From NCBI RefSeq assembly GCF_000772085.1, contig NZ_CP009755.1, positions 1,922,001 through 1,986,000 of the forward strand: a DNA stretch of 64,000 nucleotides, given 5' to 3'. Under the pieces are notes generated by a model that was not told where the DNA came from, ran no database searches, and saw nothing but the letters and a program-made list of their open reading frames with translations. Made by a program: the position numbers and the translations under genes. This document shows positions 1 through 64,000 of this stretch, in pieces. Source of the stretch: Curtobacterium sp. MR_MD2014. Its GTDB lineage: Bacteria > Actinomycetota > Actinomycetes > Actinomycetales > Microbacteriaceae. Position 1 is the first letter of the stretch, and each line of letters opens with the position of its first letter.

Positions 1-573
1 GAGCAGACGGGCAGCCTCGGCCACACGTCCGTCACCGAGCAGCTCGCGGATCCAGGTGGACGAGACGCGTCGCTCGTCGGCGGGGCGCACGTCGTCGCGC
101 AGGTCGACGTCGTCGATGAGCTCGACGCGGAAGCCGTGCTGCTCCCCCAGTCGACGCAGGAGCGCGACGTCGCCGGCACCGCGGGCGCCGAACCGGAAGT
201 CGCTGCCGACGAACACGAGCTCGGCGTGCAGGGTGCCGACGAGGATCTCGGAGACGAACGCCTCGGGTGCCTGCGACTGCAGGTCCTGGTCGAAGCGCAG
301 CAGGAGCATGGCGTCGACCCCGATGCCCTCGAGGAGCTCGCGGCGCTGCGGGGTGCTCGTCAGCGCCGGCGGTACCCGGTCGGGGTCGATGACGCTGAGC
401 GGGTGGCGGTCGAAGGTGACCACGGTGGACACCAGCCCGCGCTCACGGGCGGCGCGCTCGAGGTGCGCGATCACCGCCCGGTGTCCGACGTGGACGCCGT
501 CGAACTTGCCGATGGTGACCGCACTCGGTCCGAAGCCCTGCGCCACGTCGGCGACGTCGTCGTAGTACTGCAC
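1..573 (-). CDS. ribF: Bifunctional riboflavin kinase/FAD synthetase, N-terminal part (cut by window edge)
   Basis: RibF converts riboflavin to FMN and then FAD in the cytoplasm. Only the first 191 codons are in the window. They cover the FAD synthetase (nucleotidyltransferase) domain, with the motif GKFDGVHVGHRAVI near residues 22-35 and RFGARGAGD further on. The C-terminal riboflavin kinase domain lies outside the window. The GTG start at 573 gives the usual RibF N-terminus (QYYDDV followed by the TIGKFDGVHVGH strand). It follows two small membrane protein genes and truB on the same strand; truB-ribF linkage is common in actinobacteria. The family assignment is firm and the start is likely. 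Confidence 0.93.
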   Translation of the reverse strand, partial: MQYYDDVADVAQGFGPSAVTIGKFDGVHVGHRAVIAHLERAARERGLVSTVVTFDRHPLSVIDPDRVPPALTSTPQRRELLEGIGVDAMLLLRFDQDLQSQAPEAFVSEILVGTLHAELVFVGSDFRFGARGAGDVALLRRLGEQHGFRVELIDDVDLRDDVRPADERRVSSTWIRELLGDGRVAEAARLL

Positions 574-581
574 GCCGATCC

Positions 582-1022
582 CTACTCGCCGACCGTCGCC
601 GACGCGGCAGCGGGTCCGGCGACGGCGGTGCGGTGGTGCTTGCGGAGCCACCAGAGCCCCGCGATCGGGAGCACGAGCGGTGCGAAGAGGTAGCCGAGGC
701 CGTAGTACGACCACACGGTGTCGTCCGGGAAGAGCTGACGGTCGAGGAGCGACAGGGTGCCGACGACCAGCACGCCGGCCATCTCGAACCCGATGGTCAC
801 GCAGGCGACGCGGTACCAGGCACGGCCGGGGGCGATGAGCGCGATCATCGCCACGATGTAGACGACGGCGGCGACGGCGCTCAGCGTGTAGGCGAACGGC
901 GCGAAGGAGAACTTCTCGATGATCTGGACGACGCTGCGCCCGGTCGCCGCGAGGGCGAGGATGCCGTACACGGCGATGAGGACGCGGCCGATGCCGGTCG
1001 CGAGGGAGGATCTGTTCGCCAC
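582..1022 (-). CDS. Small four-helix membrane protein, unknown function
   Basis: The product is 146 residues with four predicted transmembrane helices (around residues 10-30, 40-65, 75-95 and 105-125) and a short basic C-terminus. No enzyme motif is visible. The GTG start at 1022 was chosen because the protein then opens just before the first hydrophobic segment; the frame is open further upstream but that part overlaps the gap after the next gene. It lies between ribF and another small membrane protein in the truB-ribF group and is probably co-transcribed with them. I do not recognise a characterised family. Confidence 0.72.
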   Translation of the reverse strand: MANRSSLATGIGRVLIAVYGILALAATGRSVVQIIEKFSFAPFAYTLSAVAAVVYIVAMIALIAPGRAWYRVACVTIGFEMAGVLVVGTLSLLDRQLFPDDTVWSYYGLGYLFAPLVLPIAGLWWLRKHHRTAVAGPAAASATVGE

Positions 1023-1087
1023 GGCGACGAGTCTACCGACGACGGGTGACGCGCGCGGACGAGCGGGCACCGGCGACGACGACGGGC

Positions 1088-1453
1088 TCAGTTCAGCGCG
1101 AACCAGATCTGGTACATGCGGTAGATCATCACCGCGACGGTGAACGCCCCGGCGCCGAGCACGACCGTGCTCCACTTCGTCCGGTCGATCAGGGCCCACA
1201 GGATCGCTGCCGGCGGCACGAGCAGCACCGACACGGCGTACACCCCGAACTCGAGCGCGTTGCCCTGCGGCGGACTGCCGACGGCGGGGAGGACGAGCGA
1301 GACCACGCCCTGCGCCAGGAGCAGCAGCTCGATGAGGGCGAGGGACCCGACGGTGTAGTCGTTGGGCTTCCAGCCGAGGAACCCGACGACCACGGCGAAC
1401 AGCCCGGCGACCACGGCCACCGCCAGCTGCACCCACATGAACCACTCGATCAC
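1088..1453 (-). CDS. Small hydrophobic membrane protein, unknown function
   Basis: The product is 121 residues with four hydrophobic segments and a WKPNDY motif in the loop after the first helix. Its GTG start shares a four-base GTGA overlap with the truB stop codon (1450-1453), which indicates translational coupling to truB. It resembles short conserved membrane proteins found beside truB/ribF in Microbacteriaceae, but I cannot assign a role. No signal peptide cleavage site or catalytic motif is seen. Confidence 0.75.
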   Translation of the reverse strand: MIEWFMWVQLAVAVVAGLFAVVVGFLGWKPNDYTVGSLALIELLLLAQGVVSLVLPAVGSPPQGNALEFGVYAVSVLLVPPAAILWALIDRTKWSTVVLGAGAFTVAVMIYRMYQIWFALN

Positions 1454-2412
1454 GCGCGCGCTCCGTCCGTCGTCGTCCCGACGGTCGCCGGGGCCGGGAA
1501 GTTGGTGATGACCCGCAACCGACCGCGCCGCACCGAGACGAGGCCGACCAGCCGGTCGTCGTCCTGCGCGACCGCAGCGACCGGTCCGTCGTGGTCGGGG
1601 TGCTCGACCGCGACCCGCTTGCCGTCCGTGAGGTCCTTCGCCGCGACCGCGTCGAGCGTGACGACGTCGAACAGTCGACGCGCGACGTCCGCCGGGCGTG
1701 CCAGGGCCGCCGCGACGTCGACTGATTCGTCCTCGAGGTCCACCGCGTCCGCGACGGCGAAGGGGCCGACGGCGGTGCGGCGGAGCGCCGTGAGGTGGGC
1801 GCCGGTGCCGAGGGCCGCCCCGACGTCACGCGCGAGCGCCCGGACGTAGGTGCCCGAGGAGCAGTCGACCACGACGTCGAGGTCCACGACGGGGACCGCT
1901 GCACCGTCGACGGTGACGGTGTGGTCGTCGCGGCCGGTGACCTCGAAGCGGGACACCGTGACGGTGCGGGAGCGCAGCACGACCTCCTCGCCCTTCCGGG
2001 CGAGGTCGTAGGCCCGTCGCCCGTCGACCTTGATCGCACTGACCGTCGAGGGCACCTGGTCGATCACCCCGCGCTGCGCTGCGACCGCACGCTCGATGGC
2101 GTCGTCGGACACGTCGGCGTCCGCGACCCCGACGGCTGACGTCGGCGTGCCGTCCGCGTCGTCCGAGTCCGTCCCGACGCCCAGTCGGATCGTCGCCGTG
2201 TAGGTCTTCCCGAGTCCGACCAGGTGCGTGAGGAGCCGGGTGGACGGTCCGGCGCCGAGCAGCAGCAGACCGGTCGCCATCGGGTCGAGGGTGCCCGCGT
2301 GGCCGATCTTCTTCAGGCCGAGGCGCCGACGTGCGATCGACACCACCCGGTGACTGGAGATGCCCTGCGGCTTGTCGACGAGGAGGATGCCGTCAGGCGG
2401 GGTAGCGAGCAC
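1450..2412 (-). CDS. truB: tRNA pseudouridine(55) synthase TruB
   Basis: TruB isomerises U55 of tRNA T-loops to pseudouridine. The 320-residue product begins with the typical GILLVDKPQGISSH segment. It contains the catalytic-aspartate motif GTLDPMATG (around residues 40-48) and the RRAYDLARKGEEV region of the tRNA-binding face, followed by a C-terminal extension of PUA-like size. The start is GTG at 2412. In many bacteria truB follows infB-rbfA; here mutY on the other strand and a small gene sit between rbfA and truB. Its stop overlaps the following membrane protein gene by four bases. Confidence 0.95.
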   Translation of the reverse strand: MLATPPDGILLVDKPQGISSHRVVSIARRRLGLKKIGHAGTLDPMATGLLLLGAGPSTRLLTHLVGLGKTYTATIRLGVGTDSDDADGTPTSAVGVADADVSDDAIERAVAAQRGVIDQVPSTVSAIKVDGRRAYDLARKGEEVVLRSRTVTVSRFEVTGRDDHTVTVDGAAVPVVDLDVVVDCSSGTYVRALARDVGAALGTGAHLTALRRTAVGPFAVADAVDLEDESVDVAAALARPADVARRLFDVVTLDAVAAKDLTDGKRVAVEHPDHDGPVAAVAQDDDRLVGLVSVRRGRLRVITNFPAPATVGTTTDGARA

Positions 2413-2460
2413 CGGACGAGGGTACCAGCGACGTGCGTCAGCCCGACCTGCCCGGTGTGG

Positions 2461-2907
2461 TCAGCAGGCGTCGTTCCACTCGCGACGGGGGTGGTCCGGG
2501 TCCGTCACGTCGAGCACGGCCGAGGCGGCGATCTTGACGTCCGCGCGACGCTCGAGGCGGCCGTCCTCCTGCTCCACCCACAGCGACCAGCGCCAGAGCC
2601 CCCGCGGACCCGGTGCGAGCAGTCCCTGCCCGTGCACGACGAGCACGCCCTCCCCCGCCCCGGTCGTGCGGAACGGCGTCACGACGTCGGCGCGGAGGAC
2701 GTCGAGGTCGGCGGACGGCGCAGCGGCAGCCATCGCGGACACCCCCTGCTGCTGGAAGGCCCCGACGAGCGCCGCGGCGACCCGTTCGAGGTCGGTGCCG
2801 TCCTGCCCGTCGATGCCGACGACGGTCCGGTTCGTCCCGACCTGCGCGATCACCTCGCTCGCGATCGCGGCCATCGTGTCGGTCTCCTGCGGTGCCCAGC
2901 GTGCCAT
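2461..2907 (-). CDS. Hypothetical protein with a faint nucleoside-kinase-like N-terminal strand
   Basis: The product is 148 residues, soluble, with no signal peptide. A segment near residues 29-45 (VVGIDGQDGTDLERVAAAL) looks like the strand/P-loop/helix of uridine-kinase-like proteins, but the GxxxxGK[ST] phosphate loop is missing, so kinase activity is unlikely. The ATG at 2907 was chosen because a plausible -10 (TACGGT, 2919-2914) sits six bases upstream, as in a leaderless transcript, and because mutY starts divergently only 19-22 bp away. The reading frame stays open further upstream, but there it overlaps mutY on the opposite strand. Confidence 0.7.
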   Translation of the reverse strand: MARWAPQETDTMAAIASEVIAQVGTNRTVVGIDGQDGTDLERVAAALVGAFQQQGVSAMAAAAPSADLDVLRADVVTPFRTTGAGEGVLVVHGQGLLAPGPRGLWRWSLWVEQEDGRLERRADVKIAASAVLDVTDPDHPRREWNDAC

Positions 2908-2929
2908 GCACCCACCGTAGGCTGTCGTG
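2908..2929. promoter_or_regulatory. Divergent overlapping -10 elements between mutY and the 2461-2907 gene
   Basis: The spacer holds TAGGCT (2918-2923, plus strand) and TACGGT (2919-2914, minus strand), which share the central TA. Each lies about six bases from a start codon (GTG at 2930 and ATG at 2907). That spacing fits leaderless mRNAs with transcription starting at the start codon. No convincing -35 or Shine-Dalgarno is seen. This is read from sequence and has not been mapped. Confidence 0.45.
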
Positions 2930-3859
2930 GTGAACGCGAGCGGAGCCTCCCGACCGGCTGTGGAGAACCCGACGGACCGGAGCCGTCCCGACATCGCGTC
3001 CCCGCTGGTGGCCTGGTTCCGCGCCGAGGCCCGCGACCTGCCGTGGCGGCGGCCGGGGTTCCCCGCCTGGGGCACGCTGGTCAGCGAGATCATGCTGCAG
3101 CAGACGCAGGTCGCGCGGGTCGTCCCCCGTCTGGAGGCGTGGCTCACCCGGTGGCCGACGCCTGCGGACCTCGCGGCGTCACCCCCCGGCGACGCGGTCC
3201 GCGCGTGGGACCGGCTCGGCTACCCGAGACGGGCGCTCGCACTGCACGCGGCGGCGACCCTGATCGCCGAGCAGCACGACAACGTGGTCCCGCGCCACGT
3301 CGACGCGCTCCTCGCCCTGCCCGGCATCGGTGACTACACCGCCCGCGCCGTGGCGGTCTTCGCGTACGGCGACCGGCACCCCGTGGTCGACGTGAACGTC
3401 CGCCGTGTGCTCGCCCGTGCGGTCCTCGGTGAGGGCGAGCCCGGACCGGCGAACGCGAAGCGGGACCTGCCGCTCATGGACTCGGTGCTCCCCGAGGACC
3501 GCGACACCGCAGCGGCCACGAACGCCGCGGTGATGGAGCTCGGCGCGCTCGTCTGCACCGCCCGTTCCCCCGCGTGCGACGCGTGCCCGATCGCCGACCG
3601 GTGTGCCTGGCGGGCTGCCGGGTACCCGGAGCACGACGGGCCCCGGGCCGCGAAGCAGGCGCGCTTCGCCGGCAGCGACCGCCAGGTGCGTGGTCTGGTG
3701 ATGGCCGAGCTGCGCGCGAGCGACGTGCCCGTCACGCGCGACGAGGTCGACCTGGTGTGGCCGGACGCCGAGCAGCGAGCCCGGGCGATCGCGTCCCTGC
3801 TGCGCGACGGACTCGTGGTCGGCGACGACGCGACCGGGTACCGCCTGCCCGACGCCTGA
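2930..3859 (+). CDS. mutY: A/G-specific adenine DNA glycosylase MutY
   Basis: MutY removes adenine mispaired with 8-oxoguanine or G. The protein (about 309 residues) has the N-terminal LPWRRPGFPAWGTLVSEIML segment with the catalytic glutamate. It also has a helix-hairpin-helix region (LLALPGIGDYTARAV), the catalytic aspartate in HPVVDVNVRR, and an intact FeS cluster ligand set CX6CX2CX5C near the end of the glycosylase domain (CTARSPACDACPIADRC). The C-terminal NUDIX-like domain of full-length E. coli MutY is short or absent, as in many actinobacterial homologs. GTG at 2930 is preferred over GTG at 2927 because it places the start six bases after a TAGGCT -10. It is the only plus-strand gene in this stretch. 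Confidence 0.93.
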   Translation: MNASGASRPAVENPTDRSRPDIASPLVAWFRAEARDLPWRRPGFPAWGTLVSEIMLQQTQVARVVPRLEAWLTRWPTPADLAASPPGDAVRAWDRLGYPRRALALHAAATLIAEQHDNVVPRHVDALLALPGIGDYTARAVAVFAYGDRHPVVDVNVRRVLARAVLGEGEPGPANAKRDLPLMDSVLPEDRDTAAATNAAVMELGALVCTARSPACDACPIADRCAWRAAGYPEHDGPRAAKQARFAGSDRQVRGLVMAELRASDVPVTRDEVDLVWPDAEQRARAIASLLRDGLVVGDDATGYRLPDA

Positions 3860-3915
3860 CGGCCGCCCGCCCGCCGCCTCACGGCCCCGTCCGCCCCGTG
3901 GCCGCCCGTCGCACG

Positions 3916-3952
3916 ACGACGGCCGCCGGACGGGGTGTCCGGCGGCCGTCGT
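3916..3952. terminator. Bidirectional hairpin terminator between mutY and rbfA
   Basis: A perfect 16-bp stem (3916-3931 pairing with 3937-3952) with a five-base loop lies between the convergent ends of mutY (3859) and rbfA (3967). It is very GC-rich and has no U-run, which is usual for high-GC actinobacteria. Confidence 0.75.
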
Positions 3953-3966
3953 GGTGCTGCGGCAGG

Positions 3967-4419
3967 TCAGGCGCGCTCGTCGCGCTCCTCGTCCTCGTCC
4001 TCGTCGTCGTGCTTGTACGGGTCAGCATCGCCGGCGTACTGTGCGCCGGCCGACGCGGCGCGTACCTGCGCGTCCCGCTGCTGCGCCTGGACGAGCAGGT
4101 CCTCCATGTGGGCCGACGTCTCCGGCAGCGCGTCCGCGATGAACTCCAGCGACGGGGTGAGCCGCGCCGTGATGTTCTTGCCGACCTCGCTGCGGAGCAT
4201 CCCGGTCGCGGCCTTGAGCGCGGCGGCCGAGTCGGCACGCTCCTCGTCGGTGCCGTAGACCGTGTAGAACACCGACGCGTGCTGCAGGTCGCCCGTCACG
4301 CGGACGTCGGTGATCGTGACGAAGCCGAGGCGCGGGTCGCGCAGCCCCTTGTCGAGCCGCCGTGCGACGACTTCCTTGATGCGGTCCGCCATCTTGCGAG
4401 CGCGCTGCGGATCGGCCAT
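3967..4419 (-). CDS. rbfA: 30S ribosome-binding factor RbfA
   Basis: RbfA binds immature 30S subunits and helps mature the 5' end of 16S rRNA. The 150-residue protein shows the KH-type fold sequence, with RMADRIKEVVARRLD early, DPRLGFVTITDVRVTGDLQHASVFYTV in the middle (residues about 27-53), and LRSEVGKNIT and TPSLEFIAD later. The C-terminus carries a strongly acidic, probably disordered tail (DDEDEDEERDE). The start is ATG at 4419. It follows infB with an 89-bp gap that contains a hairpin, so rbfA may be partly uncoupled from infB. Confidence 0.95.
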   Translation of the reverse strand: MADPQRARKMADRIKEVVARRLDKGLRDPRLGFVTITDVRVTGDLQHASVFYTVYGTDEERADSAAALKAATGMLRSEVGKNITARLTPSLEFIADALPETSAHMEDLLVQAQQRDAQVRAASAGAQYAGDADPYKHDDEDEDEERDERA

Positions 4420-4460
4420 GGGTGCCTCCTGGGGCAGGGAATCTACTGGTGGAACGGGAC

Positions 4461-4494
4461 GGACCCCGCCCCTCCCGAGGGAGGAGCGGGGTCC
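4461..4494 (-). terminator. Hairpin between infB and rbfA
   Basis: GGACCCCGC and GCGGGGTCC form the outer stem, with CCCTCC pairing to GGGAGG inside (one bulged A) around a short CGA loop. It lies 14 bases after the infB stop and before the rbfA start. It has no U-run, so it may attenuate transcription or protect the 3' end rather than fully terminate. Confidence 0.6.
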
Positions 4495-4508
4495 AGGATA
4501 GCCAGGCG

Positions 4509-7370
4509 TCAGTCGCGCGGCTTCTCGACGAGCTCGGTGGTCTCGATCTCGTCGCCGATCTGGATGTCGTTGTACTTGCCCAGACCGATACCGGCCTCGA
4601 AGTCCGTGCGGACCTCGGTGACGTCGTCCTTGAAGCGACGCAGCGACTCGATGGCCAGGCCGTCGGCGAGCACCACACCGTCACGGATGACGCGCGCCTT
4701 GGCGTTGCGCGTGATCGTGCCGGAGCGGACGATGACACCGGCGATGTTGCCGAACTTCGAGGAGCGGAACACCTCGCGGATCTCGGCGACACCCGACTGG
4801 ACCTCTTCGTACTCGGGCTTGAGCATGCCCTTGAGGGACTGCTCGATGTCCTCGAGTGCGTTGTAGATGACCGAGTAGAAGCGCACGTCGATGCCTTCGC
4901 GCGCCGCACGCTCGCGGGCCTTGACGTCCGGGCGGACGTTGAAGCCGACGACGATCGCGTTGTCGATCGTGGCCAGGTCGATGTCCGACTCCGTGATCGC
5001 ACCCACACCGCGGTGCAGGATGCGGAGCTGGACGCTGTCGTCGACCTCGATGTCCAGGAGCGACTGCTCGAGTGCCTCGACGGCACCGGAGACGTCACCC
5101 TTGATGATGAGGTTGAGCGAGTCGACCTTGCCCTCCTCGAGAGCACGGGTGAAGTCCTCGAGCGAGATGCGCTTGCGGGCCTTGGCCAGCTGGGCGTTGC
5201 GCTCGGCCGCTTCACGCTTCTCGGCGATCTGGCGGGCCGTGCGGTCCTCCTCCGTGACCAGGAAGGTGTCACCGGCGCGCGGCACCGACGACAGACCCTG
5301 CACCTGGACCGGACGGCTCGGCGTCGCGGCCTTGACCGCCACACCGTTCTCGTCCGTCATGGCACGGACGCGACCGTAGGCCGTGCCCGCCACGATGGCG
5401 TCGCCGACGTGCAGCGTGCCGGACTGGATGAGCACCGTCGCGACGGAACCGCGACCCTTGTCGAGGCGGGCCTCGATCGCGACACCGCGGGCGTCCTTGT
5501 CGGGGTTCGCACGCAGGTCGAGACCGGCGTCCGCCGTGAGCAGCACCGCGTCGAGCAGGTCCTGGATGCCGACGTTGTTGCGCGCCGACACGTCGACGAA
5601 CATGACGTCGCCGCCGTACTCCTCGGCCACCAGGTTGTACTCGGTGAGCTGCTGCCGGACCTTCGCCGGGTTCGCGCCCTCCTTGTCGATCTTGTTCACC
5701 GCGACCACGATCGGCACGTTGGCCGACTGCGCGTGGTTCAGCGCCTCGATCGTCTGGGGCATGATGCCGTCGTCCGCCGCGACCACGAGGATCGCGATGT
5801 CCGTCACCTGCGCACCACGGGCACGCATGGCGGTGAAGGCCTCGTGACCCGGGGTGTCGATGAACGTGATCGGACGCTCGATGCCCTCGTGCTCGGTGAC
5901 GATCTGGTACGCACCGATGTGCTGCGTGATGCCGCCGGCCTCGCCCTCGACCACCTTCGAGTTGCGGATGGCGTCGAGGAGTCGGGTCTTGCCGTGGTCG
6001 ACGTGACCCATGACGGTGACGACCGGGGGACGCTGCTGCAGGACGGAGTCGTCCTCGTCGGCGTACTCGGCGTCGATGTCGATGTCGAAGCCCTCGAGGA
6101 GCTCGCGGTCCTCGTCCTCCGGCGACACGATCTGGATCTTGTAGCCGAGCTCCTCGCCGAGGACCTCGAACGTGGCCTCGTCCAGCGACTCGGTCGCCGT
6201 GGCCATCTCACCGAGGTGGAACAGCACGGTCACCAGGTTGCCGGGCATGGCGTCGATCTTGTCCGCGAAGTCCGAGATGCTCGCACCGCGACGGAGTCGC
6301 ACGACCGTGTTGCCGTCGCCACGAGGGACCTGCACACCGCCGAGCGACGGCGCCTGCCGCATCTCGTACTCGGCGCGCTTCGTCCGCTTCGACTTGCGGG
6401 CACGGCTCTTGCCGCCACCGCGACCGAACGCACCGGCGGTACCACCACCGGGGCCACGACCGCGGCCACCGCCGCCGGCGGGACGCGGACCGCTGAACGC
6501 CGGGCGCGGGAAGCCGCCACCGGCACCACCGGCACCACCCGGACGACCACCGGGGCCGCCACGACCGCCGCCCTGGCCCGGGCGCTGCCCGAAGCCGGGG
6601 GCACGGTTCGCCTGACCGGGGCCACCCGGACGCGGTGCGCCCGGACGGGGCACGCCGGGACGCGGCGGGGCCGGACGCGGGATGCCGTTGCCGCCACCGG
6701 CACCGCCGGCGGGACGCTGACCCATGCCCTGGTTGGACGAGTACGGGTTGTTGCCGGGGCGCGGCGGGCGCGAGCCCATGCCCTGGCTGGACGCGTAGGG
6801 GTTGTTGCCCGGGCGTGCGCCGGGCTTCGGGCCGCCGGGCTTGGGGCCGGCTGCGGAGCCGGGCTTCGGCGCGCCGCCCGGCTTGACGGCGTCGCTCTTC
6901 GGAGCGCTCGCGTCGTCGCCGGACTGCTCACCCGACGCTGCCTGCTCGGCAGCGGCGGCCTTCTCGGCAGCCGCGGCCTTCTGTGCAGCCTCGGCCTCGG
7001 CCTGGCGCTGCGCGACCGACTTCGGCGCGGCGGGCGTCGGGGTCTCGGCGACGGGCGCCTCGACCTCGGGCTCGGCCTTCGGCGCGGGAGCCGGACGCGC
7101 CGGACCCGGACGGGGACCGCCGGGCTTCGGGGCGCCGGACCGCGGGGCAGCGGCCTTCGCGGGAGCGCTCGGGCTCGCCGAGGCCGCGGGCTTCGACGCC
7201 GTCGAGGCGCCGTCCGCCTGCAGCGCAGCACGGAGCTTGCGCGCGACGGGGGGTTCCACACTGGAGCTCGGGCCCTTGACGAACTCGCCGAGTTCCTTGA
7301 GCTTCTCCATTGCGGTCTTGCTGTCGACACCGAGTTCGGATGCGATCTCGTGTACGCGTGGTTTTGCCAC
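4509..7370 (-). CDS. infB: Translation initiation factor IF-2
   Basis: IF-2 is the GTPase that places fMet-tRNA on the 30S subunit. The product is 953 residues. An N-terminal IF2-N motif ([21 protein letters not shown]) is followed by about 300 low-complexity Ala/Pro/Gly/Arg-rich residues, which include two copies of an NNPY(A/S)SxQGMG motif, and then a second IF2-N region. The G domain has [22 protein letters not shown] and NKIDK, followed by the C-terminal beta-barrel and fMet-tRNA domains. The length and the long disordered N-terminus are normal for actinobacteria. It lies in a nusA-ylxR-infB order. Confidence 0.97.
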
Positions 7371-7445
7371 TGTTCTCCTTCACGGGTCCCACCCCGCGAA
7401 GGGGGCAGGACTCACTGGATGACGGGTCTCACTTCGAGCCGCTCA

Positions 7446-7763
7446 TCAGTTGTCCATAAGCCGTTCAGCCTGTTCTGTCGTGTCCCGGTGACGCGCCTGC
7501 TCTTCGGCGCTGAGCGCCTCGAGGTAGTCACGTACCGCTGACGTGTCCGGTTCACGGTCGAGCCGGAGCGCGCGGCGGTATGCCCTGCGCTTGACGGCCT
7601 GATCGTGTGCTTCGACGGTCGGGGTGAGCCAGGCTCCCCGCCCCGGCATGACTGCCTTTGGGTCCGCCACGACGCGACCGTCGCTCAGGGCGACGACACG
7701 GAGGAGGGAGGACCGGGGAGCACGACGACGACTGCCGATGCATATTCTGACGGGAACCACCAT
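7446..7763 (-). CDS. YlxR family (DUF448) RNA-binding protein
   Basis: The product is 105 residues. YlxR proteins are small predicted RNA-binding proteins encoded between nusA and infB in most Gram-positive bacteria. The conserved segments are [19 protein letters not shown] at the N-terminus and GRGAWLTPT in the middle. ATG at 7763 was chosen because the domain begins immediately after it; the open frame upstream lacks similarity. Compared with typical members (about 90 residues) it has a short charged C-terminal extension. Confidence 0.88.
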   Translation of the reverse strand: MVVPVRICIGSRRRAPRSSLLRVVALSDGRVVADPKAVMPGRGAWLTPTVEAHDQAVKRRAYRRALRLDREPDTSAVRDYLEALSAEEQARHRDTTEQAERLMDN

Positions 7764-7825
7764 ACTCCTTGCCTCCGACCACCGCGATCCGGCGCGCCCG
7801 GACGGGCCACGCCACCAGCGAAACG

Positions 7826-7853
7826 GTGCCGGGCGACGAGCGTCGCCCGACAC
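7826..7853 (-). terminator. Hairpin between nusA and ylxR
   Basis: A 12-bp stem with one mismatch (7826-7837 with 7842-7853, CGGGCGAC/GTCGCCCG core) lies ten bases after the nusA stop codon. It may be an intra-operon attenuator rather than a full terminator, since ylxR and infB would otherwise need their own promoter. Confidence 0.5.
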
Positions 7854-7862
7854 GGTCGTGTC

Positions 7863-8858
7863 CTACTCGTCGCCGTCCAGTATGGAGTCCGGCTGGATGT
7901 CGATGCGCGCACCGGTCAGCTTCGCGGCGAGACGGGCGTTCTGCCCTTCCTTCCCGATCGCGAGCGACAGCTGGTAGTCCGGCACCAGGGCACGGACCGC
8001 CTTCGTCGACGCGTCGAGCACGAACGCGCTCGTGACCTTCGCGGGCGACAGTGCGCTCGCGACGAACGAGGCCAGGTCGGACGAGTAGTCGACGATGTCG
8101 ATCTTCTCCGCACCGAGCTCGGTCGTCACGGCGCGGACGCGCGCACCGAGCTCGCCGATGCAGGCGCCCTTCGCGTTGACGCCCGGCTCGTTCGCCTTCA
8201 CCGCGAGCTTGGTGCGGTGCCCGGACTCACGCGCGATCGACGTGATCTCGACCACGCCCGACGCGATCTCGGGGACCTCGAGCGCGAAGAGCTTCCGGAC
8301 CAGGCCCGGGTGGGTGCGCGAGACCGTGATCTGCGGGCCCTTGGCACCGCGGCCGACGCTCGTGACGTAGACGCGGATGCGGTTGCCGTGCTTGTACTCC
8401 TCGCCCGGCACCTGCTCCTCGGGCGGCAGGATCGCCTCGACCGTGCCGAGGTCGACGTGCACCATCTTCGGGTTCGGACCCTGCTGGATCACGCCCGCGA
8501 CGATGTCGCCCTCCTTGCCACGGAACTGGCCGAGGATCTTGTCGTCGCCGATGTCGCGCAGACGCTGGTTGATGACCTGCTTCGCGGCGAAGGCGGCGAT
8601 GCGGCCGAAGTCGCTCGGCTGGTCGACGGCCTCGCCGACGACGGTGCCGTCCTCGTCGCGCTCCGGCACGTAGACGGAGACCTCGCCGGACTTGCGGTCG
8701 AGCTCGACACGGGTCTGGGCGTCGACGGGCTCGTCGTTCTCCGCGCGGTGCTTCTGGTACGCCGTCAGGATGGCGGATTCGATGATGCGGACGAGTTCGT
8801 CGAACGGGATCTCCCGCTCGCGCTCCATGAGTCGCAGGACTGCGAGGTCGATCTTCAC
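7863..8858 (-). CDS. nusA: Transcription termination/antitermination factor NusA
   Basis: NusA binds RNA polymerase and modulates pausing, termination and antitermination. The product is 331 residues: an N-terminal polymerase-binding domain (IDLAVLRLMEREREIPFDEL), an S1 domain (about residues 110-180, with GDIVAGVIQQG), then two KH domains (ending in ALVPDYQLSLAIGKEGQNARLAAKLTG). There are no C-terminal AR repeats, as is usual for actinobacteria. The start is GTG at 8858, where the family N-terminus begins; a GGAGG lies just upstream. rimP, which commonly precedes nusA, is not present here; the upstream neighbour is proS. Confidence 0.96.
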   Translation of the reverse strand: MKIDLAVLRLMEREREIPFDELVRIIESAILTAYQKHRAENDEPVDAQTRVELDRKSGEVSVYVPERDEDGTVVGEAVDQPSDFGRIAAFAAKQVINQRLRDIGDDKILGQFRGKEGDIVAGVIQQGPNPKMVHVDLGTVEAILPPEEQVPGEEYKHGNRIRVYVTSVGRGAKGPQITVSRTHPGLVRKLFALEVPEIASGVVEITSIARESGHRTKLAVKANEPGVNAKGACIGELGARVRAVTTELGAEKIDIVDYSSDLASFVASALSPAKVTSAFVLDASTKAVRALVPDYQLSLAIGKEGQNARLAAKLTGARIDIQPDSILDGDE

Positions 8859-8921
8859 CGAGGTGCCTCCGTGTTCAGCTGAGTCGCTCCTGCGGGTGGA
8901 ACTGCGCAGAAGTCGGCTACA

Positions 8922-8927
8922 AGCGTA
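8922..8927 (-). promoter_or_regulatory. Candidate -10 for the nusA-ylxR-infB transcript
   Basis: TACGCT read on the minus strand lies about 64 bases upstream of the nusA start and just downstream of the proS terminator hairpin. No clear -35 is seen. It is the best candidate in the 143-bp gap between proS and nusA. Confidence 0.3.
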
Positions 8928-8942
8928 CCCCAGAACCACGAG

Positions 8943-8988
8943 ACGGACCGGAGGCGCGGTGCCGGTCGACACCGCGCCTCCGGTCCGT
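8943..8988. terminator. Strong hairpin terminator after proS
   Basis: A perfect 19-bp inverted repeat (8943-8961 with 8970-8988, eight-base loop) lies 13 bases after the proS stop. Its arms contain GGAGGCGCGG, a core shared with a dispersed intergenic repeat seen elsewhere in this window (15.45, 48.55, 57.8 and 60.45 kb). Confidence 0.8.
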
Positions 8989-9001
8989 GGAGGGGTTGCG
9001 A

Positions 9002-10756
9002 TCAGATCGCGCGGACCGCCTCGAGCAGCTCGGCCACCGGGACGTCCCGACGCTCGCCCGAGCGGCGGTCCCAGAGCTCGACCACACCGTCGGCGGCGTT
9101 CCGCCCGGCGACGACGACGACGGGGACGCCGAGCAGCTCGGCGTCGCGGAGCTTCACGCCCGGGGACACCTTCGGACGGTCGTCGTACACGACGTCGTAC
9201 CGCTCGCCCTCGAGGCTGTCGATGAGCGACACAGCGAGGTCGTACGCGACCTGGTCCTTGCCCGTCGCCACGACGTGGACGTCGAACGGCGCGACCTCCT
9301 TCGGCCAGGCCAGGCCCTTCTCGTCGTTGTGCGCCTCGGCCAGGATCGCCATGATGCGCGTCACGCCGATGCCGTACGACCCCATGGTGACCGTCGCGAG
9401 CTTGCCGTTCTCGTCCTGCACCTTGAGGTCGAGCGCCTCGGCGTACTTGCGGCCGAGCTGGAAGACGTGACCGATCTCCATGCCGCGGGCGGTCTCGAGC
9501 GGGCCGGAGCCGTCCGGAGCGGGGTCGCCCGCACGGACGTCGGACACCTCGGCGACGCCGTCCGCGGAGAAGTCGCGACCCATCACGAGGCCGGAGACGT
9601 GGACGCCGCGCTCGTTCGCGCCGGTGATCCAGCTCGTCCCCTCGACCACGCGCGGGTCGACGAGGTAGCGGATGCCCGACGGGCTCGCGGAGCCGAGCAC
9701 CTGCGGGCCGATGTAGCCCTTCACGAAGACGCCCGGGTGCTTCCGGAAGTCGTCGTCGCCGGCGGCCTCGACCTCGGCCGGTGCGAAGGCGACCTCGGCG
9801 CGCTTCAGGTCGACCTCGCGGTCACCGGGCAGTCCGACCACGACGACCTCGCGGGTGCCGTCGAGGTGGGTCAGCGCCAGCACGACGTTCTTCAGCGTGT
9901 CAGCAGCGGTCCACGGTGCGCCGTCACGCGGGGCGACCTCGTTCGCGTGGGCGACGAGCGTGTCGATCGTCGGCGTGTCGGCAGCGGGCAGGAGCACGGG
10001 CTCGGGCTGCCCCGCGATCGGCAGGGCGTCGGGGACGGGCGTGTTGTACGCCTCGACGTTCGCCGCGTAGCCGCCGGCGCTGCGGACGAAGGTGTCCTCG
10101 CCGACGCCGATCGGGTGCAGGAACTCCTCGGACTTCGAGCCGCCCATCGCGCCGGCATCGGCCGCGACGATGACGTACTCGAGGCCCAGGCGGGCGAAGA
10201 TCCTCTCGTAGGCGTCGCGCATCACCTGGTAGCTGCGGTCGAGCCCCTCGTCGGTGAGGTCGAACGAGTACGCGTCCTTCATCGTGAACTCGCGGCCGCG
10301 CAGCAGACCGGCGCGCGGGCGGGCCTCGTCGCGGTACTTGTCCTGGATCTGGAACAGCGTGACGGGCAGGTCCTTGTACGAGCCGTACAGGTCCTTCACG
10401 AGGAGCGCGAACATCTCCTCGTGCGTCGGTGCGAGCAGGTAGTCGGAGCCCTTGCGGTCCTGCAGGCGGAACATGCCGTCGCCGTACTCGGTCCAGCGGT
10501 CCGTCGCCTCGTAGGGCTCGCGGGGCAGCAGCGCCGGCAGCAGGACCTCCTGCGCACCGGCGGCCACCATCTCCTCGCGGATGATGTCCTCGATCTTGCG
10601 CCGCACCCGCAGGCCGAGCGGGAGCCACGCGAAGATGCCCGGGGACTGACGACGGACGTACCCGGCGCGGACGAGCAGCTTGTGGCTCGTCACCTCGGCG
10701 TCGGAGGGGTCGTCGCGGAGCGTGCGGAGGAAGAGATGGGAGAGCCGTGTGACCAC
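9002..10756 (-). CDS. proS: Prolyl-tRNA synthetase (bacterial type)
   Basis: ProS charges tRNA-Pro. The 584-residue class II synthetase has the N-terminal [20 protein letters not shown] segment and motif 1 (ASHKL-type [11 protein letters not shown]). Motif 2 is around [17 protein letters not shown] ([14 protein letters not shown]), and motif 3 includes [14 protein letters not shown]. The region at about residues 230-390 matches the INS editing domain of bacterial-type enzymes, and the anticodon-binding domain is at the C-terminus ([10 protein letters not shown]). The start is GTG at 10756. It lies 38 bp downstream of ispG. Confidence 0.96.
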
Positions 10757-10794
10757 GGACGCAAGCCTAGCGGCGCGCGTCCGACGACGGCGGC

Positions 10795-11949
10795 TCAGGT
10801 CGTCGTGACGACCTGCGGGGTCCCGGTGGCGGCGTCCGGACCCATCTCGTCGGCGATGCGGTTCGCCTCCGCGATCAGCGTCTGCACGATCTCCCGCTCC
10901 GGGACGGTCCTGACGACCTGCCCCTTCACGAAGATCTGTCCCTTGCCGTTGCCGGAGGCCACGCCGAGGTCCGCCTCGCGCGCCTCGCCCGGGCCGTTCA
11001 CGACGCAGCCCATCACGGCGACGCGCAGGGGCACGGTCATGCCCTCGAGGCCCTTCGTCACGTCGTTGGCCAGCTGGTAGACGTCGACCTGTGCACGGCC
11101 GCAGCTCGGGCAGGAGACGATCTCGAGCTTGCGCTCACGCAGGTTGAGCGACTGCAGGATCTGCAGGCCGACCTTGACCTCCTGTGCAGGGGGCGCGGAC
11201 AGCGAGACGCGGATGGTGTCGCCGATGCCCTCGGCGAGCAGGATGCCGAACGCGGTGGCGCTCTTGATCGTGCCCTGGAACTCCGGCCCGGCCTCGGTGA
11301 CACCGAGGTGCAGCGGCCAGTCCCCCGCGGCGGCGAGCTGACGGTACGCCTTCACCATGACGATCGGGTCGTTGTGCTTGACCGAGATCTTGAAGTCGTG
11401 GAAGTCGTGCTCCTCGAAGAGCGATGCCTCCCACACGGCGGACTCGACGAGCGCCTCGGGCGTGGCCTTGCCGTACTTCTGCAGCAGGCTCGGTTCGAGC
11501 GACCCGGCGTTGACACCGATGCGCAGCGACACCCCGGCGTCCTTCGCGGCCCGGGCGATCGCACCGACCTGGTCGTCGAACTTCCGGATGTTGCCCGGGT
11601 TCACGCGGACGGCGGCGCACCCGGCGTCGATGGCCTGGAAGACGTACTTCGGCTGGAAGTGGATGTCGGCGATGACCGGGATCTGCGACTTCTTGGCGAT
11701 GATCGGCAGTGCGTCGGCGTCGTCCTGGCTCGGGACGGCGACGCGGACGATGTCGCAGCCGGACGCCGTGAGCTCGGCGATCTGCTGCAGCGTCGCGTTG
11801 ATGTTCGTCGTCGGCGTCGTCGTCATCGACTGCACGGAGACCGGGGCGTCACCGCCCACGAGGACCTTCCCCACCCGGATCTGCCGCGACTTCCGACGCG
11901 GGCTCAGGGTTTCGGGGACTTTCGGCAGACCGAGGTTCACTGCTGGCAC
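10795..11949 (-). CDS. ispG: 4-hydroxy-3-methylbut-2-enyl diphosphate synthase IspG (GcpE)
   Basis: IspG is the [4Fe-4S] enzyme of the MEP isoprenoid pathway that reduces MEcPP to HMBPP. The product is 384 residues. It shows [11 protein letters not shown] near residue 40, a TIM-barrel region, and the cluster ligands in [13 protein letters not shown] and [11 protein letters not shown] near the C-terminus. GTG at 11949 gives a short N-terminal arm ([22 protein letters not shown]) typical of actinobacterial homologs; GTG at 11940 is an alternative. It lies close to dxr and rseP, but is separated from them by a hydrolase/permease pair. Confidence 0.95.
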
Positions 11950-11978
11950 GGGTGTGACTCTACGCGCTCCCGGTGACG

Positions 11979-12554
11979 TCACACCTGGTCGGTGACCAGG
12001 TCCGCCCCGCGGTCCACGACCGTGATGAGCGGCCCGTACAGCCGCATGAGCGCGAGGGCACGCTCGTGGTCCTCGTCGCTCGCGCCGGCGCACGCGTCGG
12101 CGACGACCGTGACGGTCGCTCCCGCGTCCGCCGCAGCCAGCGCGGTGGACACGACGCAGCAGTCGGTGGACACCCCGGTGAGCACGAGGTGCGGGTGCTC
12201 GCCGACGACGGCCCGGAGGCCCGCTCCCCACTTGCCGAACGTCGGCTCGGTGACGACGGGGTCGCCGTGGGCCGTCGCCGCAGCCGAGAAGGGGGCGGTC
12301 AGGTCGTACAGGGGGTCGGTGTCGGGCACGAGCGCGAACGACCACTCGCGGTAGTAGGGCACCCACGCGCCCTGCGGGCGCTCGGGCGCGACGAACCGGG
12401 TGAACACGGTGCGCCCGGCGAACCGCGGGAGCAGCCGTCGCGTCCCGGCAGCGGCGTCGTCGTACCGCGGTGTCGCCCACGGGCTGTCGCCGGCGAAGAC
12501 CTCCTGCAGGTCGATCGCGACGAGCCAGGCGTCGGTCGGGACCGTGACGCTCAT
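11979..12554 (-). CDS. Isochorismatase-family cysteine hydrolase
   Basis: The product is 191 residues of the isochorismatase-like fold. The catalytic triad residues are visible: Asp in AIDLQEVF (about residue 15), Lys in [10 protein letters not shown] (about 106), and Cys in [12 protein letters not shown] (about 132), with the typical cis-peptide loop before the cysteine. Members hydrolyse nicotinamide, N-carbamoylsarcosine, ureidoacrylate or isochorismate. Its ATG overlaps the upstream NCS1 permease stop by four bases (ATGA, 12551-12554), so a transported nucleobase-related amide is the most reasonable substrate class. That is inference, and the specific substrate is unknown. Confidence 0.88.
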
Positions 12555-13999
12555 GCGTCGTGCTCCTGGCGGCGGATCGTCCCGCGCGCCGTGAGCAGCG
12601 TGCCGGCGAAGCCGATGACCAGGGCGACGAGGACCCCGAGGTTCGCGTACGCCCAGGCGCCCTCGCGGCCGCCGAGGCCGAACGGTCCCAGCAGGTACCC
12701 CTGCCAGTTGAGCCACGCGGGCACACCGTACGTGTTCGTGACGAGTCCCCAGCCGAGCACCGTCCCGAGCAGGACGAGCCCGATCGCGGCCCAGCGCACG
12801 TCCCCGTAGCGACCGCGCACGTCGTCGAGCTCGCCGTCGGCGTAGGCCCGACGCCGCAACACCACGTCGGCGACGAACACCCCGGCCCACGCGGCGATCG
12901 GGACGCCGAGCGTGACGAGGAACGCCTGGAACGGCGAGATGAAGTCCTTCGCGAAGAAGACGACGTACACGGCGCCGGCGACCATGAACACGCCGTCGAC
13001 GCCCGCCGCGACCGGCCGCGGGATCCGCACGCCGGCGCTGAGCAGCGCCAGGCCCGACGAGTAGATGTCGAGCACGGCACCGCCGACGAGTCCGAGGATC
13101 GCCACGAGGGCGAACGGCACGAGGAACCAGACCGGCAGGATCGTCGTCAGCGCGCCGATCGGGTCCGCGCCGATCGCGGCGTTCAGGTCCTCCGACGAGC
13201 CGGCGAGCAGGACGCCGACGACGACGAGGACCGCGGGCGCCAGGGCGCCGCCGAACGTCGTCCACCAGACCACGCCGCCCGTCGAGGACGTCCGCGGGAG
13301 GTACCGCGAGTAGTCCGCCGCCGCGTTGACCCAGCCGAGGCCGAAGCCCGTCATCACGAGCACCAGCGCGCCGATGACGTTCTGCGCGCTGCCCGCCGGC
13401 AGGGCGCCGAGGGTGCCGAGGTCGATCGAGGGCACCGCGAGGACCACGTACACGACGGTGAGCACGGCGGTCACGACGGTGATGACGGTCTGCAGGCGCA
13501 TGATCACGTCGAAGCCCGCGATCCCGGCCCCGACCACCAGGGCCGCGACGACGACGAGGGCGACGAGCTTCGTCACCACACCGTCGTCCCAGCCGAGCTC
13601 GCGGAACACCGTCGAGGTGGCGAGCACCGCGAGCGACGCCAGTGCGGTCTCCCACCCGACCGTCAGGACCCAGCTGAGGAACGACGGCAGCCGGTTCCCC
13701 CGCACGCCGAAGGCCGCGCGGCTCAGCACCATCGTCGGAGCCGACCCCCGCTTGCCCGCGATCGCCACGATGCCGCACAGCAGGAACGAGAAGGCCACCC
13801 CGACGACGGACACGATCGTGGCCTGCGCCAGGGAGATGCCGAAGCCGAGGACGAACGAACCGTAGCTCAGCCCGAGCACCGACACGTTGGCGGCGAACCA
13901 CGGCCAGAACAGCCCGCGCGGGCGCCCCTTCCGGTCGGACTCGGCGATGACGTCGATGCCCTGGCGCTCGACGGCGCGGACCTCTGGCGCGGTGCTCAT
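12551..13999 (-). CDS. NCS1-family cytosine/purine/allantoin-type permease
   Basis: The product is 482 residues with twelve predicted transmembrane helices and the NCS1 N-terminal signature ([20 protein letters not shown], about residues 32-51) and Gly-rich helix 1. NCS1 proteins import nucleobases, hydantoins, allantoin or thiamin precursors with Na+ or H+. ATG at 13999 begins the conserved cytoplasmic N-terminus. It is translationally coupled to an isochorismatase-like hydrolase, which suggests import followed by hydrolysis of a nitrogen compound. The pair sits between ispG and rseP, genes that are usually adjacent in actinobacteria. Confidence 0.88.
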
Positions 14000-14046
14000 G
14001 CGCCGAGCGTAGTGGGCAGCGCGACCCGCGTGCGCGAGCGGCCGCG

Positions 14047-15381
14047 CTACCCGAACAGGTTCACGGGACGCACGATGTCGGCGTAGATGAGCAGCGCGCT
14101 CATCCCGGCCAGCAGCACCACGACGACCATCGTCAGCGGCATCGACTTCGCCAGGTCGATCGCGCCCGGGTCCGGCTTGCCGACGAGCAGGTACGCACGG
14201 CGCTTCACGGCCTCCCACAGCGCACCGGCGATGTGCCCGCCGTCGAGCGGCAGGAGCGGCACCATGTTCAGCACGAACAGGCCGATGTTGAGCGAGGCGA
14301 GCAGCCCGAGGATCGTGTACGCCTTGTCGACCACCGGCACGCCGCTCATCGACGAGACCTCGCCGATCGCCCGACCGACGCCGACGACCGACACCGGGCT
14401 GTCCTGCGTCCGCTCCTGCGCGCCGAAGGCCGCGTTCCAGACGGCGACCAGACGCTGCGGCAGGTCGATGATGAGGTGCGCCGACGCGGCGATCTGCGCC
14501 CCGGTCGCGGGCAGCACCGCCGCCGGCGACTGCCGGACCAGCGACTGCCCGATGCTGACACCGACCACGCCCACGCGCTGGGTCTTCGTCGAGCCGTCCG
14601 CGTTCTTCGCGACCGTGCCCTGCTCGGTGACGACGTCGCGGGTCGCGAGCTGCGGCGTGACCTCGAGCGTCCGCCGCTGGCCGTCACGCTCCACGACGAC
14701 GCTGACGCTCTCCCCTGCCGACCGCTGGAACACCCGGGACACCTCGGCGATCGTCGGGTCCTGCTGCCCGTCCACCGCGAGCACGACGTCGCCGTCGCGG
14801 ATGCCCGCCTGCTTCGCGGGCGATTCGGCATCCCCGGCGGTGCAGGTCGTCGCGCTGCTCGTCGGCAGCACGCAGTCGACGCTCGACGTGAAGGTGGTGG
14901 TCGGCGCGCCGAACCCGCACAGCAGCACGCCGAACAGCACGATGCCGATCACCAGGTTCATGGCGGGCCCCGCGACCATGACGATGATCCGCTTCCACGG
15001 CGTCAGCCGGTAGAACGCGCGGGAGTCGTCGCCGCCGGAGTCGGCGATCTGCTCCGCGCTGGCCTGGCGGGCGTCCTGCACGAACGCGCCGTACATGCCG
15101 GTGTTCGTGATCGCGTTCGGCCGGCCCGATGCACGCGGCTTGAGCATGCCGACCATGGAGATGTACCCGCCGAGCAGGATCGGTCGGATGCCGTACTCGG
15201 TCTCCCCCCGTCGGAAGGACCAGATCGCCTTGCCGAAGCCGAGGGAGTACTGCGTGACCTTCACCCCGAAGAGCTTCGCGAACGACAGGTGTCCGAGTTC
15301 GTGGAGTCCGATCGAGACCAGCAGGCCGACGATGAAGACGACCACGCCGAGGACGAAGAGGAGCACGGATTCGACGGTCAC
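14047..15381 (-). CDS. rseP: Site-2 protease RseP-like (M50 zinc metalloprotease with PDZ)
   Basis: This intramembrane protease cleaves anti-sigma factors and other membrane proteins. The product has a first helix ending in the zinc motif HELGH (SIGLHELGHLSF, about residues 20-31), a central PDZ domain (about residues 150-260), and a C-terminal helix with NMVPLLPLDGGHI, which carries the third zinc ligand. GTG at 15381 is chosen because family members begin just before the first helix; an in-frame ATG at 15408 would add nine residues. It is downstream of dxr, the usual actinobacterial order. Confidence 0.92.
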   Translation of the reverse strand: MTVESVLLFVLGVVVFIVGLLVSIGLHELGHLSFAKLFGVKVTQYSLGFGKAIWSFRRGETEYGIRPILLGGYISMVGMLKPRASGRPNAITNTGMYGAFVQDARQASAEQIADSGGDDSRAFYRLTPWKRIIVMVAGPAMNLVIGIVLFGVLLCGFGAPTTTFTSSVDCVLPTSSATTCTAGDAESPAKQAGIRDGDVVLAVDGQQDPTIAEVSRVFQRSAGESVSVVVERDGQRRTLEVTPQLATRDVVTEQGTVAKNADGSTKTQRVGVVGVSIGQSLVRQSPAAVLPATGAQIAASAHLIIDLPQRLVAVWNAAFGAQERTQDSPVSVVGVGRAIGEVSSMSGVPVVDKAYTILGLLASLNIGLFVLNMVPLLPLDGGHIAGALWEAVKRRAYLLVGKPDPGAIDLAKSMPLTMVVVVLLAGMSALLIYADIVRPVNLFG

Positions 15382-15438
15382 CGTCAGAGGGTACGGGACC
15401 CTTCCCATGACGGAGCCGAACGCGCCCTGAGAGGTCTG

Positions 15439-15468
15439 CCGTGCCTCCCGGCCGGCCTGGAGGCACGG
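15439..15468. repeat. Palindromic copy of the GGCCTGGAGGC intergenic repeat; likely hairpin between dxr and rseP
   Basis: A ten-bp stem (15439-15448 with 15459-15468) surrounds a GC loop. The right arm (from 15452) matches the sequence at 57811-57828 with one mismatch, and 15457-15474 is identical over 18 bases to the reverse strand at 48544-48561 beside prmC. It may act as terminator or mRNA processing hairpin. Confidence 0.65.
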
Positions 15469-15526
15469 ATCACCGTGGGCGCACCCGTCGCGCGACCGCG
15501 CGGCGGGCTCGCGACGCCCGGGTGCG

Positions 15527-16612
15527 TCAGCGGGCCAGCAGGCGGTCCGCCGTCACGCGCGCCCAGCGCTCCGCCGCCAGGACGCCGTCGAGGGAGGACT
15601 CCCCCGCGGTGTGCTCGTCGACGACGCGACGGACGGTGTCGACGATGTCGAGGAAGCCGATCGCACCCGCGTGGAACGCGGCGACCGCCTGCTCGTTCGC
15701 CGCGTTGAAGACCGCCGGGAAGGTCCCACCCAGCACGCCCACGTGCTTGGCCAGGTCGACGGCGCCGAACGCCTCGGCGTCGAGCGGTTCGAACGTCCAG
15801 GTGCTCGCGGTCGTCCAGTCCAGCGGGACCCCGACGCCGGGCACCCGGTCCGGCCAGGCGAGGCCGAGCGCGATGGGCAGCCGCATGTCCGGCGGTGAGG
15901 CCTGGGCGATCGTCGACCCGTCGACGAACTCGACCATCGAGTGCACGATCGACTGGGCGTGCACGGTGACGTCGATGCGGTCGTAGGGCACGCCGAACAG
16001 CAGGTGCGCCTCGATGACCTCGAGCCCCTTGTTCACCAGCGTGGCGGAGTTCGTCGTCACCACCAGGCCCATGTCCCACGTCGGATGCGCGAGGGCCTCG
16101 GCCGGGGTGACGTCGCGCAGGCTCTCCCGTGAGCGTCCGCGGAACGGTCCGCCGCTGGCCGTGAGCACCAGGCGGCGGACCTCCGCGTCGGAACCGGAGC
16201 GCAGCGCCTGCGCGATCGCGGAGTGCTCGCTGTCGACGGGCACGATCTGCCCGGGACGGGCGGCGGCCTGCACGAGCGCACCGCCGACGATCAGGCTCTC
16301 CTTGTTCGCCAGGGCGAGCGTCGCACCGGACTCCAGCGCGGCGAGCGTCGGACCCAGGCCGACGGAACCCGTGATGCCGTTGAGCACGACGTCCGCCTCG
16401 ACGCTCCGGACGAGGCGTTCGGCGTCGGCCGCGCCGAAGGCGGTGTCACGGACGTGGAACCGCTCGGCCTGTTCGGCGACGAGGGCACGGTTCGTGCCGG
16501 CGGTCAGGCCGACGACCTCGAAGCGGTCGGGGTTCCGGGCGACGACGTCGAGGGCCTGGGTGCCGATCGAGCCCGTGCTGCCGAGGACGACGATGCGACG
16601 CCTGGTCGGCAC
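15527..16612 (-). CDS. dxr: 1-deoxy-D-xylulose 5-phosphate reductoisomerase
   Basis: Dxr makes 2-C-methyl-D-erythritol 4-phosphate, the second step of the MEP pathway. The 361-residue product has the NADPH fold [14 protein letters not shown] at the N-terminus, NKESLIVGG (about residues 118-126), the metal-binding [11 protein letters not shown], the flexible-loop region SGGPFR, and HPTWDMG. The start is GTG at 16612, three bases after the FKBP lipoprotein stop, which indicates co-transcription with it. The gene is complete and normal in length. Confidence 0.96.
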
Positions 16613-16615
16613 GGG

Positions 16616-17587
16616 TCAGCCCTTGGCGAGGACGTCGACGACGAAGACGAGGGAAGCGTCCTTCGGGATGCCCGAGCCCTCGGGCGGGTTCGAGCCGTAG
16701 GCGTCCTCGGGCGTGGTCACGATGAGGACCTGGGACCCGACCTTCTGCCCGACGAGCCCGGTGACGAAGCCCTTGATGAGCGAGCCCTCGGAGACGGTGA
16801 AGGTGGTCGGAGCACCCTTCGACCACGAGGAGTCGAACTCCTTGCCGTCCGCCAGGGTCACGCCCTTGTACTGCACGAGCGCGGTGTCACCGTTCTCGAT
16901 CGTCGCGCCGTCGCCCTGCTTGAGGACCTCGACCTCGGTCTTCGACGGGGCCGTCGCACCGGACGGGATCGTGATCTCCGGCTCGCCGCTCGCCTTGTCC
17001 TCGACCGTGGGCAGCGACGGGTCCTGCGTCTGCGGCGTGCCCGTCGCCTTCGTCGGGGTCTGCGCGACGACGTCCGCCACGACGACGATCTCGCCGCCGG
17101 TGTTGAAGCCGAGCGCCGACGACTCACCGACCACCGCGACGCGGTCCCCGACCTTCGTGCAGGCGAGCAGCGCGCCGAAGCCGGTCCCGCCGACGGAGAG
17201 CACCTGCGGGTTCCCCTGGTCGAACCCGACCGCGCCGAGCTTCGAGGCGTCCGAGGCCTTGTAGACGGCGTACGACACCTGGGCGAACTCGCCGCTCTTG
17301 AGCGCCTTGCCCGAGCCCTGCACCACCGTGGTGGCCTGCGGGGTCTCCGCGCTGAGGCCCTTGTCGAAGGTGACCTTCGGCGCCTCCGACCCGGCGACCG
17401 CGCCGGTGACCGCGATGCGCTTCGACGCCGAGCCCGACTCCGGGCACGACGAGATGGGCGTCGCCGTGGCGCTGGCGGACGCGCTGGGCGAGGCCGAGGC
17501 GTCACCCGAGCCGTTCCCGGAGCAGGCGGCGAGTCCGAGCACGACGGCTGGGACGATGGCGATCGGGAGCAGGCGGAGACGCTTCAC
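16616..17587 (-). CDS. Lipoprotein with two FKBP-type peptidyl-prolyl isomerase domains
   Basis: The product is 323 residues. It starts with a lipoprotein signal peptide (lipobox LAAC, cysteine at about residue 22) and a Ser/Ala-rich linker. A degenerate FKBP-like domain follows (about 60-170), and then a canonical FKBP domain (about 200-320) with GDTALVQYKGVTLADGKEFD, FTVSEGSLIKGF and SGIPKDASLVFVVDVL. It should sit on the outer face of the membrane and assist folding of exported proteins. It is six bases downstream of osmC and directly upstream of dxr. The first domain lacks several active-site aromatics, so only the second is likely catalytic. Confidence 0.88.
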   Translation of the reverse strand: MKRLRLLPIAIVPAVVLGLAACSGNGSGDASASPSASASATATPISSCPESGSASKRIAVTGAVAGSEAPKVTFDKGLSAETPQATTVVQGSGKALKSGEFAQVSYAVYKASDASKLGAVGFDQGNPQVLSVGGTGFGALLACTKVGDRVAVVGESSALGFNTGGEIVVVADVVAQTPTKATGTPQTQDPSLPTVEDKASGEPEITIPSGATAPSKTEVEVLKQGDGATIENGDTALVQYKGVTLADGKEFDSSWSKGAPTTFTVSEGSLIKGFVTGLVGQKVGSQVLIVTTPEDAYGSNPPEGSGIPKDASLVFVVDVLAKG

Positions 17588-17593
17588 GAGGCC

Positions 17594-18070
17594 CTATCCT
17601 GCCGCACGCACCTTGGTGACGGGCGTGTGGTGGACGGGGAACGCCACCGAGCGCGCGATGAAGCACAGGCGGTTCGCCTCGGCGTGGGCGGCCTCGACGT
17701 CCGCGACGCGGTCGGCCTCGAGCACGGTGACGACAGGGTGGAGGGTGACCTCGGTGACCTCGCCGGTACCGTCGCGGTGCACGTCGAGCGAGGCCGTCGC
17801 CGTGTCCTCGTAGTCGACCACGGTGAAGCCCCGCTGCACGGCGACGTACAGGTAGCTCATCATGTGGCACTGGGCGAGGGCGCCGAGCAGCATCTCCTCG
17901 GGGTTCCACCGGTCGCGGTCGCCGCGGAACGCGGGGTCCGCCGAACCGGCGATGGCGTGCTTGCCCGGCGCCGTGACCTCGTGGTCGCGGCCGTAGTCGC
18001 GGTAGCCGCTCGTCCCGGTGCCGCGGTCACCCGTCCAGCGGACGGAGACCTCGTACGTGTGGTCGGTCAC
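17594..18070 (-). CDS. OsmC/Ohr family protein
   Basis: The product is 158 residues of the OsmC family, which includes hydroperoxide reductases that act through two cysteines. Visible features are the N-terminal WTGDRGTGTSGYRDY strand and NPEEMLLGALAQCHMMSYLYVA, with the first conserved cysteine. The second motif is NRLCFIARSVAFPV, with the second cysteine. Both reactive cysteines are present. The GTG start at 18070 has a GAAGGAG ribosome site six to seven bases upstream. It is divergent from the asparaginase gene. Confidence 0.88.
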   Translation of the reverse strand: MTDHTYEVSVRWTGDRGTGTSGYRDYGRDHEVTAPGKHAIAGSADPAFRGDRDRWNPEEMLLGALAQCHMMSYLYVAVQRGFTVVDYEDTATASLDVHRDGTGEVTEVTLHPVVTVLEADRVADVEAAHAEANRLCFIARSVAFPVHHTPVTKVRAAG

Positions 18071-18128
18071 GGTGCGCTCCTTCGTGCGTGCTGCTGGGTG
18101 CTGGACGTGGCGCCTGCCGGCCCCTCGC

Positions 18129-18134
18129 TACGAT
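18129..18134 (+). promoter_or_regulatory. Candidate -10 of the asparaginase gene
   Basis: TACGAT ends six bases before the ATG at 18141, spacing that fits a leaderless transcript. No Shine-Dalgarno precedes this ATG. The -35 is not clear. Confidence 0.45.
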
Positions 18135-18140
18135 GACGGC

Positions 18141-19133
18141 ATGACGGTGAGCCACGACGTCCGCACAGACCGCCATCCTCTCACCGCCGAGGGCTCCGTC
18201 GAGCTCGCGGTGCTGGACCGGAACGGCTTCGACGAGAGCCGGCACGTCGGTGCCGGCGTCGTCGTCGCGGCCGACGGGACCGTGCTCGACGCCGTCGGCG
18301 ACGTGACGGCGAGCGTGTACCCCCGCTCCACGATGAAGCCCTTCCAGGCCCTCGCCGTCCGTCGCGCCGGCGCGGTCTTCAGCGACGACGAGCTCGTGCT
18401 CACGACGGCGAGTCACGCCGGCACCGCTGCGCACCAGGCCCTCGCGCTGCACATGCTCGAGTCCTTCGACCACGTCGAGTCCGACCTGGGCTGCCCGCCC
18501 GACCTGCCGTTCGACCGAGCCACCGCCCGCACCATGGACGGCCCGCGGCGCCTGGCGATGAACTGCTCGGGCAAGCACGCCGGGATGCTCGCCGCGTGCC
18601 GGGTGAACGGCTGGGACGAGGCGACCTACCTCGACGTGGCGCACCCGCTGCAGCAGCGGGTCCGGGAGACCGTGGAGGAGTACACCGGCGAGACCGTCGA
18701 CGTCGTCGGCACGGACGGCTGCGGCGCGCCCGTGTTCCCGCTCACCCTGCAGGGGCTCGCCCGTGGGTTCGCGGCTGTCGTCGCCCGTTCGGACTCGGAC
18801 ACCGCGGCACTCGTGGACGCGGTGCTCGACCACCCGTGGGCGATCGACGGTGTGGGCCGGGCGAACACGGTGACGATCGAACGACTCCGGGTGCTCGCGA
18901 AGTTCGGTGCCGAGGGCGTGATGGTGATGGGGCTCCCCGGTGGAGCGGCGGTCGCGGTCAAGACGCTCGACGGGTCGCAGCGTGCCGGGACGCTCGCGGC
19001 GCTCACGCTGCTCGAGCGGAACGGCATGGTGGACGCCGCGGGCGTCGCCGACGTGCTGGCCGCCACCGGCGAGCAGGTGCTCGGTGGCGGCGTGCCGGTC
19101 GGTGCCGTGCGCGCGGGGGCCGGACTGCGCTGA
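18141..19133 (+). CDS. Asparaginase of the PF06089 (thermolabile L-asparaginase-like) family
   Basis: The product is 330 residues. It matches the R. etli-type asparaginase family, which is unrelated to E. coli AnsA/B. The motifs are ASVYPRSTMKPFQALA with the Ser/Lys pair (about residues 56-71), TTASHAGTAAHQ, MNCSGKHAGMLAAC with conserved Cys and Lys (about residues 135-148), and GTDGCGAPVFPLTL. The enzyme should deamidate L-asparagine. ATG at 18141 is supported by the TACGAT -10 six bases upstream. The gene stands alone on the plus strand between osmC and the surface/signalling locus. Confidence 0.9.
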   Translation: MTVSHDVRTDRHPLTAEGSVELAVLDRNGFDESRHVGAGVVVAADGTVLDAVGDVTASVYPRSTMKPFQALAVRRAGAVFSDDELVLTTASHAGTAAHQALALHMLESFDHVESDLGCPPDLPFDRATARTMDGPRRLAMNCSGKHAGMLAACRVNGWDEATYLDVAHPLQQRVRETVEEYTGETVDVVGTDGCGAPVFPLTLQGLARGFAAVVARSDSDTAALVDAVLDHPWAIDGVGRANTVTIERLRVLAKFGAEGVMVMGLPGGAAVAVKTLDGSQRAGTLAALTLLERNGMVDAAGVADVLAATGEQVLGGGVPVGAVRAGAGLR

Positions 19134-19158
19134 CCGCCGGCTGCCCGACACGGCACGG

Positions 19159-20013
19159 TCACCCTGCGACGAGCTCGTCGACGGGATCCCCGGCCAGCAG
19201 CGGGAGCACGGGCTCGAAGGACGGCGCCACGCCGTCCCCGTCGCCGTCGCCGTCGTTCCACAGCCGGCACCCGTGCCGCGTGACCTCGATGACGCGGTCC
19301 CGTCGACGCGGGAGCAGGTGGACGCCGGGGACGAGCACCACGGTCGCCTGCACCCTGCCGAGACCGTCGTGGCGCACGGCGACCGCGGTCCCCGTCGGTG
19401 TCGGACGCACGCCGGGCGGCGCTCCGGACTGCGGACCCGCATCGGAGACGATCCGCACGCCCGCGTCCGCGCTCCCCGCCGCACCGGCTGTCCCGTCGAT
19501 GGCGGACGCGGCGAGCTGGGCGCCGAGCGCATCGAACACCGCCCGCGCGAACGCCCCGGTGCCGAGGACGACGACGTGGGACGGCGACCCGGGGTCGGCG
19601 CGGATCCGCTCGGCTCGACCGTCGGGTCCTCGTCCGAGCACCAGCCCCTCGACGACGACGGCGCCGCCGACGCCGACGCCGGAAGCGTGCGGGTCCGGGG
19701 TCCACGACGACGCCCCGACGGCGTCGCTCAGCGCGTCGTCTCCGCACACTGCTGGTGCGGCGACTGCTGGTCCGGCGACTGCTGGTCCGGAGACTGCTGG
19801 TCCGGAGACGGCATCCGTCGGCATGGTCACGACGACCGCGGGCGGAGGATCGGCACCGGTGCCCCGGACCGTCAGGGCGTCGAGCACCGCGCAACTCGCT
19901 GCGGCGACGAGCAGCACCGTCCTGGCGACCACCGGGAGGTCGCCGACGACCCCGACGAGCAGCAGCACCACGGCCGGACCGACCAGGCAGCAGCGGGCGA
20001 CGAGCGGGGACAC
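19159..20013 (-). CDS. Hypothetical membrane-anchored protein with [A/S]GPAV repeats
   Basis: The product is about 284 residues from GTG 20013. It starts with two hydrophobic helices (residues about 8-45), then a low-complexity stretch encoded by four tandem 15-bp units (19749-19808), then a soluble domain of about 170 residues with no motif I recognise. The start is uncertain because the frame remains open further up (to 20199, overlapping the FHA gene). It is the last gene of the FHA/transglutaminase/DUF58/MoxR group, 110 bp downstream of the zinc-ribbon FHA gene. The overall codon pattern supports coding. Confidence 0.6.
   Translation of the reverse strand: MSPLVARCCLVGPAVVLLLVGVVGDLPVVARTVLLVAAASCAVLDALTVRGTGADPPPAVVVTMPTDAVSGPAVSGPAVAGPAVAAPAVCGDDALSDAVGASSWTPDPHASGVGVGGAVVVEGLVLGRGPDGRAERIRADPGSPSHVVVLGTGAFARAVFDALGAQLAASAIDGTAGAAGSADAGVRIVSDAGPQSGAPPGVRPTPTGTAVAVRHDGLGRVQATVVLVPGVHLLPRRRDRVIEVTRHGCRLWNDGDGDGDGVAPSFEPVLPLLAGDPVDELVAG
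19749..19808 (-). repeat. Four tandem 15-bp repeats inside the 19159-20013 gene
   Basis: Units start at 19749, 19764, 19779 and 19794, with sequence ACTGCTGGTSCGGMG and one or two differences between copies. They keep the reading frame and encode a Gly-Pro-Ala-Val repeat. Confidence 0.85.
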
Positions 20014-20122
20014 GGACCGAGACTGACAGCCCCGCGCGTCCGGGTTCGGGCGCACGGGGCTGCTGGTGGAGACCGGGTCGCGGTCGCTGCCCTGTGGAGG
20101 AACGGCCGGCTGGCGGTCAGGG

Positions 20123-22036
20123 CTACTGCACGAGGAAGAACTGCTCCCCGATGTCGACCCGTGCACCGCGCTCCACGCGGTAGCGACGCCCGGCTTCACA
20201 GCGGCGGATGCTCCCGTCGATGTGCCGGATCACCGTGCCGTTGCCCGAGTGCCGGTCGGACACCCAGAGGTCGTCGCCGTCACGCCCGAGCTCGAGGTGC
20301 GTCTTGGACACCGACTTGCCGGGGTCGTGCACCGTGAGCAGGTCGTCGAACCGCTCGCCCGGCTGCGGTCGAGGCAGCCGGCCCAGCAGGCCCGTACCGT
20401 GCACCGCCGTGCGCTCCCCGGTGCTGAAGTGCAGCACGAACGGCGCGTCCGAGGTGGTCTTGACGACGATCCGCGTCTCCTCGACGTCCTCGTCGGGGGC
20501 GAGGTCGCCGCTCGACGGCACCGTCGTGGACCCGACGGGCGGGAGGACCGGGCCGGTCGCCCCCGGGATCGGGGGCAGCGGCGCGGCACGCGGGACCGGC
20601 GGCAGGTCGGGACCGCCGGCGCCCTGCGCCGAGGACGGCAGGGTCGGCGAAGCGGGAGCAGGCGGGACCGGTCCTCCGTCGTGTGCGCTCCGGTGCACGC
20701 CGGGCGCGGCCCCCTCGTCGTCGGCGAGGTGGCGGCCCGGCCCCGCAGCGGGCTCGTCCGACCGGTCCTCGTGCGCCTGGTCCGCGTCGGGCCGCTCGGC
20801 GTCGGGACGTCCAGCGTCAGGCCGTCCGGCGTCGGGCTGTCCGGCGTCGGGCTGTCCGGCGTCGGACTGTCCGGCATCGTGCTGTCCGGCGTCGGACGCC
20901 GCGCCGTCGCGGTGCTCGGTGCCGGACCCGGCGTCCTCGGGGACATCCGCTTGCGTCGCGTGGTCCGTGGAGCCCCGCTCGGCGCCGCCGTCGGCGGAAC
21001 CGGGGTCCGAAGGCTCGTCGTCCACACGGATCTCGTCGTCGGCCGCCCAGTCCGGCCGCGCCAGGGGCAGCGGCACGACGGGCCCGGTGAAGGCAGCCGT
21101 CACGGTCGGACGGACGGCGCCGCACTCCGCGCAGAAGATGTCATCAGGTTCGAGGGCGTGGCCGCACACCGGGCAGGTGGCCGGACCGTTCCCCGGAGCG
21201 ATCAGGGGCGTCGGTGCCGGACGACGGTCGACCAGTGGCTCCACGACGGCGGTGTCGCCGGCACGGGGACGTTCGTCGGCGGACGGCTCATCGACCTGGT
21301 CCTCGACCGGCGGCTCGGCTGCCGCGCCTCCGCGGCCCACCCACCACGACGGTCGCGACGGAGCTGCCGTCGGCTGCTGTGCGACGGGCGGCGCCCACAC
21401 CGGGGCCGTCGGCGGCGCCTCGGGCGCAGCGGACGGTGCCTCGGGCACGGGGGACGGCGTCCCGGAGCCGGACTGGTCCCCCGGGGCCGGCGCGAGACGG
21501 GTTCGTTCGGTGTCGGCCTCGTCGTCGGCGGAGGACCCCGTCGGGGACGACGGGGACGCGTCGGGATCGAGGGGCGGCTCCGGCTCCGGCTCCGACGCCC
21601 CGGACCGCTCGTCCGTGCGGTGCTGCTCGTGCGTCCACCGGTCGTCCCCGACGCGGTCCGACCGACCCGGGTCGACGCCTTCGGGGCGCAGCCACGACGG
21701 ATCGTCAGCCTGAGCTGCGGGAACGGCCGGGACCACAGGAGCGGACGGTGCGGTGGGGCGAGCGTCCCCGGTCGCGCCGGAGCGCTGCCGGTCCTCGCCG
21801 ATGAGCCACGCACGGGTCGCGGGGTCGAGCGTCGCCTCGGGCAGCCAGGCCTCGGCGGCGGGATCGGGACGGCGGCCGTGCCGGTCGGGTTGCCGAAGCG
21901 GTGGCGGCGGGGTGTCGTCGACGGGCGCAGCCGGCGCGGGCCGACGGTTCGCCGAGACGTTCACCGACCGCCCGCACTCACCGCAGAAGATCGCCCCGTC
22001 GGGCAGCATCGAGCCGCAGTGTTCGCATCTGATCAC
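20123..22036 (-). CDS. Zinc-ribbon and FHA domain protein with a long disordered linker
   Basis: The product is 637 residues. Two short zinc ribbons are present: one at the N-terminus (CEHCGS...FCGECG, residues about 4-24) and one near residue 280 (CPVCGHAL...FCAECG). They are separated and followed by Asp/Pro/Ala-rich disordered sequence, including a pentapeptide PDAGQ-type repeat. An FHA domain occupies the last 110 residues (GLLGRLPR, SVSKTHLELG, DRHSGNGTVI). FHA domains bind phosphothreonine; the segment DVEETRIVVKTTSD just before the domain resembles the phosphorylated tail of GarA-type regulators. It is three bases from the transglutaminase-like gene (overlapping ends at 22033-22036). 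It is likely the reader of the nearby kinase. Confidence 0.87.
   Translation of the reverse strand: MIRCEHCGSMLPDGAIFCGECGRSVNVSANRRPAPAAPVDDTPPPPLRQPDRHGRRPDPAAEAWLPEATLDPATRAWLIGEDRQRSGATGDARPTAPSAPVVPAVPAAQADDPSWLRPEGVDPGRSDRVGDDRWTHEQHRTDERSGASEPEPEPPLDPDASPSSPTGSSADDEADTERTRLAPAPGDQSGSGTPSPVPEAPSAAPEAPPTAPVWAPPVAQQPTAAPSRPSWWVGRGGAAAEPPVEDQVDEPSADERPRAGDTAVVEPLVDRRPAPTPLIAPGNGPATCPVCGHALEPDDIFCAECGAVRPTVTAAFTGPVVPLPLARPDWAADDEIRVDDEPSDPGSADGGAERGSTDHATQADVPEDAGSGTEHRDGAASDAGQHDAGQSDAGQPDAGQPDAGRPDAGRPDAERPDADQAHEDRSDEPAAGPGRHLADDEGAAPGVHRSAHDGGPVPPAPASPTLPSSAQGAGGPDLPPVPRAAPLPPIPGATGPVLPPVGSTTVPSSGDLAPDEDVEETRIVVKTTSDAPFVLHFSTGERTAVHGTGLLGRLPRPQPGERFDDLLTVHDPGKSVSKTHLELGRDGDDLWVSDRHSGNGTVIRHIDGSIRRCEAGRRYRVERGARVDIGEQFFLVQ
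20784..20900 (-). repeat. Seven to eight tandem 15-bp repeats in the FHA protein linker
   Basis: Seven full units of GCGTCGGRCTGTCCG type run from 20784 to 20888, with a partial eighth unit. Adjacent units at 20829 and 20844 are identical. They encode an in-frame (P/S)DAG(Q/R) repeat in the disordered linker. Confidence 0.85.
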
Positions 22037-24549
22037 GGTTCGCCTCTGTCCTCACTCGGCCGTCCACGACGCTCGCCGGCCTCCGGCCCATCGTAGTCAC
22101 CGGCCCCGGGACGCCCCTGGTCGTGGCGATCAGTGCCGGACGGACGCACCGCACCGCTCGGCCTCCGCCGAGTCGCCGGACGGCGTCGACCCCACCACCC
22201 GGCGGAGCGGAGGGACCGCAGCGACACGGCCGCCCGCCAGCGCTGGCGCCGCGTGCGGTCATCGGCCAGGCTCGCGATGGCCTCGTCCGTCGCTGACCAC
22301 ATCCGGTCCGCGGTCGCCGCGTCGACCGCCCCGGGTCCGAACACGCTGCGGTCCGCCAGCGCGGCGAGTCCGGCCCCGCCGCGCCCGGGCGCGCCGGCGA
22401 CCACCTCGCGCCGCGTCGCTGCGCCCGGCACCTCGTGCCCGCGGTCGACCAGCGCGTCCCGGTACTCCTCCCAGGCTCCGGTGACCCGGGCACGCGGTGT
22501 CGGGGCGCGGCGTCGTCGACGTCGGCGCAGCCGTTTGCGCAGCAGCACCACCGCGAAGGGCAGGAGGACGAGCGCGAGGAACCCGAGGGTCGCGAGCACC
22601 CACGGCAGGGCTGCGAGCAGCACCTGCAGCCACAGCGGCGGGACGGGCGGTGTCTCGCGGTCGCTCTGCGGCGGGGCCTGCTGGTCCTGGTCCTGCTGCT
22701 CGACGGGCGGCGGTGGGACGACGGTCTCCGGGCGCGTGACGGGTTGCGGCGTCTGGTCCTGCTCGTCCGGGATCTCGCGGAGGACGGGGTTCGGGTTGAG
22801 GGTGACCCACCCCCACTGCGCGGTGTCCACCTCGACCCGCGCGGTCACGTCCGACCCGCGCAGGGTCGTGGACCCGCCCGACGGACCGGCTGCCGCCGAA
22901 CCCGGATCCGACGAGGACCTCCGGACGTCGCCGCCCGGGGTGAACCCCATCACCACCCGCGACGGGAACCCGATCTGCCGGGCCATCAGCGCGGCGGCGA
23001 CCGCGTACTGCTCCTGGTCCCCGATCATGACCGGCGCGGTGAGGAGCTCCTGGATCCGGTCAGCGCCGTGCCCGGACCGGCTGGACCGGTCGTCGCCGAC
23101 GCCGTGGCTGACGTACCCGGTGCTGGTGAGCCACCGGACGGCCGCGACGAGCTCCTCGCCGGGCGTCCGTGCGTCCGCGGTCGTCGACTCGACCCGCTCC
23201 CGCACCGCGTCCGGCACCCCGTTCGCCGACGGCACGTCGGCGGCCCCCGGACGCGCCGAGGCGAGCTGCTCGTCGTCCGGCTGGTCGGGCAGCACGGCCT
23301 CGAGGTCGTAGCGTGTGTCCGTCCCCACCCCGCCGACCACCGCACCGGTCGACGTCGCGCGGTCGTAGAAGAAGGACCGGCGATCCTGCTCGGCGTCGGC
23401 CCCGCGGAACGTCACCGACTCCAGGTCGCCGACGGTGGGCAACCACACGCCACGGTAGGCGGCGACGTCCACCTCGACGCGCACGTCGCTGCCGCGCACG
23501 TTGCTCACGTCCACGGTCGTGGGGACCCGTTCGAAGGTGCCGGAGGCCGAGGACCCGTCGTCGCCACCCACACGGAAGACGACACCGTCGTACGTGTCGA
23601 GGGTCGCGATGCGCACGAACCCGCCCTGCGGCAGCCCGGTGACGCGCAGCTGCGGTGCGTCGGCAGCACCTGGTTCCTCGTACGACCGGAACGCGCTGAG
23701 CGGGCTCACCTCGTCCCGCGGGTCGAACGGTCGCACGACGTCGGTGCGCGCGACGCTCCGGCCGACCGTCGGCGGGGCGACCGACCCGAGACCGGTCGCG
23801 ACGACCGCAGCGGCCAGGACCGTCCCGGTGCCGACGAGCGCCGGACGCGCGACGGACCGCCACACCGGCACACGGGCGCCGACGGTCGTCGCCACGGCGA
23901 CGGCCCGGCGCGCGTGCCGGACCGTGAGCGCCCACACGAGCGCGATCCCGCCGAGGCCGACGGCGGTCGCGACCGACAGGTCCAGACGGCTCGGACCGAC
24001 CACGACGCCCGCCGCGAAGAGGACGAGCGCCGGGATGCTCGCGGTCTCCGGCCGGGAGGCACGGACCGCCACGGTCACGGCCGTCACCGTGGCGACGAGG
24101 GTCGTCACGAAGTACGGGACGAGCAGCGACTCGTAGGACCCGACCGGCAGGCTGACGGTGACCAGCCGCTTCCAGTCGAGCGCGACGCCGGCGAAGAGGT
24201 CGACGAGTCCGGGTCCGGTCGGCAGCAGCCCCGCCGACTCCCCCGGGACCGCGGCGGGCACCCCGGTCACGGTGAAGACGGCCACGGTGAGGACACCGAC
24301 GACCGCCGCCGGCAGCCGACCCAGTGCACCGGTCAGCGCGACCGCGGTGCCCGCGACCACAGCGGTGACGCCGGCGGTCACCATCGACCCGTCCCGGTGG
24401 ACCGGCCACCAGGCGGTGCTCGCCACGGCGAGCAGGAGCCAGACGACCAGGGTGCCGCCGACCGAGCGGACCGGGGCGCGCCGGCGAGCCGCTCGGCGCG
24501 TGGCGCGGCGGCCCCTGGTCGGGCCTTCGAGCGGGGGTGCGGCACTCAC
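22033..24549 (-). CDS. TgpA-like membrane protein with a transglutaminase-like domain lacking the catalytic triad
   Basis: The product is 838 residues from GTG 24549. It has six or so N-terminal helices (about 25-240), an extracytoplasmic transglutaminase-like domain (about 400-600), a further helix (about 655-680), and a cytoplasmic C-terminal region that resembles DUF4129. The domain fold is recognisable (GDQEQYAVAAALMARQIGFP, SRVVMGFTPGGD, ARVEVDTAQWGWVTLNPNP). The Cys-His-Asp triad positions are Gln512, Thr569 and Asn585, so it is probably not a cysteine transferase or protease and may act as a binding scaffold. It overlaps DUF58 by GTGA. Confidence 0.9.
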   Translation of the reverse strand: MSAAPPLEGPTRGRRATRRAARRRAPVRSVGGTLVVWLLLAVASTAWWPVHRDGSMVTAGVTAVVAGTAVALTGALGRLPAAVVGVLTVAVFTVTGVPAAVPGESAGLLPTGPGLVDLFAGVALDWKRLVTVSLPVGSYESLLVPYFVTTLVATVTAVTVAVRASRPETASIPALVLFAAGVVVGPSRLDLSVATAVGLGGIALVWALTVRHARRAVAVATTVGARVPVWRSVARPALVGTGTVLAAAVVATGLGSVAPPTVGRSVARTDVVRPFDPRDEVSPLSAFRSYEEPGAADAPQLRVTGLPQGGFVRIATLDTYDGVVFRVGGDDGSSASGTFERVPTTVDVSNVRGSDVRVEVDVAAYRGVWLPTVGDLESVTFRGADAEQDRRSFFYDRATSTGAVVGGVGTDTRYDLEAVLPDQPDDEQLASARPGAADVPSANGVPDAVRERVESTTADARTPGEELVAAVRWLTSTGYVSHGVGDDRSSRSGHGADRIQELLTAPVMIGDQEQYAVAAALMARQIGFPSRVVMGFTPGGDVRRSSSDPGSAAAGPSGGSTTLRGSDVTARVEVDTAQWGWVTLNPNPVLREIPDEQDQTPQPVTRPETVVPPPPVEQQDQDQQAPPQSDRETPPVPPLWLQVLLAALPWVLATLGFLALVLLPFAVVLLRKRLRRRRRRRAPTPRARVTGAWEEYRDALVDRGHEVPGAATRREVVAGAPGRGGAGLAALADRSVFGPGAVDAATADRMWSATDEAIASLADDRTRRQRWRAAVSLRSLRSAGWWGRRRPATRRRPSGAVRPSGTDRHDQGRPGAGDYDGPEAGERRGRPSEDRGEP

Positions 24550-25958
24550 GCGGCGGCCGCCGTCCGGTGCAACGCCTGGCGGAGGTCCTCGAGGTAGCCG
24601 ATGGTCAGGACGGTGAGCCCTGCCACCCGGAGCACCCGGGGCTGGGCCTCCGGTTCGCAGGTGACGGCGACGACCTCGACCCCGACGGGGAGGCGCGTGG
24701 CGGCGAGCCGGAGCGCGGGGAGCCCGACCGTCGACCCGACGACCAGGAACGCGACGGAGATGCCCGCCGTGTCGTTCCCGACGATCCGGGCGACCTCTGC
24801 GACGGGCAGGCACGCGTCGGACAGCCCGACGGTCGCGAACTCGTCGAGCAGGCGGGTCGGCGTGACGGTGGCGAGCCGGTGCACCGCGTAGGACGGCCGC
24901 TTCGCGTACTCCGACGTGCGCTCGGACACCACGACCGAGACGTCCCGTCCGTCGCGGACCGCACGAGCCCCGAGTGACGCGGCGGCGCTCACCGCCAGCT
25001 CGAACTCGTCGTCGTCCGCGAACTCGGCCCGACGGCTCGCGAGGGCGACGACCAGGTGCGAGCGTCGGGTGTCCTCGAACTGCCGCACCATGAGCGCGCC
25101 GGACTTCGCGGTCGACTTCCAGTGGACGGTGCGCGGGTCGTCGCCCGGGACGTACTCGCGGACGGCGTGGAAGGCGATGTCCGCCGGGGAGAGGTCGGTC
25201 GTGGCCTGCCCCTCGAGGTCGCGGACGAGTCCCGTGCTCGTCGACGGGATCGCGATCGTCCGCGGGTGGACGATGACCTGTTCGCGGGCGGTCCACACGA
25301 CCTCGCGCCGCACCAGCCCCACCGGGTCGGCCCGGACGCCGGTGACCGGTCCGACGTCGAGCACCCCGCGTCGGACCGTCGGAACGGGTACCTGTTCCTC
25401 GAACACGCCACCCGGGGCGACGGTCGGCACGGCGACGTCCACGAGTCCGTCCCCGACCGGCAGCTCCACCGTGGTCGGGACCGACGGCAACCGGGCCGGG
25501 TTCTCCGCGGTGACCACGACGCCGGCGTCGTCGCCGACCGCCACACGGTGCTGCGGCAGGCGCATCCGGACCACGAGCCGGGTCCGCCCGACGAGGGCGA
25601 CGGCGGCCACGACGGCGAGCAGCGCCCCGGCGAAGCCCACCACGACGACCTCGCGCAGACCGAAGCGGTACCCCACGGCGAAGGCGACGACCGTGACGAC
25701 GGCGACCGTCCAGCCCAGGCCGGTGACCACCGCGGCGACCTCGCCCCACAGACGCCGCACGGTCCTCCAGGCCGTCGCCCATGCCTTCGCGACCCCGACG
25801 ACGGCGTCGGCGGCCACGCCCTCGCGATCACCGACGAGTCGGGTGCGCACGTTCGTGAGCCCGGCGACCGTCGTCGTCCGCTCGGCGGCGACGGAGCCGC
25901 GACGGGACCTCGTGCTGCCGCGTCGCGTCCTGGTGCTGCCGGGACGGCGGTCGGTCAC
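24546..25958 (-). CDS. DUF58 domain protein
   Basis: The product is 470 residues from GTG 25958. Two transmembrane helices lie near residues 50-95. A beta-rich region follows, and then the DUF58 core with the signature AVREYVPGDDPRTVHWKSTAKSG and MVRQFED (about residues 250-290), which precedes a von Willebrand A-like fold. DUF58 proteins pair with MoxR AAA+ ATPases in almost all bacteria, and the biochemical role is not settled. It overlaps moxR (25955-25958) and the transglutaminase-like gene (24546-24549) by GTGA, so the three are translationally coupled. Confidence 0.92.
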   Translation of the reverse strand: MTDRRPGSTRTRRGSTRSRRGSVAAERTTTVAGLTNVRTRLVGDREGVAADAVVGVAKAWATAWRTVRRLWGEVAAVVTGLGWTVAVVTVVAFAVGYRFGLREVVVVGFAGALLAVVAAVALVGRTRLVVRMRLPQHRVAVGDDAGVVVTAENPARLPSVPTTVELPVGDGLVDVAVPTVAPGGVFEEQVPVPTVRRGVLDVGPVTGVRADPVGLVRREVVWTAREQVIVHPRTIAIPSTSTGLVRDLEGQATTDLSPADIAFHAVREYVPGDDPRTVHWKSTAKSGALMVRQFEDTRRSHLVVALASRRAEFADDDEFELAVSAAASLGARAVRDGRDVSVVVSERTSEYAKRPSYAVHRLATVTPTRLLDEFATVGLSDACLPVAEVARIVGNDTAGISVAFLVVGSTVGLPALRLAATRLPVGVEVVAVTCEPEAQPRVLRVAGLTVLTIGYLEDLRQALHRTAAAA

Positions 25959-26926
25959 GACGCCGCTCGGTCGGCGGGCGGCGGGGTCTCGACGAGGAGC
26001 TGCGCCACGACGCTGGTGGCGCTGACCCCGTCGAACTCCGCCTCGGCGTCGAGCACCAGGCGGTGTGCCAGCACCGGGACGGCCAGGGCCTTGACGTCGT
26101 CCGGCGTGACGTAGTGGCGGCCCTGCACGGCGGCGTACACGCGTGCGGCACGGATCAGCCCCATGGCACCGCGGACGCTGACGCCGAGTCGGACCTCGCT
26201 CGCGGCGCGGGTCGCGTCGACCAGGCGTGCCACGTAGTCGGCGATCGTCGGGTCGACGTGGACCGTGCGGGCGAGGGCGGCCATCTCGGTCACGGTCGCT
26301 GCGGGGACGACGCTCGGCAGCGGCACCGAGGCGGACGGCGCCGAGGACGTCTCGAGGATCCGCACGGTGGCGGCGTGGTCCGGGTAGCCGATCGAGGTGC
26401 GCACGAGGAACCGGTCCAGCTGGGCCTCGGGCAGGCGGTACGTGCCGGCCTGCTCGATCGGGTTCTGCGTGGCGATGACCATGAACGGGGCAGCCAGGCG
26501 GTGGTTCACGCCGTCGACGGTCACCGTCGACTCCTCCATCGCCTCGAGCAGCGCGGACTGCGTCTTCGGGCTGGCCCGGTTGATCTCGTCGGCGAGGACG
26601 ACGTTGGCGAACACCGGTCCGCGGTGGAAGTCGAACTCCTGCGTGCGCTGGTCGTAGACGCTGATGCCGGTGATGTCGCCGGGCAGCAGGTCGGGGGTGA
26701 ACTGGATCCGGTTGGTCGACCCCTGCACGCTCTGCGCCATCGCACGGGCGAGGCTCGTCTTGCCGGTGCCGGGGACGTCCTCGAGGAGCAGGTGTCCCTC
26801 GCTGAGCATGGTCGTCACGGCGAGGCGGATGACGAACGTCTTCCCGAGGAGCACCTGCTCGACGTTGGTCACGATCCGTCCGGCGACGTCGGCGAACCAG
26901 GCGGCCTGCTCGGGGGTCATGCTCAT
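25955..26926 (-). CDS. MoxR-type AAA+ ATPase
   Basis: The product is 323 residues. Walker A is DVPGTGKTSLARA (about residues 50-62), Walker B is VVLADEINRASPKTQ (about 110-124), sensor 1 is FMVIATQNPIEQAGTYRLPEAQLDRF, and the C-terminal lid domain contains SVRGAMGLIRAARVYAA. MoxR ATPases act as chaperone-like remodelers together with VWA or DUF58 partners, and DUF58 is immediately downstream. The start is ATG at 26926. It follows the giant surface protein gene by 48 bp. Confidence 0.95.
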   Translation of the reverse strand: MSMTPEQAAWFADVAGRIVTNVEQVLLGKTFVIRLAVTTMLSEGHLLLEDVPGTGKTSLARAMAQSVQGSTNRIQFTPDLLPGDITGISVYDQRTQEFDFHRGPVFANVVLADEINRASPKTQSALLEAMEESTVTVDGVNHRLAAPFMVIATQNPIEQAGTYRLPEAQLDRFLVRTSIGYPDHAATVRILETSSAPSASVPLPSVVPAATVTEMAALARTVHVDPTIADYVARLVDATRAASEVRLGVSVRGAMGLIRAARVYAAVQGRHYVTPDDVKALAVPVLAHRLVLDAEAEFDGVSATSVVAQLLVETPPPADRAAS

Positions 26927-26974
26927 GCGGTGGGGTCCTCGTTCTGGTGGTGGGATCGCTGCCGGGTCGTGACC

Positions 26975-29900
26975 CTAGCCTGCGGAGGAGGTACTCGGGT
27001 CGGTGCCGGACGGCGGGTCGGACGTGCCGGCGTCCGGGGTGGTGACGGCGCCGCGTGCACCGACCGGGTCCTGCTGGCCCTGCACCGTGGCCTTGACCCG
27101 GATCGAGGAGTACCCGTCGGGAACCGGGTCGCTCGTGGTCCACGGCGCGCCCGTGGCCGGGTTCGTGTCGGAGCAGACCACGGCAAGGGTGCAGTACGAG
27201 ATCTCGTAGTCATCCGGCTTCGGCAGCAGACGGCCGTTGTTGTCCGGCGGGTTGATCACCGGCGCCTGCCCGACGACCGCGCTGACCACGGTCGCCCGCG
27301 TGGTGAACGCGGTGGCGGTCGCCGGGGCGCTCGACGCGCAGTACTGTCCGTCGGTCGCGCACGCGGTGAACACCACGCTCGTCTCGAGCCCGTAGCCTGC
27401 CCCCGCCCCGAGCGACGCCGACCCGCTGAAGCGCACGCGGGGACCGCCGCCCACCGAGTAGTAGAGGTAGGGCGTGGACGCCTGCGCGGTGGCGCGGAGG
27501 CCGACCGCCCCGTCGGCGTCGGGCCCACCGGCCGGTTCGACCGTGCCCGTCGGGGCGTCGGGCGTCTGGTAGCCCTGCACGCTGGCCGGCTGCGACGCCG
27601 TGCAGAAGAGCCCGTTGTCGGCGAGGGCGACGTAGCGGTACTGACTCGTGATGCGGTCGTTCGCGGACGAACCGTTCCAGACCTTCTCGGCTCCGGCGGT
27701 CGAGCACCCGGACGGGATCGGGGTGGACGCCGCGTACTTCGCGATGCGCCAACCGGGGGTCCCGCCGGCCCAGTCGGCCTCGGACGCGCTGAGGGCGACC
27801 GCGGTCGTCGATCCGTCCGGCTGTCCCGTGGCCGACAGCTCCGGCGTGCCGGGGGCACCGACGGCCGAGCCGGTGGCCGACGCGTCGTTCCACTGCACCG
27901 GGCTGCCGTCGCGGTCGGCGGCGTTCCGGGCGGAGACCCGCACCGTGTACTCGGCGCCGCTCTGCGCGCCCGGGAAGGACGTGCTCGTCGCGGTCCCGAC
28001 GTTCTTCGTCGCCGACAGTCCCGGACCCTGGACGGACACGACGTAGTTCGAGACGGACGATCCGCTGTTCGGCGTCGCCACACGGTCCCACGCGACGTCG
28101 AGTTGGTCCGGCGTCGCGCTGCTCGGCGTGACGCGCACGCCCTTCGGCGCTGCCGGGACGAAGTCGGCGCTCATCGGCGCGGACTGCGGCGAGGGCTCCG
28201 AGTCGCCGACGGCGTTCCGAGCGACGACGGAGAAACGGTACGACGCGGACGGGTCGATGCCCGTCAGGGTGCAGACCGTCGCGGTGCCGCAGTCCTTCGC
28301 GACGCCGTTCGTCCCCTGGACCCGGTAGCCGGTGATCGGTGCGTTGTTCGCCTGCGGGGTGGCCCACGTCAGCGTCAGCTGGCCACCCTGGAACGTGCCT
28401 GTCCGGGTGGGCGCGCCCGGCGCGTCGGGAGTGTCCTGGACGGCGATGGTCACGTCGCCCCAGACGTACCGGGACGGGTCGTCCGTCGCGTCGGCGACCT
28501 GGTACTGCAGGTGCGCGTCGACGGGTTGGGCACGGTCGCCGACGGTGACCTGGAGTCGGGACCGGTCGGCACTGGGCGTCACGCTCACGCCGGCGGGGAG
28601 ACCGCCCGAGAGTCCGCGGATGGCGACGACCCGCAGCCGCTGGTCGGGGAACGGGTTCGTCGCCTGGTCGTTCGCCAGGACGTCGATGGTCGCGGTCGTG
28701 CCACGCTCGACGACCGCCCGGTCCGCCCCGGGCTGCACGAGCGGCCTGGTCGAACCGACGATGCCGACCCGAACCACCCCGGCGCGACCGGCGTTCGCGT
28801 CGTCCGACACCCCGATGCCGATCGAGGCCGTCGTGTCCTTCCGGGCGTCCTCCGCCACCGAGATCCGGAGCTGCTGGCCCTGCACGGTCGCGGTGGTGCC
28901 GGCGCCCGGGCGGCTGACCACCGAGTACCGGAGCTCCCGGAGGTCGTCCGGGTACGGGTAGTCCGTCAGCTTCGTCAGGTCGAGGGTGCGGGAGTCACCG
29001 GGCTGCAGGTCGATCGACGACCCGGTGAACGCCGGCGGCTGGTTCGACCGGGGTGTCACCTTGATCGGGAGCACGAGCGTCGCGACGCGGCCCTTGCCGC
29101 CGTTCGCGCTCGACCCGTCGGTGACCTCGAACGAGATCGACGCGTTGCCGTAGTACAGCTTCGAGGACGTGAACTGCAGCGTGGACCGGTCGACGACGAG
29201 GTCCTGCCCGTTCGCGTGCGTCGCCTTGACGGTCCCGCGATCGGTGATCTGCGCGGTCCGTCCGTTGGCCGTGACCACGTAGCGGTCGAGCGGGATGCGC
29301 ACGGTGGCCTCGCTCTTCACGGTCACCGCGCCCACGCTGCGGTCCACCTGCGGCAGGGCGTCGTCGAACCCGGGCACGTGGACGAACCCGTAGGCGACGA
29401 CGTCGGGGTGGTCGCTCCGGGTGACGGAGAACGGCACGACCTGTGACGCGTCCGTCAACCGGATCTCGATCCGACGGTCGCTCGTGACCCGGGCGGTGTC
29501 GCCGTACCCGTCGACCACCCCGACCTCGAGGCGGGAGGTCGACCCCTCGGCGAAGAAGACGTTCTGCAGGACGTCGACGGTGACGCTCTCGCGACGCAGG
29601 ATGTCCTGCAGGTCGAGCGTGGTGTCCTCGACCTCGGGACGGAGCGGCGGGGCGTCGCGGTCGACCGTCACCGTCAGGAACGCGGTGCTGGAACCGCCGC
29701 TCTCGTTCGTGACGGTGTAGAGCACCGCGAAGTCGCCCTCGGTCGCCGAACGCGGTGGCGTGACCCGGACCTGGCTGCGGTGGAGCACCTCGGCGGTGAC
29801 CCCCGGGGCGGTCGGCTCGGCCGCGGTGACGGACAGCTGCCCGCCCTCCGGGTCGGAGTCGTTCTGCAGCACGCGCACGGTCACGGACCCACCGGGGCGG

Positions 29901-32812
29901 ATGGTGACGTGGTCGGCCTGGGCGACGGGGTTCGATGCCTGCTCCGCACGGGGGCTGATGCCGACCCGGACCGTGCCGGTCGCGCGGGCACCCAGCGCGT
30001 CGACCACCGTGTAGGTGAACTCGTCGGTCCCGGCGGAGTAGTCCCCGGCGTCGTAGGTCAGCGCATCGGCGGTGACGTCGCTGACCGAGCCCTTCTCGGG
30101 GTTGTCGCCGACCCCGACGAGCTGCACCGAGTCGCCGTCGGGATCGGTGCCGTTCAACGGCACGGTGATGCGCACCGCCTGCCCCGCGACCGCGCGCGCC
30201 GTCACGGTCTTCGGCACCGGCGGGTTGTTCGTCGCGGCGTCACGCTCGCGCACCGAGATCGACACGGACGCGTCCGCGTACTGCCCGTCCGGACCGTGGA
30301 CGCGGTAGACCGCGGTGTGGTTGCCGGGTGTGTCCGGGGCGAGGTACCGGAGCCGGTCGCCGGACACGAAGAGCAGCCCGCCGTCACCGGGCACGTTCTG
30401 CACGAGCTGCGGGTCGAGCGTCAGCGGCTCGCCCTCCGGCTGGGTGTCGTTCGCCAGCACGTCGATCTCGGCGACGTCGCCGACCCGCACCGTGGCGGAG
30501 TCGGACTGCGCGACCGGCGGCTGGATGCGGTCCGGTCGCGGGATCTCGACGACGGTGATCGTCCCGGTGGCGCTGGCCAGACCGTTCGACTCCGTGTACG
30601 CGAAGGTCACCGGTGCGTCGAGCGGCGCGGTCAGGGTGACCCGCACGACGTGCTGGTCGAGGATGCTCGCCTCGACCCCGCTGCCACGGCCGGGGCCGTC
30701 GAGCGCCGTGACCATGAGCACACCGCCGGCCGGGTCGGTGTCCGTCGCGGTGACGTCGGTGTCCTTCGTCGAGAGGGTGGTCACGAACACCGTCTTCGGC
30801 GTCGTGATCGGTGGTGTCGAGGCGTCGGGCGGAGCGAGCACGGAGACGCGCACGACGCCGCTCGCGGTCTTCGTGCCGTCCGTGACGGTGTACTCGAGCT
30901 GGTGGTCCCCCGCTCCGGCCCCCTGGACGCGGAACGTGCCCGCGTCGTAGGACGGGGTGACCGTCAGGCCGCTCGACGAGGAGACGCTGGTGAGCGTGAC
31001 GGCTCCGTTGCCCCCGCGGACGTGGTCGAGCGGCGTCACCGTGAACGCCTTGCCCGCGTAGCCCTGCACGGCGAACGCGTCGGCGCGCAGCGGCACGCTC
31101 CCCTGGGCGGCGACACGCACGGTCATCGATCCGCGGCCGGGGTCGCGGCCGTCGCTCACGACGAGCTGGACGCTGCGGTCACCGGTGCGACCGCTCGCGT
31201 TGCGGAAGTCGAGCAGCCCGTCCGGTGTCGTGGAGACGCGGTCGCCGTCCGCCGAGGCGGACTCCAGGTAGACCGGGTCGCCGTCGGGATCGACCCAGTC
31301 CGACAGCACGTCGGTGACGACGTGCCCGTTCTGCACGACGTCCGCCGAGGTGCTCCGGACCTGCCGCGGTGGCTCGTTCTCGGACTCGGGGCGGACGGTC
31401 ACCCGGACGGTCGCGCTGGCCGACCCGCCGTTGCCGTCGGTGATCGTGTACGGGAACGAGAGCGTGCCGCTGGCCTCCGCCGTGAGCGAGACCTGGAGCC
31501 GCTGGCCGTCACCGACGACGGCGACGCTGCCCTGGCCGTCGGGGACGTCGCCGACCTCGCTGATGACGAGTGGGTCGCCGTTGGGGTCGTAGTCGTTGAG
31601 GAGCACCGGCAGGCTGGTCGTGCGACCCGGTCGTGCGCCGAGGTCGTCGTCCACCGCCACGGGCGGCTTCTGCTCCTTGTCCACCTGCGGGTCGTCGTCC
31701 GACACCCGTTCCTGCTGCCGCTCGTCGTCCTGGTCGACCAGGTCCGCCCAGTTGTCGATGAGCTGTCCACTGCGGCCGATGGCCCACGACCGCCCACTGC
31801 GCGGGTCGTTCGCCACGACGGTGTCGCCGTTGTGCACGATCTGCAGGTCGTCGGCGTCGGCGGTCTGCGCGAGCCGCTGGAGGCCGGTGCCCCGACACGA
31901 GTCCATCGCCTGTCCGCCCGCCCACGCGGCGTAGGTGCAGGAGCCGACGACGGTCGGTCGTGCCGCTCGACCCGACACCCGGAGCGCGGTCCGGTCCACC
32001 TGACCGGAGGCGGAGACGCGCACCAGCCCGGCCGTCCCGGCGACGAGGACCGTGGACGAGGAGTCCGAGGACCGCTGCAGCGCGGGCGATCCACCGACGC
32101 GGTCGCCGAGGTCGACGCTGTCCCCGTCGACCGAGAGCTGCCCCGAGGTGCGGTCGAGCACGGCGACGTGGTCCCCGAAGGACGCCACCTGGAACTCGTG
32201 GCTGCGGTCGAACCGGACCTCCCACCGCCGCTCGACGGTCAGCTCGGTGCCGACGTCGACGAGGGAGGCGCGGCCGGTGCGCGGCGAGTACACCGCGACC
32301 CGCTCGTCGGAGGCGTCGAGGACGGCGTCGGCGCCGAGGCTCAGGTCGGCCTTCGTGGACGCGTCGAAGTCGGACAGCTCGGCCGCCGGGGTCGCCCAGA
32401 GCTCGCCCGTGTCGCCGTTCCCGACCACCGCGGTGTCCCCCGCGAAGAAGACCTGCGGCGAGCCCGCCGGCAGCGTCACGGCATCGCCCACGGTGGCGTC
32501 GGCGACGTCGACCTTCGCGACGGTGCCCTTCGTGCCGTCCACGCTGTACACCTCGGAGCCGCGCTGCACGACCGAGAGGTCGTCGCTCGGGGTGTCGACG
32601 GCGGTGTTGAGCTCGAGCACGCCGGTGTTCGCGCGCCCGACGGCGCCGTACTCCGCCGACGGCACCCAGACGGTGCCGTCCCCCAGGTCGACCCGTTGGG
32701 TGTGGTACCCCGTGGACACCACCGCGGCGGTCGCGACGACGGCGCCGACGAGGATCGACGCGCAGGCCGTGACCGCCGCGGAACGGTGCTCGGCGAGGAA
32801 CGCCCGGATCAC
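26975..32812 (-). CDS. Giant membrane-anchored surface protein: beta-propeller, cadherin-like repeats, Fn3 domains
   Basis: The product is 1,945 residues from GTG 32812. A single N-terminal helix (about 13-35) should anchor it with the rest outside. Residues about 40-340 look like a beta-propeller (repeated ADLSLGADAVLD/VAVYSPRTGRASLVDV-type strands). An acidic Gln/Asp linker follows. Then come about a dozen 90-100 residue cadherin/Big-type Ig repeats with calcium-like motifs such as NDYDPNGDPL, DTDPAGGVL and NDSDPEGGQL, two Fn3 domains (about 1500-1700), and a C-terminal domain ending in a Thr/Ser/Pro tail. No LPXTG motif is seen. It overlaps the kinase gene by GTGA (32809-32812), so expression is coupled to it. 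Confidence 0.9.
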   Translation of the reverse strand: MIRAFLAEHRSAAVTACASILVGAVVATAAVVSTGYHTQRVDLGDGTVWVPSAEYGAVGRANTGVLELNTAVDTPSDDLSVVQRGSEVYSVDGTKGTVAKVDVADATVGDAVTLPAGSPQVFFAGDTAVVGNGDTGELWATPAAELSDFDASTKADLSLGADAVLDASDERVAVYSPRTGRASLVDVGTELTVERRWEVRFDRSHEFQVASFGDHVAVLDRTSGQLSVDGDSVDLGDRVGGSPALQRSSDSSSTVLVAGTAGLVRVSASGQVDRTALRVSGRAARPTVVGSCTYAAWAGGQAMDSCRGTGLQRLAQTADADDLQIVHNGDTVVANDPRSGRSWAIGRSGQLIDNWADLVDQDDERQQERVSDDDPQVDKEQKPPVAVDDDLGARPGRTTSLPVLLNDYDPNGDPLVISEVGDVPDGQGSVAVVGDGQRLQVSLTAEASGTLSFPYTITDGNGGSASATVRVTVRPESENEPPRQVRSTSADVVQNGHVVTDVLSDWVDPDGDPVYLESASADGDRVSTTPDGLLDFRNASGRTGDRSVQLVVSDGRDPGRGSMTVRVAAQGSVPLRADAFAVQGYAGKAFTVTPLDHVRGGNGAVTLTSVSSSSGLTVTPSYDAGTFRVQGAGAGDHQLEYTVTDGTKTASGVVRVSVLAPPDASTPPITTPKTVFVTTLSTKDTDVTATDTDPAGGVLMVTALDGPGRGSGVEASILDQHVVRVTLTAPLDAPVTFAYTESNGLASATGTITVVEIPRPDRIQPPVAQSDSATVRVGDVAEIDVLANDTQPEGEPLTLDPQLVQNVPGDGGLLFVSGDRLRYLAPDTPGNHTAVYRVHGPDGQYADASVSISVRERDAATNNPPVPKTVTARAVAGQAVRITVPLNGTDPDGDSVQLVGVGDNPEKGSVSDVTADALTYDAGDYSAGTDEFTYTVVDALGARATGTVRVGISPRAEQASNPVAQADHVTIRPGGSVTVRVLQNDSDPEGGQLSVTAAEPTAPGVTAEVLHRSQVRVTPPRSATEGDFAVLYTVTNESGGSSTAFLTVTVDRDAPPLRPEVEDTTLDLQDILRRESVTVDVLQNVFFAEGSTSRLEVGVVDGYGDTARVTSDRRIEIRLTDASQVVPFSVTRSDHPDVVAYGFVHVPGFDDALPQVDRSVGAVTVKSEATVRIPLDRYVVTANGRTAQITDRGTVKATHANGQDLVVDRSTLQFTSSKLYYGNASISFEVTDGSSANGGKGRVATLVLPIKVTPRSNQPPAFTGSSIDLQPGDSRTLDLTKLTDYPYPDDLRELRYSVVSRPGAGTTATVQGQQLRISVAEDARKDTTASIGIGVSDDANAGRAGVVRVGIVGSTRPLVQPGADRAVVERGTTATIDVLANDQATNPFPDQRLRVVAIRGLSGGLPAGVSVTPSADRSRLQVTVGDRAQPVDAHLQYQVADATDDPSRYVWGDVTIAVQDTPDAPGAPTRTGTFQGGQLTLTWATPQANNAPITGYRVQGTNGVAKDCGTATVCTLTGIDPSASYRFSVVARNAVGDSEPSPQSAPMSADFVPAAPKGVRVTPSSATPDQLDVAWDRVATPNSGSSVSNYVVSVQGPGLSATKNVGTATSTSFPGAQSGAEYTVRVSARNAADRDGSPVQWNDASATGSAVGAPGTPELSATGQPDGSTTAVALSASEADWAGGTPGWRIAKYAASTPIPSGCSTAGAEKVWNGSSANDRITSQYRYVALADNGLFCTASQPASVQGYQTPDAPTGTVEPAGGPDADGAVGLRATAQASTPYLYYSVGGGPRVRFSGSASLGAGAGYGLETSVVFTACATDGQYCASSAPATATAFTTRATVVSAVVGQAPVINPPDNNGRLLPKPDDYEISYCTLAVVCSDTNPATGAPWTTSDPVPDGYSSIRVKATVQGQQDPVGARGAVTTPDAGTSDPPSGTDPSTSSAG

Positions 32813-34218
32813 CCGGCACTCCCGATCGTGCCGCACTGTTCGGGACTCGCGGCCCCCGTCCTGCCGTCCCGGTTCACCGCGACCGTGATGCACTGCTCGG
32901 TACCGGGATCCCCGGACACGACGAAGGTGGTGCCGGTCTGCTGGCTCGTCGCGCCGGCCGACGTGATGACGTAGGTGTCCCCGGCACGGAGCCCGGGATC
33001 GTCCCAGCTGAAGGACACCGAGTCGCCTCCCCCGCGTGCGGTCACGTCGCGCACCGTCGGGACGGACCCCGTGCCGGCGCGCGTCACGAGCAGGACGCTC
33101 ACCACGGCGAGGGCCGCGACCACGACGACACCGGCCGCGCCGGCGACCACGAGGGTCGAGCGCTTCCGGCGACGCGCGATCGTCGCCGACCCGGTGCGGT
33201 GCACGGTGCCGACGCTCTGGACGCCGACGGACGTCCCGCCCCGCACCGCCCGCCGTGTCCGTCGGCGGGCCGCCACACGCGAGGGTGCCTGCAGTTCCCG
33301 CACGACGGTCCGGTCGCCCTCCGACGACGGGGTGGCCACCGCCCACGACTCGACCGCCACGTCGGCCGGGGTCTGCGGGATCCCGAGCTCCGCCTCGACC
33401 TGTTGGAGCCCGCGGACGAACTCCATCACGGTGGCGGGACGAGCAGCCGCACGACGGGCCATCGCCGTCGCGAGCAGCCGTTCGAGCGACGGGGGCACGT
33501 CGGTCCGGCCGGTCGACCCCACGCCGCCCTTGTCGATCCGGTCCATCAGGTCTGCCGCCGAGTTCCTGCCGCCCGGGACCTCGAACGGAGAGCGCCCCGC
33601 GAGCAGCGAGTACACGGTCGCTGCGAGCGAGTAGACCTCGGACTGGACGGTGCCGCGGGACTCGTCCCCCAGCACCTCGGGCGCGGACCACGGGATGGAC
33701 ATGCCCACCGGCTCGTCGGGGTCGGCGCTGCCGATGGTCGCGGCGATGCCGAAGTCGGAGAGGACGGGGCTGCCGTACGCGGTGCGCAGGATGTTCGAGG
33801 GCTTCACGTCTCGGTGCAGCACGCCCTCGCGGTGGGCCGTCTCGAGCGCGGAGCCGATGCGGACACCGACGGCCAGGACCTCGGACACGGGGAGCGGCTC
33901 GCGTCGGTAGCGCTGGCTGAGCGACGACGAGCACAGCTCCATGACGAGGTAGGGACGGCCGTCGGCCGCGATGCTCGCCTGGAACACCGTGAGGATCGCG
34001 GGGTGCGTGCTGAGCCGCGCCATCAGGTTCGCCTCGGCCTGGAACATCTGCCGCACGCGCTCGTCCACGACCTCGTCGAGGAGCACCTTCACCGCCACCT
34101 GCCTGCGTGGCATGTCCTGCTCGTAGAGGAAGACGTCGGCGAAGCCCCCGGAGCCGAGGACGTGGACGGGGGTGAACCCGGCGATCACCGGCGGGTCGGA
34201 CGGCAGGCGTCGAGCCAT
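32809..34218 (-). CDS. Transmembrane serine/threonine protein kinase with an extracellular Fn3-like domain
   Basis: The product is 469 residues. The Hanks-type kinase is intact: Gly loop LGSGGFADVF (21-30), Lys44, Glu62, catalytic loop HRDVKPSN (Asp137), DFG (Asp155) and APE (179-181). A basic juxtamembrane linker (about 300-354) holds DRTVVREL, followed by one helix (about 355-378). A C-terminal extracellular domain of about 85 residues has Fn3-like spacing (FSWDDPGLRAGDTYVITSAG) and two cysteines. The start is ATG at 34218 with an AAGGGAA ribosome site. It heads the coupled chain with the giant protein, moxR, DUF58 and the transglutaminase-like gene. Confidence 0.94.
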   Translation of the reverse strand: MARRLPSDPPVIAGFTPVHVLGSGGFADVFLYEQDMPRRQVAVKVLLDEVVDERVRQMFQAEANLMARLSTHPAILTVFQASIAADGRPYLVMELCSSSLSQRYRREPLPVSEVLAVGVRIGSALETAHREGVLHRDVKPSNILRTAYGSPVLSDFGIAATIGSADPDEPVGMSIPWSAPEVLGDESRGTVQSEVYSLAATVYSLLAGRSPFEVPGGRNSAADLMDRIDKGGVGSTGRTDVPPSLERLLATAMARRAAARPATVMEFVRGLQQVEAELGIPQTPADVAVESWAVATPSSEGDRTVVRELQAPSRVAARRRTRRAVRGGTSVGVQSVGTVHRTGSATIARRRKRSTLVVAGAAGVVVVAALAVVSVLLVTRAGTGSVPTVRDVTARGGGDSVSFSWDDPGLRAGDTYVITSAGATSQQTGTTFVVSGDPGTEQCITVAVNRDGRTGAASPEQCGTIGSAG

Positions 34219-34274
34219 CAGCGTCGTTCCCTTCCCCGGCCCGCGGCCGGCCCTTCCGTTCGTCGCGGCCAGGC

Positions 34275-34280
34275 CATTCT
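34275..34280 (-). promoter_or_regulatory. Candidate -10 for the kinase operon
   Basis: TAGAAT on the minus strand lies 57 bases before the kinase ATG, in the only gap of this size inside the signalling locus. A weak -35-like GTC-rich element is upstream, but the spacing is poor. Confidence 0.4.
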
Positions 34281-34327
34281 ACGAAGGGCGATCCGACAGC
34301 CGGCGGCCGTGGGCGTCCCTGTGGAGG

Positions 34328-34357
34328 ACGACCATCCCCCACTTCGGGGGTGGTCGT
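34328..34357. terminator. Hairpin terminator between the PP2C and kinase genes
   Basis: ACGACCA pairs with TGGTCGT and CCCCC pairs with GGGGG around a short loop, 13 bases after the PP2C stop codon. It separates the FHA-PP2C transcript from the kinase operon. Confidence 0.65.
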
Positions 34358-34370
34358 ACGGGTGCGACGC

Positions 34371-35192
34371 TCAGTGGCGCGGCAGGGTGTCCTCGACGTC
34401 GGAGTCCTCCGGTGCGGTGTCGACCTGCACGACCACCACGGTGACGTTGTCACGACCGCCGGCGACCACCGCGTCCCCGACCAGACGTTCCGCCAGTGCC
34501 TGTGCCGCGGGCACCCGGGCCGCGATCCGGGCGATGCCGACGTCGCCGAGCTCCTTGGTGAGGCCGTCGGAGCAGACGATGTAACGGTCCCCCGCGCGGA
34601 GCGGCAGGGTCCACCAGTCGGGCTCCGGGGGCTCGCCGAAGCCGACTGCCCGCGTGATGACGTTGCTGTCGGGGTGCTGCTCGGCGTCCTCGGCCCGGAG
34701 CAGCCCGGCGTCGACCATCTCCTGCACGACCGAGTGGTCGATCGTCACCCGACGGAGCGCGCCGGACTCGATCCGGTAGGTGCGGGAGTCGCCGACGTTG
34801 AAGACCAGCGCTGCCGGCTGCCCGTGGGACGCGACGAGTGCGACCCCGGTCACGGTCGTGCCGGCGCCGAGGGCGTTGCCACCGGCAGCGCGCTCGATGT
34901 CGGCGGTCGCGAGCAGCAGCGCGCGCTGGATGTCCTGACGGCTGGTGAAGGCACCGCTGGTGACCTGGTCGAGACGACGGACGACCGCGTCGCTCGCCCG
35001 GTCACCCGCGAGGTGTCCGCCCATGCCGTCGGCGACCACGAAGAAGGGTGCGCCGACGAGGTAGCTGTCCTCGTTGTGGTCGCGACGGCGACCGACGTCG
35101 GTCGCCGCTCCCCACGAGAGCGTCAGGGGTGTGCCGGCAGCGCCGGGGACGTCGATGGCGTGCTCGGTGGCAGCTCGGCCGAGTTCGGTCAC
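34371..35192 (-). CDS. PP2C-family protein serine/threonine phosphatase
   Basis: The product is 273 residues from GTG 35192. The metal-binding motifs of PPM phosphatases are all present: DHNEDSY (about residue 42), VADGMGGHLAGD (about 55), NVGDSRTYRI, CSDGLTKEL and GRDNVTVVVVQ. There is no transmembrane helix, so it is cytoplasmic and likely reverses the phosphorylation made by the neighbouring kinase. The C-terminal tail (EDSDVEDTLPRH) is acidic. The start was chosen for the ribosome-site-like AGAGAG upstream and for a 52-bp gap after the FHA gene; the frame is open further 5'. Confidence 0.93.
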   Translation of the reverse strand: MTELGRAATEHAIDVPGAAGTPLTLSWGAATDVGRRRDHNEDSYLVGAPFFVVADGMGGHLAGDRASDAVVRRLDQVTSGAFTSRQDIQRALLLATADIERAAGGNALGAGTTVTGVALVASHGQPAALVFNVGDSRTYRIESGALRRVTIDHSVVQEMVDAGLLRAEDAEQHPDSNVITRAVGFGEPPEPDWWTLPLRAGDRYIVCSDGLTKELGDVGIARIAARVPAAQALAERLVGDAVVAGGRDNVTVVVVQVDTAPEDSDVEDTLPRH

Positions 35193-35244
35193 GGTTTCAG
35201 GGTCGCTCTCTGGGAGTGGAGGGGCGTGCCGGACGATGGGTCCG

Positions 35245-35976
35245 TCACGGGGCCGGCGGGAACGGTGGGAGGCCGTCGTCCGGTCCGGCCCGGAGGTGCG
35301 GCGACAGGACCTCGATGACGTTGCCGTCACCGATCTCGACGAGCGTACCCGTCAGGACGACGATCGATGCACCCGCCGTCATCCGGAACGGCGCGGCGCC
35401 GGGAGGGCGGACGACGGTCCCGTTCGTCGACCGCAGGTCCGCGACGACGGCGGCCTCGCCCTCGGCGTGCAGCAGCACGTGCGACGACGACACCTGGCCG
35501 CTCGGCGACGGGACGGTCACCAGGACCGGCCCGCCGTCGACGACGACGCGCGGCGCGGCGGGCCGACGACCCACCACCAGGGGCCGGTCGAGGCGGACCA
35601 CCCGGCCGCCGACGCGGACCGACGGGGTCCGTCGGACGAGCGGCCCGTCCTCGGCACGTGGTGCTCCCGCTCCGGGCGGCACCACCGGCAGTGGACCACC
35701 GGGACGAGCACGCAGGACCGTGTCCTCGTCGGACGGTCCGGCCCCCGGTCGCGCACCGCGCCCGGGCCGGACGACCGTGTCGCCGTAGGGGTCGCCGTAC
35801 GGATCGTCGTCGAGGGCACCGTCGGCGGCCGCAGCGGCGGCGCCGAGGGCACGGAGGCCGGCGCTCCCCGTGCGGGACGGGTCACGACCTGCGTCGGTCG
35901 GCGACGGTCGGGCACCGGGGCGCGCACGGATGACCGTGTCGTCGTCCTCGCGCACCGGTTCCCGCACCATGGTCAT
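35245..35976 (-). CDS. FHA domain protein with three T-V-x-R repeats
   Basis: The product is 243 residues. The N-terminal half is disordered and repeats a short motif three times (DDTVIRARPG at Thr14, DTVVRPGRG at Thr67, DEDTVLRARPG at Thr86). The C-terminal half is an FHA-like domain (LDRPLVVGRRP, SSSHVLLHAEG, DLRSTNGTVV; about 125-235). The repeats resemble kinase target sites read by FHA domains, as in GarA. The start at ATG 35976 overlaps the upstream membrane gene by ATGA, which fixes it. It is followed by the PP2C gene. Confidence 0.86.
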   Translation of the reverse strand: MTMVREPVREDDDTVIRARPGARPSPTDAGRDPSRTGSAGLRALGAAAAAADGALDDDPYGDPYGDTVVRPGRGARPGAGPSDEDTVLRARPGGPLPVVPPGAGAPRAEDGPLVRRTPSVRVGGRVVRLDRPLVVGRRPAAPRVVVDGGPVLVTVPSPSGQVSSSHVLLHAEGEAAVVADLRSTNGTVVRPPGAAPFRMTAGASIVVLTGTLVEIGDGNVIEVLSPHLRAGPDDGLPPFPPAP

Positions 35977-36584
35977 CCCACCGTAGACGATCCGGTCGAC
36001 CCCGTGGGAGTGCCCCACGCCGGTCCGTGGCCGGACCGGACCGCGCGCAGGATCAACCACCCGAACGGGTCGTCCGGTCGGGAGTCGAGGGCGTGCCGGG
36101 CGCGGACCTCCGCACGGGCGGACGACCCGAGCGCCCAGGCACACCAGGCGCCCAGCGCCAGCGCACCGGCCGCCCCCACCGCGACGTCGCCGCCCGGGGC
36201 TCCGTCCGCACGCCAGGTCCGCCATGCCGAGGCACACCGGTCGCCGGCCAGCCGGAGTCGCGCGCGGTCCGGCTCCGGACCCGAGCCGCCGAGCGCGGGC
36301 GGCGTCGGATCGTGGAACGGGTCGAACGGCACGACCGTCCGGGGGTCCGGCCGGTCACGCGCGGCCAGGAAGCCGACCAGCGCGAAGCGGGTCGCGAGGG
36401 CGCCGCACGCCGTCGCGACCGCGACCGCCTGCGGTCGGGCGAGCGCTTCCGCGCCGCTGCCTCCACCGGTCGCCGCCGGCGGCGCCACGAGGGCGACGCA
36501 GGCGGCACGCAGCGTGACCGCGGCGGCGATCTCGCGCGGGTAGCGCACCAGGGTGGGTGGGAGTCCGTGTCTCGTCGAGGTCAT
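35973..36584 (-). CDS. Small membrane-associated protein upstream of the FHA gene, unknown function
   Basis: The product is 203 residues with hydrophobic segments near residues 20-40 and 55-75 and a third around 130-150, rich in Ala, Arg and Pro. No domain is recognised. It ends in an ATGA overlap with the FHA gene (35973-35976), so it is the first gene of the FHA-PP2C transcript. It may be a membrane partner of the phosphatase branch, but nothing in the sequence proves it. Confidence 0.65.
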   Translation of the reverse strand: MTSTRHGLPPTLVRYPREIAAAVTLRAACVALVAPPAATGGGSGAEALARPQAVAVATACGALATRFALVGFLAARDRPDPRTVVPFDPFHDPTPPALGGSGPEPDRARLRLAGDRCASAWRTWRADGAPGGDVAVGAAGALALGAWCAWALGSSARAEVRARHALDSRPDDPFGWLILRAVRSGHGPAWGTPTGSTGSSTVG

Positions 36585-36606
36585 GCACGAGATCGTGACG
36601 GGAGGA

Positions 36607-36622
36607 GCGCCTCCAGGCCGGC
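36607..36622 (-). repeat. Copy of the GGCCTGGAGGC intergenic repeat
   Basis: On the minus strand this 16-base stretch equals the sequence at 57811-57826. It lies in the 108-bp gap between yaaA and the 35973-36584 gene. Confidence 0.6.
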
Positions 36623-36692
36623 GAGCCCCGACCTGTCTGTGGACGGCCGCGGCTGTCCGGGCGGTTGTGCAGGAGCGAGCGCTGCTCCGCCG

Positions 36693-37454
36693 TCAGACCC
36701 GCGCGGGCTCGAGGCTCTCCGCGACCAGGTCCCAGCCGTCGTCGGTCCGCTCCACCACGACGCCGTGCTCGCCCGCCCACCGCAGGAGCGAGGCCGGGTC
36801 GCCGACGTCCGCACCGGTCCGTGCGAGCAGCGCGGTCAGTCGACCCTTCGCCGTCTTGTTCCAGTGGTTGAGCGCTCGACGTCGTCCGCCGCCGTCGACA
36901 CTGACCACCCGCAGGACGACCGCGTCGTCCAGGGGTCCGAGCGATCGGTAGCCCTCGGAGCGCAGGTCGAGCACGAGACCACCGGTCCGAGCGCCGAGCA
37001 CGTCGCTGGACGGTCCCGGCCAGTGCTTCGCGAGCCGGAGCGCACCGAGCCTCGAGTCGTGCGAGAGCCGGTACGCCGGGATGTGGTCGCCCGCACCGAT
37101 CGGTCCGAACATCGCGGACTGGACCAGCACGTGGTCCGTCCACCAGCGACGTGTGGCGTCGTCCGCGCCCGTGGCGTCGAGCGGGTCGTAGAGCACGCCC
37201 GTGTAGCGCTCGACCGCCGGCAGAGTCGGCGCGGTGTCGAGCTCGAGGTTGCGGAGGCGCTCGGCGACCGACTTCGGTCCGAGCTTGAGGGCCGTCCGTG
37301 CCGTGGACTCCTCGGAACTGACGGAGCGGGCCGCGGTGATCACCGCGGCCCGCTCGTCGGCCAGTTCCGGGAAGGACAGCGCACCCAGGTCGAGGGTGCG
37401 TGCCGTGTCCCCGCCCTCCCGCTTCGTCTCGGACGGCGGGAGGAGGACGGTCAG
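36693..37454 (-). CDS. yaaA: Peroxide stress protein YaaA (UPF0246/DUF328); non-canonical start
   Basis: YaaA proteins lower intracellular iron and protect DNA under peroxide stress in E. coli. The family N-terminus LLPPSETKREGG is encoded in frame at about 37445-37410, but the first ATG/GTG/TTG is GTG 37343, which would delete it. CTG at 37454 (253 residues) or CTG at 37463 (overlapping the atpC stop at 37460) fits the family length and start. The later motifs are intact (YTGVLYDPLDA, SAMFGPIGAGDHIPAYRLSHDS, NHWNKTAKG). It is the last gene of the atp transcript and probably translationally coupled to atpC. The start is inferred. Confidence 0.85.
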   Translation of the reverse strand: MTVLLPPSETKREGGDTARTLDLGALSFPELADERAAVITAARSVSSEESTARTALKLGPKSVAERLRNLELDTAPTLPAVERYTGVLYDPLDATGADDATRRWWTDHVLVQSAMFGPIGAGDHIPAYRLSHDSRLGALRLAKHWPGPSSDVLGARTGGLVLDLRSEGYRSLGPLDDAVVLRVVSVDGGGRRRALNHWNKTAKGRLTALLARTGADVGDPASLLRWAGEHGVVVERTDDGWDLVAESLEPARV

Positions 37455-37459
37455 TCCGG

Positions 37460-37723
37460 TCAGGACGCCAGCGCGGCCTGCCGCGCCACGATCGTGACCG
37501 TGTCGTGCTCGACCGACAGGAAGCCGTCCTCGGCGTCCGCCGTCACCGTCGAGCCGTCGGCCCGGGTGATGCGGACCTGGCCCTGCGCGAGGGTGGCGAG
37601 CAGCGGCTCGTGCCCCGCGAGGATGCCGATCTGGCCCTCCGTCGTGCGTGCCACGACCATGGTGGCGTCGCCCGTCCAGACCTCACGGTCCGCCGAGACG
37701 ACGCTCACGGTGAGTGCCGCCAT
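37460..37723 (-). CDS. atpC: ATP synthase epsilon subunit
   Basis: The product is 87 residues: the beta-sandwich domain of F1 epsilon (LTVSVVSADREVWTGDATMVVART and GQIGILAGHEPLLATLAQGQVRI). The C-terminal two-helix inhibitory domain of E. coli epsilon is absent, which is common in actinobacteria. The start is ATG at 37723, directly after atpD. The stop codon overlaps possible CTG starts of yaaA. Confidence 0.95.
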   Translation of the reverse strand: MAALTVSVVSADREVWTGDATMVVARTTEGQIGILAGHEPLLATLAQGQVRITRADGSTVTADAEDGFLSVEHDTVTIVARQAALAS

Positions 37724-37724
37724 G

Positions 37725-40128
<2,404 letters not shown>

Positions 40129-41757
40129 CTAGCGACGACCCTTGACGATCTGCTCCTGGTCGACGTCCTCGGCCTGGGCCGCGTCGAACGACTCCGAGCC
40201 GAGCGTCTTGCCGTCGCTCGTCTGGAAGCCCTTCGTGAAGGCGTCGATCTCGCGGTCCATCGCGGCGACGGTCTCGTCGCTGAGCTGGTTCGTCTCACGC
40301 AGGGTGGTCAGGACGTCGGAGTTGCGACGCAGGTGCTCGAGCAGCTCGGCCTCGAAGCGGAGCACGTCGGGGACGGGCACCTCGTCGAGCTTGCCGTTCG
40401 TGCCGGCCCAGATCGAGACGACCTGCTCCTCGACCGGGTACGGCGAGTACTGCGGCTGCTTGAGGAGCTCCGTCAGGCGCGCACCACGGTCCAGCTGGCG
40501 ACGCGACGCCTGGTCGAGGTCGGACGCGAACATCGCGAACGCCTCGAGCGAGCGGTACTGCGCGAGCTCGAGCTTGAGCGTGCCGGAGACCTTCTTGATC
40601 GACTTGACCTGGGCGTCACCACCCACGCGGGACACCGAGATGCCCACGTCGACGGCCGGACGCTGGTTCGCGTTGAACAGGTCCGACTGCAGGAAGATCT
40701 GGCCGTCGGTGATCGAGATCACGTTGGTCGGGATGTAGGCCGAGACGTCGTTCGCCTTGGTCTCGATGATCGGGAGACCCGTCATCGAACCGGCACCGAG
40801 GTCGTCGGACAGCTTCGCGCAACGCTCCAGCAGGCGGGAGTGCAGGTAGAAGACGTCACCCGGGTAGGCCTCACGGCCCGGCGGACGACGCAGGAGGAGC
40901 GACACCGCACGGTAGGCCTCGGCCTGCTTCGACAGGTCGTCGAAGATGATCAGGACGTGCTTGCCGCCGTACATCCAGTGCTGGCCGATGGCCGAACCGG
41001 TGTAGGGGGCGAGGTACTTGAAGCCGGCCGGGTCGGAGGCCGGGGCGGCGACGATGGTGGTGTACTCCATCGCACCGGCGTCCTCGAGCGCACCCTTCAC
41101 GGAGGCGATCGTGGAGCCCTTCTGGCCGATGGCGACGTAGATGCAGCGGACCTGCTTGTCCTCGTCGCCCGACTCCCAGTTGGCCTTCTGGTTGATGATC
41201 GTGTCGATCGCGATGGCCGTCTTGCCGGTCTGGCGGTCGCCGATGATCAGCTGACGCTGGCCGCGGCCGACGGGGATCATCGCGTCGATGGCCTTGATGC
41301 CGGTCTGCAGCGGCTCGTGGACGGACTTGCGGGACATGACGCCCGGGGCCTGGAGCTCGAGGGCACGGCGACCCTCGGCCTGGATCTCGCCGAGACCGTC
41401 GATCGGGTTGCCGAGCGGGTCGACCACGCGACCGAGGAAGCCGTCGCCGACGGGAGCCGAGAGGACCTCGCCGGTGCGGGTGACCTCCTGGCCCTCCTCG
41501 ATGCCGCCGAACTCGCCGAGCACGATGGCGCCGATCTCGTCCTCGTCGAGGTTCTGCGCGAGACCGAGGGTCCCGTCCTCGAAGCGGATGAGCTCGTTCG
41601 CCATGACGCCGGGCAGGCCCTCGACGTGCGCGATGCCGTCGCCCGCGTCGGTGACGTGCCCGACCTCGGCCGTGGAGGCCTTCGTCGGCTCGTAGTTCGA
41701 GACGAAGTCCTTCAGGGCATCACGGATCTCATCGGGGCTGATGGTGATGTCTGCCAT
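40129..41757 (-). CDS. atpA: ATP synthase alpha subunit
   Basis: This is the non-catalytic nucleotide-binding F1 subunit, 542 residues. The P-loop is [15 protein letters not shown] (about residue 170), with [17 protein letters not shown] and the arginine-finger region [10 protein letters not shown] following. ATG at 41757 begins [17 protein letters not shown], the usual N-terminus. A 109-bp gap separates it from atpH. Confidence 0.97.
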
Positions 41758-41866
41758 GGGATTTTCCTTGTTGGTTTCCGGGGCCCTGCGGCTCCGAGAG
41801 GGTGATGCTGCCCGGTGAGGGACAGTTCCCGTTGTGGACTTGGAGGGGTCGGCTTCGACGGTACGC

Positions 41867-42661
41867 TCAGCCGGCCAGCTGGAGCCGGAGCTCCGACAGG
41901 CGCGTGGACACCGTGCCGTCGATGACGTCGCCACCGACCTGCACGCGCATCCCGCCGACGACCGCGGGGTCGACGACCTGGTTGACGCTGATGTCCTTGC
42001 CGTACCGCTCGCTGATGCCGCGGGCGACGCGAGCCGCCTGACCGTCCGAGAGCGGGGCCGCGGTGGTCACCGTGGCGACGAGCTTGCCGGCCTGGTCGGC
42101 CACGATGCGCGAGGCATCGCGGACGATCTCACCGATGCGGCGGCCGCGCGGCTGCTGCACGAGGTGCTCCAGGATCGCGGTGGTCTGCGCCGAGACCTTC
42201 GAACCGACGAGCCGCTGGACGAGCGCAGCCTTCTCCGACGGGCTGCCGAGCTTCGTGCCCAGTGCCAGCTCGAGCGCCGCGTCCGAGCGGACGGCGGTCT
42301 CGAAGGAGAACAGCTCGGCCTCGATCGACGTCTCCGACGATGCGGTTCCGGCGACGGCGCGGATGCCCGCGTCCTCGACACCCGCGAGCAGGTCCGACGG
42401 CGAGGACCAGCGCGAGCCGGCCACCGCGGTCAGCACCGCACGCGTCGCCTCGGACTGACCGGCGAAGACGCGGTCGATGAGGACCTTCTTGCCGACGACG
42501 TCCGCGGTCGGGTCCGCCAGCAGTCCGAGCAGCTGGGACGAACCGGCGATCGCACGCCCGGTGGAGAGGATCTCGATGCCCGTGGCGAGGTCGACCGACC
42601 CGCCGAGGTCAGCGAGGACCGCCCGCGTGGACGAGAGTGCGGACCGCGTGGCGCTCCGCAT
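41867..42661 (-). CDS. atpH: ATP synthase delta subunit
   Basis: The product is 264 residues. It is a stator protein linking the b-subunit stalk to alpha3beta3. The C-terminal signature [19 protein letters not shown] is clear, preceded by [14 protein letters not shown]. Unlike mycobacteria, it is not fused to a b subunit. The start is ATG at 42661, two bases after the atpF stop. Confidence 0.94.
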
Positions 42662-42663
42662 GC

Positions 42664-43218
42664 TCAGCGCTCCCCGGCCGGCTGGCCCTGGGACGCCTCG
42701 AGGTCGGCGATGAAGCGGTCGACGACCGCAGCCGACTTCGCGTCGTCCCGGAGGGACTCACCGATCACACCGGAGGCGAGGTCGAGGGCGAGGGTGCCCA
42801 CCTCGCTCCGCAGCGACTGGAGCGCGCTCTGCCGCTCGGCCTCGATCTGCGCCTGGGCGTTGGCGGTGATGCGTGCTGCATCTGCCTGCGCCTGCTCGCG
42901 GACCTCGTTGCCGATCGCGGTCGCGTCGGCACGGGCCTGCTCACGGATGCGCGAGGCCTCGGCACGCGCGTCGGCGAGCTGCTTGTTGTACTCGTCGAGT
43001 GCAGCGGCGGCCTGCTCCTGAGCGGCCTCCGCCTTCTTGATGCCACCCTCGATGGCCTCGGTGCGCTCATCGAGCATCTTCGTGATGCGCGGCGTCACGA
43101 CGCGCCACATCACGAGGAAGATGATGACGAAGGCCACCGCGGACCACACGATGTCGTACACCGGTGGGATCAGCGGATTGTGGGTCTCCTCCGCCGCGAT
43201 GATGAGTGCAGTCTGCAT
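42664..43218 (-). CDS. atpF: ATP synthase b subunit
   Basis: The product is 184 residues, with one N-terminal helix (about residues 22-42) followed by a long charged coiled-coil (KKAEAAQEQAAAALDEYNK). It forms the peripheral stalk. ATG at 43218 has the usual short periplasmic N-terminus. Confidence 0.95.
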   Translation of the reverse strand: MQTALIIAAEETHNPLIPPVYDIVWSAVAFVIIFLVMWRVVTPRITKMLDERTEAIEGGIKKAEAAQEQAAAALDEYNKQLADARAEASRIREQARADATAIGNEVREQAQADAARITANAQAQIEAERQSALQSLRSEVGTLALDLASGVIGESLRDDAKSAAVVDRFIADLEASQGQPAGER

Positions 43219-43227
43219 CGAGAAGCC

Positions 43228-43512
<285 letters not shown>

Positions 43513-43526
43513 TCAGAAGGGGTCGG

Positions 43527-44396
43527 TCAGTGCTCGTCAGCCAGCGCGAGCTGGATGTACACAGCGGTCAGCAGCATGAAGACGTACGCCTGCAGCAGCG
43601 CGACGAGGATCTCGAAGAAGCTGAACGCGATGCCGAACGCCAGGGTCCCGATGCCGAAGAGCTTGAAGAGGCTCTCGGCGTCGAAGAAGAAGAACCAGGT
43701 GGCCGAGAAGAAGAGCACCAGGAGGAGGTGACCCACGACCATGTTCATGAGCAGTCGCAGCGTCAGCGTCACCGGACGGAGCACGAAGGTCGAGACGAGC
43801 TCGATCGGCGTCACGATGATGTAGAGCGGCCACGGGACACCGGGCGGGAAGAGCGCGTTGCGGAGGAACGTGCCCGGGTGCTTGCGGAGGCCCGCGTAGA
43901 TGAACGCGACGTACGCGACGATCGCCAGGATCATCGGCATCGCGATGCGGCTCGTACCGGCGATGTTCATGAACGGGATGAGACCCGTCAGGTTCATGAA
44001 CAGGACACCGAAGAACACCGTGGCCAGGAGCGGCAGGAAGCGCTTGCCGTCCTTCTCACCGAGGTTGTCGAAGGTGTTGCGGCGGACGACGTCGAACGCG
44101 TACTCGATGAAGGCCTGTCCGCGGTTCGGGACGAGCTTCAGGGCACGGGTCCCGACGAACGCGAAGACGAGCAGCACGGCCACCGCGAACAAGCGGATGA
44201 GGACGATGCGGTCCATCTCGATCGGGGTCCCGGCGAAGAAGATCGGGTCCGGGAAGAACTCGTTGATCGACGGACCATGGAATTCGGCGGCCTTGCTGCT
44301 CCCCGCCGCCACGGTGTTGGCCGCGGCGGTGAGGGACAGGGGAAGAGCGTGGGATAGCAGCGCTGTCTCCTGTGTCGGCGCGCGCACACACGGCAC
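43527..44396 (-). CDS. atpB: ATP synthase a subunit
   Basis: This is the proton half-channel subunit, 289 residues with five to six helices. The essential arginine lies in the segment VLRPVTLTLRLLMNMVVGHL (about residues 205-220), and helix five follows. ATG at 44396 gives a long N-terminal arm; the first strongly conserved part is EFHGPSINEFFPDPIFF, so a later start is possible. Confidence 0.93.
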   Translation of the reverse strand: MPCVRAPTQETALLSHALPLSLTAAANTVAAGSSKAAEFHGPSINEFFPDPIFFAGTPIEMDRIVLIRLFAVAVLLVFAFVGTRALKLVPNRGQAFIEYAFDVVRRNTFDNLGEKDGKRFLPLLATVFFGVLFMNLTGLIPFMNIAGTSRIAMPMILAIVAYVAFIYAGLRKHPGTFLRNALFPPGVPWPLYIIVTPIELVSTFVLRPVTLTLRLLMNMVVGHLLLVLFFSATWFFFFDAESLFKLFGIGTLAFGIAFSFFEILVALLQAYVFMLLTAVYIQLALADEH

Positions 44397-44455
44397 GCGA
44401 TGGTGGACTTTGTGGAGGCTCGTCCGCTCCGAGCGAGGCTCCGGACGCGGACTTC

Positions 44456-44485
44456 GAGAAGCCTATCAGGTGCGAGAGGCTTCTC
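44456..44485 (-). terminator. Hairpin in the atpI-atpB gap
   Basis: A nine-bp stem (GAGAAGCCT at 44456-44464 pairs with 44477-44485) overlaps the end of the gap between atpI and atpB. It may be an attenuator or processing site that sets the ratio between atpI and the structural genes. Confidence 0.4.
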
Positions 44486-44491
44486 GGGCTC

Positions 44492-44971
44492 TCAGGGCCG
44501 TGGGGTGTCGTTCCCAGGATCGACCGCGTCGCCGGGCAGGTGCACCCCGATCGGGATGCGGGCCTTGGCGACCGCCACCACGTCGATCACGAGCGACCCG
44601 ACGACGCCCGCGATGATCACCACGGCGAGCACCGGGAAGTCCACCCAGGCGCGGTCGCGCAGTGCGAGCAGGACCACCAGGAAGAGCACGAACTTCAGGA
44701 TCCACGTCCCCATCACGATCCCGAAGAAGGCGCCCGAGATCATCTGCCCCTTCGACACCCGGAGGGCGACGAGCACCGAGACCGCGGTGAGCCCGAGGAA
44801 CACCACGCTCAGCACCGCGCCGAGCAGGCCACCGGCGAGTCCCGGCGTCCCGGCGACGACGAGCCCGACGACTCCCCCGACGACGGCCAGGCCGACGGCG
44901 AGGAGGGCCGCCCAGAGGAGGATCCGGCGGAACACCGGCCGGACGTGGTCGAGGGCGTTCGGTGCGGTCAC
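44492..44971 (-). CDS. AtpI-like membrane protein of the atp operon
   Basis: The product is 159 residues from GTG 44971 with four hydrophobic helices, the usual small protein before atpB in actinobacteria. In other bacteria AtpI helps assemble the c-ring or acts in Mg transport; here only position and topology support it. The start overlaps the upstream glycosyl-phosphotransferase stop by GTGA (44968-44971). Confidence 0.78.
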   Translation of the reverse strand: MTAPNALDHVRPVFRRILLWAALLAVGLAVVGGVVGLVVAGTPGLAGGLLGAVLSVVFLGLTAVSVLVALRVSKGQMISGAFFGIVMGTWILKFVLFLVVLLALRDRAWVDFPVLAVVIIAGVVGSLVIDVVAVAKARIPIGVHLPGDAVDPGNDTPRP

Positions 44972-46194
44972 GAGGGGTCTCCAGGGATCGTTCGGTCGTT
45001 GGCGGCGCGGTCGAGCGGGTCGAGGCTGGCGTCGACGACGGTGTTCGAGCGGGTGGCGGCCTGCGCGGCGAACTCCGCGCGCTTCCGGCCGAGCGGGGCG
45101 AAGGTGGCGATCGCGCACACGGTGAAGCCGATCGCGACGACGGTGACCACCCAGTACCACTCGACGAAGAGGAACAGCAGGCACCCGACGGCGACGGTGG
45201 CCGTCCACGCGTAGAAGATCAGCACGGCGTGGAAGTGGGAGTGCCCCATGTCGAGCAGACGGTGGTGCAGGTGCTTCCGGTCGGCCGAGAACGGCGACTT
45301 GCCCGCGCTGAGCCGACGGGTGACGGCGAGCCCGAAGTCGAGGATCGGCACGATCAGGATCGCGAAGGGCAGCAGGATCGGGATGAACGCCGGCAGCAGG
45401 GCCTGGCGTGTCGAGATGACCGCGGGGTCGATGTTGCCCGTCACGGACACGGCGCTCGTGGCCATCAGGAACCCGACGAGCAGCGCGCCGGCGTCGCCCA
45501 TGAAGAGCTTCGCCGGGTGCCAGTTGAGGACGAGGAACCCCGTGCAGGCACCGACGAGCACCGCCGTGAGCAACGAGGGCAGGTTGAAGAAGAACTCCGT
45601 CTGCACGACCACGCGGTTGATGAAGAACGTGTAGAGGAAGAACACGCCGCCGGCGATGATCGCGACCCCGGCGACCAGGCCGTCCAGACCGTCGATGAAG
45701 TTGACGGCGTTCATCACGAGCACGACGGCGAGCACGGTGAAGATCAGGCTCATGTAGGACGACCCGACCCCGAGCGTGTTGCCGATCGGCAGCGACACGA
45801 TCGCCACGCCCTGCCAGGCCAGGATCCCCGCAGCGATGATCTGCCCGGCGAGCTTCGTCATCCAGTCGAGGTCCCAGATGTCGTCGGCGACACCGAGCAC
45901 CACGATGATCGTCGCACCCGCGAGCACCGCGATCACGCGCCCGGGTTCCGAGAACACGAGCCGGAAGTAGTCGGTCCCCGCGATGGAGGGGAAGAGGAAC
46001 CAGGCCGCCAGCAGCGACACGATCACGCCGAGGTACATCGCGATCCCGCCGAGCCGCGGTGTGGGCGTGCGGTGCACGTCGCGCTCGCGGACCTTCGGGT
46101 ACCAGCCGTAGCGCAGGCCGAGCTTCCACACGGCCCAGCTGCAGACGAAGCTCACCACGGCCGCGATGGCCCCGGCGAGCAGGTAGTACTTCAC
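44968..46194 (-). CDS. Undecaprenyl-phosphate N-acetylglucosaminyl-1-phosphate transferase (WecA/TagO/MraY family)
   Basis: The product is 408 residues with about eleven helices. The family motifs are present: RTPTPRLGGIAMYLG (cytoplasmic loop 1), VADDIWDLDWMTKLAGQ with the DD pair, NAVNFIDGLDGLVAGVA, and HLHHRLLDMGHS. The enzyme starts lipid-linked polysaccharide synthesis at the membrane. GTG at 46194 overlaps the tsaC stop (GTGA). wecA-like genes upstream of atpI are a common actinobacterial arrangement, so tsaC, this gene, atpI and the atp genes form one long unit. The sugar specificity (GlcNAc) is by family. Confidence 0.9.
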   Translation of the reverse strand: MKYYLLAGAIAAVVSFVCSWAVWKLGLRYGWYPKVRERDVHRTPTPRLGGIAMYLGVIVSLLAAWFLFPSIAGTDYFRLVFSEPGRVIAVLAGATIIVVLGVADDIWDLDWMTKLAGQIIAAGILAWQGVAIVSLPIGNTLGVGSSYMSLIFTVLAVVLVMNAVNFIDGLDGLVAGVAIIAGGVFFLYTFFINRVVVQTEFFFNLPSLLTAVLVGACTGFLVLNWHPAKLFMGDAGALLVGFLMATSAVSVTGNIDPAVISTRQALLPAFIPILLPFAILIVPILDFGLAVTRRLSAGKSPFSADRKHLHHRLLDMGHSHFHAVLIFYAWTATVAVGCLLFLFVEWYWVVTVVAIGFTVCAIATFAPLGRKRAEFAAQAATRSNTVVDASLDPLDRAANDRTIPGDPS

Positions 46195-46865
46195 GTGACG
46201 AGGTCGGCTCCGACGACCCGGACGATGTCCTCGTCGGCGATCACCCCGTGTCGGACGATCGTCAGCTTCCCGCCGGTCGAGAGGCCGGTCGCGTCGACGA
46301 TGGTCGACCCGGTCGAGGCGGCGAAGCCGTCGTGCACCGCGAGCGGTCCCCCGTCGAGGTAGACCGACACGCTGTCGCCGAGCATCGACTCGGCCCGGTC
46401 CACGTCCATCGCGGCAGGGTCACCGGTCGAGTTCGCGGAGGAGACCGCGAGCGGTCCGACCTCCTGCAGCAGCTCGAGGGCGATGCGCGAGTCCGGCATG
46501 CGGAGCGCGACGGTCCCCCGGGTCTCTCCCAGGTCCCAGTCCAGCGACGGTTGCGCGCGCAGGATGACGGTGAGCCCGCCGGGCCAGAACTCGTCGACCA
46601 GGTCGCGGACCTGCTGCGGGATCTCGGTCGCCAACGCCTCGAGCGTCGGCGGTCCGGGGATCAGCACCGGGGGCGGCGACTGGCGGGTGCGGCCCTTGGC
46701 GTCGAGCAGGCGCTGGACGGCGGTCGCGCTGAAGGCGTCCGCCGCGACGCCGTAGACGGTGTCGGTCGGGACGACGACGAGTTCTCCCCGGCCGAGGGCG
46801 GCACGTGCGAGCCGCATCCCGGTCAGGAGCCCGTCGGGGTCGGTGCAGTCGTATCGGGAGGCCAT
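46191..46865 (-). CDS. tsaC: L-threonylcarbamoyladenylate synthase (Sua5/YrdC/TsaC)
   Basis: The product is 224 residues. It makes threonylcarbamoyl-AMP for the t6A37 modification of tRNAs that read ANN codons. The motifs are VVPTDTVYGVAADAF (about residues 31-45), PGGLTVILRA, and VAVRMPDS-like VALRMPDSRIAL, with GPLAVSSANSTG. There is no long Sua5 domain. ATG at 46865 has a TATCAT -10 nine bases upstream. It is divergent from the HAD gene 25 bp away. Confidence 0.93.
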   Translation of the reverse strand: MASRYDCTDPDGLLTGMRLARAALGRGELVVVPTDTVYGVAADAFSATAVQRLLDAKGRTRQSPPPVLIPGPPTLEALATEIPQQVRDLVDEFWPGGLTVILRAQPSLDWDLGETRGTVALRMPDSRIALELLQEVGPLAVSSANSTGDPAAMDVDRAESMLGDSVSVYLDGGPLAVHDGFAASTGSTIVDATGLSTGGKLTIVRHGVIADEDIVRVVGADLVT

Positions 46866-46890
46866 GACTCGACGATGATAGTGCGACACA
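46866..46890. promoter_or_regulatory. Divergent promoter shared by tsaC and the HAD gene
   Basis: In this 25-bp gap, TATCAT (minus strand, 46880-46875) and GATAGT (plus strand, 46877-46882) overlap. They lie nine and eight bases from the two ATG codons, leaving almost no 5' leader on either side. This is consistent with a bidirectional promoter built on one AT-rich box. Confidence 0.5.
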
Positions 46891-47550
46891 ATGGACGGCA
46901 TCGTGAACGAGACGCCCGCGCCCCGACTCCTGTTCCTCTTCGACATGGACGACGTGCTCGTCCGGTACGACTGGCGGGTCCGGATGGCGGCCCTCGGCGA
47001 GTACACCGGGCACTCCTTCGAGGAGCTCCGCCGACGCTGGTGGGACTGCGGCCACGAGTCCCGTGCCGAGGCCGGGCACTTCCCGGACGGGGACGCCTAC
47101 CTCGCCGCCTTCGCCGAGGCGATGGGGTGTGCGGTGCCCGAGGCGGACTGGGCGCGCATCCGCGGCGCGGCGATGACCGAGCTGCCCGAGCGCATCGAGG
47201 CCGTCCGGATCGCGTCCGAGCACGGCCGTGTCGGCCTGCTCACGAACAACGGTCCGCTCGCGGGCCGGTGGATCGGGAGGTGGGCACCGTCGTTGCCGCC
47301 GCTCTTCGGCGAGCACCTGGACACGACGAGCAACTTCGGCGCGCGCAAGCCCGAGCCCGAGGTGTTCGAACGGGCGCTCGCGCACCACGGTGTGCCCGCC
47401 GAGCGCGCGTTCTTCGCCGACGACATGCCGGTCAACGTCGAGGCGGCCCGCGTCCTCGGCATCCACGCGGTCCTGGTCGAGGAGCACACCGACCTGCGCA
47501 GAGCGGTTCGCGCCTTCGTCGCAGCCCAGCAGCGGGTCGCCACCGCCTGA
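46891..47550 (+). CDS. HAD-superfamily hydrolase
   Basis: The product is 219 residues. Motif I is DMDDVLV (nucleophile Asp, about residue 19), motif II is LLTNNGP, motif III Lys is in GARKPEPEVF, and motif IV is FADDMPVNVEA. A helical cap with WWDCGHESRAE is typical of the class I group. It should be a phosphatase or dehalogenase-like enzyme with unknown substrate. It is on the plus strand, inserted between prmC and tsaC, which are normally adjacent in one operon. Confidence 0.88.
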   Translation: MDGIVNETPAPRLLFLFDMDDVLVRYDWRVRMAALGEYTGHSFEELRRRWWDCGHESRAEAGHFPDGDAYLAAFAEAMGCAVPEADWARIRGAAMTELPERIEAVRIASEHGRVGLLTNNGPLAGRWIGRWAPSLPPLFGEHLDTTSNFGARKPEPEVFERALAHHGVPAERAFFADDMPVNVEAARVLGIHAVLVEEHTDLRRAVRAFVAAQQRVATA

Positions 47551-47673
47551 CCCGTCACGTCCGCGACACGCGACGAGCGCGGTTCCTCGCAGCGCTGTAC
47601 CGCTGCGCAGCTCCGCCGAGGTCGCGTCGTGCAGGCACCGGGACGACGGCCGGGAGGCCCGGAGCCACCCCGC

Positions 47674-48651
47674 CTAGCGGGTGGCGGTGGTCGTGCGGTC
47701 GCGCCCCGTCAGGTCGACGTGCGTCTCCGGGGACCGGAACCCCCGCCGTGCGAGCACGTCGCGCACGCCGGCGCCCTGCTGCTCGGCGTGCTCGATGACG
47801 AGGAGCCCTCCCGGGACGAGGAGCCGCCAGGCGGTGTCGGTGAGAGCCCGGACGGCGTCGAGCCCGTCGGGTCCCCCGTACAGCGCGAGCGCCGGGTCGT
47901 GGTCGCGGACCTCGGGGTCGACGGGCACCATGTCGTCGGGGACGTACGGCGGGTTCGAGACGACGACCGAGACCGTGCCGTCGAGCTCCGGGAGCGCGTC
48001 GGCGAGGTCGCCCTCGACCAGTCGGACGGTGCCGCCGTGCGCGTCGATGTTGCGCCGGGTCCAGGGCAGCGCCTGGGGTGACCGCTCGACCGCGTAGACG
48101 AGGGCGTTCGGCACCTCGGTGTCCATCGCGACGGCGATCGCCCCGCTGCCGGAGCCGAGGTCCACCGCCACCGGCTCGGCCACCGCGGTCGCACGCAGTG
48201 CGTCGATGCCGAACTGCACGACGCCCTCGGTCTCCGGCCGGGGCACGAAGACGCCCGGCCCGACGGACAGCGTCAGCGCCCGGAAGTGCGCCTCGCCCGT
48301 GATGTGCTGCAGCGGCTCGCGGGTGGTGCGACGGGCGACGGCGTACCGGAAGCGCTCGACGTGCTCCGCCGCGATGGCGCCGCCCGTCAGGGCACGGGCC
48401 TGCACGGCACCCCGCGACGTGTCGGTCGCCCAGGCGAGCAGGAGTTCGGCGTCGACGCGCGGGGTCGGGACACCGTGCGCGACGAGCGCAGCGGTCGCCT
48501 CGTCGAGGAGGCGATCCGCTGCGGACGTGGGACGCCTGTCGGAGGTGATCCGTGCCTCCAGACCGGGCCTAGGCGTCCTGGTCGCCGATGGCGGCCAGGC
48601 GTGCCTCTTCGTCCGCCTGGATGGCGGACCGGACGACGGGCTCGAGCGCAC
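47674..48651 (-). CDS. prmC: Peptide chain release factor N5-glutamine methyltransferase
   Basis: PrmC methylates the Gln of the GGQ motif in RF1 and RF2. The coding frame shows the N-terminal helical domain ([17 protein letters not shown]) and the SAM-binding [11 protein letters not shown] segment. The catalytic NPPY motif is present in SNPPYVPDD. The only upstream ATG/GTG/TTG is GTG 48651, which would overlap prfA by about 80 bp and add 30 unusual residues. A start at CTG 48561 or ATC 48549 would suit the family length (about 291-295 residues); the ATC has GGAGG five bases upstream. The range given uses the canonical start, and the true start is uncertain. Confidence 0.9.
48544..48567 (-). 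repeat. Half copy of the dispersed GGCCTGGAGGC repeat at the prfA-prmC junction
   Basis: Bases 48544-48561 (minus strand) are identical to 15457-15474 (plus strand) over 18 bases. Here the repeat provides the GGAGG that lies in front of the inferred prmC start. Only one arm is present, so no long hairpin forms. Confidence 0.6.
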
Positions 48652-49651
48652 CGTTCATCACGCGGTCCAGGTCGTACGCCTTGTACCCGGTGCGGTGGTC
48701 CGCGATGCGGTTCTCCGGGAAGTTGTACGTGCGGATGCGCTCCGAACGGTCCATGCCGCGGATCTGCGACTTGCGTGCGTCCGAGGCGATGGCGTCGAGC
48801 TCCTCCTGCTGTCGCGCGAGGATGCGGGCACGCAGGACGCGCATGCCGGCCTCACGGTTCTGCAGCTGGGACTTCTCGTTCTGCATCGCCACCGTGATGC
48901 CCGTGGGCAGGTGGGTGATGCGGACTGCGGAGTCGGTCGTGTTGACCGACTGCCCGCCGGGGCCGGACGACCGGTAGACGTCGATCTTGAGGTCGTTCTG
49001 GTTGATCTGGACCTCCTCGGGCTCGTCCACCTCGGGGAACACCAGCACGCCGGTGGTCGAGGTGTGGATGCGTCCCTGCGACTCGGTCGCCGGGACGCGC
49101 TGCACCCGGTGCACACCGCCTTCGTACTTCAGGTGCGCCCAGACGCCCTGGGACGGGTCGGTCGCGTTCGACTTGATCGCGACCTGCACGTCCTTGTAGC
49201 CGCCGAGGTCGCTCTCGGTCCGCTCGAGGAGCTCGACCTTCCAGCCCTTCGTCTCGGCGTAGTGCGAGTACATGCGGAGGAGGTCGGCCGCGAAGAGCGC
49301 CGACTCCTCACCGCCCTCACCGCCCTTGATCTCCATGATGACGTCGCGGCCGTCGTCCGGGTCCCGCGGGATGAGCAGCCGGCGGAGTCGCTCCTGGCGC
49401 TCCGACAGCTGCTCCTGGAGCGCCGGGACCTCGTCCGCGAACGCCTCGTCCTCGCGGGCGAGCTCCTGGGCGGCGGCGAGGTCGTCCCCCGCCGCCTGCC
49501 AGGCCTCGTACGCGGCCTTGATCTGGTTGAGCTCGGCGTACCGCCGGTTCACCTTCTTCGCGCGGGCCGCATCGGCGTGGAGCGCGGGGTCCGACAGCTG
49601 CTGCGTCAGGTCCTCGTGTTCCGCCAGCAGCCCGGCCACCGACTCGAACAC
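48569..49651 (-). CDS. prfA: Peptide chain release factor 1
   Basis: RF1 terminates translation at UAA and UAG. The product is 360 residues. The GGQ motif lies in [20 protein letters not shown], and the stop-codon recognition tripeptide PAT is in [14 protein letters not shown]. The conserved [15 protein letters not shown] segment is present. ATG/GTG at 49651 is four bases from the rho stop, so rho, prfA and prmC form one transcript. Confidence 0.97.
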
Positions 49652-49654
49652 GCG

Positions 49655-51865
49655 TTACTCCTGGTGGCCGTCGTGGCGACCGCCGGTCGTGGGGACCGAC
49701 TTCTGCACCTGGACCAGGAACTCGACGTTCGACTGCGTCTCCTTGAGGTTGCGGAGGACGACGTCGAGCGCCTGCTGCGGGTCGAGCCCGGCGAGGGCAC
49801 GGCGCAGGCGCCACGTGATCTTGACCTCGTCGGCGGAGAGGAGCTGCTCCTCGCGCCGGGTGCCGGAGGCGTTGATGTCGACGGCCGGGAAGATCCGCTT
49901 GTCGGCGAGGTGCCGGTTGAGGCGGAGCTCCATGTTGCCGGTGCCCTTGAACTCCTCGAAGATGACCTCGTCCATCTTGGAGCCGGTCTCGACGAGCGCG
50001 GTGGCGAGGATGGTCAGCGAGCCGCCGTCCTCGATGTTGCGCGCAGCGCCGAAGAAGCGCTTCGGCGGGTACAGGGCCGCCGAGTCCACGCCACCGGAGA
50101 GCACGCGGCCGGAGGCCGGCGTCGCCAGGTTGTAGGCGCGGCCGAGACGGGTGATCGAGTCGAGGAGCACGACGACGTCGTGGCCCAGCTCGACCAGGCG
50201 CTTCGCACGCTCGATGGCGAGCTCGGCGACCGTGGTGTGGTCCTCCGCCGGACGGTCGAAGGTCGAGGCGATGACCTCGCCCTTCACCGAGCGCTGCATG
50301 TCGGTGACCTCTTCGGGCCGCTCGTCCACGAGCACGACCATGAGGTGCGCCTCGGGGTTGTTCTTGGCGATCGCGTTGGCGATGGCCTGCAGCACGACGG
50401 TCTTGCCGGCCTTGGGCGGCGAGACGATGAGGCCGCGCTGACCCTTGCCGATCGGTGCGACCAGGTCGATGATGCGCGTGCTGAGCTTCGCCGGCTCGGT
50501 CTCGAGGCGGAGACGCTCGTTCGGGTACAGCGGGGTCAGGTCGTGGAACTCGACACGGGCAGCTGCCTCGTCCGCGGTCTGGCCGTTGACCGAGTCCACC
50601 TTGACGAGCGCGTTGTACTTCTGGCGCGCCTGCTGCTCGTTGTCGCGCGGCTGCTTGATCGCACCGACGATCGCGTCGCCCTTGCGCAGGTGGTACTTCT
50701 TCACCTGGCCGAGGGACACGTAGACGTCGCTCGGTCCCGGCAGGTAGCCGGTCGTGCGGACGAACGCGTAGTTGTCGAGGACGTCGAGGATGCCCGCGAT
50801 CGGGATGAGGACGTCGTCCTCGGTGATCTCCGGCTCGAACTCGTCGTTCTGGCCGCCGCGGCCGCGCTTGCGGTCACGCTGACGACGACCGCGGCCGGCC
50901 TCGGCCTCGTCGGCGTGCTGCTGCTGCTGGGCGTTCTGCTGCTGGCCGTTCTGCTTCTGCTGGCCGTTCTGCTTCGGCTGACGGTCGTCCTGCTTCGCGT
51001 CGCCGGACTTCTGCTCGTCCTGCTTGCCGTTCTGCTTCTGCTGCTGACCGTTCTGCTGGCCGGCGTTCGCCTGGCCACCGTTCTGCTGGCCACCGTTCTG
51101 CTGGCCGCCCTGCTGGTCACCGCTCTGCTGTTCGGTGCCCTCGGCGTTCTGCCCGCGGCCACGACCGCGACCACGGCTGCGACGTCCGCGGCGCGAACCG
51201 CCCTCGCCCTGCTGGTCGGCCTGGTCGCCCTGGTCCGTCGCCGAGGTCGGCTGCGCGCCGGTCGCCTCGTCGGTCTCGGGGGCAGCGGCCTGCTCGGCGC
51301 CGTCCCGCTGCTGGCCGCCGTCCTGCTGGCCGGCGTCCTGGTTCCCGCGGCGGCCGCGGCGGCGACCGGACTGCGCGGCCTCCTCCGCGTCCTTCTCGGC
51401 ACGGACCTGGTCGAGCCCCGCGAGCAGGTCCTCGGTGCCGGTGTGCCCGTGGTTCGTGTGCTCCGCGGCCGAGGTCTGCGCGGTGTTCACCGTGCCGGCC
51501 GAGGAGGCGCGGCGCGAGCGGCGACCGCGGGGCTCCGGAGCCGACTCCGTCTGGTCGGCTGCGGCGTCGTCGGCGGCCGGCGAGGTCGCCGGTGCGGCCA
51601 GCGTCGGCTGCTCGGCGGGGGTCTCCTGCGCCGCGGGTGCGGCCTCCGCGGCGGCGGGTGCCTCGTCAGCCGGCGTCTCGGCAGCAGGGGCGGCGTCGTC
51701 GGTCGCGGGGCGCTTGTCCTCGATCGACGCGATGAGGTCGCCCTTGCGGAGCTTCGAGAGCCCCGTGATGCCGAGCGAGGAGGCGATGCGCTGGAGCTCC
51801 GGGAGACGGAGCGCGCGCAGGTCGCTGGGGATCTCCACCGGGGTGGAGTCGTTGACGTTCGTCAA
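49655..51865 (-). CDS. rho: Transcription termination factor Rho with a long Gln/Asn-rich insertion
   Basis: Rho is the RNA-dependent hexameric ATPase that ends transcription. The product is 736 residues. A short N-terminal Rho-N part (residues 12-50, [21 protein letters not shown]) is followed by a long low-complexity insertion. That insertion includes RG-rich segments (223-238) and a Gln/Asn/Gly-rich stretch (246-316). The RNA-binding domain follows, and then the motor with the P-loop [16 protein letters not shown] and Walker [18 protein letters not shown] at 51865 has AAAGGAA eight to nine bases upstream. An in-frame ATG at 51922 would extend it by 19 residues. Confidence 0.95.
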
Positions 51866-52042
51866 GGTCGGTGTTTCCTTTCGAACCGCAGAACGCGGAG
51901 AGTTTCCACCGTCCCGGCGCATGGGTGCGCTGCGACCGCCGTTCAGACGACGGACCGGGATTCGGTGATCTGAAAGAGAGTGCCCCCGCGCACCGGACCC
52001 TGCGCCAGCGCCGACGGATCCGGTTCGGATCGGTCTGTGCGC

Positions 52043-53035
52043 CTACGCTGGATCGGCTTCGAGCGCCGAGTGCGGCACCACTGTAGCACCACCGAGGTCC
52101 ACGGCCAGCATGAGCGCCCGCCAGTCGGACTGCGCGTGTCGCGCCACCAGGTCGGCCGCGGTGAGGCGCTGTGCCGGGTCGCTGCCCAGCACGAGCAGGC
52201 TCGGCCCGGCGCCGGAGACCACCGCGGCGAGCCCGTGCTGCCGCAGCAGACCGATCAGTGCATCGGTCTCCGGCATGGCGCTCGCACGGTACGACTGGTG
52301 CAGCCGGTCCTCGGTCGCGGCGAGCAGCAGCTCCGGGCTCTGGATGAGGGCGGCGACGAGCAGCGCCGAGCGCGACACGTTGAACGCGGCGTCCTCGTGC
52401 GGCACGCTCGCGGGCTGCAGGGACCGCGCGAGCTTCGTCGAGAGCGTCGACGTCGGCACGAAGACCACCGGCGAGACGCCTCGGTGCACCAGCAGGCGCT
52501 TGACCGCGGGACCCTCGGCGGTCATCCACGCGATCGTCAGACCACCGAAGAGCGCCGGAGCGACGTTGTCGGGGTGGCCCTCCATCTCGGTGGCCAGGGT
52601 GAGCAGGGTCGACGCGTCGAGGTCGACGACCCCTTCGAGCAGGCCGCGAGCCGCCATCAGCCCGGCGACGATGGCGGCGGCCGACGAGCCCATGCCGCGG
52701 CCGTGCGCGATCGCGTTCACGGCGTGCAGCTCGAGTCCGGGCTGCTCCACACCGGCGTGCTCGAGGCCACGACGAACGGCCTGCACCACGAGGTTCGACT
52801 CGTCGGTGGCGACCTCACCGGCACCGACGCCCTCGACGATCACGGTCGCGCCGGGCTCCGGGCGGACGCGGACGACCACCTCGTCGTAGACCGACAGCGC
52901 CAGCCCGAGCGAGTCGAAGCCCGGGCCGAGGTTCGCGGAGGTCGCCGGGACCCGCACACGGACCGCCCGTCCGGCCGGTACAGCGCTGCGGGCGTTCACG
53001 CCCTCCCCCGGTCCGGACGAGCGGTCGACGCTCAC
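52043..53035 (-). CDS. thrB: Homoserine kinase
   Basis: ThrB phosphorylates homoserine, a GHMP-family kinase of 330 residues. The motifs are [21 protein letters not shown] (about residues 28-48), the ATP loop [18 protein letters not shown], and [14 protein letters not shown] near the end. GTG at 53035 overlaps the thrC stop by GTGA, so it is coupled to thrC. It ends the threonine branch before rho. Confidence 0.95.
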
Positions 53036-54111
53036 GCGGAGCCGACCAGTCCGAGCACCTCGGCGACCGACTTCGTGTCGACCGGGACGCTCGTCGGTGC
53101 GACCTCGCCGCCGTCCTCCGTGCGGAGGGCCCACTGCGGGTCCTTCAGGCCGTGGCCGGTCACCGTGATGACGACCTTCGCGCCCTGCGGCACGACACCG
53201 GCGTCCGCACGCTCGAGCAGCCCGGCGACGCCGATGGCCGACGCGGGCTCGACGAAGACCCCGACCTCGGCGGACAGGATGCGGTGCGCGGCGAGGATGC
53301 CCTCGTCGGTGATCGCACCGAAGTAGCCGTCGGTCTCGTCACGCGCCTCGAGCGCGTACTGCCACGACGCCGGGTTGCCGATGCGGATGGCGGAGGCGAT
53401 GGTGTCCGGGTGGCGGACGACCTCGCCCGAGACGATCGGGGCGGAGCCGGCGGCCTGGAAGCCGAACATGCGCGGCATCCGCGTCGAGCGGCCCGCGGCG
53501 ACGTCCTCGCGGTAGCCGCGGGAGTACGCGGTGTAGTTGCCCGCGTTGCCGACCGGCAGGAAGTGGAAGTCCGGGGCGTCGCCCAGCACGTCGACGACCT
53601 CGAACGCGGCGGTCTTCTGCCCCTCGATGCGGTCGTTGTTCACCGAGTTGACCAGGTGCACCGGGTAGTTGGCGGCGAGGTCGCGCGCGATGTCGAGGCA
53701 GTCGTCGAAGTTGCCCTGCACCTGCAGCAGCTGGGCGTCGTGCGCGACGGCCTGGCTGAGCTTGCCCATCGCGATCTTGCCCTCGGGCACGAGCACCGCG
53801 GCGGTGATGCCCGCGTGCGTGGCGTAGGCGGCCGCCGAGGCGCTGGTGTTGCCGGTCGACGCGCAGATGACGGCCTTCGCGCCGTGCTCGACGGCCTTCG
53901 AGATCGCCATCGTCATGCCGCGGTCCTTGAACGACCCGGTCGGGTTCATGCCCTCGAACTTGACGTACACGTCCGCGCCGGTGCGCTCCGACAGGCGTCG
54001 GGCCGGGATGAGCGGCGTGCCGCCCTCGCCGAGGGTGACGACGGGCGTCGCCTCGGTGACGTCGAGACGGTCGGCGTACTCGCGCAGGACTCCCTGCCAC
54101 TGGTGGGCCAT
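53032..54111 (-). CDS. thrC: Threonine synthase
   Basis: ThrC turns O-phosphohomoserine into threonine. This is a PLP enzyme of 359 residues. The PLP lysine lies in [14 protein letters not shown] (about residue 64), the Ser/Asn phosphate loop is [12 protein letters not shown], and the Gly-rich [11 protein letters not shown] is later. The start is ATG at 54111. It is of the short actinobacterial/archaeal type. Confidence 0.96.
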
Positions 54112-54161
54112 CAGGCTCTCCTTGTTCGGTGTTGTGCAGTCGGGTTGCTGACGGTGCGGGG

Positions 54162-55481
54162 CTAGGCCCCGACCACCCGCAGGACGCTGGTGATCTCGAC
54201 GACGACGTCCTCGCTCCGGAGCGCGACGACCGTGGCGGCCAGGTCGGACTCGCGGGCGAGGTGCGTGCCGATGACGAGGTTCGCGGTGCCGGCCGTGCCG
54301 TCGCCCGGGTCGGTCGCGGCGGACTGCTCGACGGTCTCGACGCTCACGCCGTGCTTCGCCAGGACGCCGGCGACGGTGGACAGCACGCCGGGGGCGTCGG
54401 CCACGTGCAGCGTGATCTGGTAACGGGTGCGGACCGTCCCGATCGGGAAGACCGGCAGCGCCGACTGGGTCGACTCCGCGATGCCGGGGCCGCCGATGAC
54501 GTGACGACGGGCGGCGGACACCAGGTCGCCGAGCACGGCCGACGCGGTCTCGACGCCACCGGCACCGGCGCCGTAGAACATCAGGTCGCCGGCGGCCTCG
54601 GCCTCGACGAACACGGCGTTCTTCGCCCCGTGCACACTGGCGAGCGGGTGCGACTCCGGCACGAGCGCCGGGTAGACACGGGCGCTGACGCCCTCGACGC
54701 CGTCCTCGTCGGTCAGGCGCTCGGCGGTCGCCAGGATCTTCACGACGTAGCCGGCCTTCCGCGCGGCGCGGACCTGCTCGATCGTGACGGCGGTGATGCC
54801 CTCGCGGTGCACGGCGGCCAGGGGCACGGAGGTGTGGAACGCGAGCGAGGCCAGGATGGCGGCCTTCTGCGCGGCGTCGTAGCCCTCGACGTCGGCGGTC
54901 GGGTCGGCCTCGGCGTACCCGAGCTCCGTGGCGGTCGCGAGGGCCGCCTCGAAGGTCGAGCCCTCGCGGTCCATCAGGTCGAGGATGAAGTTCGTCGTGC
55001 CGTTGACGATGCCCATGATCCGCTCGATGCGGTCGCCCGCGAGCGAGTCGTGCAGCGGCCGGATGATCGGGATCGCGCCGGCGACCGCGGCCTCGTAGTA
55101 GAGCTGTGCGCCGACCTGCTCCGCCGCGGCGAAGAGCTCGGGGCCGTGCGTGGCGAGGAGCGCCTTGTTGCCGGTGACGACGTCCGCACCGGACTGCAGC
55201 GCCTGGAGCACCAGCGTGCGCGCGGGCTCGATGCCGCCGATCAGCTCGACGACGATGTCCGCGCCGAGGATGAGCGACTGCGCGTCCGTCGTGAAGAGCT
55301 CCTTCGGCAGGTCCACGTCGCGCGGAGCGTCGAGGTCCCGCACCGCGATGCCGACGAGCTCGAGGCCGGCACCCGCGCGCGAGGCCAGCTCGTCGCCGTG
55401 CTCGAGGAGCAGGCGCGCCACCTGGGAACCGACGGAGCCGGCTCCGAGCAGCGCGACGCGGACGTTGCGGTATTCGATCAT
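54162..55481 (-). CDS. hom: Homoserine dehydrogenase
   Basis: The product is 439 residues. An NAD(P) fold lies at the N-terminus ([19 protein letters not shown]), the catalytic domain contains [24 protein letters not shown] and [11 protein letters not shown], and a C-terminal ACT domain ([22 protein letters not shown]) gives threonine feedback inhibition in the family. The start is ATG at 55481. It is placed between lysA and thrC. Confidence 0.97.
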
Positions 55482-55537
55482 GTGGTGCGCATTCCTGTGG
55501 GGCGGGCGGCAGCCCGGTCGGGTCGGGGTCAGCGGCG

Positions 55538-56938
55538 TCAGCCGGCGACGACCCCCGTGTCGCGGGCGAGCAGGTCGTCGATCGACTCGCCACGGACGAG
55601 GATACGGGCTGCGCCGTCCGCGACCGCGACGACCGGCGGACGGCCCACGTGGTTGTAGTTGCTGGCGAGGGACCAGCAGTAGGCACCGGTCGCCGCGACG
55701 GCGAGCAGGTCACCGCGGTGCACGTCGCCCGGCAGGTACTCGTCGTTCACGACGATGTCGCCCGACTCGCAGTGCTTGCCGACGACCCGGGTCAGCACCG
55801 CCGGGGCGTCCGAGCTGCGGGCGAGCCGGGCCGTGTAGTCGGCGCCGTACAGCGCCGGACGGGCGTTGTCGCTCATGCCGCCGTCGACCGACACGTAGGT
55901 GCGGGTCGCCGAGGAGCCGTCCTCGGTCTCCAGCGAGACGGGCTTGACGGTGCCGACGCGGTACAGCGTGGTGCCGGCCGGGCCGACGATGTAGCGACCG
56001 GGCTCGACGGCGATCTCCGGGACGGGGATGCCCCGCTCGGTGCAGGCGTCGGCGACGATCGTGGCGAGGGCCTCGGCGACGTCCTCGGGCGCGAACGCCT
56101 CGTCTGCCTCGGTGTAGTCGATGCCCCACCCGCCGCCGAGGTTCAGCTCCGGGACCGGACCCGTCGCCACGAGTTCGGCGTGCACGTCCATCAGTCGCCG
56201 AGCTGCCTCACGGAACCCGGACTCGTCGAAGATCTGGGACCCGATGTGCGAGTGGAGCCCGACGAAGGCGAGCGACGGCTCTGCCCGGACCGCCGCCGCG
56301 GCGGCGACGGCCTCGCTCAGGGGGATGCCGAACTTCTGGTCCTCACGCGCCGTGGCGAGGTACTCGTGCGTCGAGGCGTGCACGCCGCTGTTGATCCGGA
56401 TGCGCACGCGCTGGACCGTGCCGGCGTCGGCGGCGGCACGCGCGACGCGGCCGATCTCCTCGTGGCTGTCGAGGACGATCGTGCCGAGGCCGACCTCGAC
56501 CGCGCGGGCGATCTCGGCGTCCGACTTGTCGTTGCCGTGGAAGCCGAGCAGCGCGGGGTCCGCTCCCCCGGCCAGCGCGACGGCGAGCTCACCGGCGGTG
56601 CACACGTCCAACCGCAGTCCGGCCTCGGTCATCCACGCGGCGACCTGGGTCGTGAAGAACGCCTTGGCGGCGTAGTACACGTGGGCCCGCGTGCCGATGC
56701 GGGCGAACGCCTCGGTGAAGGCCGTGCGGACCCTCGACGCGCGTGCCTGGACGTCCCGCTCGTCGACGACGTAGAGCGGGGAACCGAACCGGGCGACCAG
56801 GTCCGACGCCGTGATGCCGCCGACGGCGAGCTCACCGTCGTCCGTCCGCGTGGCCGAGGCCGGCCAGATGCGCGCGGTCAGCGCGGAGGCGTCGGCGGGG
56901 AACCGCAGCCGCGGCGGGGCAAGGGGGTTGGCGCTCAC
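55538..56938 (-). CDS. lysA: Diaminopimelate decarboxylase
   Basis: LysA makes L-lysine from meso-DAP. It is a PLP enzyme of 466 residues. The Lys that binds PLP is in [11 protein letters not shown] (about residue 74), FGIPLSEAV is in the barrel, [16 protein letters not shown] follows, and [14 protein letters not shown] and [17 protein letters not shown] lie in the second domain. It is upstream of hom, the usual actinobacterial order after argS. Confidence 0.96.
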
Positions 56939-57025
56939 GGGACCCGATCCTACCGAGCCGCCACGGGCCTCCAGGCCGGTGTTACGCCCGTCGACCGCGG
57001 TGGTGACGCGCCGGGATCGACGGCG

Positions 57026-57781
57026 TCAGCCGCAGTCGCCGACCGTGCGCAGGCCCTGCTCGGTCAGCGGCAGCGAGTCGGCGGTGACCCGGACGGTGGC
57101 CTCGGCGGAGGTCACGTCGACGGACCGGACCCGGAGCTGCTCGGGCAGGAACTGCGCTGTGCAGACCTGCACCGGGACGCCCGTGACGCCGGGGATGCGG
57201 TCGACCTTCAGGCCGAGGTCCGAGTTCGTGATGCGGACGCTCTGCGGGGTGATCGTGACGCCACGGCCGTCCTGCTGCGCCACCACGTCGCCGGTGGCCG
57301 CGTAGCCGATGTCGTACCCGAGCACCGCGGTCGAACCGGACAGCTCGACGCCGCCGTCGACGAGCCGGAGCCGCTCGAACAGCGGACTGTACTTCGCCAG
57401 GTCCTGCACGCTCGTCGCGGCGAGGGTGACGTGGCCGTCGACGTCGCGCACGTCGCCCTTGCCGTCCACCGGGACGTCGCGAGCGGTGACGTCGGCGGCC
57501 AGCGGGACCCCGTCGACGGTCAGCCGGTCCGAGGTGATGTCGACCCGGTCGAGCGTGCCGGCGAGCAGCTGCGGGACGACGATGCCCTCGGCGTGTGCGG
57601 TGACCTCGCCGGTGGCGCCCTCCGGGAGGGACTGCTCGACCTGGTCGGCGATGATCCGGTCGACGACGCCCCGGAGCACGAACTCCGCGACGACGACGAG
57701 CGCGGCGAGCACGAGCACCAGGACGACGAGGACGACGGGCCAGCGACGGCGCTTCCGGGTGGGCTCGGTGGCGACGGACAT
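57026..57781 (-). CDS. DUF2993 (LmeA-like) phospholipid-binding protein
   Basis: The product is 251 residues: a basic N-terminus, one helix (about residues 14-36), then a lipid-binding-type beta-rich domain ([37 protein letters not shown]). Members such as mycobacterial LmeA act in the periplasm on mannosylated lipids. ATG at 57781 begins just before the basic stretch and helix. It is encoded between argS and lysA, and the upstream gap holds unusual palindromes. Function beyond lipid binding is unknown. Confidence 0.82.
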
Positions 57782-57810
57782 GCGTCCCACCCTGCCAGGT
57801 GCTCCCCGCA

Positions 57811-57828
57811 GCCGGCCTGGAGGCGCGG
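57811..57828 (+). repeat. Copy of the GGCCTGGAGGC dispersed repeat
   Basis: It differs by one base from 15452-15468, and its first 16 bases match the reverse strand at 36607-36622. It lies 30 bases upstream of the DUF2993 start. Confidence 0.6.
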
Positions 57829-57854
57829 TGTGCGCCCGGTGTGCGCGCTGCGGC

Positions 57855-57891
57855 GGGCGGGGCGCGGTGGGGCGCGGCTGGGCGCGGCGGG
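57855..57891 (+). repeat. G-rich 10-bp tandem repeat with quadruplex-like spacing
   Basis: Three copies of a 10-base GGGCGCGGNN unit run from 57860 to 57889. Five runs of three or four G (57855, 57859, 57869, 57880 and 57889) with loops of one to seven bases meet the usual G-quadruplex pattern on the plus strand. Confidence 0.6.
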
Positions 57892-57916
57892 CAGCGCCCG
57901 GTATGCGGCGCGCGAC

Positions 57917-57985
57917 GGCGCGACGTGCTCGCGCACGAGCGGAAGCACGTCGCGCCACGTGATCACGTGGCGCGACGTGCTTCCG
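57917..57985. repeat. Three-arm palindrome cascade including a 46-bp perfect palindrome
   Basis: A 13-base arm GGCGCGACGTGCT at 57917-57929 and its reverse complement at 57944-57956 can pair. The same reverse complement arm can instead pair with 57969-57981. The second option extends to a loop-free palindrome from 57940 to 57985. The two structures exclude each other. Confidence 0.85.
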
Positions 57986-58030
57986 GTTGTGCGGATGCGT
58001 GCTGGGCGCGCCGGCGACGAACCATTGAAA

Positions 58031-58067
58031 CGACATCGAACCAGGCGGATCGCCTGGTTCGATGTCG
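58031..58067. terminator. Perfect 17-bp-stem hairpin after argS
   Basis: Bases 58031-58047 pair with 58051-58067 around a GAT loop. It lies 54 bases after the argS stop and is a good candidate for its terminator. Confidence 0.7.
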
Positions 58068-58080
58068 AGAACGTGGTTCG

Positions 58081-58105
58081 ACGCGACGCGACGCGACGCG
58101 ACGCG
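58081..58105. repeat. Five tandem ACGCG pentamers
   Basis: The unit is repeated five times without change, just after the argS stop codon on the minus strand. Such arrays can change length by slippage. Confidence 0.8.
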
Positions 58106-58120
58106 ACGCCGCGCGCCGCG

Positions 58121-59791
58121 CTACATGCGCTCGGGCGCACTCACCCCGAGGAGGCCGAGGCCGTTGCGGACGACCTGCCCGGTCGCGTCGTTCAGCCACA
58201 GGCGCGTGCGGTGCAGGTCCGACACGGCCTCGTCGCCGAGCGGCGTCACCCGGCAGGAGTCGTACCAGCGGTGGTAGAGCCCGGCGAGCTGCTCGATGTA
58301 CCGCGCGATGCGGTGCGGCTCGCGGAGCTCCGCGGCCTGGCGCACCACGCGCGGGTACTCGGCGAGGGCTCCGAGGAGGGCGCTCTCCGTCTCGTGCGTG
58401 AGCAGGGACGCGTCGAACGCGGAGCGGTCCACGCCCGAGGCGGCGGCGTTGCGGGCGACCGACTGCGTGCGGGCGTGGGCGTACTGCACGTAGAAGACCG
58501 GGTTGTCGTTGGTGCGCTTGGTGAGCAGGTCGAGGTCGATGTCGATCGAGGTGTCGCTCGCGAACCGCACGAGGGCGTAGCGACCGGCGTCGACACCCAC
58601 GGCGTCGACGAGGTCCTCCATCGACACGATCGTGCCGTTGCGCTTCGACATGCGGAAGGGCTGGCCGTCCTTGAGCAGGTTCACCATCTGGCCGATGAGG
58701 ATCTCGAGGTTCTTGCCGGGCTCGTCACCGAACGCCGCGCACATCGCCATCATGCGACCGACGTAGCCGTGGTGGTCCGCGCCGAGCATGATGAGGTTGC
58801 GCTCGAACCCGCGCTCGCGCTTGTCGAGGTAGTACGCCAGGTCGCCCGCGATGTACGCCGGCTGCCCGTCGGACTTGATCACGACGCGGTCGCGGTCGTC
58901 GCCGAAGTCGGTCGTGCGGAGCCAGAGCGCACCCTCGGCCTCGTACATCTTGCCGAGGGACTGCAGCCGCTCGATGGCCCGCTCGACGGCCTTCGACTCG
59001 TGCAGCGAGTTCTCGTGGAAGTAGACGTCGAAGTCCACGCCGAAGTCGTGCAGCGAGGACTTGATGTCGGTGAACATGAACTCGACGCCCTCGCGGCGGA
59101 ACAGCTCCTGCGCCTCGTCGCGCGGCAGGTCGCGCACGTCGGTGCCGGCGGGCAGCGTCGCGATGACCCGCGCGGCGATCTCGCCGATGTAGGCACCGCC
59201 GTAGCCGTCCTCCGGCGTGGGCTCCCCCAGCGCCGAGGCGACGAGCGACCGGGCGAAGCGGTCGATCTGTGCGCCGTGGTCGTTGAAGTAGTACTCACGG
59301 GTGACGAGGCCGCCCTGCGCCTCGAACACGCGGGCGAGCGAGTCACCGACGGCGGCCCAGCGCACACCGCCCATGTGGATCGGACCGGTCGGGTTCGCGG
59401 ACACGAACTCGAGGTCGATGGACACGCCCTCGTACAGGTCGCCGTGTCCGAACGCGTCGGCCTGGTCGACGATCGTGCGGGCGATCTCACCGGCGGCGGC
59501 GGCCTCGAGCGTGATGTTGATGAAGCCGGGGCCGGCGACGTCGACGGACGCGACACCGTCGAGCTCGGTCAGCTCGCCGGCGATCTCGGTCGCGAGCTCG
59601 CGCGGGTTCGTACCGAGGCGCTTCGCGAGCTGCATCGCCGCGTTCGAGGCCCAGTCGCCGTGCGCACGGTTCTTCGGCCGCTCGAGGGCCACGTGGGACT
59701 CCCCGATCGTCACGGTGTCGGACGCGCCTCGTCGCTCGACGATCCCGGTCAGGATCGACAGGTACGCGGCGGAGAGTTCGGCAGGAGTCAC
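58121..59791 (-). CDS. argS: Arginyl-tRNA synthetase
   Basis: ArgS charges tRNA-Arg; the matching tRNA-Arg(CCG) gene is at 60571. The product is 556 residues. The N-terminal Arg-S domain runs to about residue 90 and the HIGH motif is in [20 protein letters not shown]. The KMSKS-like loop is [14 protein letters not shown], and the C-terminal DALR anticodon domain ends in the family terminus [16 protein letters not shown] at 59791 has a TAGACT -10 eight bases upstream and no Shine-Dalgarno, which suggests a leaderless transcript. Confidence 0.96.
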
Positions 59792-59799
59792 GAGGGTCG

Positions 59800-59805
59800 A
59801 GTCTA
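59800..59805 (-). promoter_or_regulatory. Candidate -10 of argS
   Basis: TAGACT on the minus strand ends eight bases before the GTG start of argS, compatible with a leaderless mRNA. Confidence 0.4.
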
Positions 59806-59863
59806 CCGGGACGCCCAGGTGCCTCGCGGGCCGGTGCCGGACGGCGTGCAGCATCATGGCTGG

Positions 59864-60436
59864 ATGACCTCCCGCAGCCGTGTCCGGGCGATCACCGTCG
59901 CCCTGCTCTCCGTGTCCGCCGCCGTCGCCCTGTCCGGCTGCACGGGCGGGTCCGACGACGCGGCCCCGAGCGCGAGCGCCACCCCGATCGGCACCGCCGT
60001 GCAGCAGACGTGCGCCGAGCTGCTGCCCACGAGCGTCCTCGCCGTCTACGGCAAGACCTTCGAGCAGGACACGACCTGGACGCCCGCGAAGGGCACGCCG
60101 GCCGCGACGATCGCCCGCCAGCGCGGCCGGGTCTGCCACCTCGTCGCCACCGACGACCCGTCGACGACGATCACGCTCGCCGTGGCGCACCTGCCTGAGA
60201 AGTCGCTCACGACGCTCAAGGACGCCCTCTACGAGCGCGGTGGGTCCGTCCCGACCTACCGCGTCGAGGGCTACTACGCGCTGGACGACGGCGTCGGCCG
60301 CGCGGACGCCTTCCCGGATCCGTACTGGGTCACCACCGAGTCGACGCTGTACACCGAGCCCGGCGGGGCGCAGCCCGTCGTGGACGCGGTGCGCTCCGTG
60401 CTGCTGCCGTCCGCGTCGGCCAGCCCGGCGGGCTGA
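59864..60436 (+). CDS. Putative lipoprotein, unknown function
   Basis: The product is 190 residues. The signal peptide ends in the lipobox LSGC (cysteine about residue 26), then a Ser/Asp linker. The rest is a soluble domain of about 150 residues with two further cysteines (in QQTCAELL and RVCHLV) that could form a disulfide, and no recognised family. ATG at 59864 is divergent from argS with a 72-bp gap. It is followed by a strong hairpin terminator. Confidence 0.8.
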
Positions 60437-60449
60437 CGGCAGCGCAGCC

Positions 60450-60491
60450 GGACGGGAGGCACGGTGCGGGCCCGTGCCGCGCCTCCCGTCC
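60450..60491 (+). terminator. Hairpin terminator after the lipoprotein gene
   Basis: An 11-bp outer stem (GGACGGGAGGC, 60450-60460, with 60481-60491) continues inward with CGG/CCG pairs. It starts 14 bases after the stop codon. Its GGAGGCACGG core resembles the dispersed intergenic repeat and the proS terminator. Confidence 0.78.
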
Positions 60492-60570
60492 GACGGCGGT
60501 CGCGACACGGACGCGACACGCGCTGTCGGGACCGGCTCGCGTTACCTGCTACGGTTGATCTCACCCACGA

Positions 60571-60642
60571 GCCCCCATAGCTCAGGGGATAGAGCACTGC
60601 CCTCCGGAGGCAGGGGCGGAGGTTCGAATCCTCCTGGGGGCA
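60571..60642 (+). tRNA. tRNA-Arg, anticodon CCG
   Basis: A full cloverleaf of 72 bases is present. The acceptor stem is GCCCCCA/TGGGGGC with discriminator A, the D stem is GCTC/GAGC, and the anticodon stem is CTGCC/GGCAG with loop CTCCGGA and anticodon CCG at 60605-60607. There is a four-base variable loop and a T stem GGAGG/CCTCC with TTCGAAT. CCA is not encoded. It reads the Arg codon CGG. Confidence 0.97.
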
Positions 60643-60646
60643 CATC

Positions 60647-60674
60647 GAGCCCCCGGCGTCATCGCCGGGGGCTC
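60647..60674. terminator. Terminator shared by tRNA-Arg and the end of the XRE gene
   Basis: A perfect 12-bp stem (60647-60658 with 60663-60674) has a TCAT loop. It follows the tRNA by four bases on the plus strand. On the minus strand it contains the last codons of the XRE regulator gene, whose TGA stop lies in the loop. Confidence 0.85.
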
Positions 60675-60964
60675 TCCTCGTGCACGGGGTGCGTCGCCCG
60701 GTCCGGGGCCACCCGTTCCGCCTCGGGGCGCACCTCGTCCCAGAGCGCGTCGAGCGACAGTCGGACGACGCTCGCGACCGCGGCGATCGTGGCGAACGAC
60801 GGCGTCGCGATGCGACCGGTCTCGATCTTCCGCAGGGTCTCGGGCGACACGCCCGCATCGAGGGCGACGTCGAGGATCGAGCGCTCACCCCGAGCGCGAC
60901 GGAGCAGTGCGCCGAGCCGGCGACCGCGTTCCAGCTCGGCGGGGCTCAGCGGGAGTCGGACCAT
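60659..60964 (-). CDS. XRE-family helix-turn-helix regulator
   Basis: The product is 101 residues, a single Cro/C1-type HTH domain (RGERSILDVALDAGVSPETLRKIETGRIATPSFATIAAVASVV, about residues 26-68) and a short acidic C-terminal tail. It is likely a dimeric repressor. ATG at 60964 has a TAGTAT -10 seven bases upstream (leaderless-like). It is divergent from the methionine aminopeptidase 47 bp away, and repeated TACCGG sites lie between them, which suggests that it controls both genes. Confidence 0.88.
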   Translation of the reverse strand: MVRLPLSPAELERGRRLGALLRRARGERSILDVALDAGVSPETLRKIETGRIATPSFATIAAVASVVRLSLDALWDEVRPEAERVAPDRATHPVHEESPRR

Positions 60965-61011
60965 GGCGCCGATACTAGTACCGGCCAGACAATACCGGTA
61001 CGATCATCGGC
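60965..61011. promoter_or_regulatory. Divergent promoter and candidate operator between the XRE gene and map
   Basis: TAGTAT (minus strand, 60977-60972) and TACGAT (plus strand, 60999-61004) each lie seven bases from a start codon. Two TACCGG copies (60979 and 60993, 14 bases apart), the second within an eight-base palindrome TACCGGTA, sit between the two -10 elements and are the likely XRE binding sites. Confidence 0.5.
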
Positions 61012-61782
61012 ATGATCGAGATCCTCTCCCCCACCGAGGTCGACCGGGCCCGTCGCACCGGCGCCCTCGTCGGCACGATCCTGCAGACCCTCCGGGAGCG
61101 GACGACGGTCGGCACGAACCTGCTCGAGGTGGACGGGTGGACCCGGACGATGATCGAGGACGCCGGCGCGGTCTCCTGCTACGTCGACTACGCCCCCTCG
61201 TTCGGTCGTGGCCCCTTCGGCCACCACGTCTGCACCGCGGTGAACGACGCGGTGCTCCACGGCCTGCCGCACGACCGCGAGCTCGCCGACGGCGACCTGC
61301 TCACCCTGGACCTCGCGGTGACCCTGGACGGGATCGCCGCCGACGCGGCGATCAGCTTCGTCGTCGGGCGCGCCGACCCGGCGGACACCGCCCTGATCGA
61401 CGCCACCGAACGGGCGCTGGCCGCCGGCATCGCCGCCGCGGGCCCCGGCGTCCGGACCGGGGACGTGTCGCACGCCATCGGCGAGGTCCTCACCGCCGCG
61501 GGCTACCCCGTGAACACCGAGTTCGGCGGGCACGGCATCGGCTCGACGATGCACCAGGACCCGCACGTGGCGAACACGGGTCGGCCGGGGCGCGGCTACA
61601 CCCTGCGACCGGGGCTGCTCCTCGCGCTCGAGCCCTGGGTGATGGCGGACACGGACGAGCTCGTCACCGATCCCGACGGGTGGACGCTGCGGAGCGCGAC
61701 GGGGGCGAGGACCGCGCACACCGAGCACACCGTCGCGATCACCGAGGACGGCGTCGAGGTGCTCACCCGTCCCGGCAGCTGA
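61012..61782 (+). CDS. map: Methionine aminopeptidase, type I
   Basis: This metalloprotease removes N-terminal Met. The product is 256 residues. The metal ligands are visible: two Asp in LDLAVTLDGIAADAA, His in FGGHGIGSTMH, Glu in LALEPWVMAD and Glu in AHTEHTVAI; the substrate-binding His is in VLHGLPHD. Since it is paired with a divergent XRE regulator and is not beside secY/adk/infA, it may be an accessory copy in addition to a housekeeping one outside this window. ATG at 61012 is seven bases after a TACGAT -10. Confidence 0.94.
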   Translation: MIEILSPTEVDRARRTGALVGTILQTLRERTTVGTNLLEVDGWTRTMIEDAGAVSCYVDYAPSFGRGPFGHHVCTAVNDAVLHGLPHDRELADGDLLTLDLAVTLDGIAADAAISFVVGRADPADTALIDATERALAAGIAAAGPGVRTGDVSHAIGEVLTAAGYPVNTEFGGHGIGSTMHQDPHVANTGRPGRGYTLRPGLLLALEPWVMADTDELVTDPDGWTLRSATGARTAHTEHTVAITEDGVEVLTRPGS

Positions 61783-61802
61783 CGCGGTCGAGGCCGGCCA
61801 CT

Positions 61803-61841
61803 GCGCCTCCGCGTCAGCGTCTCGGCGCCTCCACGTCAGCG
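61803..61841 (+). repeat. Pair of 17-bp direct repeats after map
   Basis: 61803-61819 and 61825-61841 (GCGCCTCCRCGTCAGCG) differ by one base. They lie between map and the small gene on the other strand. Their GCGCCTCC core is again that of the dispersed repeat. Confidence 0.6.
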
Positions 61842-61877
61842 CGAGGCTGGAGCGGTCGCCGCGGACCCGGCGCGGGC

Positions 61878-62081
61878 TCAGGCGTGCGTGAGCGCGATGA
61901 GCGCGACGTTCATGGTGCTGTAGGCGCCCTCGGAGCGCGTGGCCTGTCGGACCCGGCCCCGGAGGACCTCGTAGCGGCCGTCCTGCTCACGGACGAAGCC
62001 GATGACACCGCTCGCCGGTGTCGAGACGCGGTGGTAGCCGTCCTCCAGTGGGACGACCTCGGTGCTCGTCGTACGCTCCAT
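61878..62081 (-). CDS. Small protein of unknown function (67 residues)
   Basis: ATG at 62081 is preceded by a GGGGAAAG ribosome-site-like sequence. The product is a compact, charged 67-residue protein with no membrane segment and no recognised domain. It has its own upstream region with a perfect palindrome (62124-62140) that could be an operator. Codon usage is consistent with a real gene, but evidence is limited. Confidence 0.6.
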   Translation of the reverse strand: MERTTSTEVVPLEDGYHRVSTPASGVIGFVREQDGRYEVLRGRVRQATRSEGAYSTMNVALIALTHA

Positions 62082-62123
62082 CGCTTTCCCCTTCCGCTCG
62101 TCGTCGAACGATGGCCTCCACCA

Positions 62124-62140
62124 TACCCCGGTCCGGGGTA
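62124..62140. promoter_or_regulatory. Perfect 17-bp palindrome, candidate operator upstream of the small gene
   Basis: TACCCCGG, a central T, then CCGGGGTA. It lies 42 bases upstream of the 67-residue gene. The pattern resembles operators of the CsoR-like metal or formaldehyde repressors; no such regulator is encoded in the window. Confidence 0.45.
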
Positions 62141-62209
62141 CAAGTCCTCCACATGACGGACGTCGCCGGGGGTCGTCCGAGGATCCACCCGCTGTGTGCG
62201 TGCTCTGGA

Positions 62210-62215
62210 TAGCAT
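62210..62215 (+). promoter_or_regulatory. Candidate -10 of the TPM-domain gene
   Basis: TAGCAT lies 71 bases before the ATG at 62287; no convincing -35 is visible. Confidence 0.3.
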
Positions 62216-62286
62216 CGGGGCGACGGCGCCCGTGCGGGGGCCGTCGGGGGCGCAACGTGGGCTCCCGGACGACGGATGGAGGACGG

Positions 62287-64000
62287 ATGCGAGCGGCTCA
62301 CCACGGATCGCGCACCGACGATGGATCGGCCCCTCGGGCGCTCGGTCGGCATCGCGAAGGCCCCCACGCGGCCGTCCGCGGCGCCCGCTCGGCGATCACA
62401 CGCGCCGTGGGTCGGATCGGCGCCGTGCTCCTCGCCGCCGGACTCGTGATCACGCCCGCCGCAGCAGCCCACGCGACGGACCCGGTCGACCTCGGCGGTG
62501 CCTACGTGGTCGACGAGGCCGGTGCCCTCAGCAGCGGTCAGCCGACCCAGGTCGAACGGGCGGTCCAGGACCTCTACGACCGGACGCAGACGCAGCTCTA
62601 CGTGGTCTACGTGCCGACCTTCACGAACCCGACCGACCACGCCGCCTGGGGTGACGCCCTGATGGAGCGCAACCAGATCGACTCCGACGCGATCGTGCTC
62701 TCCGTGGCGGTCGACGACCGGATCGCCGACATCCAGCAGACGAACGCGACCGCACTGTCGAGCAGCGACGTCGAGTCCGCCTACCAGCAGGACGCCGTCC
62801 CGCAGCTGCGGGACGGCGACTGGGCGGGCGCCGCCGTCGCCCTCGCGGACGGACTCGTCTCCTCGCAGGCCCCGCCGGACCTCACCTGGCTGTGGGTCCT
62901 GCTGCTCGTGGTCGTCGTCGGTGCGGTCGTCGCCGTCCTGGTGATCCGCACCCGCAACAAGCGACGCACCGCCGAGGCCGCACGAGCGCAGGAGGCGTCC
63001 CTCGCCGGGCTCGAGCGCAAGGCGGGCGCGGCGCTGGTCACCATCGACGACGAGCTCCGGACGGCCGAGCAGGAGGTCGGCTTCGCCACGGCACAGTTCG
63101 GCGAGGACGCGGCGAAGCCCTTCGCCGAGGCCGTCGCGACCGCGAAGCGGAACGTGCGGCAGGCGTTCTCCTACCAGCAGCAGCTCGACGACGAGGTACC
63201 GGACTCCCCGCAGCAGCGCGCGCAGTGGGCGAACCAGATCGTCGCCATCTGCGAGCAGGCCCACGCGTCCATCGACGAGCAGACCGAGGCCTTCGACCAC
63301 CTGCGGTCCCTCGAGGACGGGGTCGAGGACGCCGCGACCGCCCTCGCCTCCGCGGTCGCGGCAGCCCCGGTCGAGCTCGACGCCGCCCGCCGCGCGCTCG
63401 ACCGGGTGCGCGGGTCGTACGGCGGCCGGACCCTGGCGACGGTCTCCGACAACGTCGACCAGGCCGAGCAGGTCCTCGGCTACGCGACGGAGCGGTCGCA
63501 GGCGGCGACCGCGGCCATCGCGTCCGGGGACAAGGGCGAGGCGGTCATCGCCGTGCGCGACGCCCAGCACGCGCTCGCACAGGTGCAGCAGCTGACCGCG
63601 AGTGCGACCGGCGCCGAGCGCACCTTCGCCGAGGCGACCGCCCGGGTCCAGGCGATGCGCGCAGACATCGAGGGAGACGTCGCCGCAGCCCGTTCGATGC
63701 GGTCCGGCGACCCGGCCCTCGCGGCCGCGGTGACCCGTGCCGACACCGTCCTCCGCCAGGGCTCCGACCCGCGCGACCCGATCGCCGCCGTCGACGCGCT
63801 GACGAAGGCGAACACCGAGATCGACGCCGCACTGGCCGCAGCACGCGGTGCGCAGGAGCAGCAGCAGCGGGCACGCCGCGCCCTCGACGACGCCCTGCGC
63901 GACGCCCGGGCCCGGATCAGCCAGGCGCGCGACTTCATCTCGCTCCGCCGGGGAGCCGTCGGCACGACGGCCCGGACGCGCCTGTCCGAGGCCGAGCGCG
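62287..64000 (+). CDS. TPM-domain membrane protein, N-terminal part (cut by window end)
   Basis: The 571 codons in the window begin with a long N-terminus containing one hydrophobic export segment (about residues 43-60). A TPM (TLP18.3/Psb32/MOLO-1) domain follows (about 68-200, VVDEAGALSSGQ, QTQLYVVYVPTF), then a helix (about 205-230). A long Ala/Gln-rich helical or coiled-coil region follows, rich in DAQHALAQVQQ-type heptads. The protein should be anchored with the TPM domain outside. ATG at 62287 is used; GTG at 62407 would start just before the export segment and is also possible. The C-terminus is outside the window. Confidence 0.88.
   Translation, partial: MRAAHHGSRTDDGSAPRALGRHREGPHAAVRGARSAITRAVGRIGAVLLAAGLVITPAAAAHATDPVDLGGAYVVDEAGALSSGQPTQVERAVQDLYDRTQTQLYVVYVPTFTNPTDHAAWGDALMERNQIDSDAIVLSVAVDDRIADIQQTNATALSSSDVESAYQQDAVPQLRDGDWAGAAVALADGLVSSQAPPDLTWLWVLLLVVVVGAVVAVLVIRTRNKRRTAEAARAQEASLAGLERKAGAALVTIDDELRTAEQEVGFATAQFGEDAAKPFAEAVATAKRNVRQAFSYQQQLDDEVPDSPQQRAQWANQIVAICEQAHASIDEQTEAFDHLRSLEDGVEDAATALASAVAAAPVELDAARRALDRVRGSYGGRTLATVSDNVDQAEQVLGYATERSQAATAAIASGDKGEAVIAVRDAQHALAQVQQLTASATGAERTFAEATARVQAMRADIEGDVAAARSMRSGDPALAAAVTRADTVLRQGSDPRDPIAAVDALTKANTEIDAALAAARGAQEQQQRARRALDDALRDARARISQARDFISLRRGAVGTTARTRLSEAER

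Follow-up and report, generated by a model that had tools for sequence, protein, structure and literature searches.

The operon of Curtobacterium sp. MR_MD2014 described here is, as judged by gene order and homology, an orthologue of the PFNA operon of bifidobacteria and appears to represent its general actinobacterial form. Its TgpA-like protein is predicted to be a pseudoenzyme, which cannot act as a thiol transglutaminase. The transglutaminase-like domain itself seems to be kept and not decaying, and family profiles suggest that the fold is retained.

Organization of the locus

The window, the whole 64,000-nucleotide stretch that was analysed, belongs to a complete genome of 3.44 Mb. The earlier note placed ten genes on one strand, and the open reading frames bear this out: they run on the minus strand from 36584 to 19159 in the order u1, FHA1, PP2C, kinase, giant, MoxR, DUF58, TgpA-like, zinc-ribbon/FHA2 and u2. 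Pfam matches in the window support FHA, PP2C, Pkinase, Big_9/Cadherin with fn3, AAA_3 (MoxR) and DUF58, and likewise TgpA_N with Transglut_core and a zinc ribbon with FHA. The outermost genes had been listed as two unknowns. This still holds for u2 (19159..20055, minus strand), for which the Pfam search of the window proteins returned no family match. It encodes a protein that probably crosses the membrane twice close to its start; the reading frame is extendable to 20199, and the start may be at 20055. The 203-residue product of u1 (35973..36584, minus strand) has a DUF4192-like C-terminal piece (E 4.7e-5, below the family cut-off), and a counterpart of u1 is present at nine loci of the same genus.

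GTGA overlaps join the kinase to the giant, MoxR to DUF58 and DUF58 to the TgpA-like gene. These three had been pointed out before and are genuine; a fourth joins the TgpA-like gene to FHA2 at 22033-22036. An ATGA overlap between u1 and FHA1 would be added if FHA1 starts at 35976. The four-base overlap of kinase and giant recurs at 10 of 10 same-genus loci at which both genes were read. Overlaps of this sort are ordinary translational coupling.

Loss of catalytic residues in the TgpA-like protein

The TgpA-like gene (22033..24549, minus strand) encodes a polytopic membrane protein, identified by Pfam and alignments, with a Cys-less transglutaminase-like ectodomain. Hydropathy shows several membrane segments and one more past the ectodomain. 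In the window protein the place of the catalytic Cys is taken by Q (GDQEQYA), that of the His by T and that of the Asp by N. The degenerate motif, approximately IGDQEQYA, lies at residues 509-516 (about 22996..23022, minus strand), where paralogues have GYC. There is no cysteine in any of the 838 residues, while the paralogue in the same genome has exactly one. Work as a thiol transglutaminase is not supported, as both the catalytic Cys and the catalytic His are absent.

The Cys loss extends across the operon-linked rows. Among 68 operon-linked rows of the alignment the catalytic Cys was found in none, and its place holds D in 28, Q in 14, E in 11, G in 6, A in 5 and S in 4. The catalytic His is kept in 19 of these rows and gone in 49, and 66 of the 68 ectodomains have no Cys at all. 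A scan of named loci gave the same picture, with the Cys in 0 of 80 rows (76 S, 4 G) and the His in 0 of 80, Ser-bearing rows included; its search pattern was itself one that required S or Q in place of the Cys, so that this set is partly biased and is not counted as independent. The set collected with the giant as marker and the Bifidobacterium genus set are free of that bias. In the latter (genus g26 of our sample, taken as Bifidobacterium because locus L084 matches L135 of B. pseudolongum subsp. globosum at 100%), 101 genomes were searched and 75 gave a strong match. The Cys is absent in all 70 loci read: 62 have GDSEQYA, 3 GDDEQYA, 2 GDGEQYA, 2 GNSEQYA and 1 GNGEQYA. Five of the 75 strong matches were left unread (G601, with a stop inside the match, G683, G627, G676 and G624), and none of the rows read was assigned to B. 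longum by name.

A structural reference was reached through the family profile only, as a single-sequence search of the PDB with the full TgpA-like protein returned nothing. The profile aligned to P. aeruginosa TgpA (6g49) over the transglutaminase core (E 1.7e-4). The sequence of 6g49 has GFC and DAHAW, which we take to carry its catalytic residues, whereas the operon profile has GDS or GDQ and a position without His.

Cys-bearing relatives provide the controls. Both Cys and His are kept in all 20 paralogue control rows (19 genes, picked without a Cys-favouring motif). A second set of 20 Cys-bearing rows shows the same, with both residues in 15 of 15 TgpA rows read from 14 genomes without a match to the giant and in 5 further TgpA rows from genomes with it. 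Likewise, 20 of 21 context loci combine a Cys-bearing TgpA with no match to the giant. The exception, L271, has a Cys-less TgpA and a 1,722-residue Fn3 protein directly upstream of MoxR; L271 and L255 both carry a Cys-less TgpA of GTSEQFA type beside Fn3 proteins that have no match to the Ig-like rod. One row was excluded from the 68 (L037: Cys present, no giant, another TgpA family, the same gene as control L025), as were L026 from the controls (operon type) and the fragment L177_9878 from the named rows.

With the catalytic columns blanked, rows with and without Cys are split by one branch in a quick tree of 102 rows (SH-aLRT 98). The same split is found in a more careful tree of 68 rows (99/94), where 99% of the bootstrap trees require a single change. 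Near-copies within genera and most named rows were thinned out before the first tree, and 34 more rows before the second. The two GTSEQFA rows have long branches and are placed next to the Cys side; the direction and the number of Cys losses therefore depend on the root.

Two other accounts of the altered site were considered. A Cys that has migrated elsewhere in the ectodomain is out, as no column holds more than 1 Cys across the 68 rows or more than 3 across the 80 named rows. A decaying pseudogene was rejected because the frames are open, an EQ pair follows the lost Cys in 147 of 148 rows (versus 1 of 20 controls) and Transglut_core is still matched by 41 of 41 members. Conservation of the dead-site segment within the genus (0.80) is nothing special and counts against this rejection. 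Across the order the segment scores 0.54, the best conserved 50-residue segment.

Distribution and synteny

A profile of the first 400 residues of the giant matches at least 163 of the 297 genomes sampled from the window's order, spread over 53 of 95 genera; the count is a lower bound, as G021 and G040 scored negative yet carry the giant. Across the phylum, 13 of 296 sampled genomes match, namely the window genome, three more of its family, two more of its order, two strong matches outside the class (G439 and G512) and five weak ones. Both strong outsiders (loci L250 and L251) have the giant, MoxR, DUF58, a Cys-less TgpA, PP2C, FHA and the kinase.

The proposed gene-neighbourhood search shows that the set is linked as well as widespread. 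It covered 61 giant-marker loci, 60 of them hand-picked for spread over families and genera, together with L029. MoxR, DUF58 and TgpA are all present at 55, in the strict order giant-MoxR-DUF58-TgpA at 52, while PP2C occurs at 44 and FHA at 46. A same-strand kinase lies in the stretch at 32 loci (28 upstream, 4 downstream). All of these are lower bounds, as the stretches end at 20 kb or at contig ends, and on these bounds the kinase is more loosely linked (32/61) than the MoxR-DUF58-TgpA trio (55/61). At four of the 61 loci (L086, L090, L111 and L133, of which L133 is short) the giant is accompanied by none of this trio within the stretch read. The scan of named loci gave 80, of which Bifidobacteriaceae account for 73; the other 7 belong to Cellulomonas, Actinotalea and Flavimobilis or to an uncultured Cellulomonadaceae record. 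The full set of kinase, giant, MoxR, DUF58 and TgpA, with the strict order from giant to TgpA, occurs at 76 of these, and the remaining four miss a piece (L157, L166, L178 and L204). A chance neighbourhood is ruled out by the synteny of the marker and named loci.

The giant surface protein

The giant gene (26975..32812, minus strand, GTG start at 32812) was described by Pfam, hydropathy and alignment. Its product has the 1,945 residues given before and one N-terminal hydrophobic segment. Behind this membrane segment follow a propeller-like base, an Ig-like rod, two Fn3 domains (about residues 1462-1645 in the window) and a variable tip from about residue 1650. Assignment of the base as a propeller is weak: a profile search found a weak resemblance to designed propellers, and Pfam gave no family match for this part of the window protein.

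The alignments suggest that the giant consists of a conserved, length-constrained stalk and a variable C-terminal tip. Stop-to-stop frames at the marker loci have a median of 2,062 residues, and 55 of 69 fall between 1,900 and 2,200. When 62 giants are aligned, the gap fraction stays at or below 0.04 across residues 1-1400. Past about residue 1650, conservation drops from 0.84-0.95 to 0.46-0.53 within the genus and from about 0.39-0.55 to 0.28-0.35 within the order.

MoxR, DUF58 and the phosphorylation circuit

The MoxR AAA+ ATPase (25955..26926, minus strand; Pfam, motifs) has intact motifs, and the window holds the three families of a MoxR-DUF58-TgpA set in order. The DUF58 protein (24546..25958, minus strand; Pfam, hydropathy, comparison of an Asp column) has up to three hydrophobic segments. 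The Asp of this column, which may form part of a vWA-like metal site, is found in 21 of 21 control rows and is Ala in the window. Among 77 operon rows, D remains in 20, and the other 57 have S (34), G (15), A (7) or V (1). DUF58 has been associated with vWA proteins, and the PFNA operon has been compared with the mycobacterial moxR operon (available text of PMC12067865).

The Ser/Thr kinase (32809..34218, minus strand; Pfam, hydropathy, motifs) has one membrane segment by hydropathy (about residues 360-378) and an ectodomain of about 90 residues. Its gene is preceded by a gap of 152 bp, a possible site for a second promoter. The PP2C-type phosphatase (34371..35192, minus strand; Pfam, relatives' starts, motifs) most likely starts at GTG 35192, which gives 273 residues as in most relatives, and not at 35330. 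FHA1 (35245..35976, minus strand; Pfam and FHA motifs) starts at 35976 or 35970. FHA2 (20123..22036, minus strand; Pfam, motifs) is a 637-residue protein with two zinc ribbons and a C-terminal FHA domain. In the window the kinase has all of AVK, HRD, DFG and APE, and the PP2C motifs, the MoxR Walker motifs and the FHA motifs of both FHA domains are kept; we presume that these motifs carry their usual meaning.

The Fn3 domain that had been ascribed to the kinase was not detected. Pfam gave no match in the window ectodomain at E<=10, the ectodomains of four relatives gave weak unrelated Pfam matches in one and otherwise none, and hhalign of the ectodomain against the Fn3 domains of the giant reached a probability of 0.3%. 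In Bifidobacterium the kinase, Pkb2 of B. longum, is reported to phosphorylate the operon's MoxR ATPase (PMC8430577, PMC10688814), and the B. longum genes are reported to be co-transcribed (PMC8430577). A phospho-gated MoxR machine fits this reported phosphorylation and the intact motifs. The circuit put forward in the earlier note, in which the kinase Fn3 domain binds outside the cell and FHA proteins gate remodelling by MoxR, is accordingly upheld in part: the linkage of kinase, phosphatase and FHA genes with MoxR, DUF58, TgpA and the giant stands, and gating by phosphorylation fits, but the kinase Fn3 domain and a thiol transglutaminase are not supported.

Relation to the PFNA operon and other known systems

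The earlier statement that the function is not established is correct, yet the gene set already has a name. The PFNA operon of Bifidobacterium is described as pkb2-fn3-aaa-atp-duf58-tgm, to which some species add prpC, a hypothetical gene and fha (available text of PMC8430577 and PMC6803598). In the window these five core genes (kinase, Fn3 giant, MoxR, DUF58 and tgm) follow one another on one strand in the published order. The B. longum giant is reported to have 1,994 residues, Fn3 domains at 1494-1581 and 1586-1671 and then a C-terminal region (PMC10688814). The window giant is colinear with it: likewise about 2,000 residues long, it carries its two Fn3 domains near residues 1470-1670, ahead of a C-terminal region. 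The TgpA proteins of the window and Bifidobacterium are both Cys-less and lie on the same side of the 99/94 branch, and one profile matches both giants. Differences are seen at the flanks and in the host. The window has PP2C and an FHA gene upstream of the kinase, a zinc-ribbon/FHA protein and a membrane protein after TgpA, and a place outside Bifidobacteriaceae (family f1 versus f4, the latter tied to Bifidobacteriaceae through the match of L084 to L135). One paper, in the part available, calls PFNA 'found only in bifidobacteria'. The operon is also found outside Bifidobacterium, and we regard the published restriction as a mistaken statement on range, not a defining feature.

Other systems share parts of the set. 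The second locus of the same genome (L006) has the canonical MoxR-DUF58-TgpA set, the same three families in the same order, but its TgpA keeps Cys and His; at the 20 context loci with canonical sets there is no match to the giant, PP2C or FHA, and a kinase at one. The MoxR-vWA ternary conflict systems, reported to include inactive enzymes and kinases (available text of PMC7159879), resemble the operon in having MoxR, inactive enzyme domains, kinases and FHA. They differ in their other partners and in effector swapping, which was not seen in the operon. The literature searched, covered in part, contains no mention of the loss of the catalytic Cys or of PFNA outside bifidobacteria, and earlier notice is possible. 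To the extent of that coverage, the wide range, the pseudoenzyme TgpA and the length-constrained giant with a variable tip go beyond published accounts.

Proposed mechanism and alternative explanations

We propose, with the scales evenly balanced, that the operon encodes a non-catalytic MoxR machine, regulated by phosphorylation, whose task is to assemble or hold an envelope rod. Cytoplasmic MoxR would drive a membrane complex of DUF58 and pseudo-TgpA. The dead transglutaminase domain may serve as a non-catalytic binding module, a clamp or receptor for the giant, and the complex would help to assemble, position or release the rod. The kinase and PP2C would tune the machine, most directly through MoxR phosphorylation as reported for B. 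longum Pkb2, and the FHA proteins may dock on the phosphorylated state. The rod would bring its variable tip to the cell surface, and the cytokine binding reported from bifidobacteria would represent a late use of this tip. The synteny of the core genes, the single change on the tree, the controls with intact residues, the nearly constant rod length and the reported MoxR phosphorylation speak for this reading. Against it count the presence of a kinase at no more than 32 of the 61 stretches, the four giants without core partners, the two GTSEQFA rows, the ordinary conservation of the dead-site segment within the genus and the weak propeller assignment. A more specific version is offered tentatively, that of a whole class of envelope machines in actinobacteria: an ancestral transglutaminase would have lost its chemistry a single time and turned into a receptor or clamp for a length-fixed, variable-tip rod, driven by MoxR and adjusted by Ser/Thr phosphorylation, with PFNA as one late use.

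The main rival, which we consider unlikely, has information flowing inward instead of assembly outward. The giant would be a mechanical or positional gauge of surface tension or wall integrity, read by pseudo-TgpA and DUF58 and passed to the kinase, PP2C and FHA, with MoxR resetting it. A fixed rod length, a non-catalytic binding domain and the intact phospho-circuit of the operon all suit a sensor, but the kinase is missing from the stretch at 29 of 61 loci, so that tight coupling to the kinase is not universal. Host interaction, in which the kinase, Tgm and the Fn3 protein sense or bind host immune signals and mediate adhesion, is a decidedly doubtful reading of the operon as a whole. The tip is the variable part of the giant, in keeping with such a role. 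The stalk is conserved and length-constrained, and the operon occurs in at least 163 of 297 genomes of the order and also in Cellulomonas, Actinotalea and Flavimobilis, which to our knowledge are not gut commensals. Since about half of the sampled genomes of the order have the operon, its ancestral job was probably not host sensing, though the tip may have such a role in bifidobacteria. The bifidobacterial reports nevertheless speak for contact with the host: fragments of the protein from B. longum bind TNF-alpha, adhesion is mediated by the B. bifidum protein, and TNF-alpha raises operon expression (available text of PMC8430577, PMC10688814 and PMC12607495). Positive selection, also published for bifidobacteria, and cytokine binding agree no less well with a role in surface interaction than with assembly.

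Hardly any weight can be given to catalytic envelope remodelling, in which a MoxR-gated TgpA-like enzyme would use transglutaminase or cysteine-protease chemistry to crosslink or cleave the giant or proteins of the wall. It could draw on the Transglut_core matches and on the Ser that mostly fills the Cys place in Bifidobacterium (GDSEQYA in 62 of 70), but the window protein and nearly all operon ectodomains (66/68) are devoid of Cys, and the His is missing from 49 of 68 operon rows and from all 80 named rows, the Ser-bearing ones among them. A defence function like that of the MoxR-vWA systems, in which inactivated enzymes would serve as decoys, is equally far-fetched. Conflict systems with such enzymes and kinases have been described (PMC7159879, available text), but the inactive domain here sits in the syntenic core and follows one tree branch, unlike a swapped effector.

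Implications

The loss of the catalytic residues and the presence of the set in many other actinobacteria mean that the enzyme label and the role proposed for the operon need rethinking. Thiol-enzyme activity would be struck from the proposals, and the new question becomes the binding partner of the dead domain. The same genome offers a natural control in its second MoxR-DUF58-TgpA set, a paralogue whose residues are intact. The giant, with its constrained length and variable tip, may also help to show how Gram-positive bacteria assemble surface proteins that span the wall.

Distribution and copy number of the operon

Of the 101 genomes in the Bifidobacterium genus set, 26 gave no strong match to the TgpA-like protein, and many of these 26 are small (1.2-1.9 Mb). 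This absence is in line with the published count of 77 out of 99 species carrying the PFNA operon. In the window, the operon is preceded on its own strand by an ATP synthase beta subunit-like ORF (37725-39353) and followed by an asparaginase-like ORF on the plus strand (18018-19133), both judged from their translations.

The number of giant genes varies. The matches to the giant profile include tandem giants in six sampled genomes (G097, G053, G179, G195, G205 on contig C2, and G236), where two genes a few kilobases apart are followed by a single MoxR-DUF58-TgpA set. The giants of loci L086 and L090 are solitary paralogues, with no MoxR, DUF58 or TgpA beside them within the stretch read, and are perhaps served by another locus.

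Related MoxR-DUF58 loci

DUF58 proteins of the operon type (24546-25958 in the window) often lack an Asp that all control rows share; it is replaced in 57 of 77 operon rows. The window's genome has a third MoxR-DUF58 locus (L005, G000:C1:2198000-2212000), where inspection of the ORF list by eye recognized no adjoining TgpA-like protein.

A second TgpA branch without the Cys, of the GTSEQFA type, adjoins MoxR and DUF58 at L271 (G025:C21:44000-63900) and L255 (G475:C1:4359400-4379390). The Fn3 proteins encoded upstream, of 1,722 and 781 aa, respectively, gave no Ig-like rod match. The two loci may represent an earlier version of the system encoded by the operon, or a sister to it.
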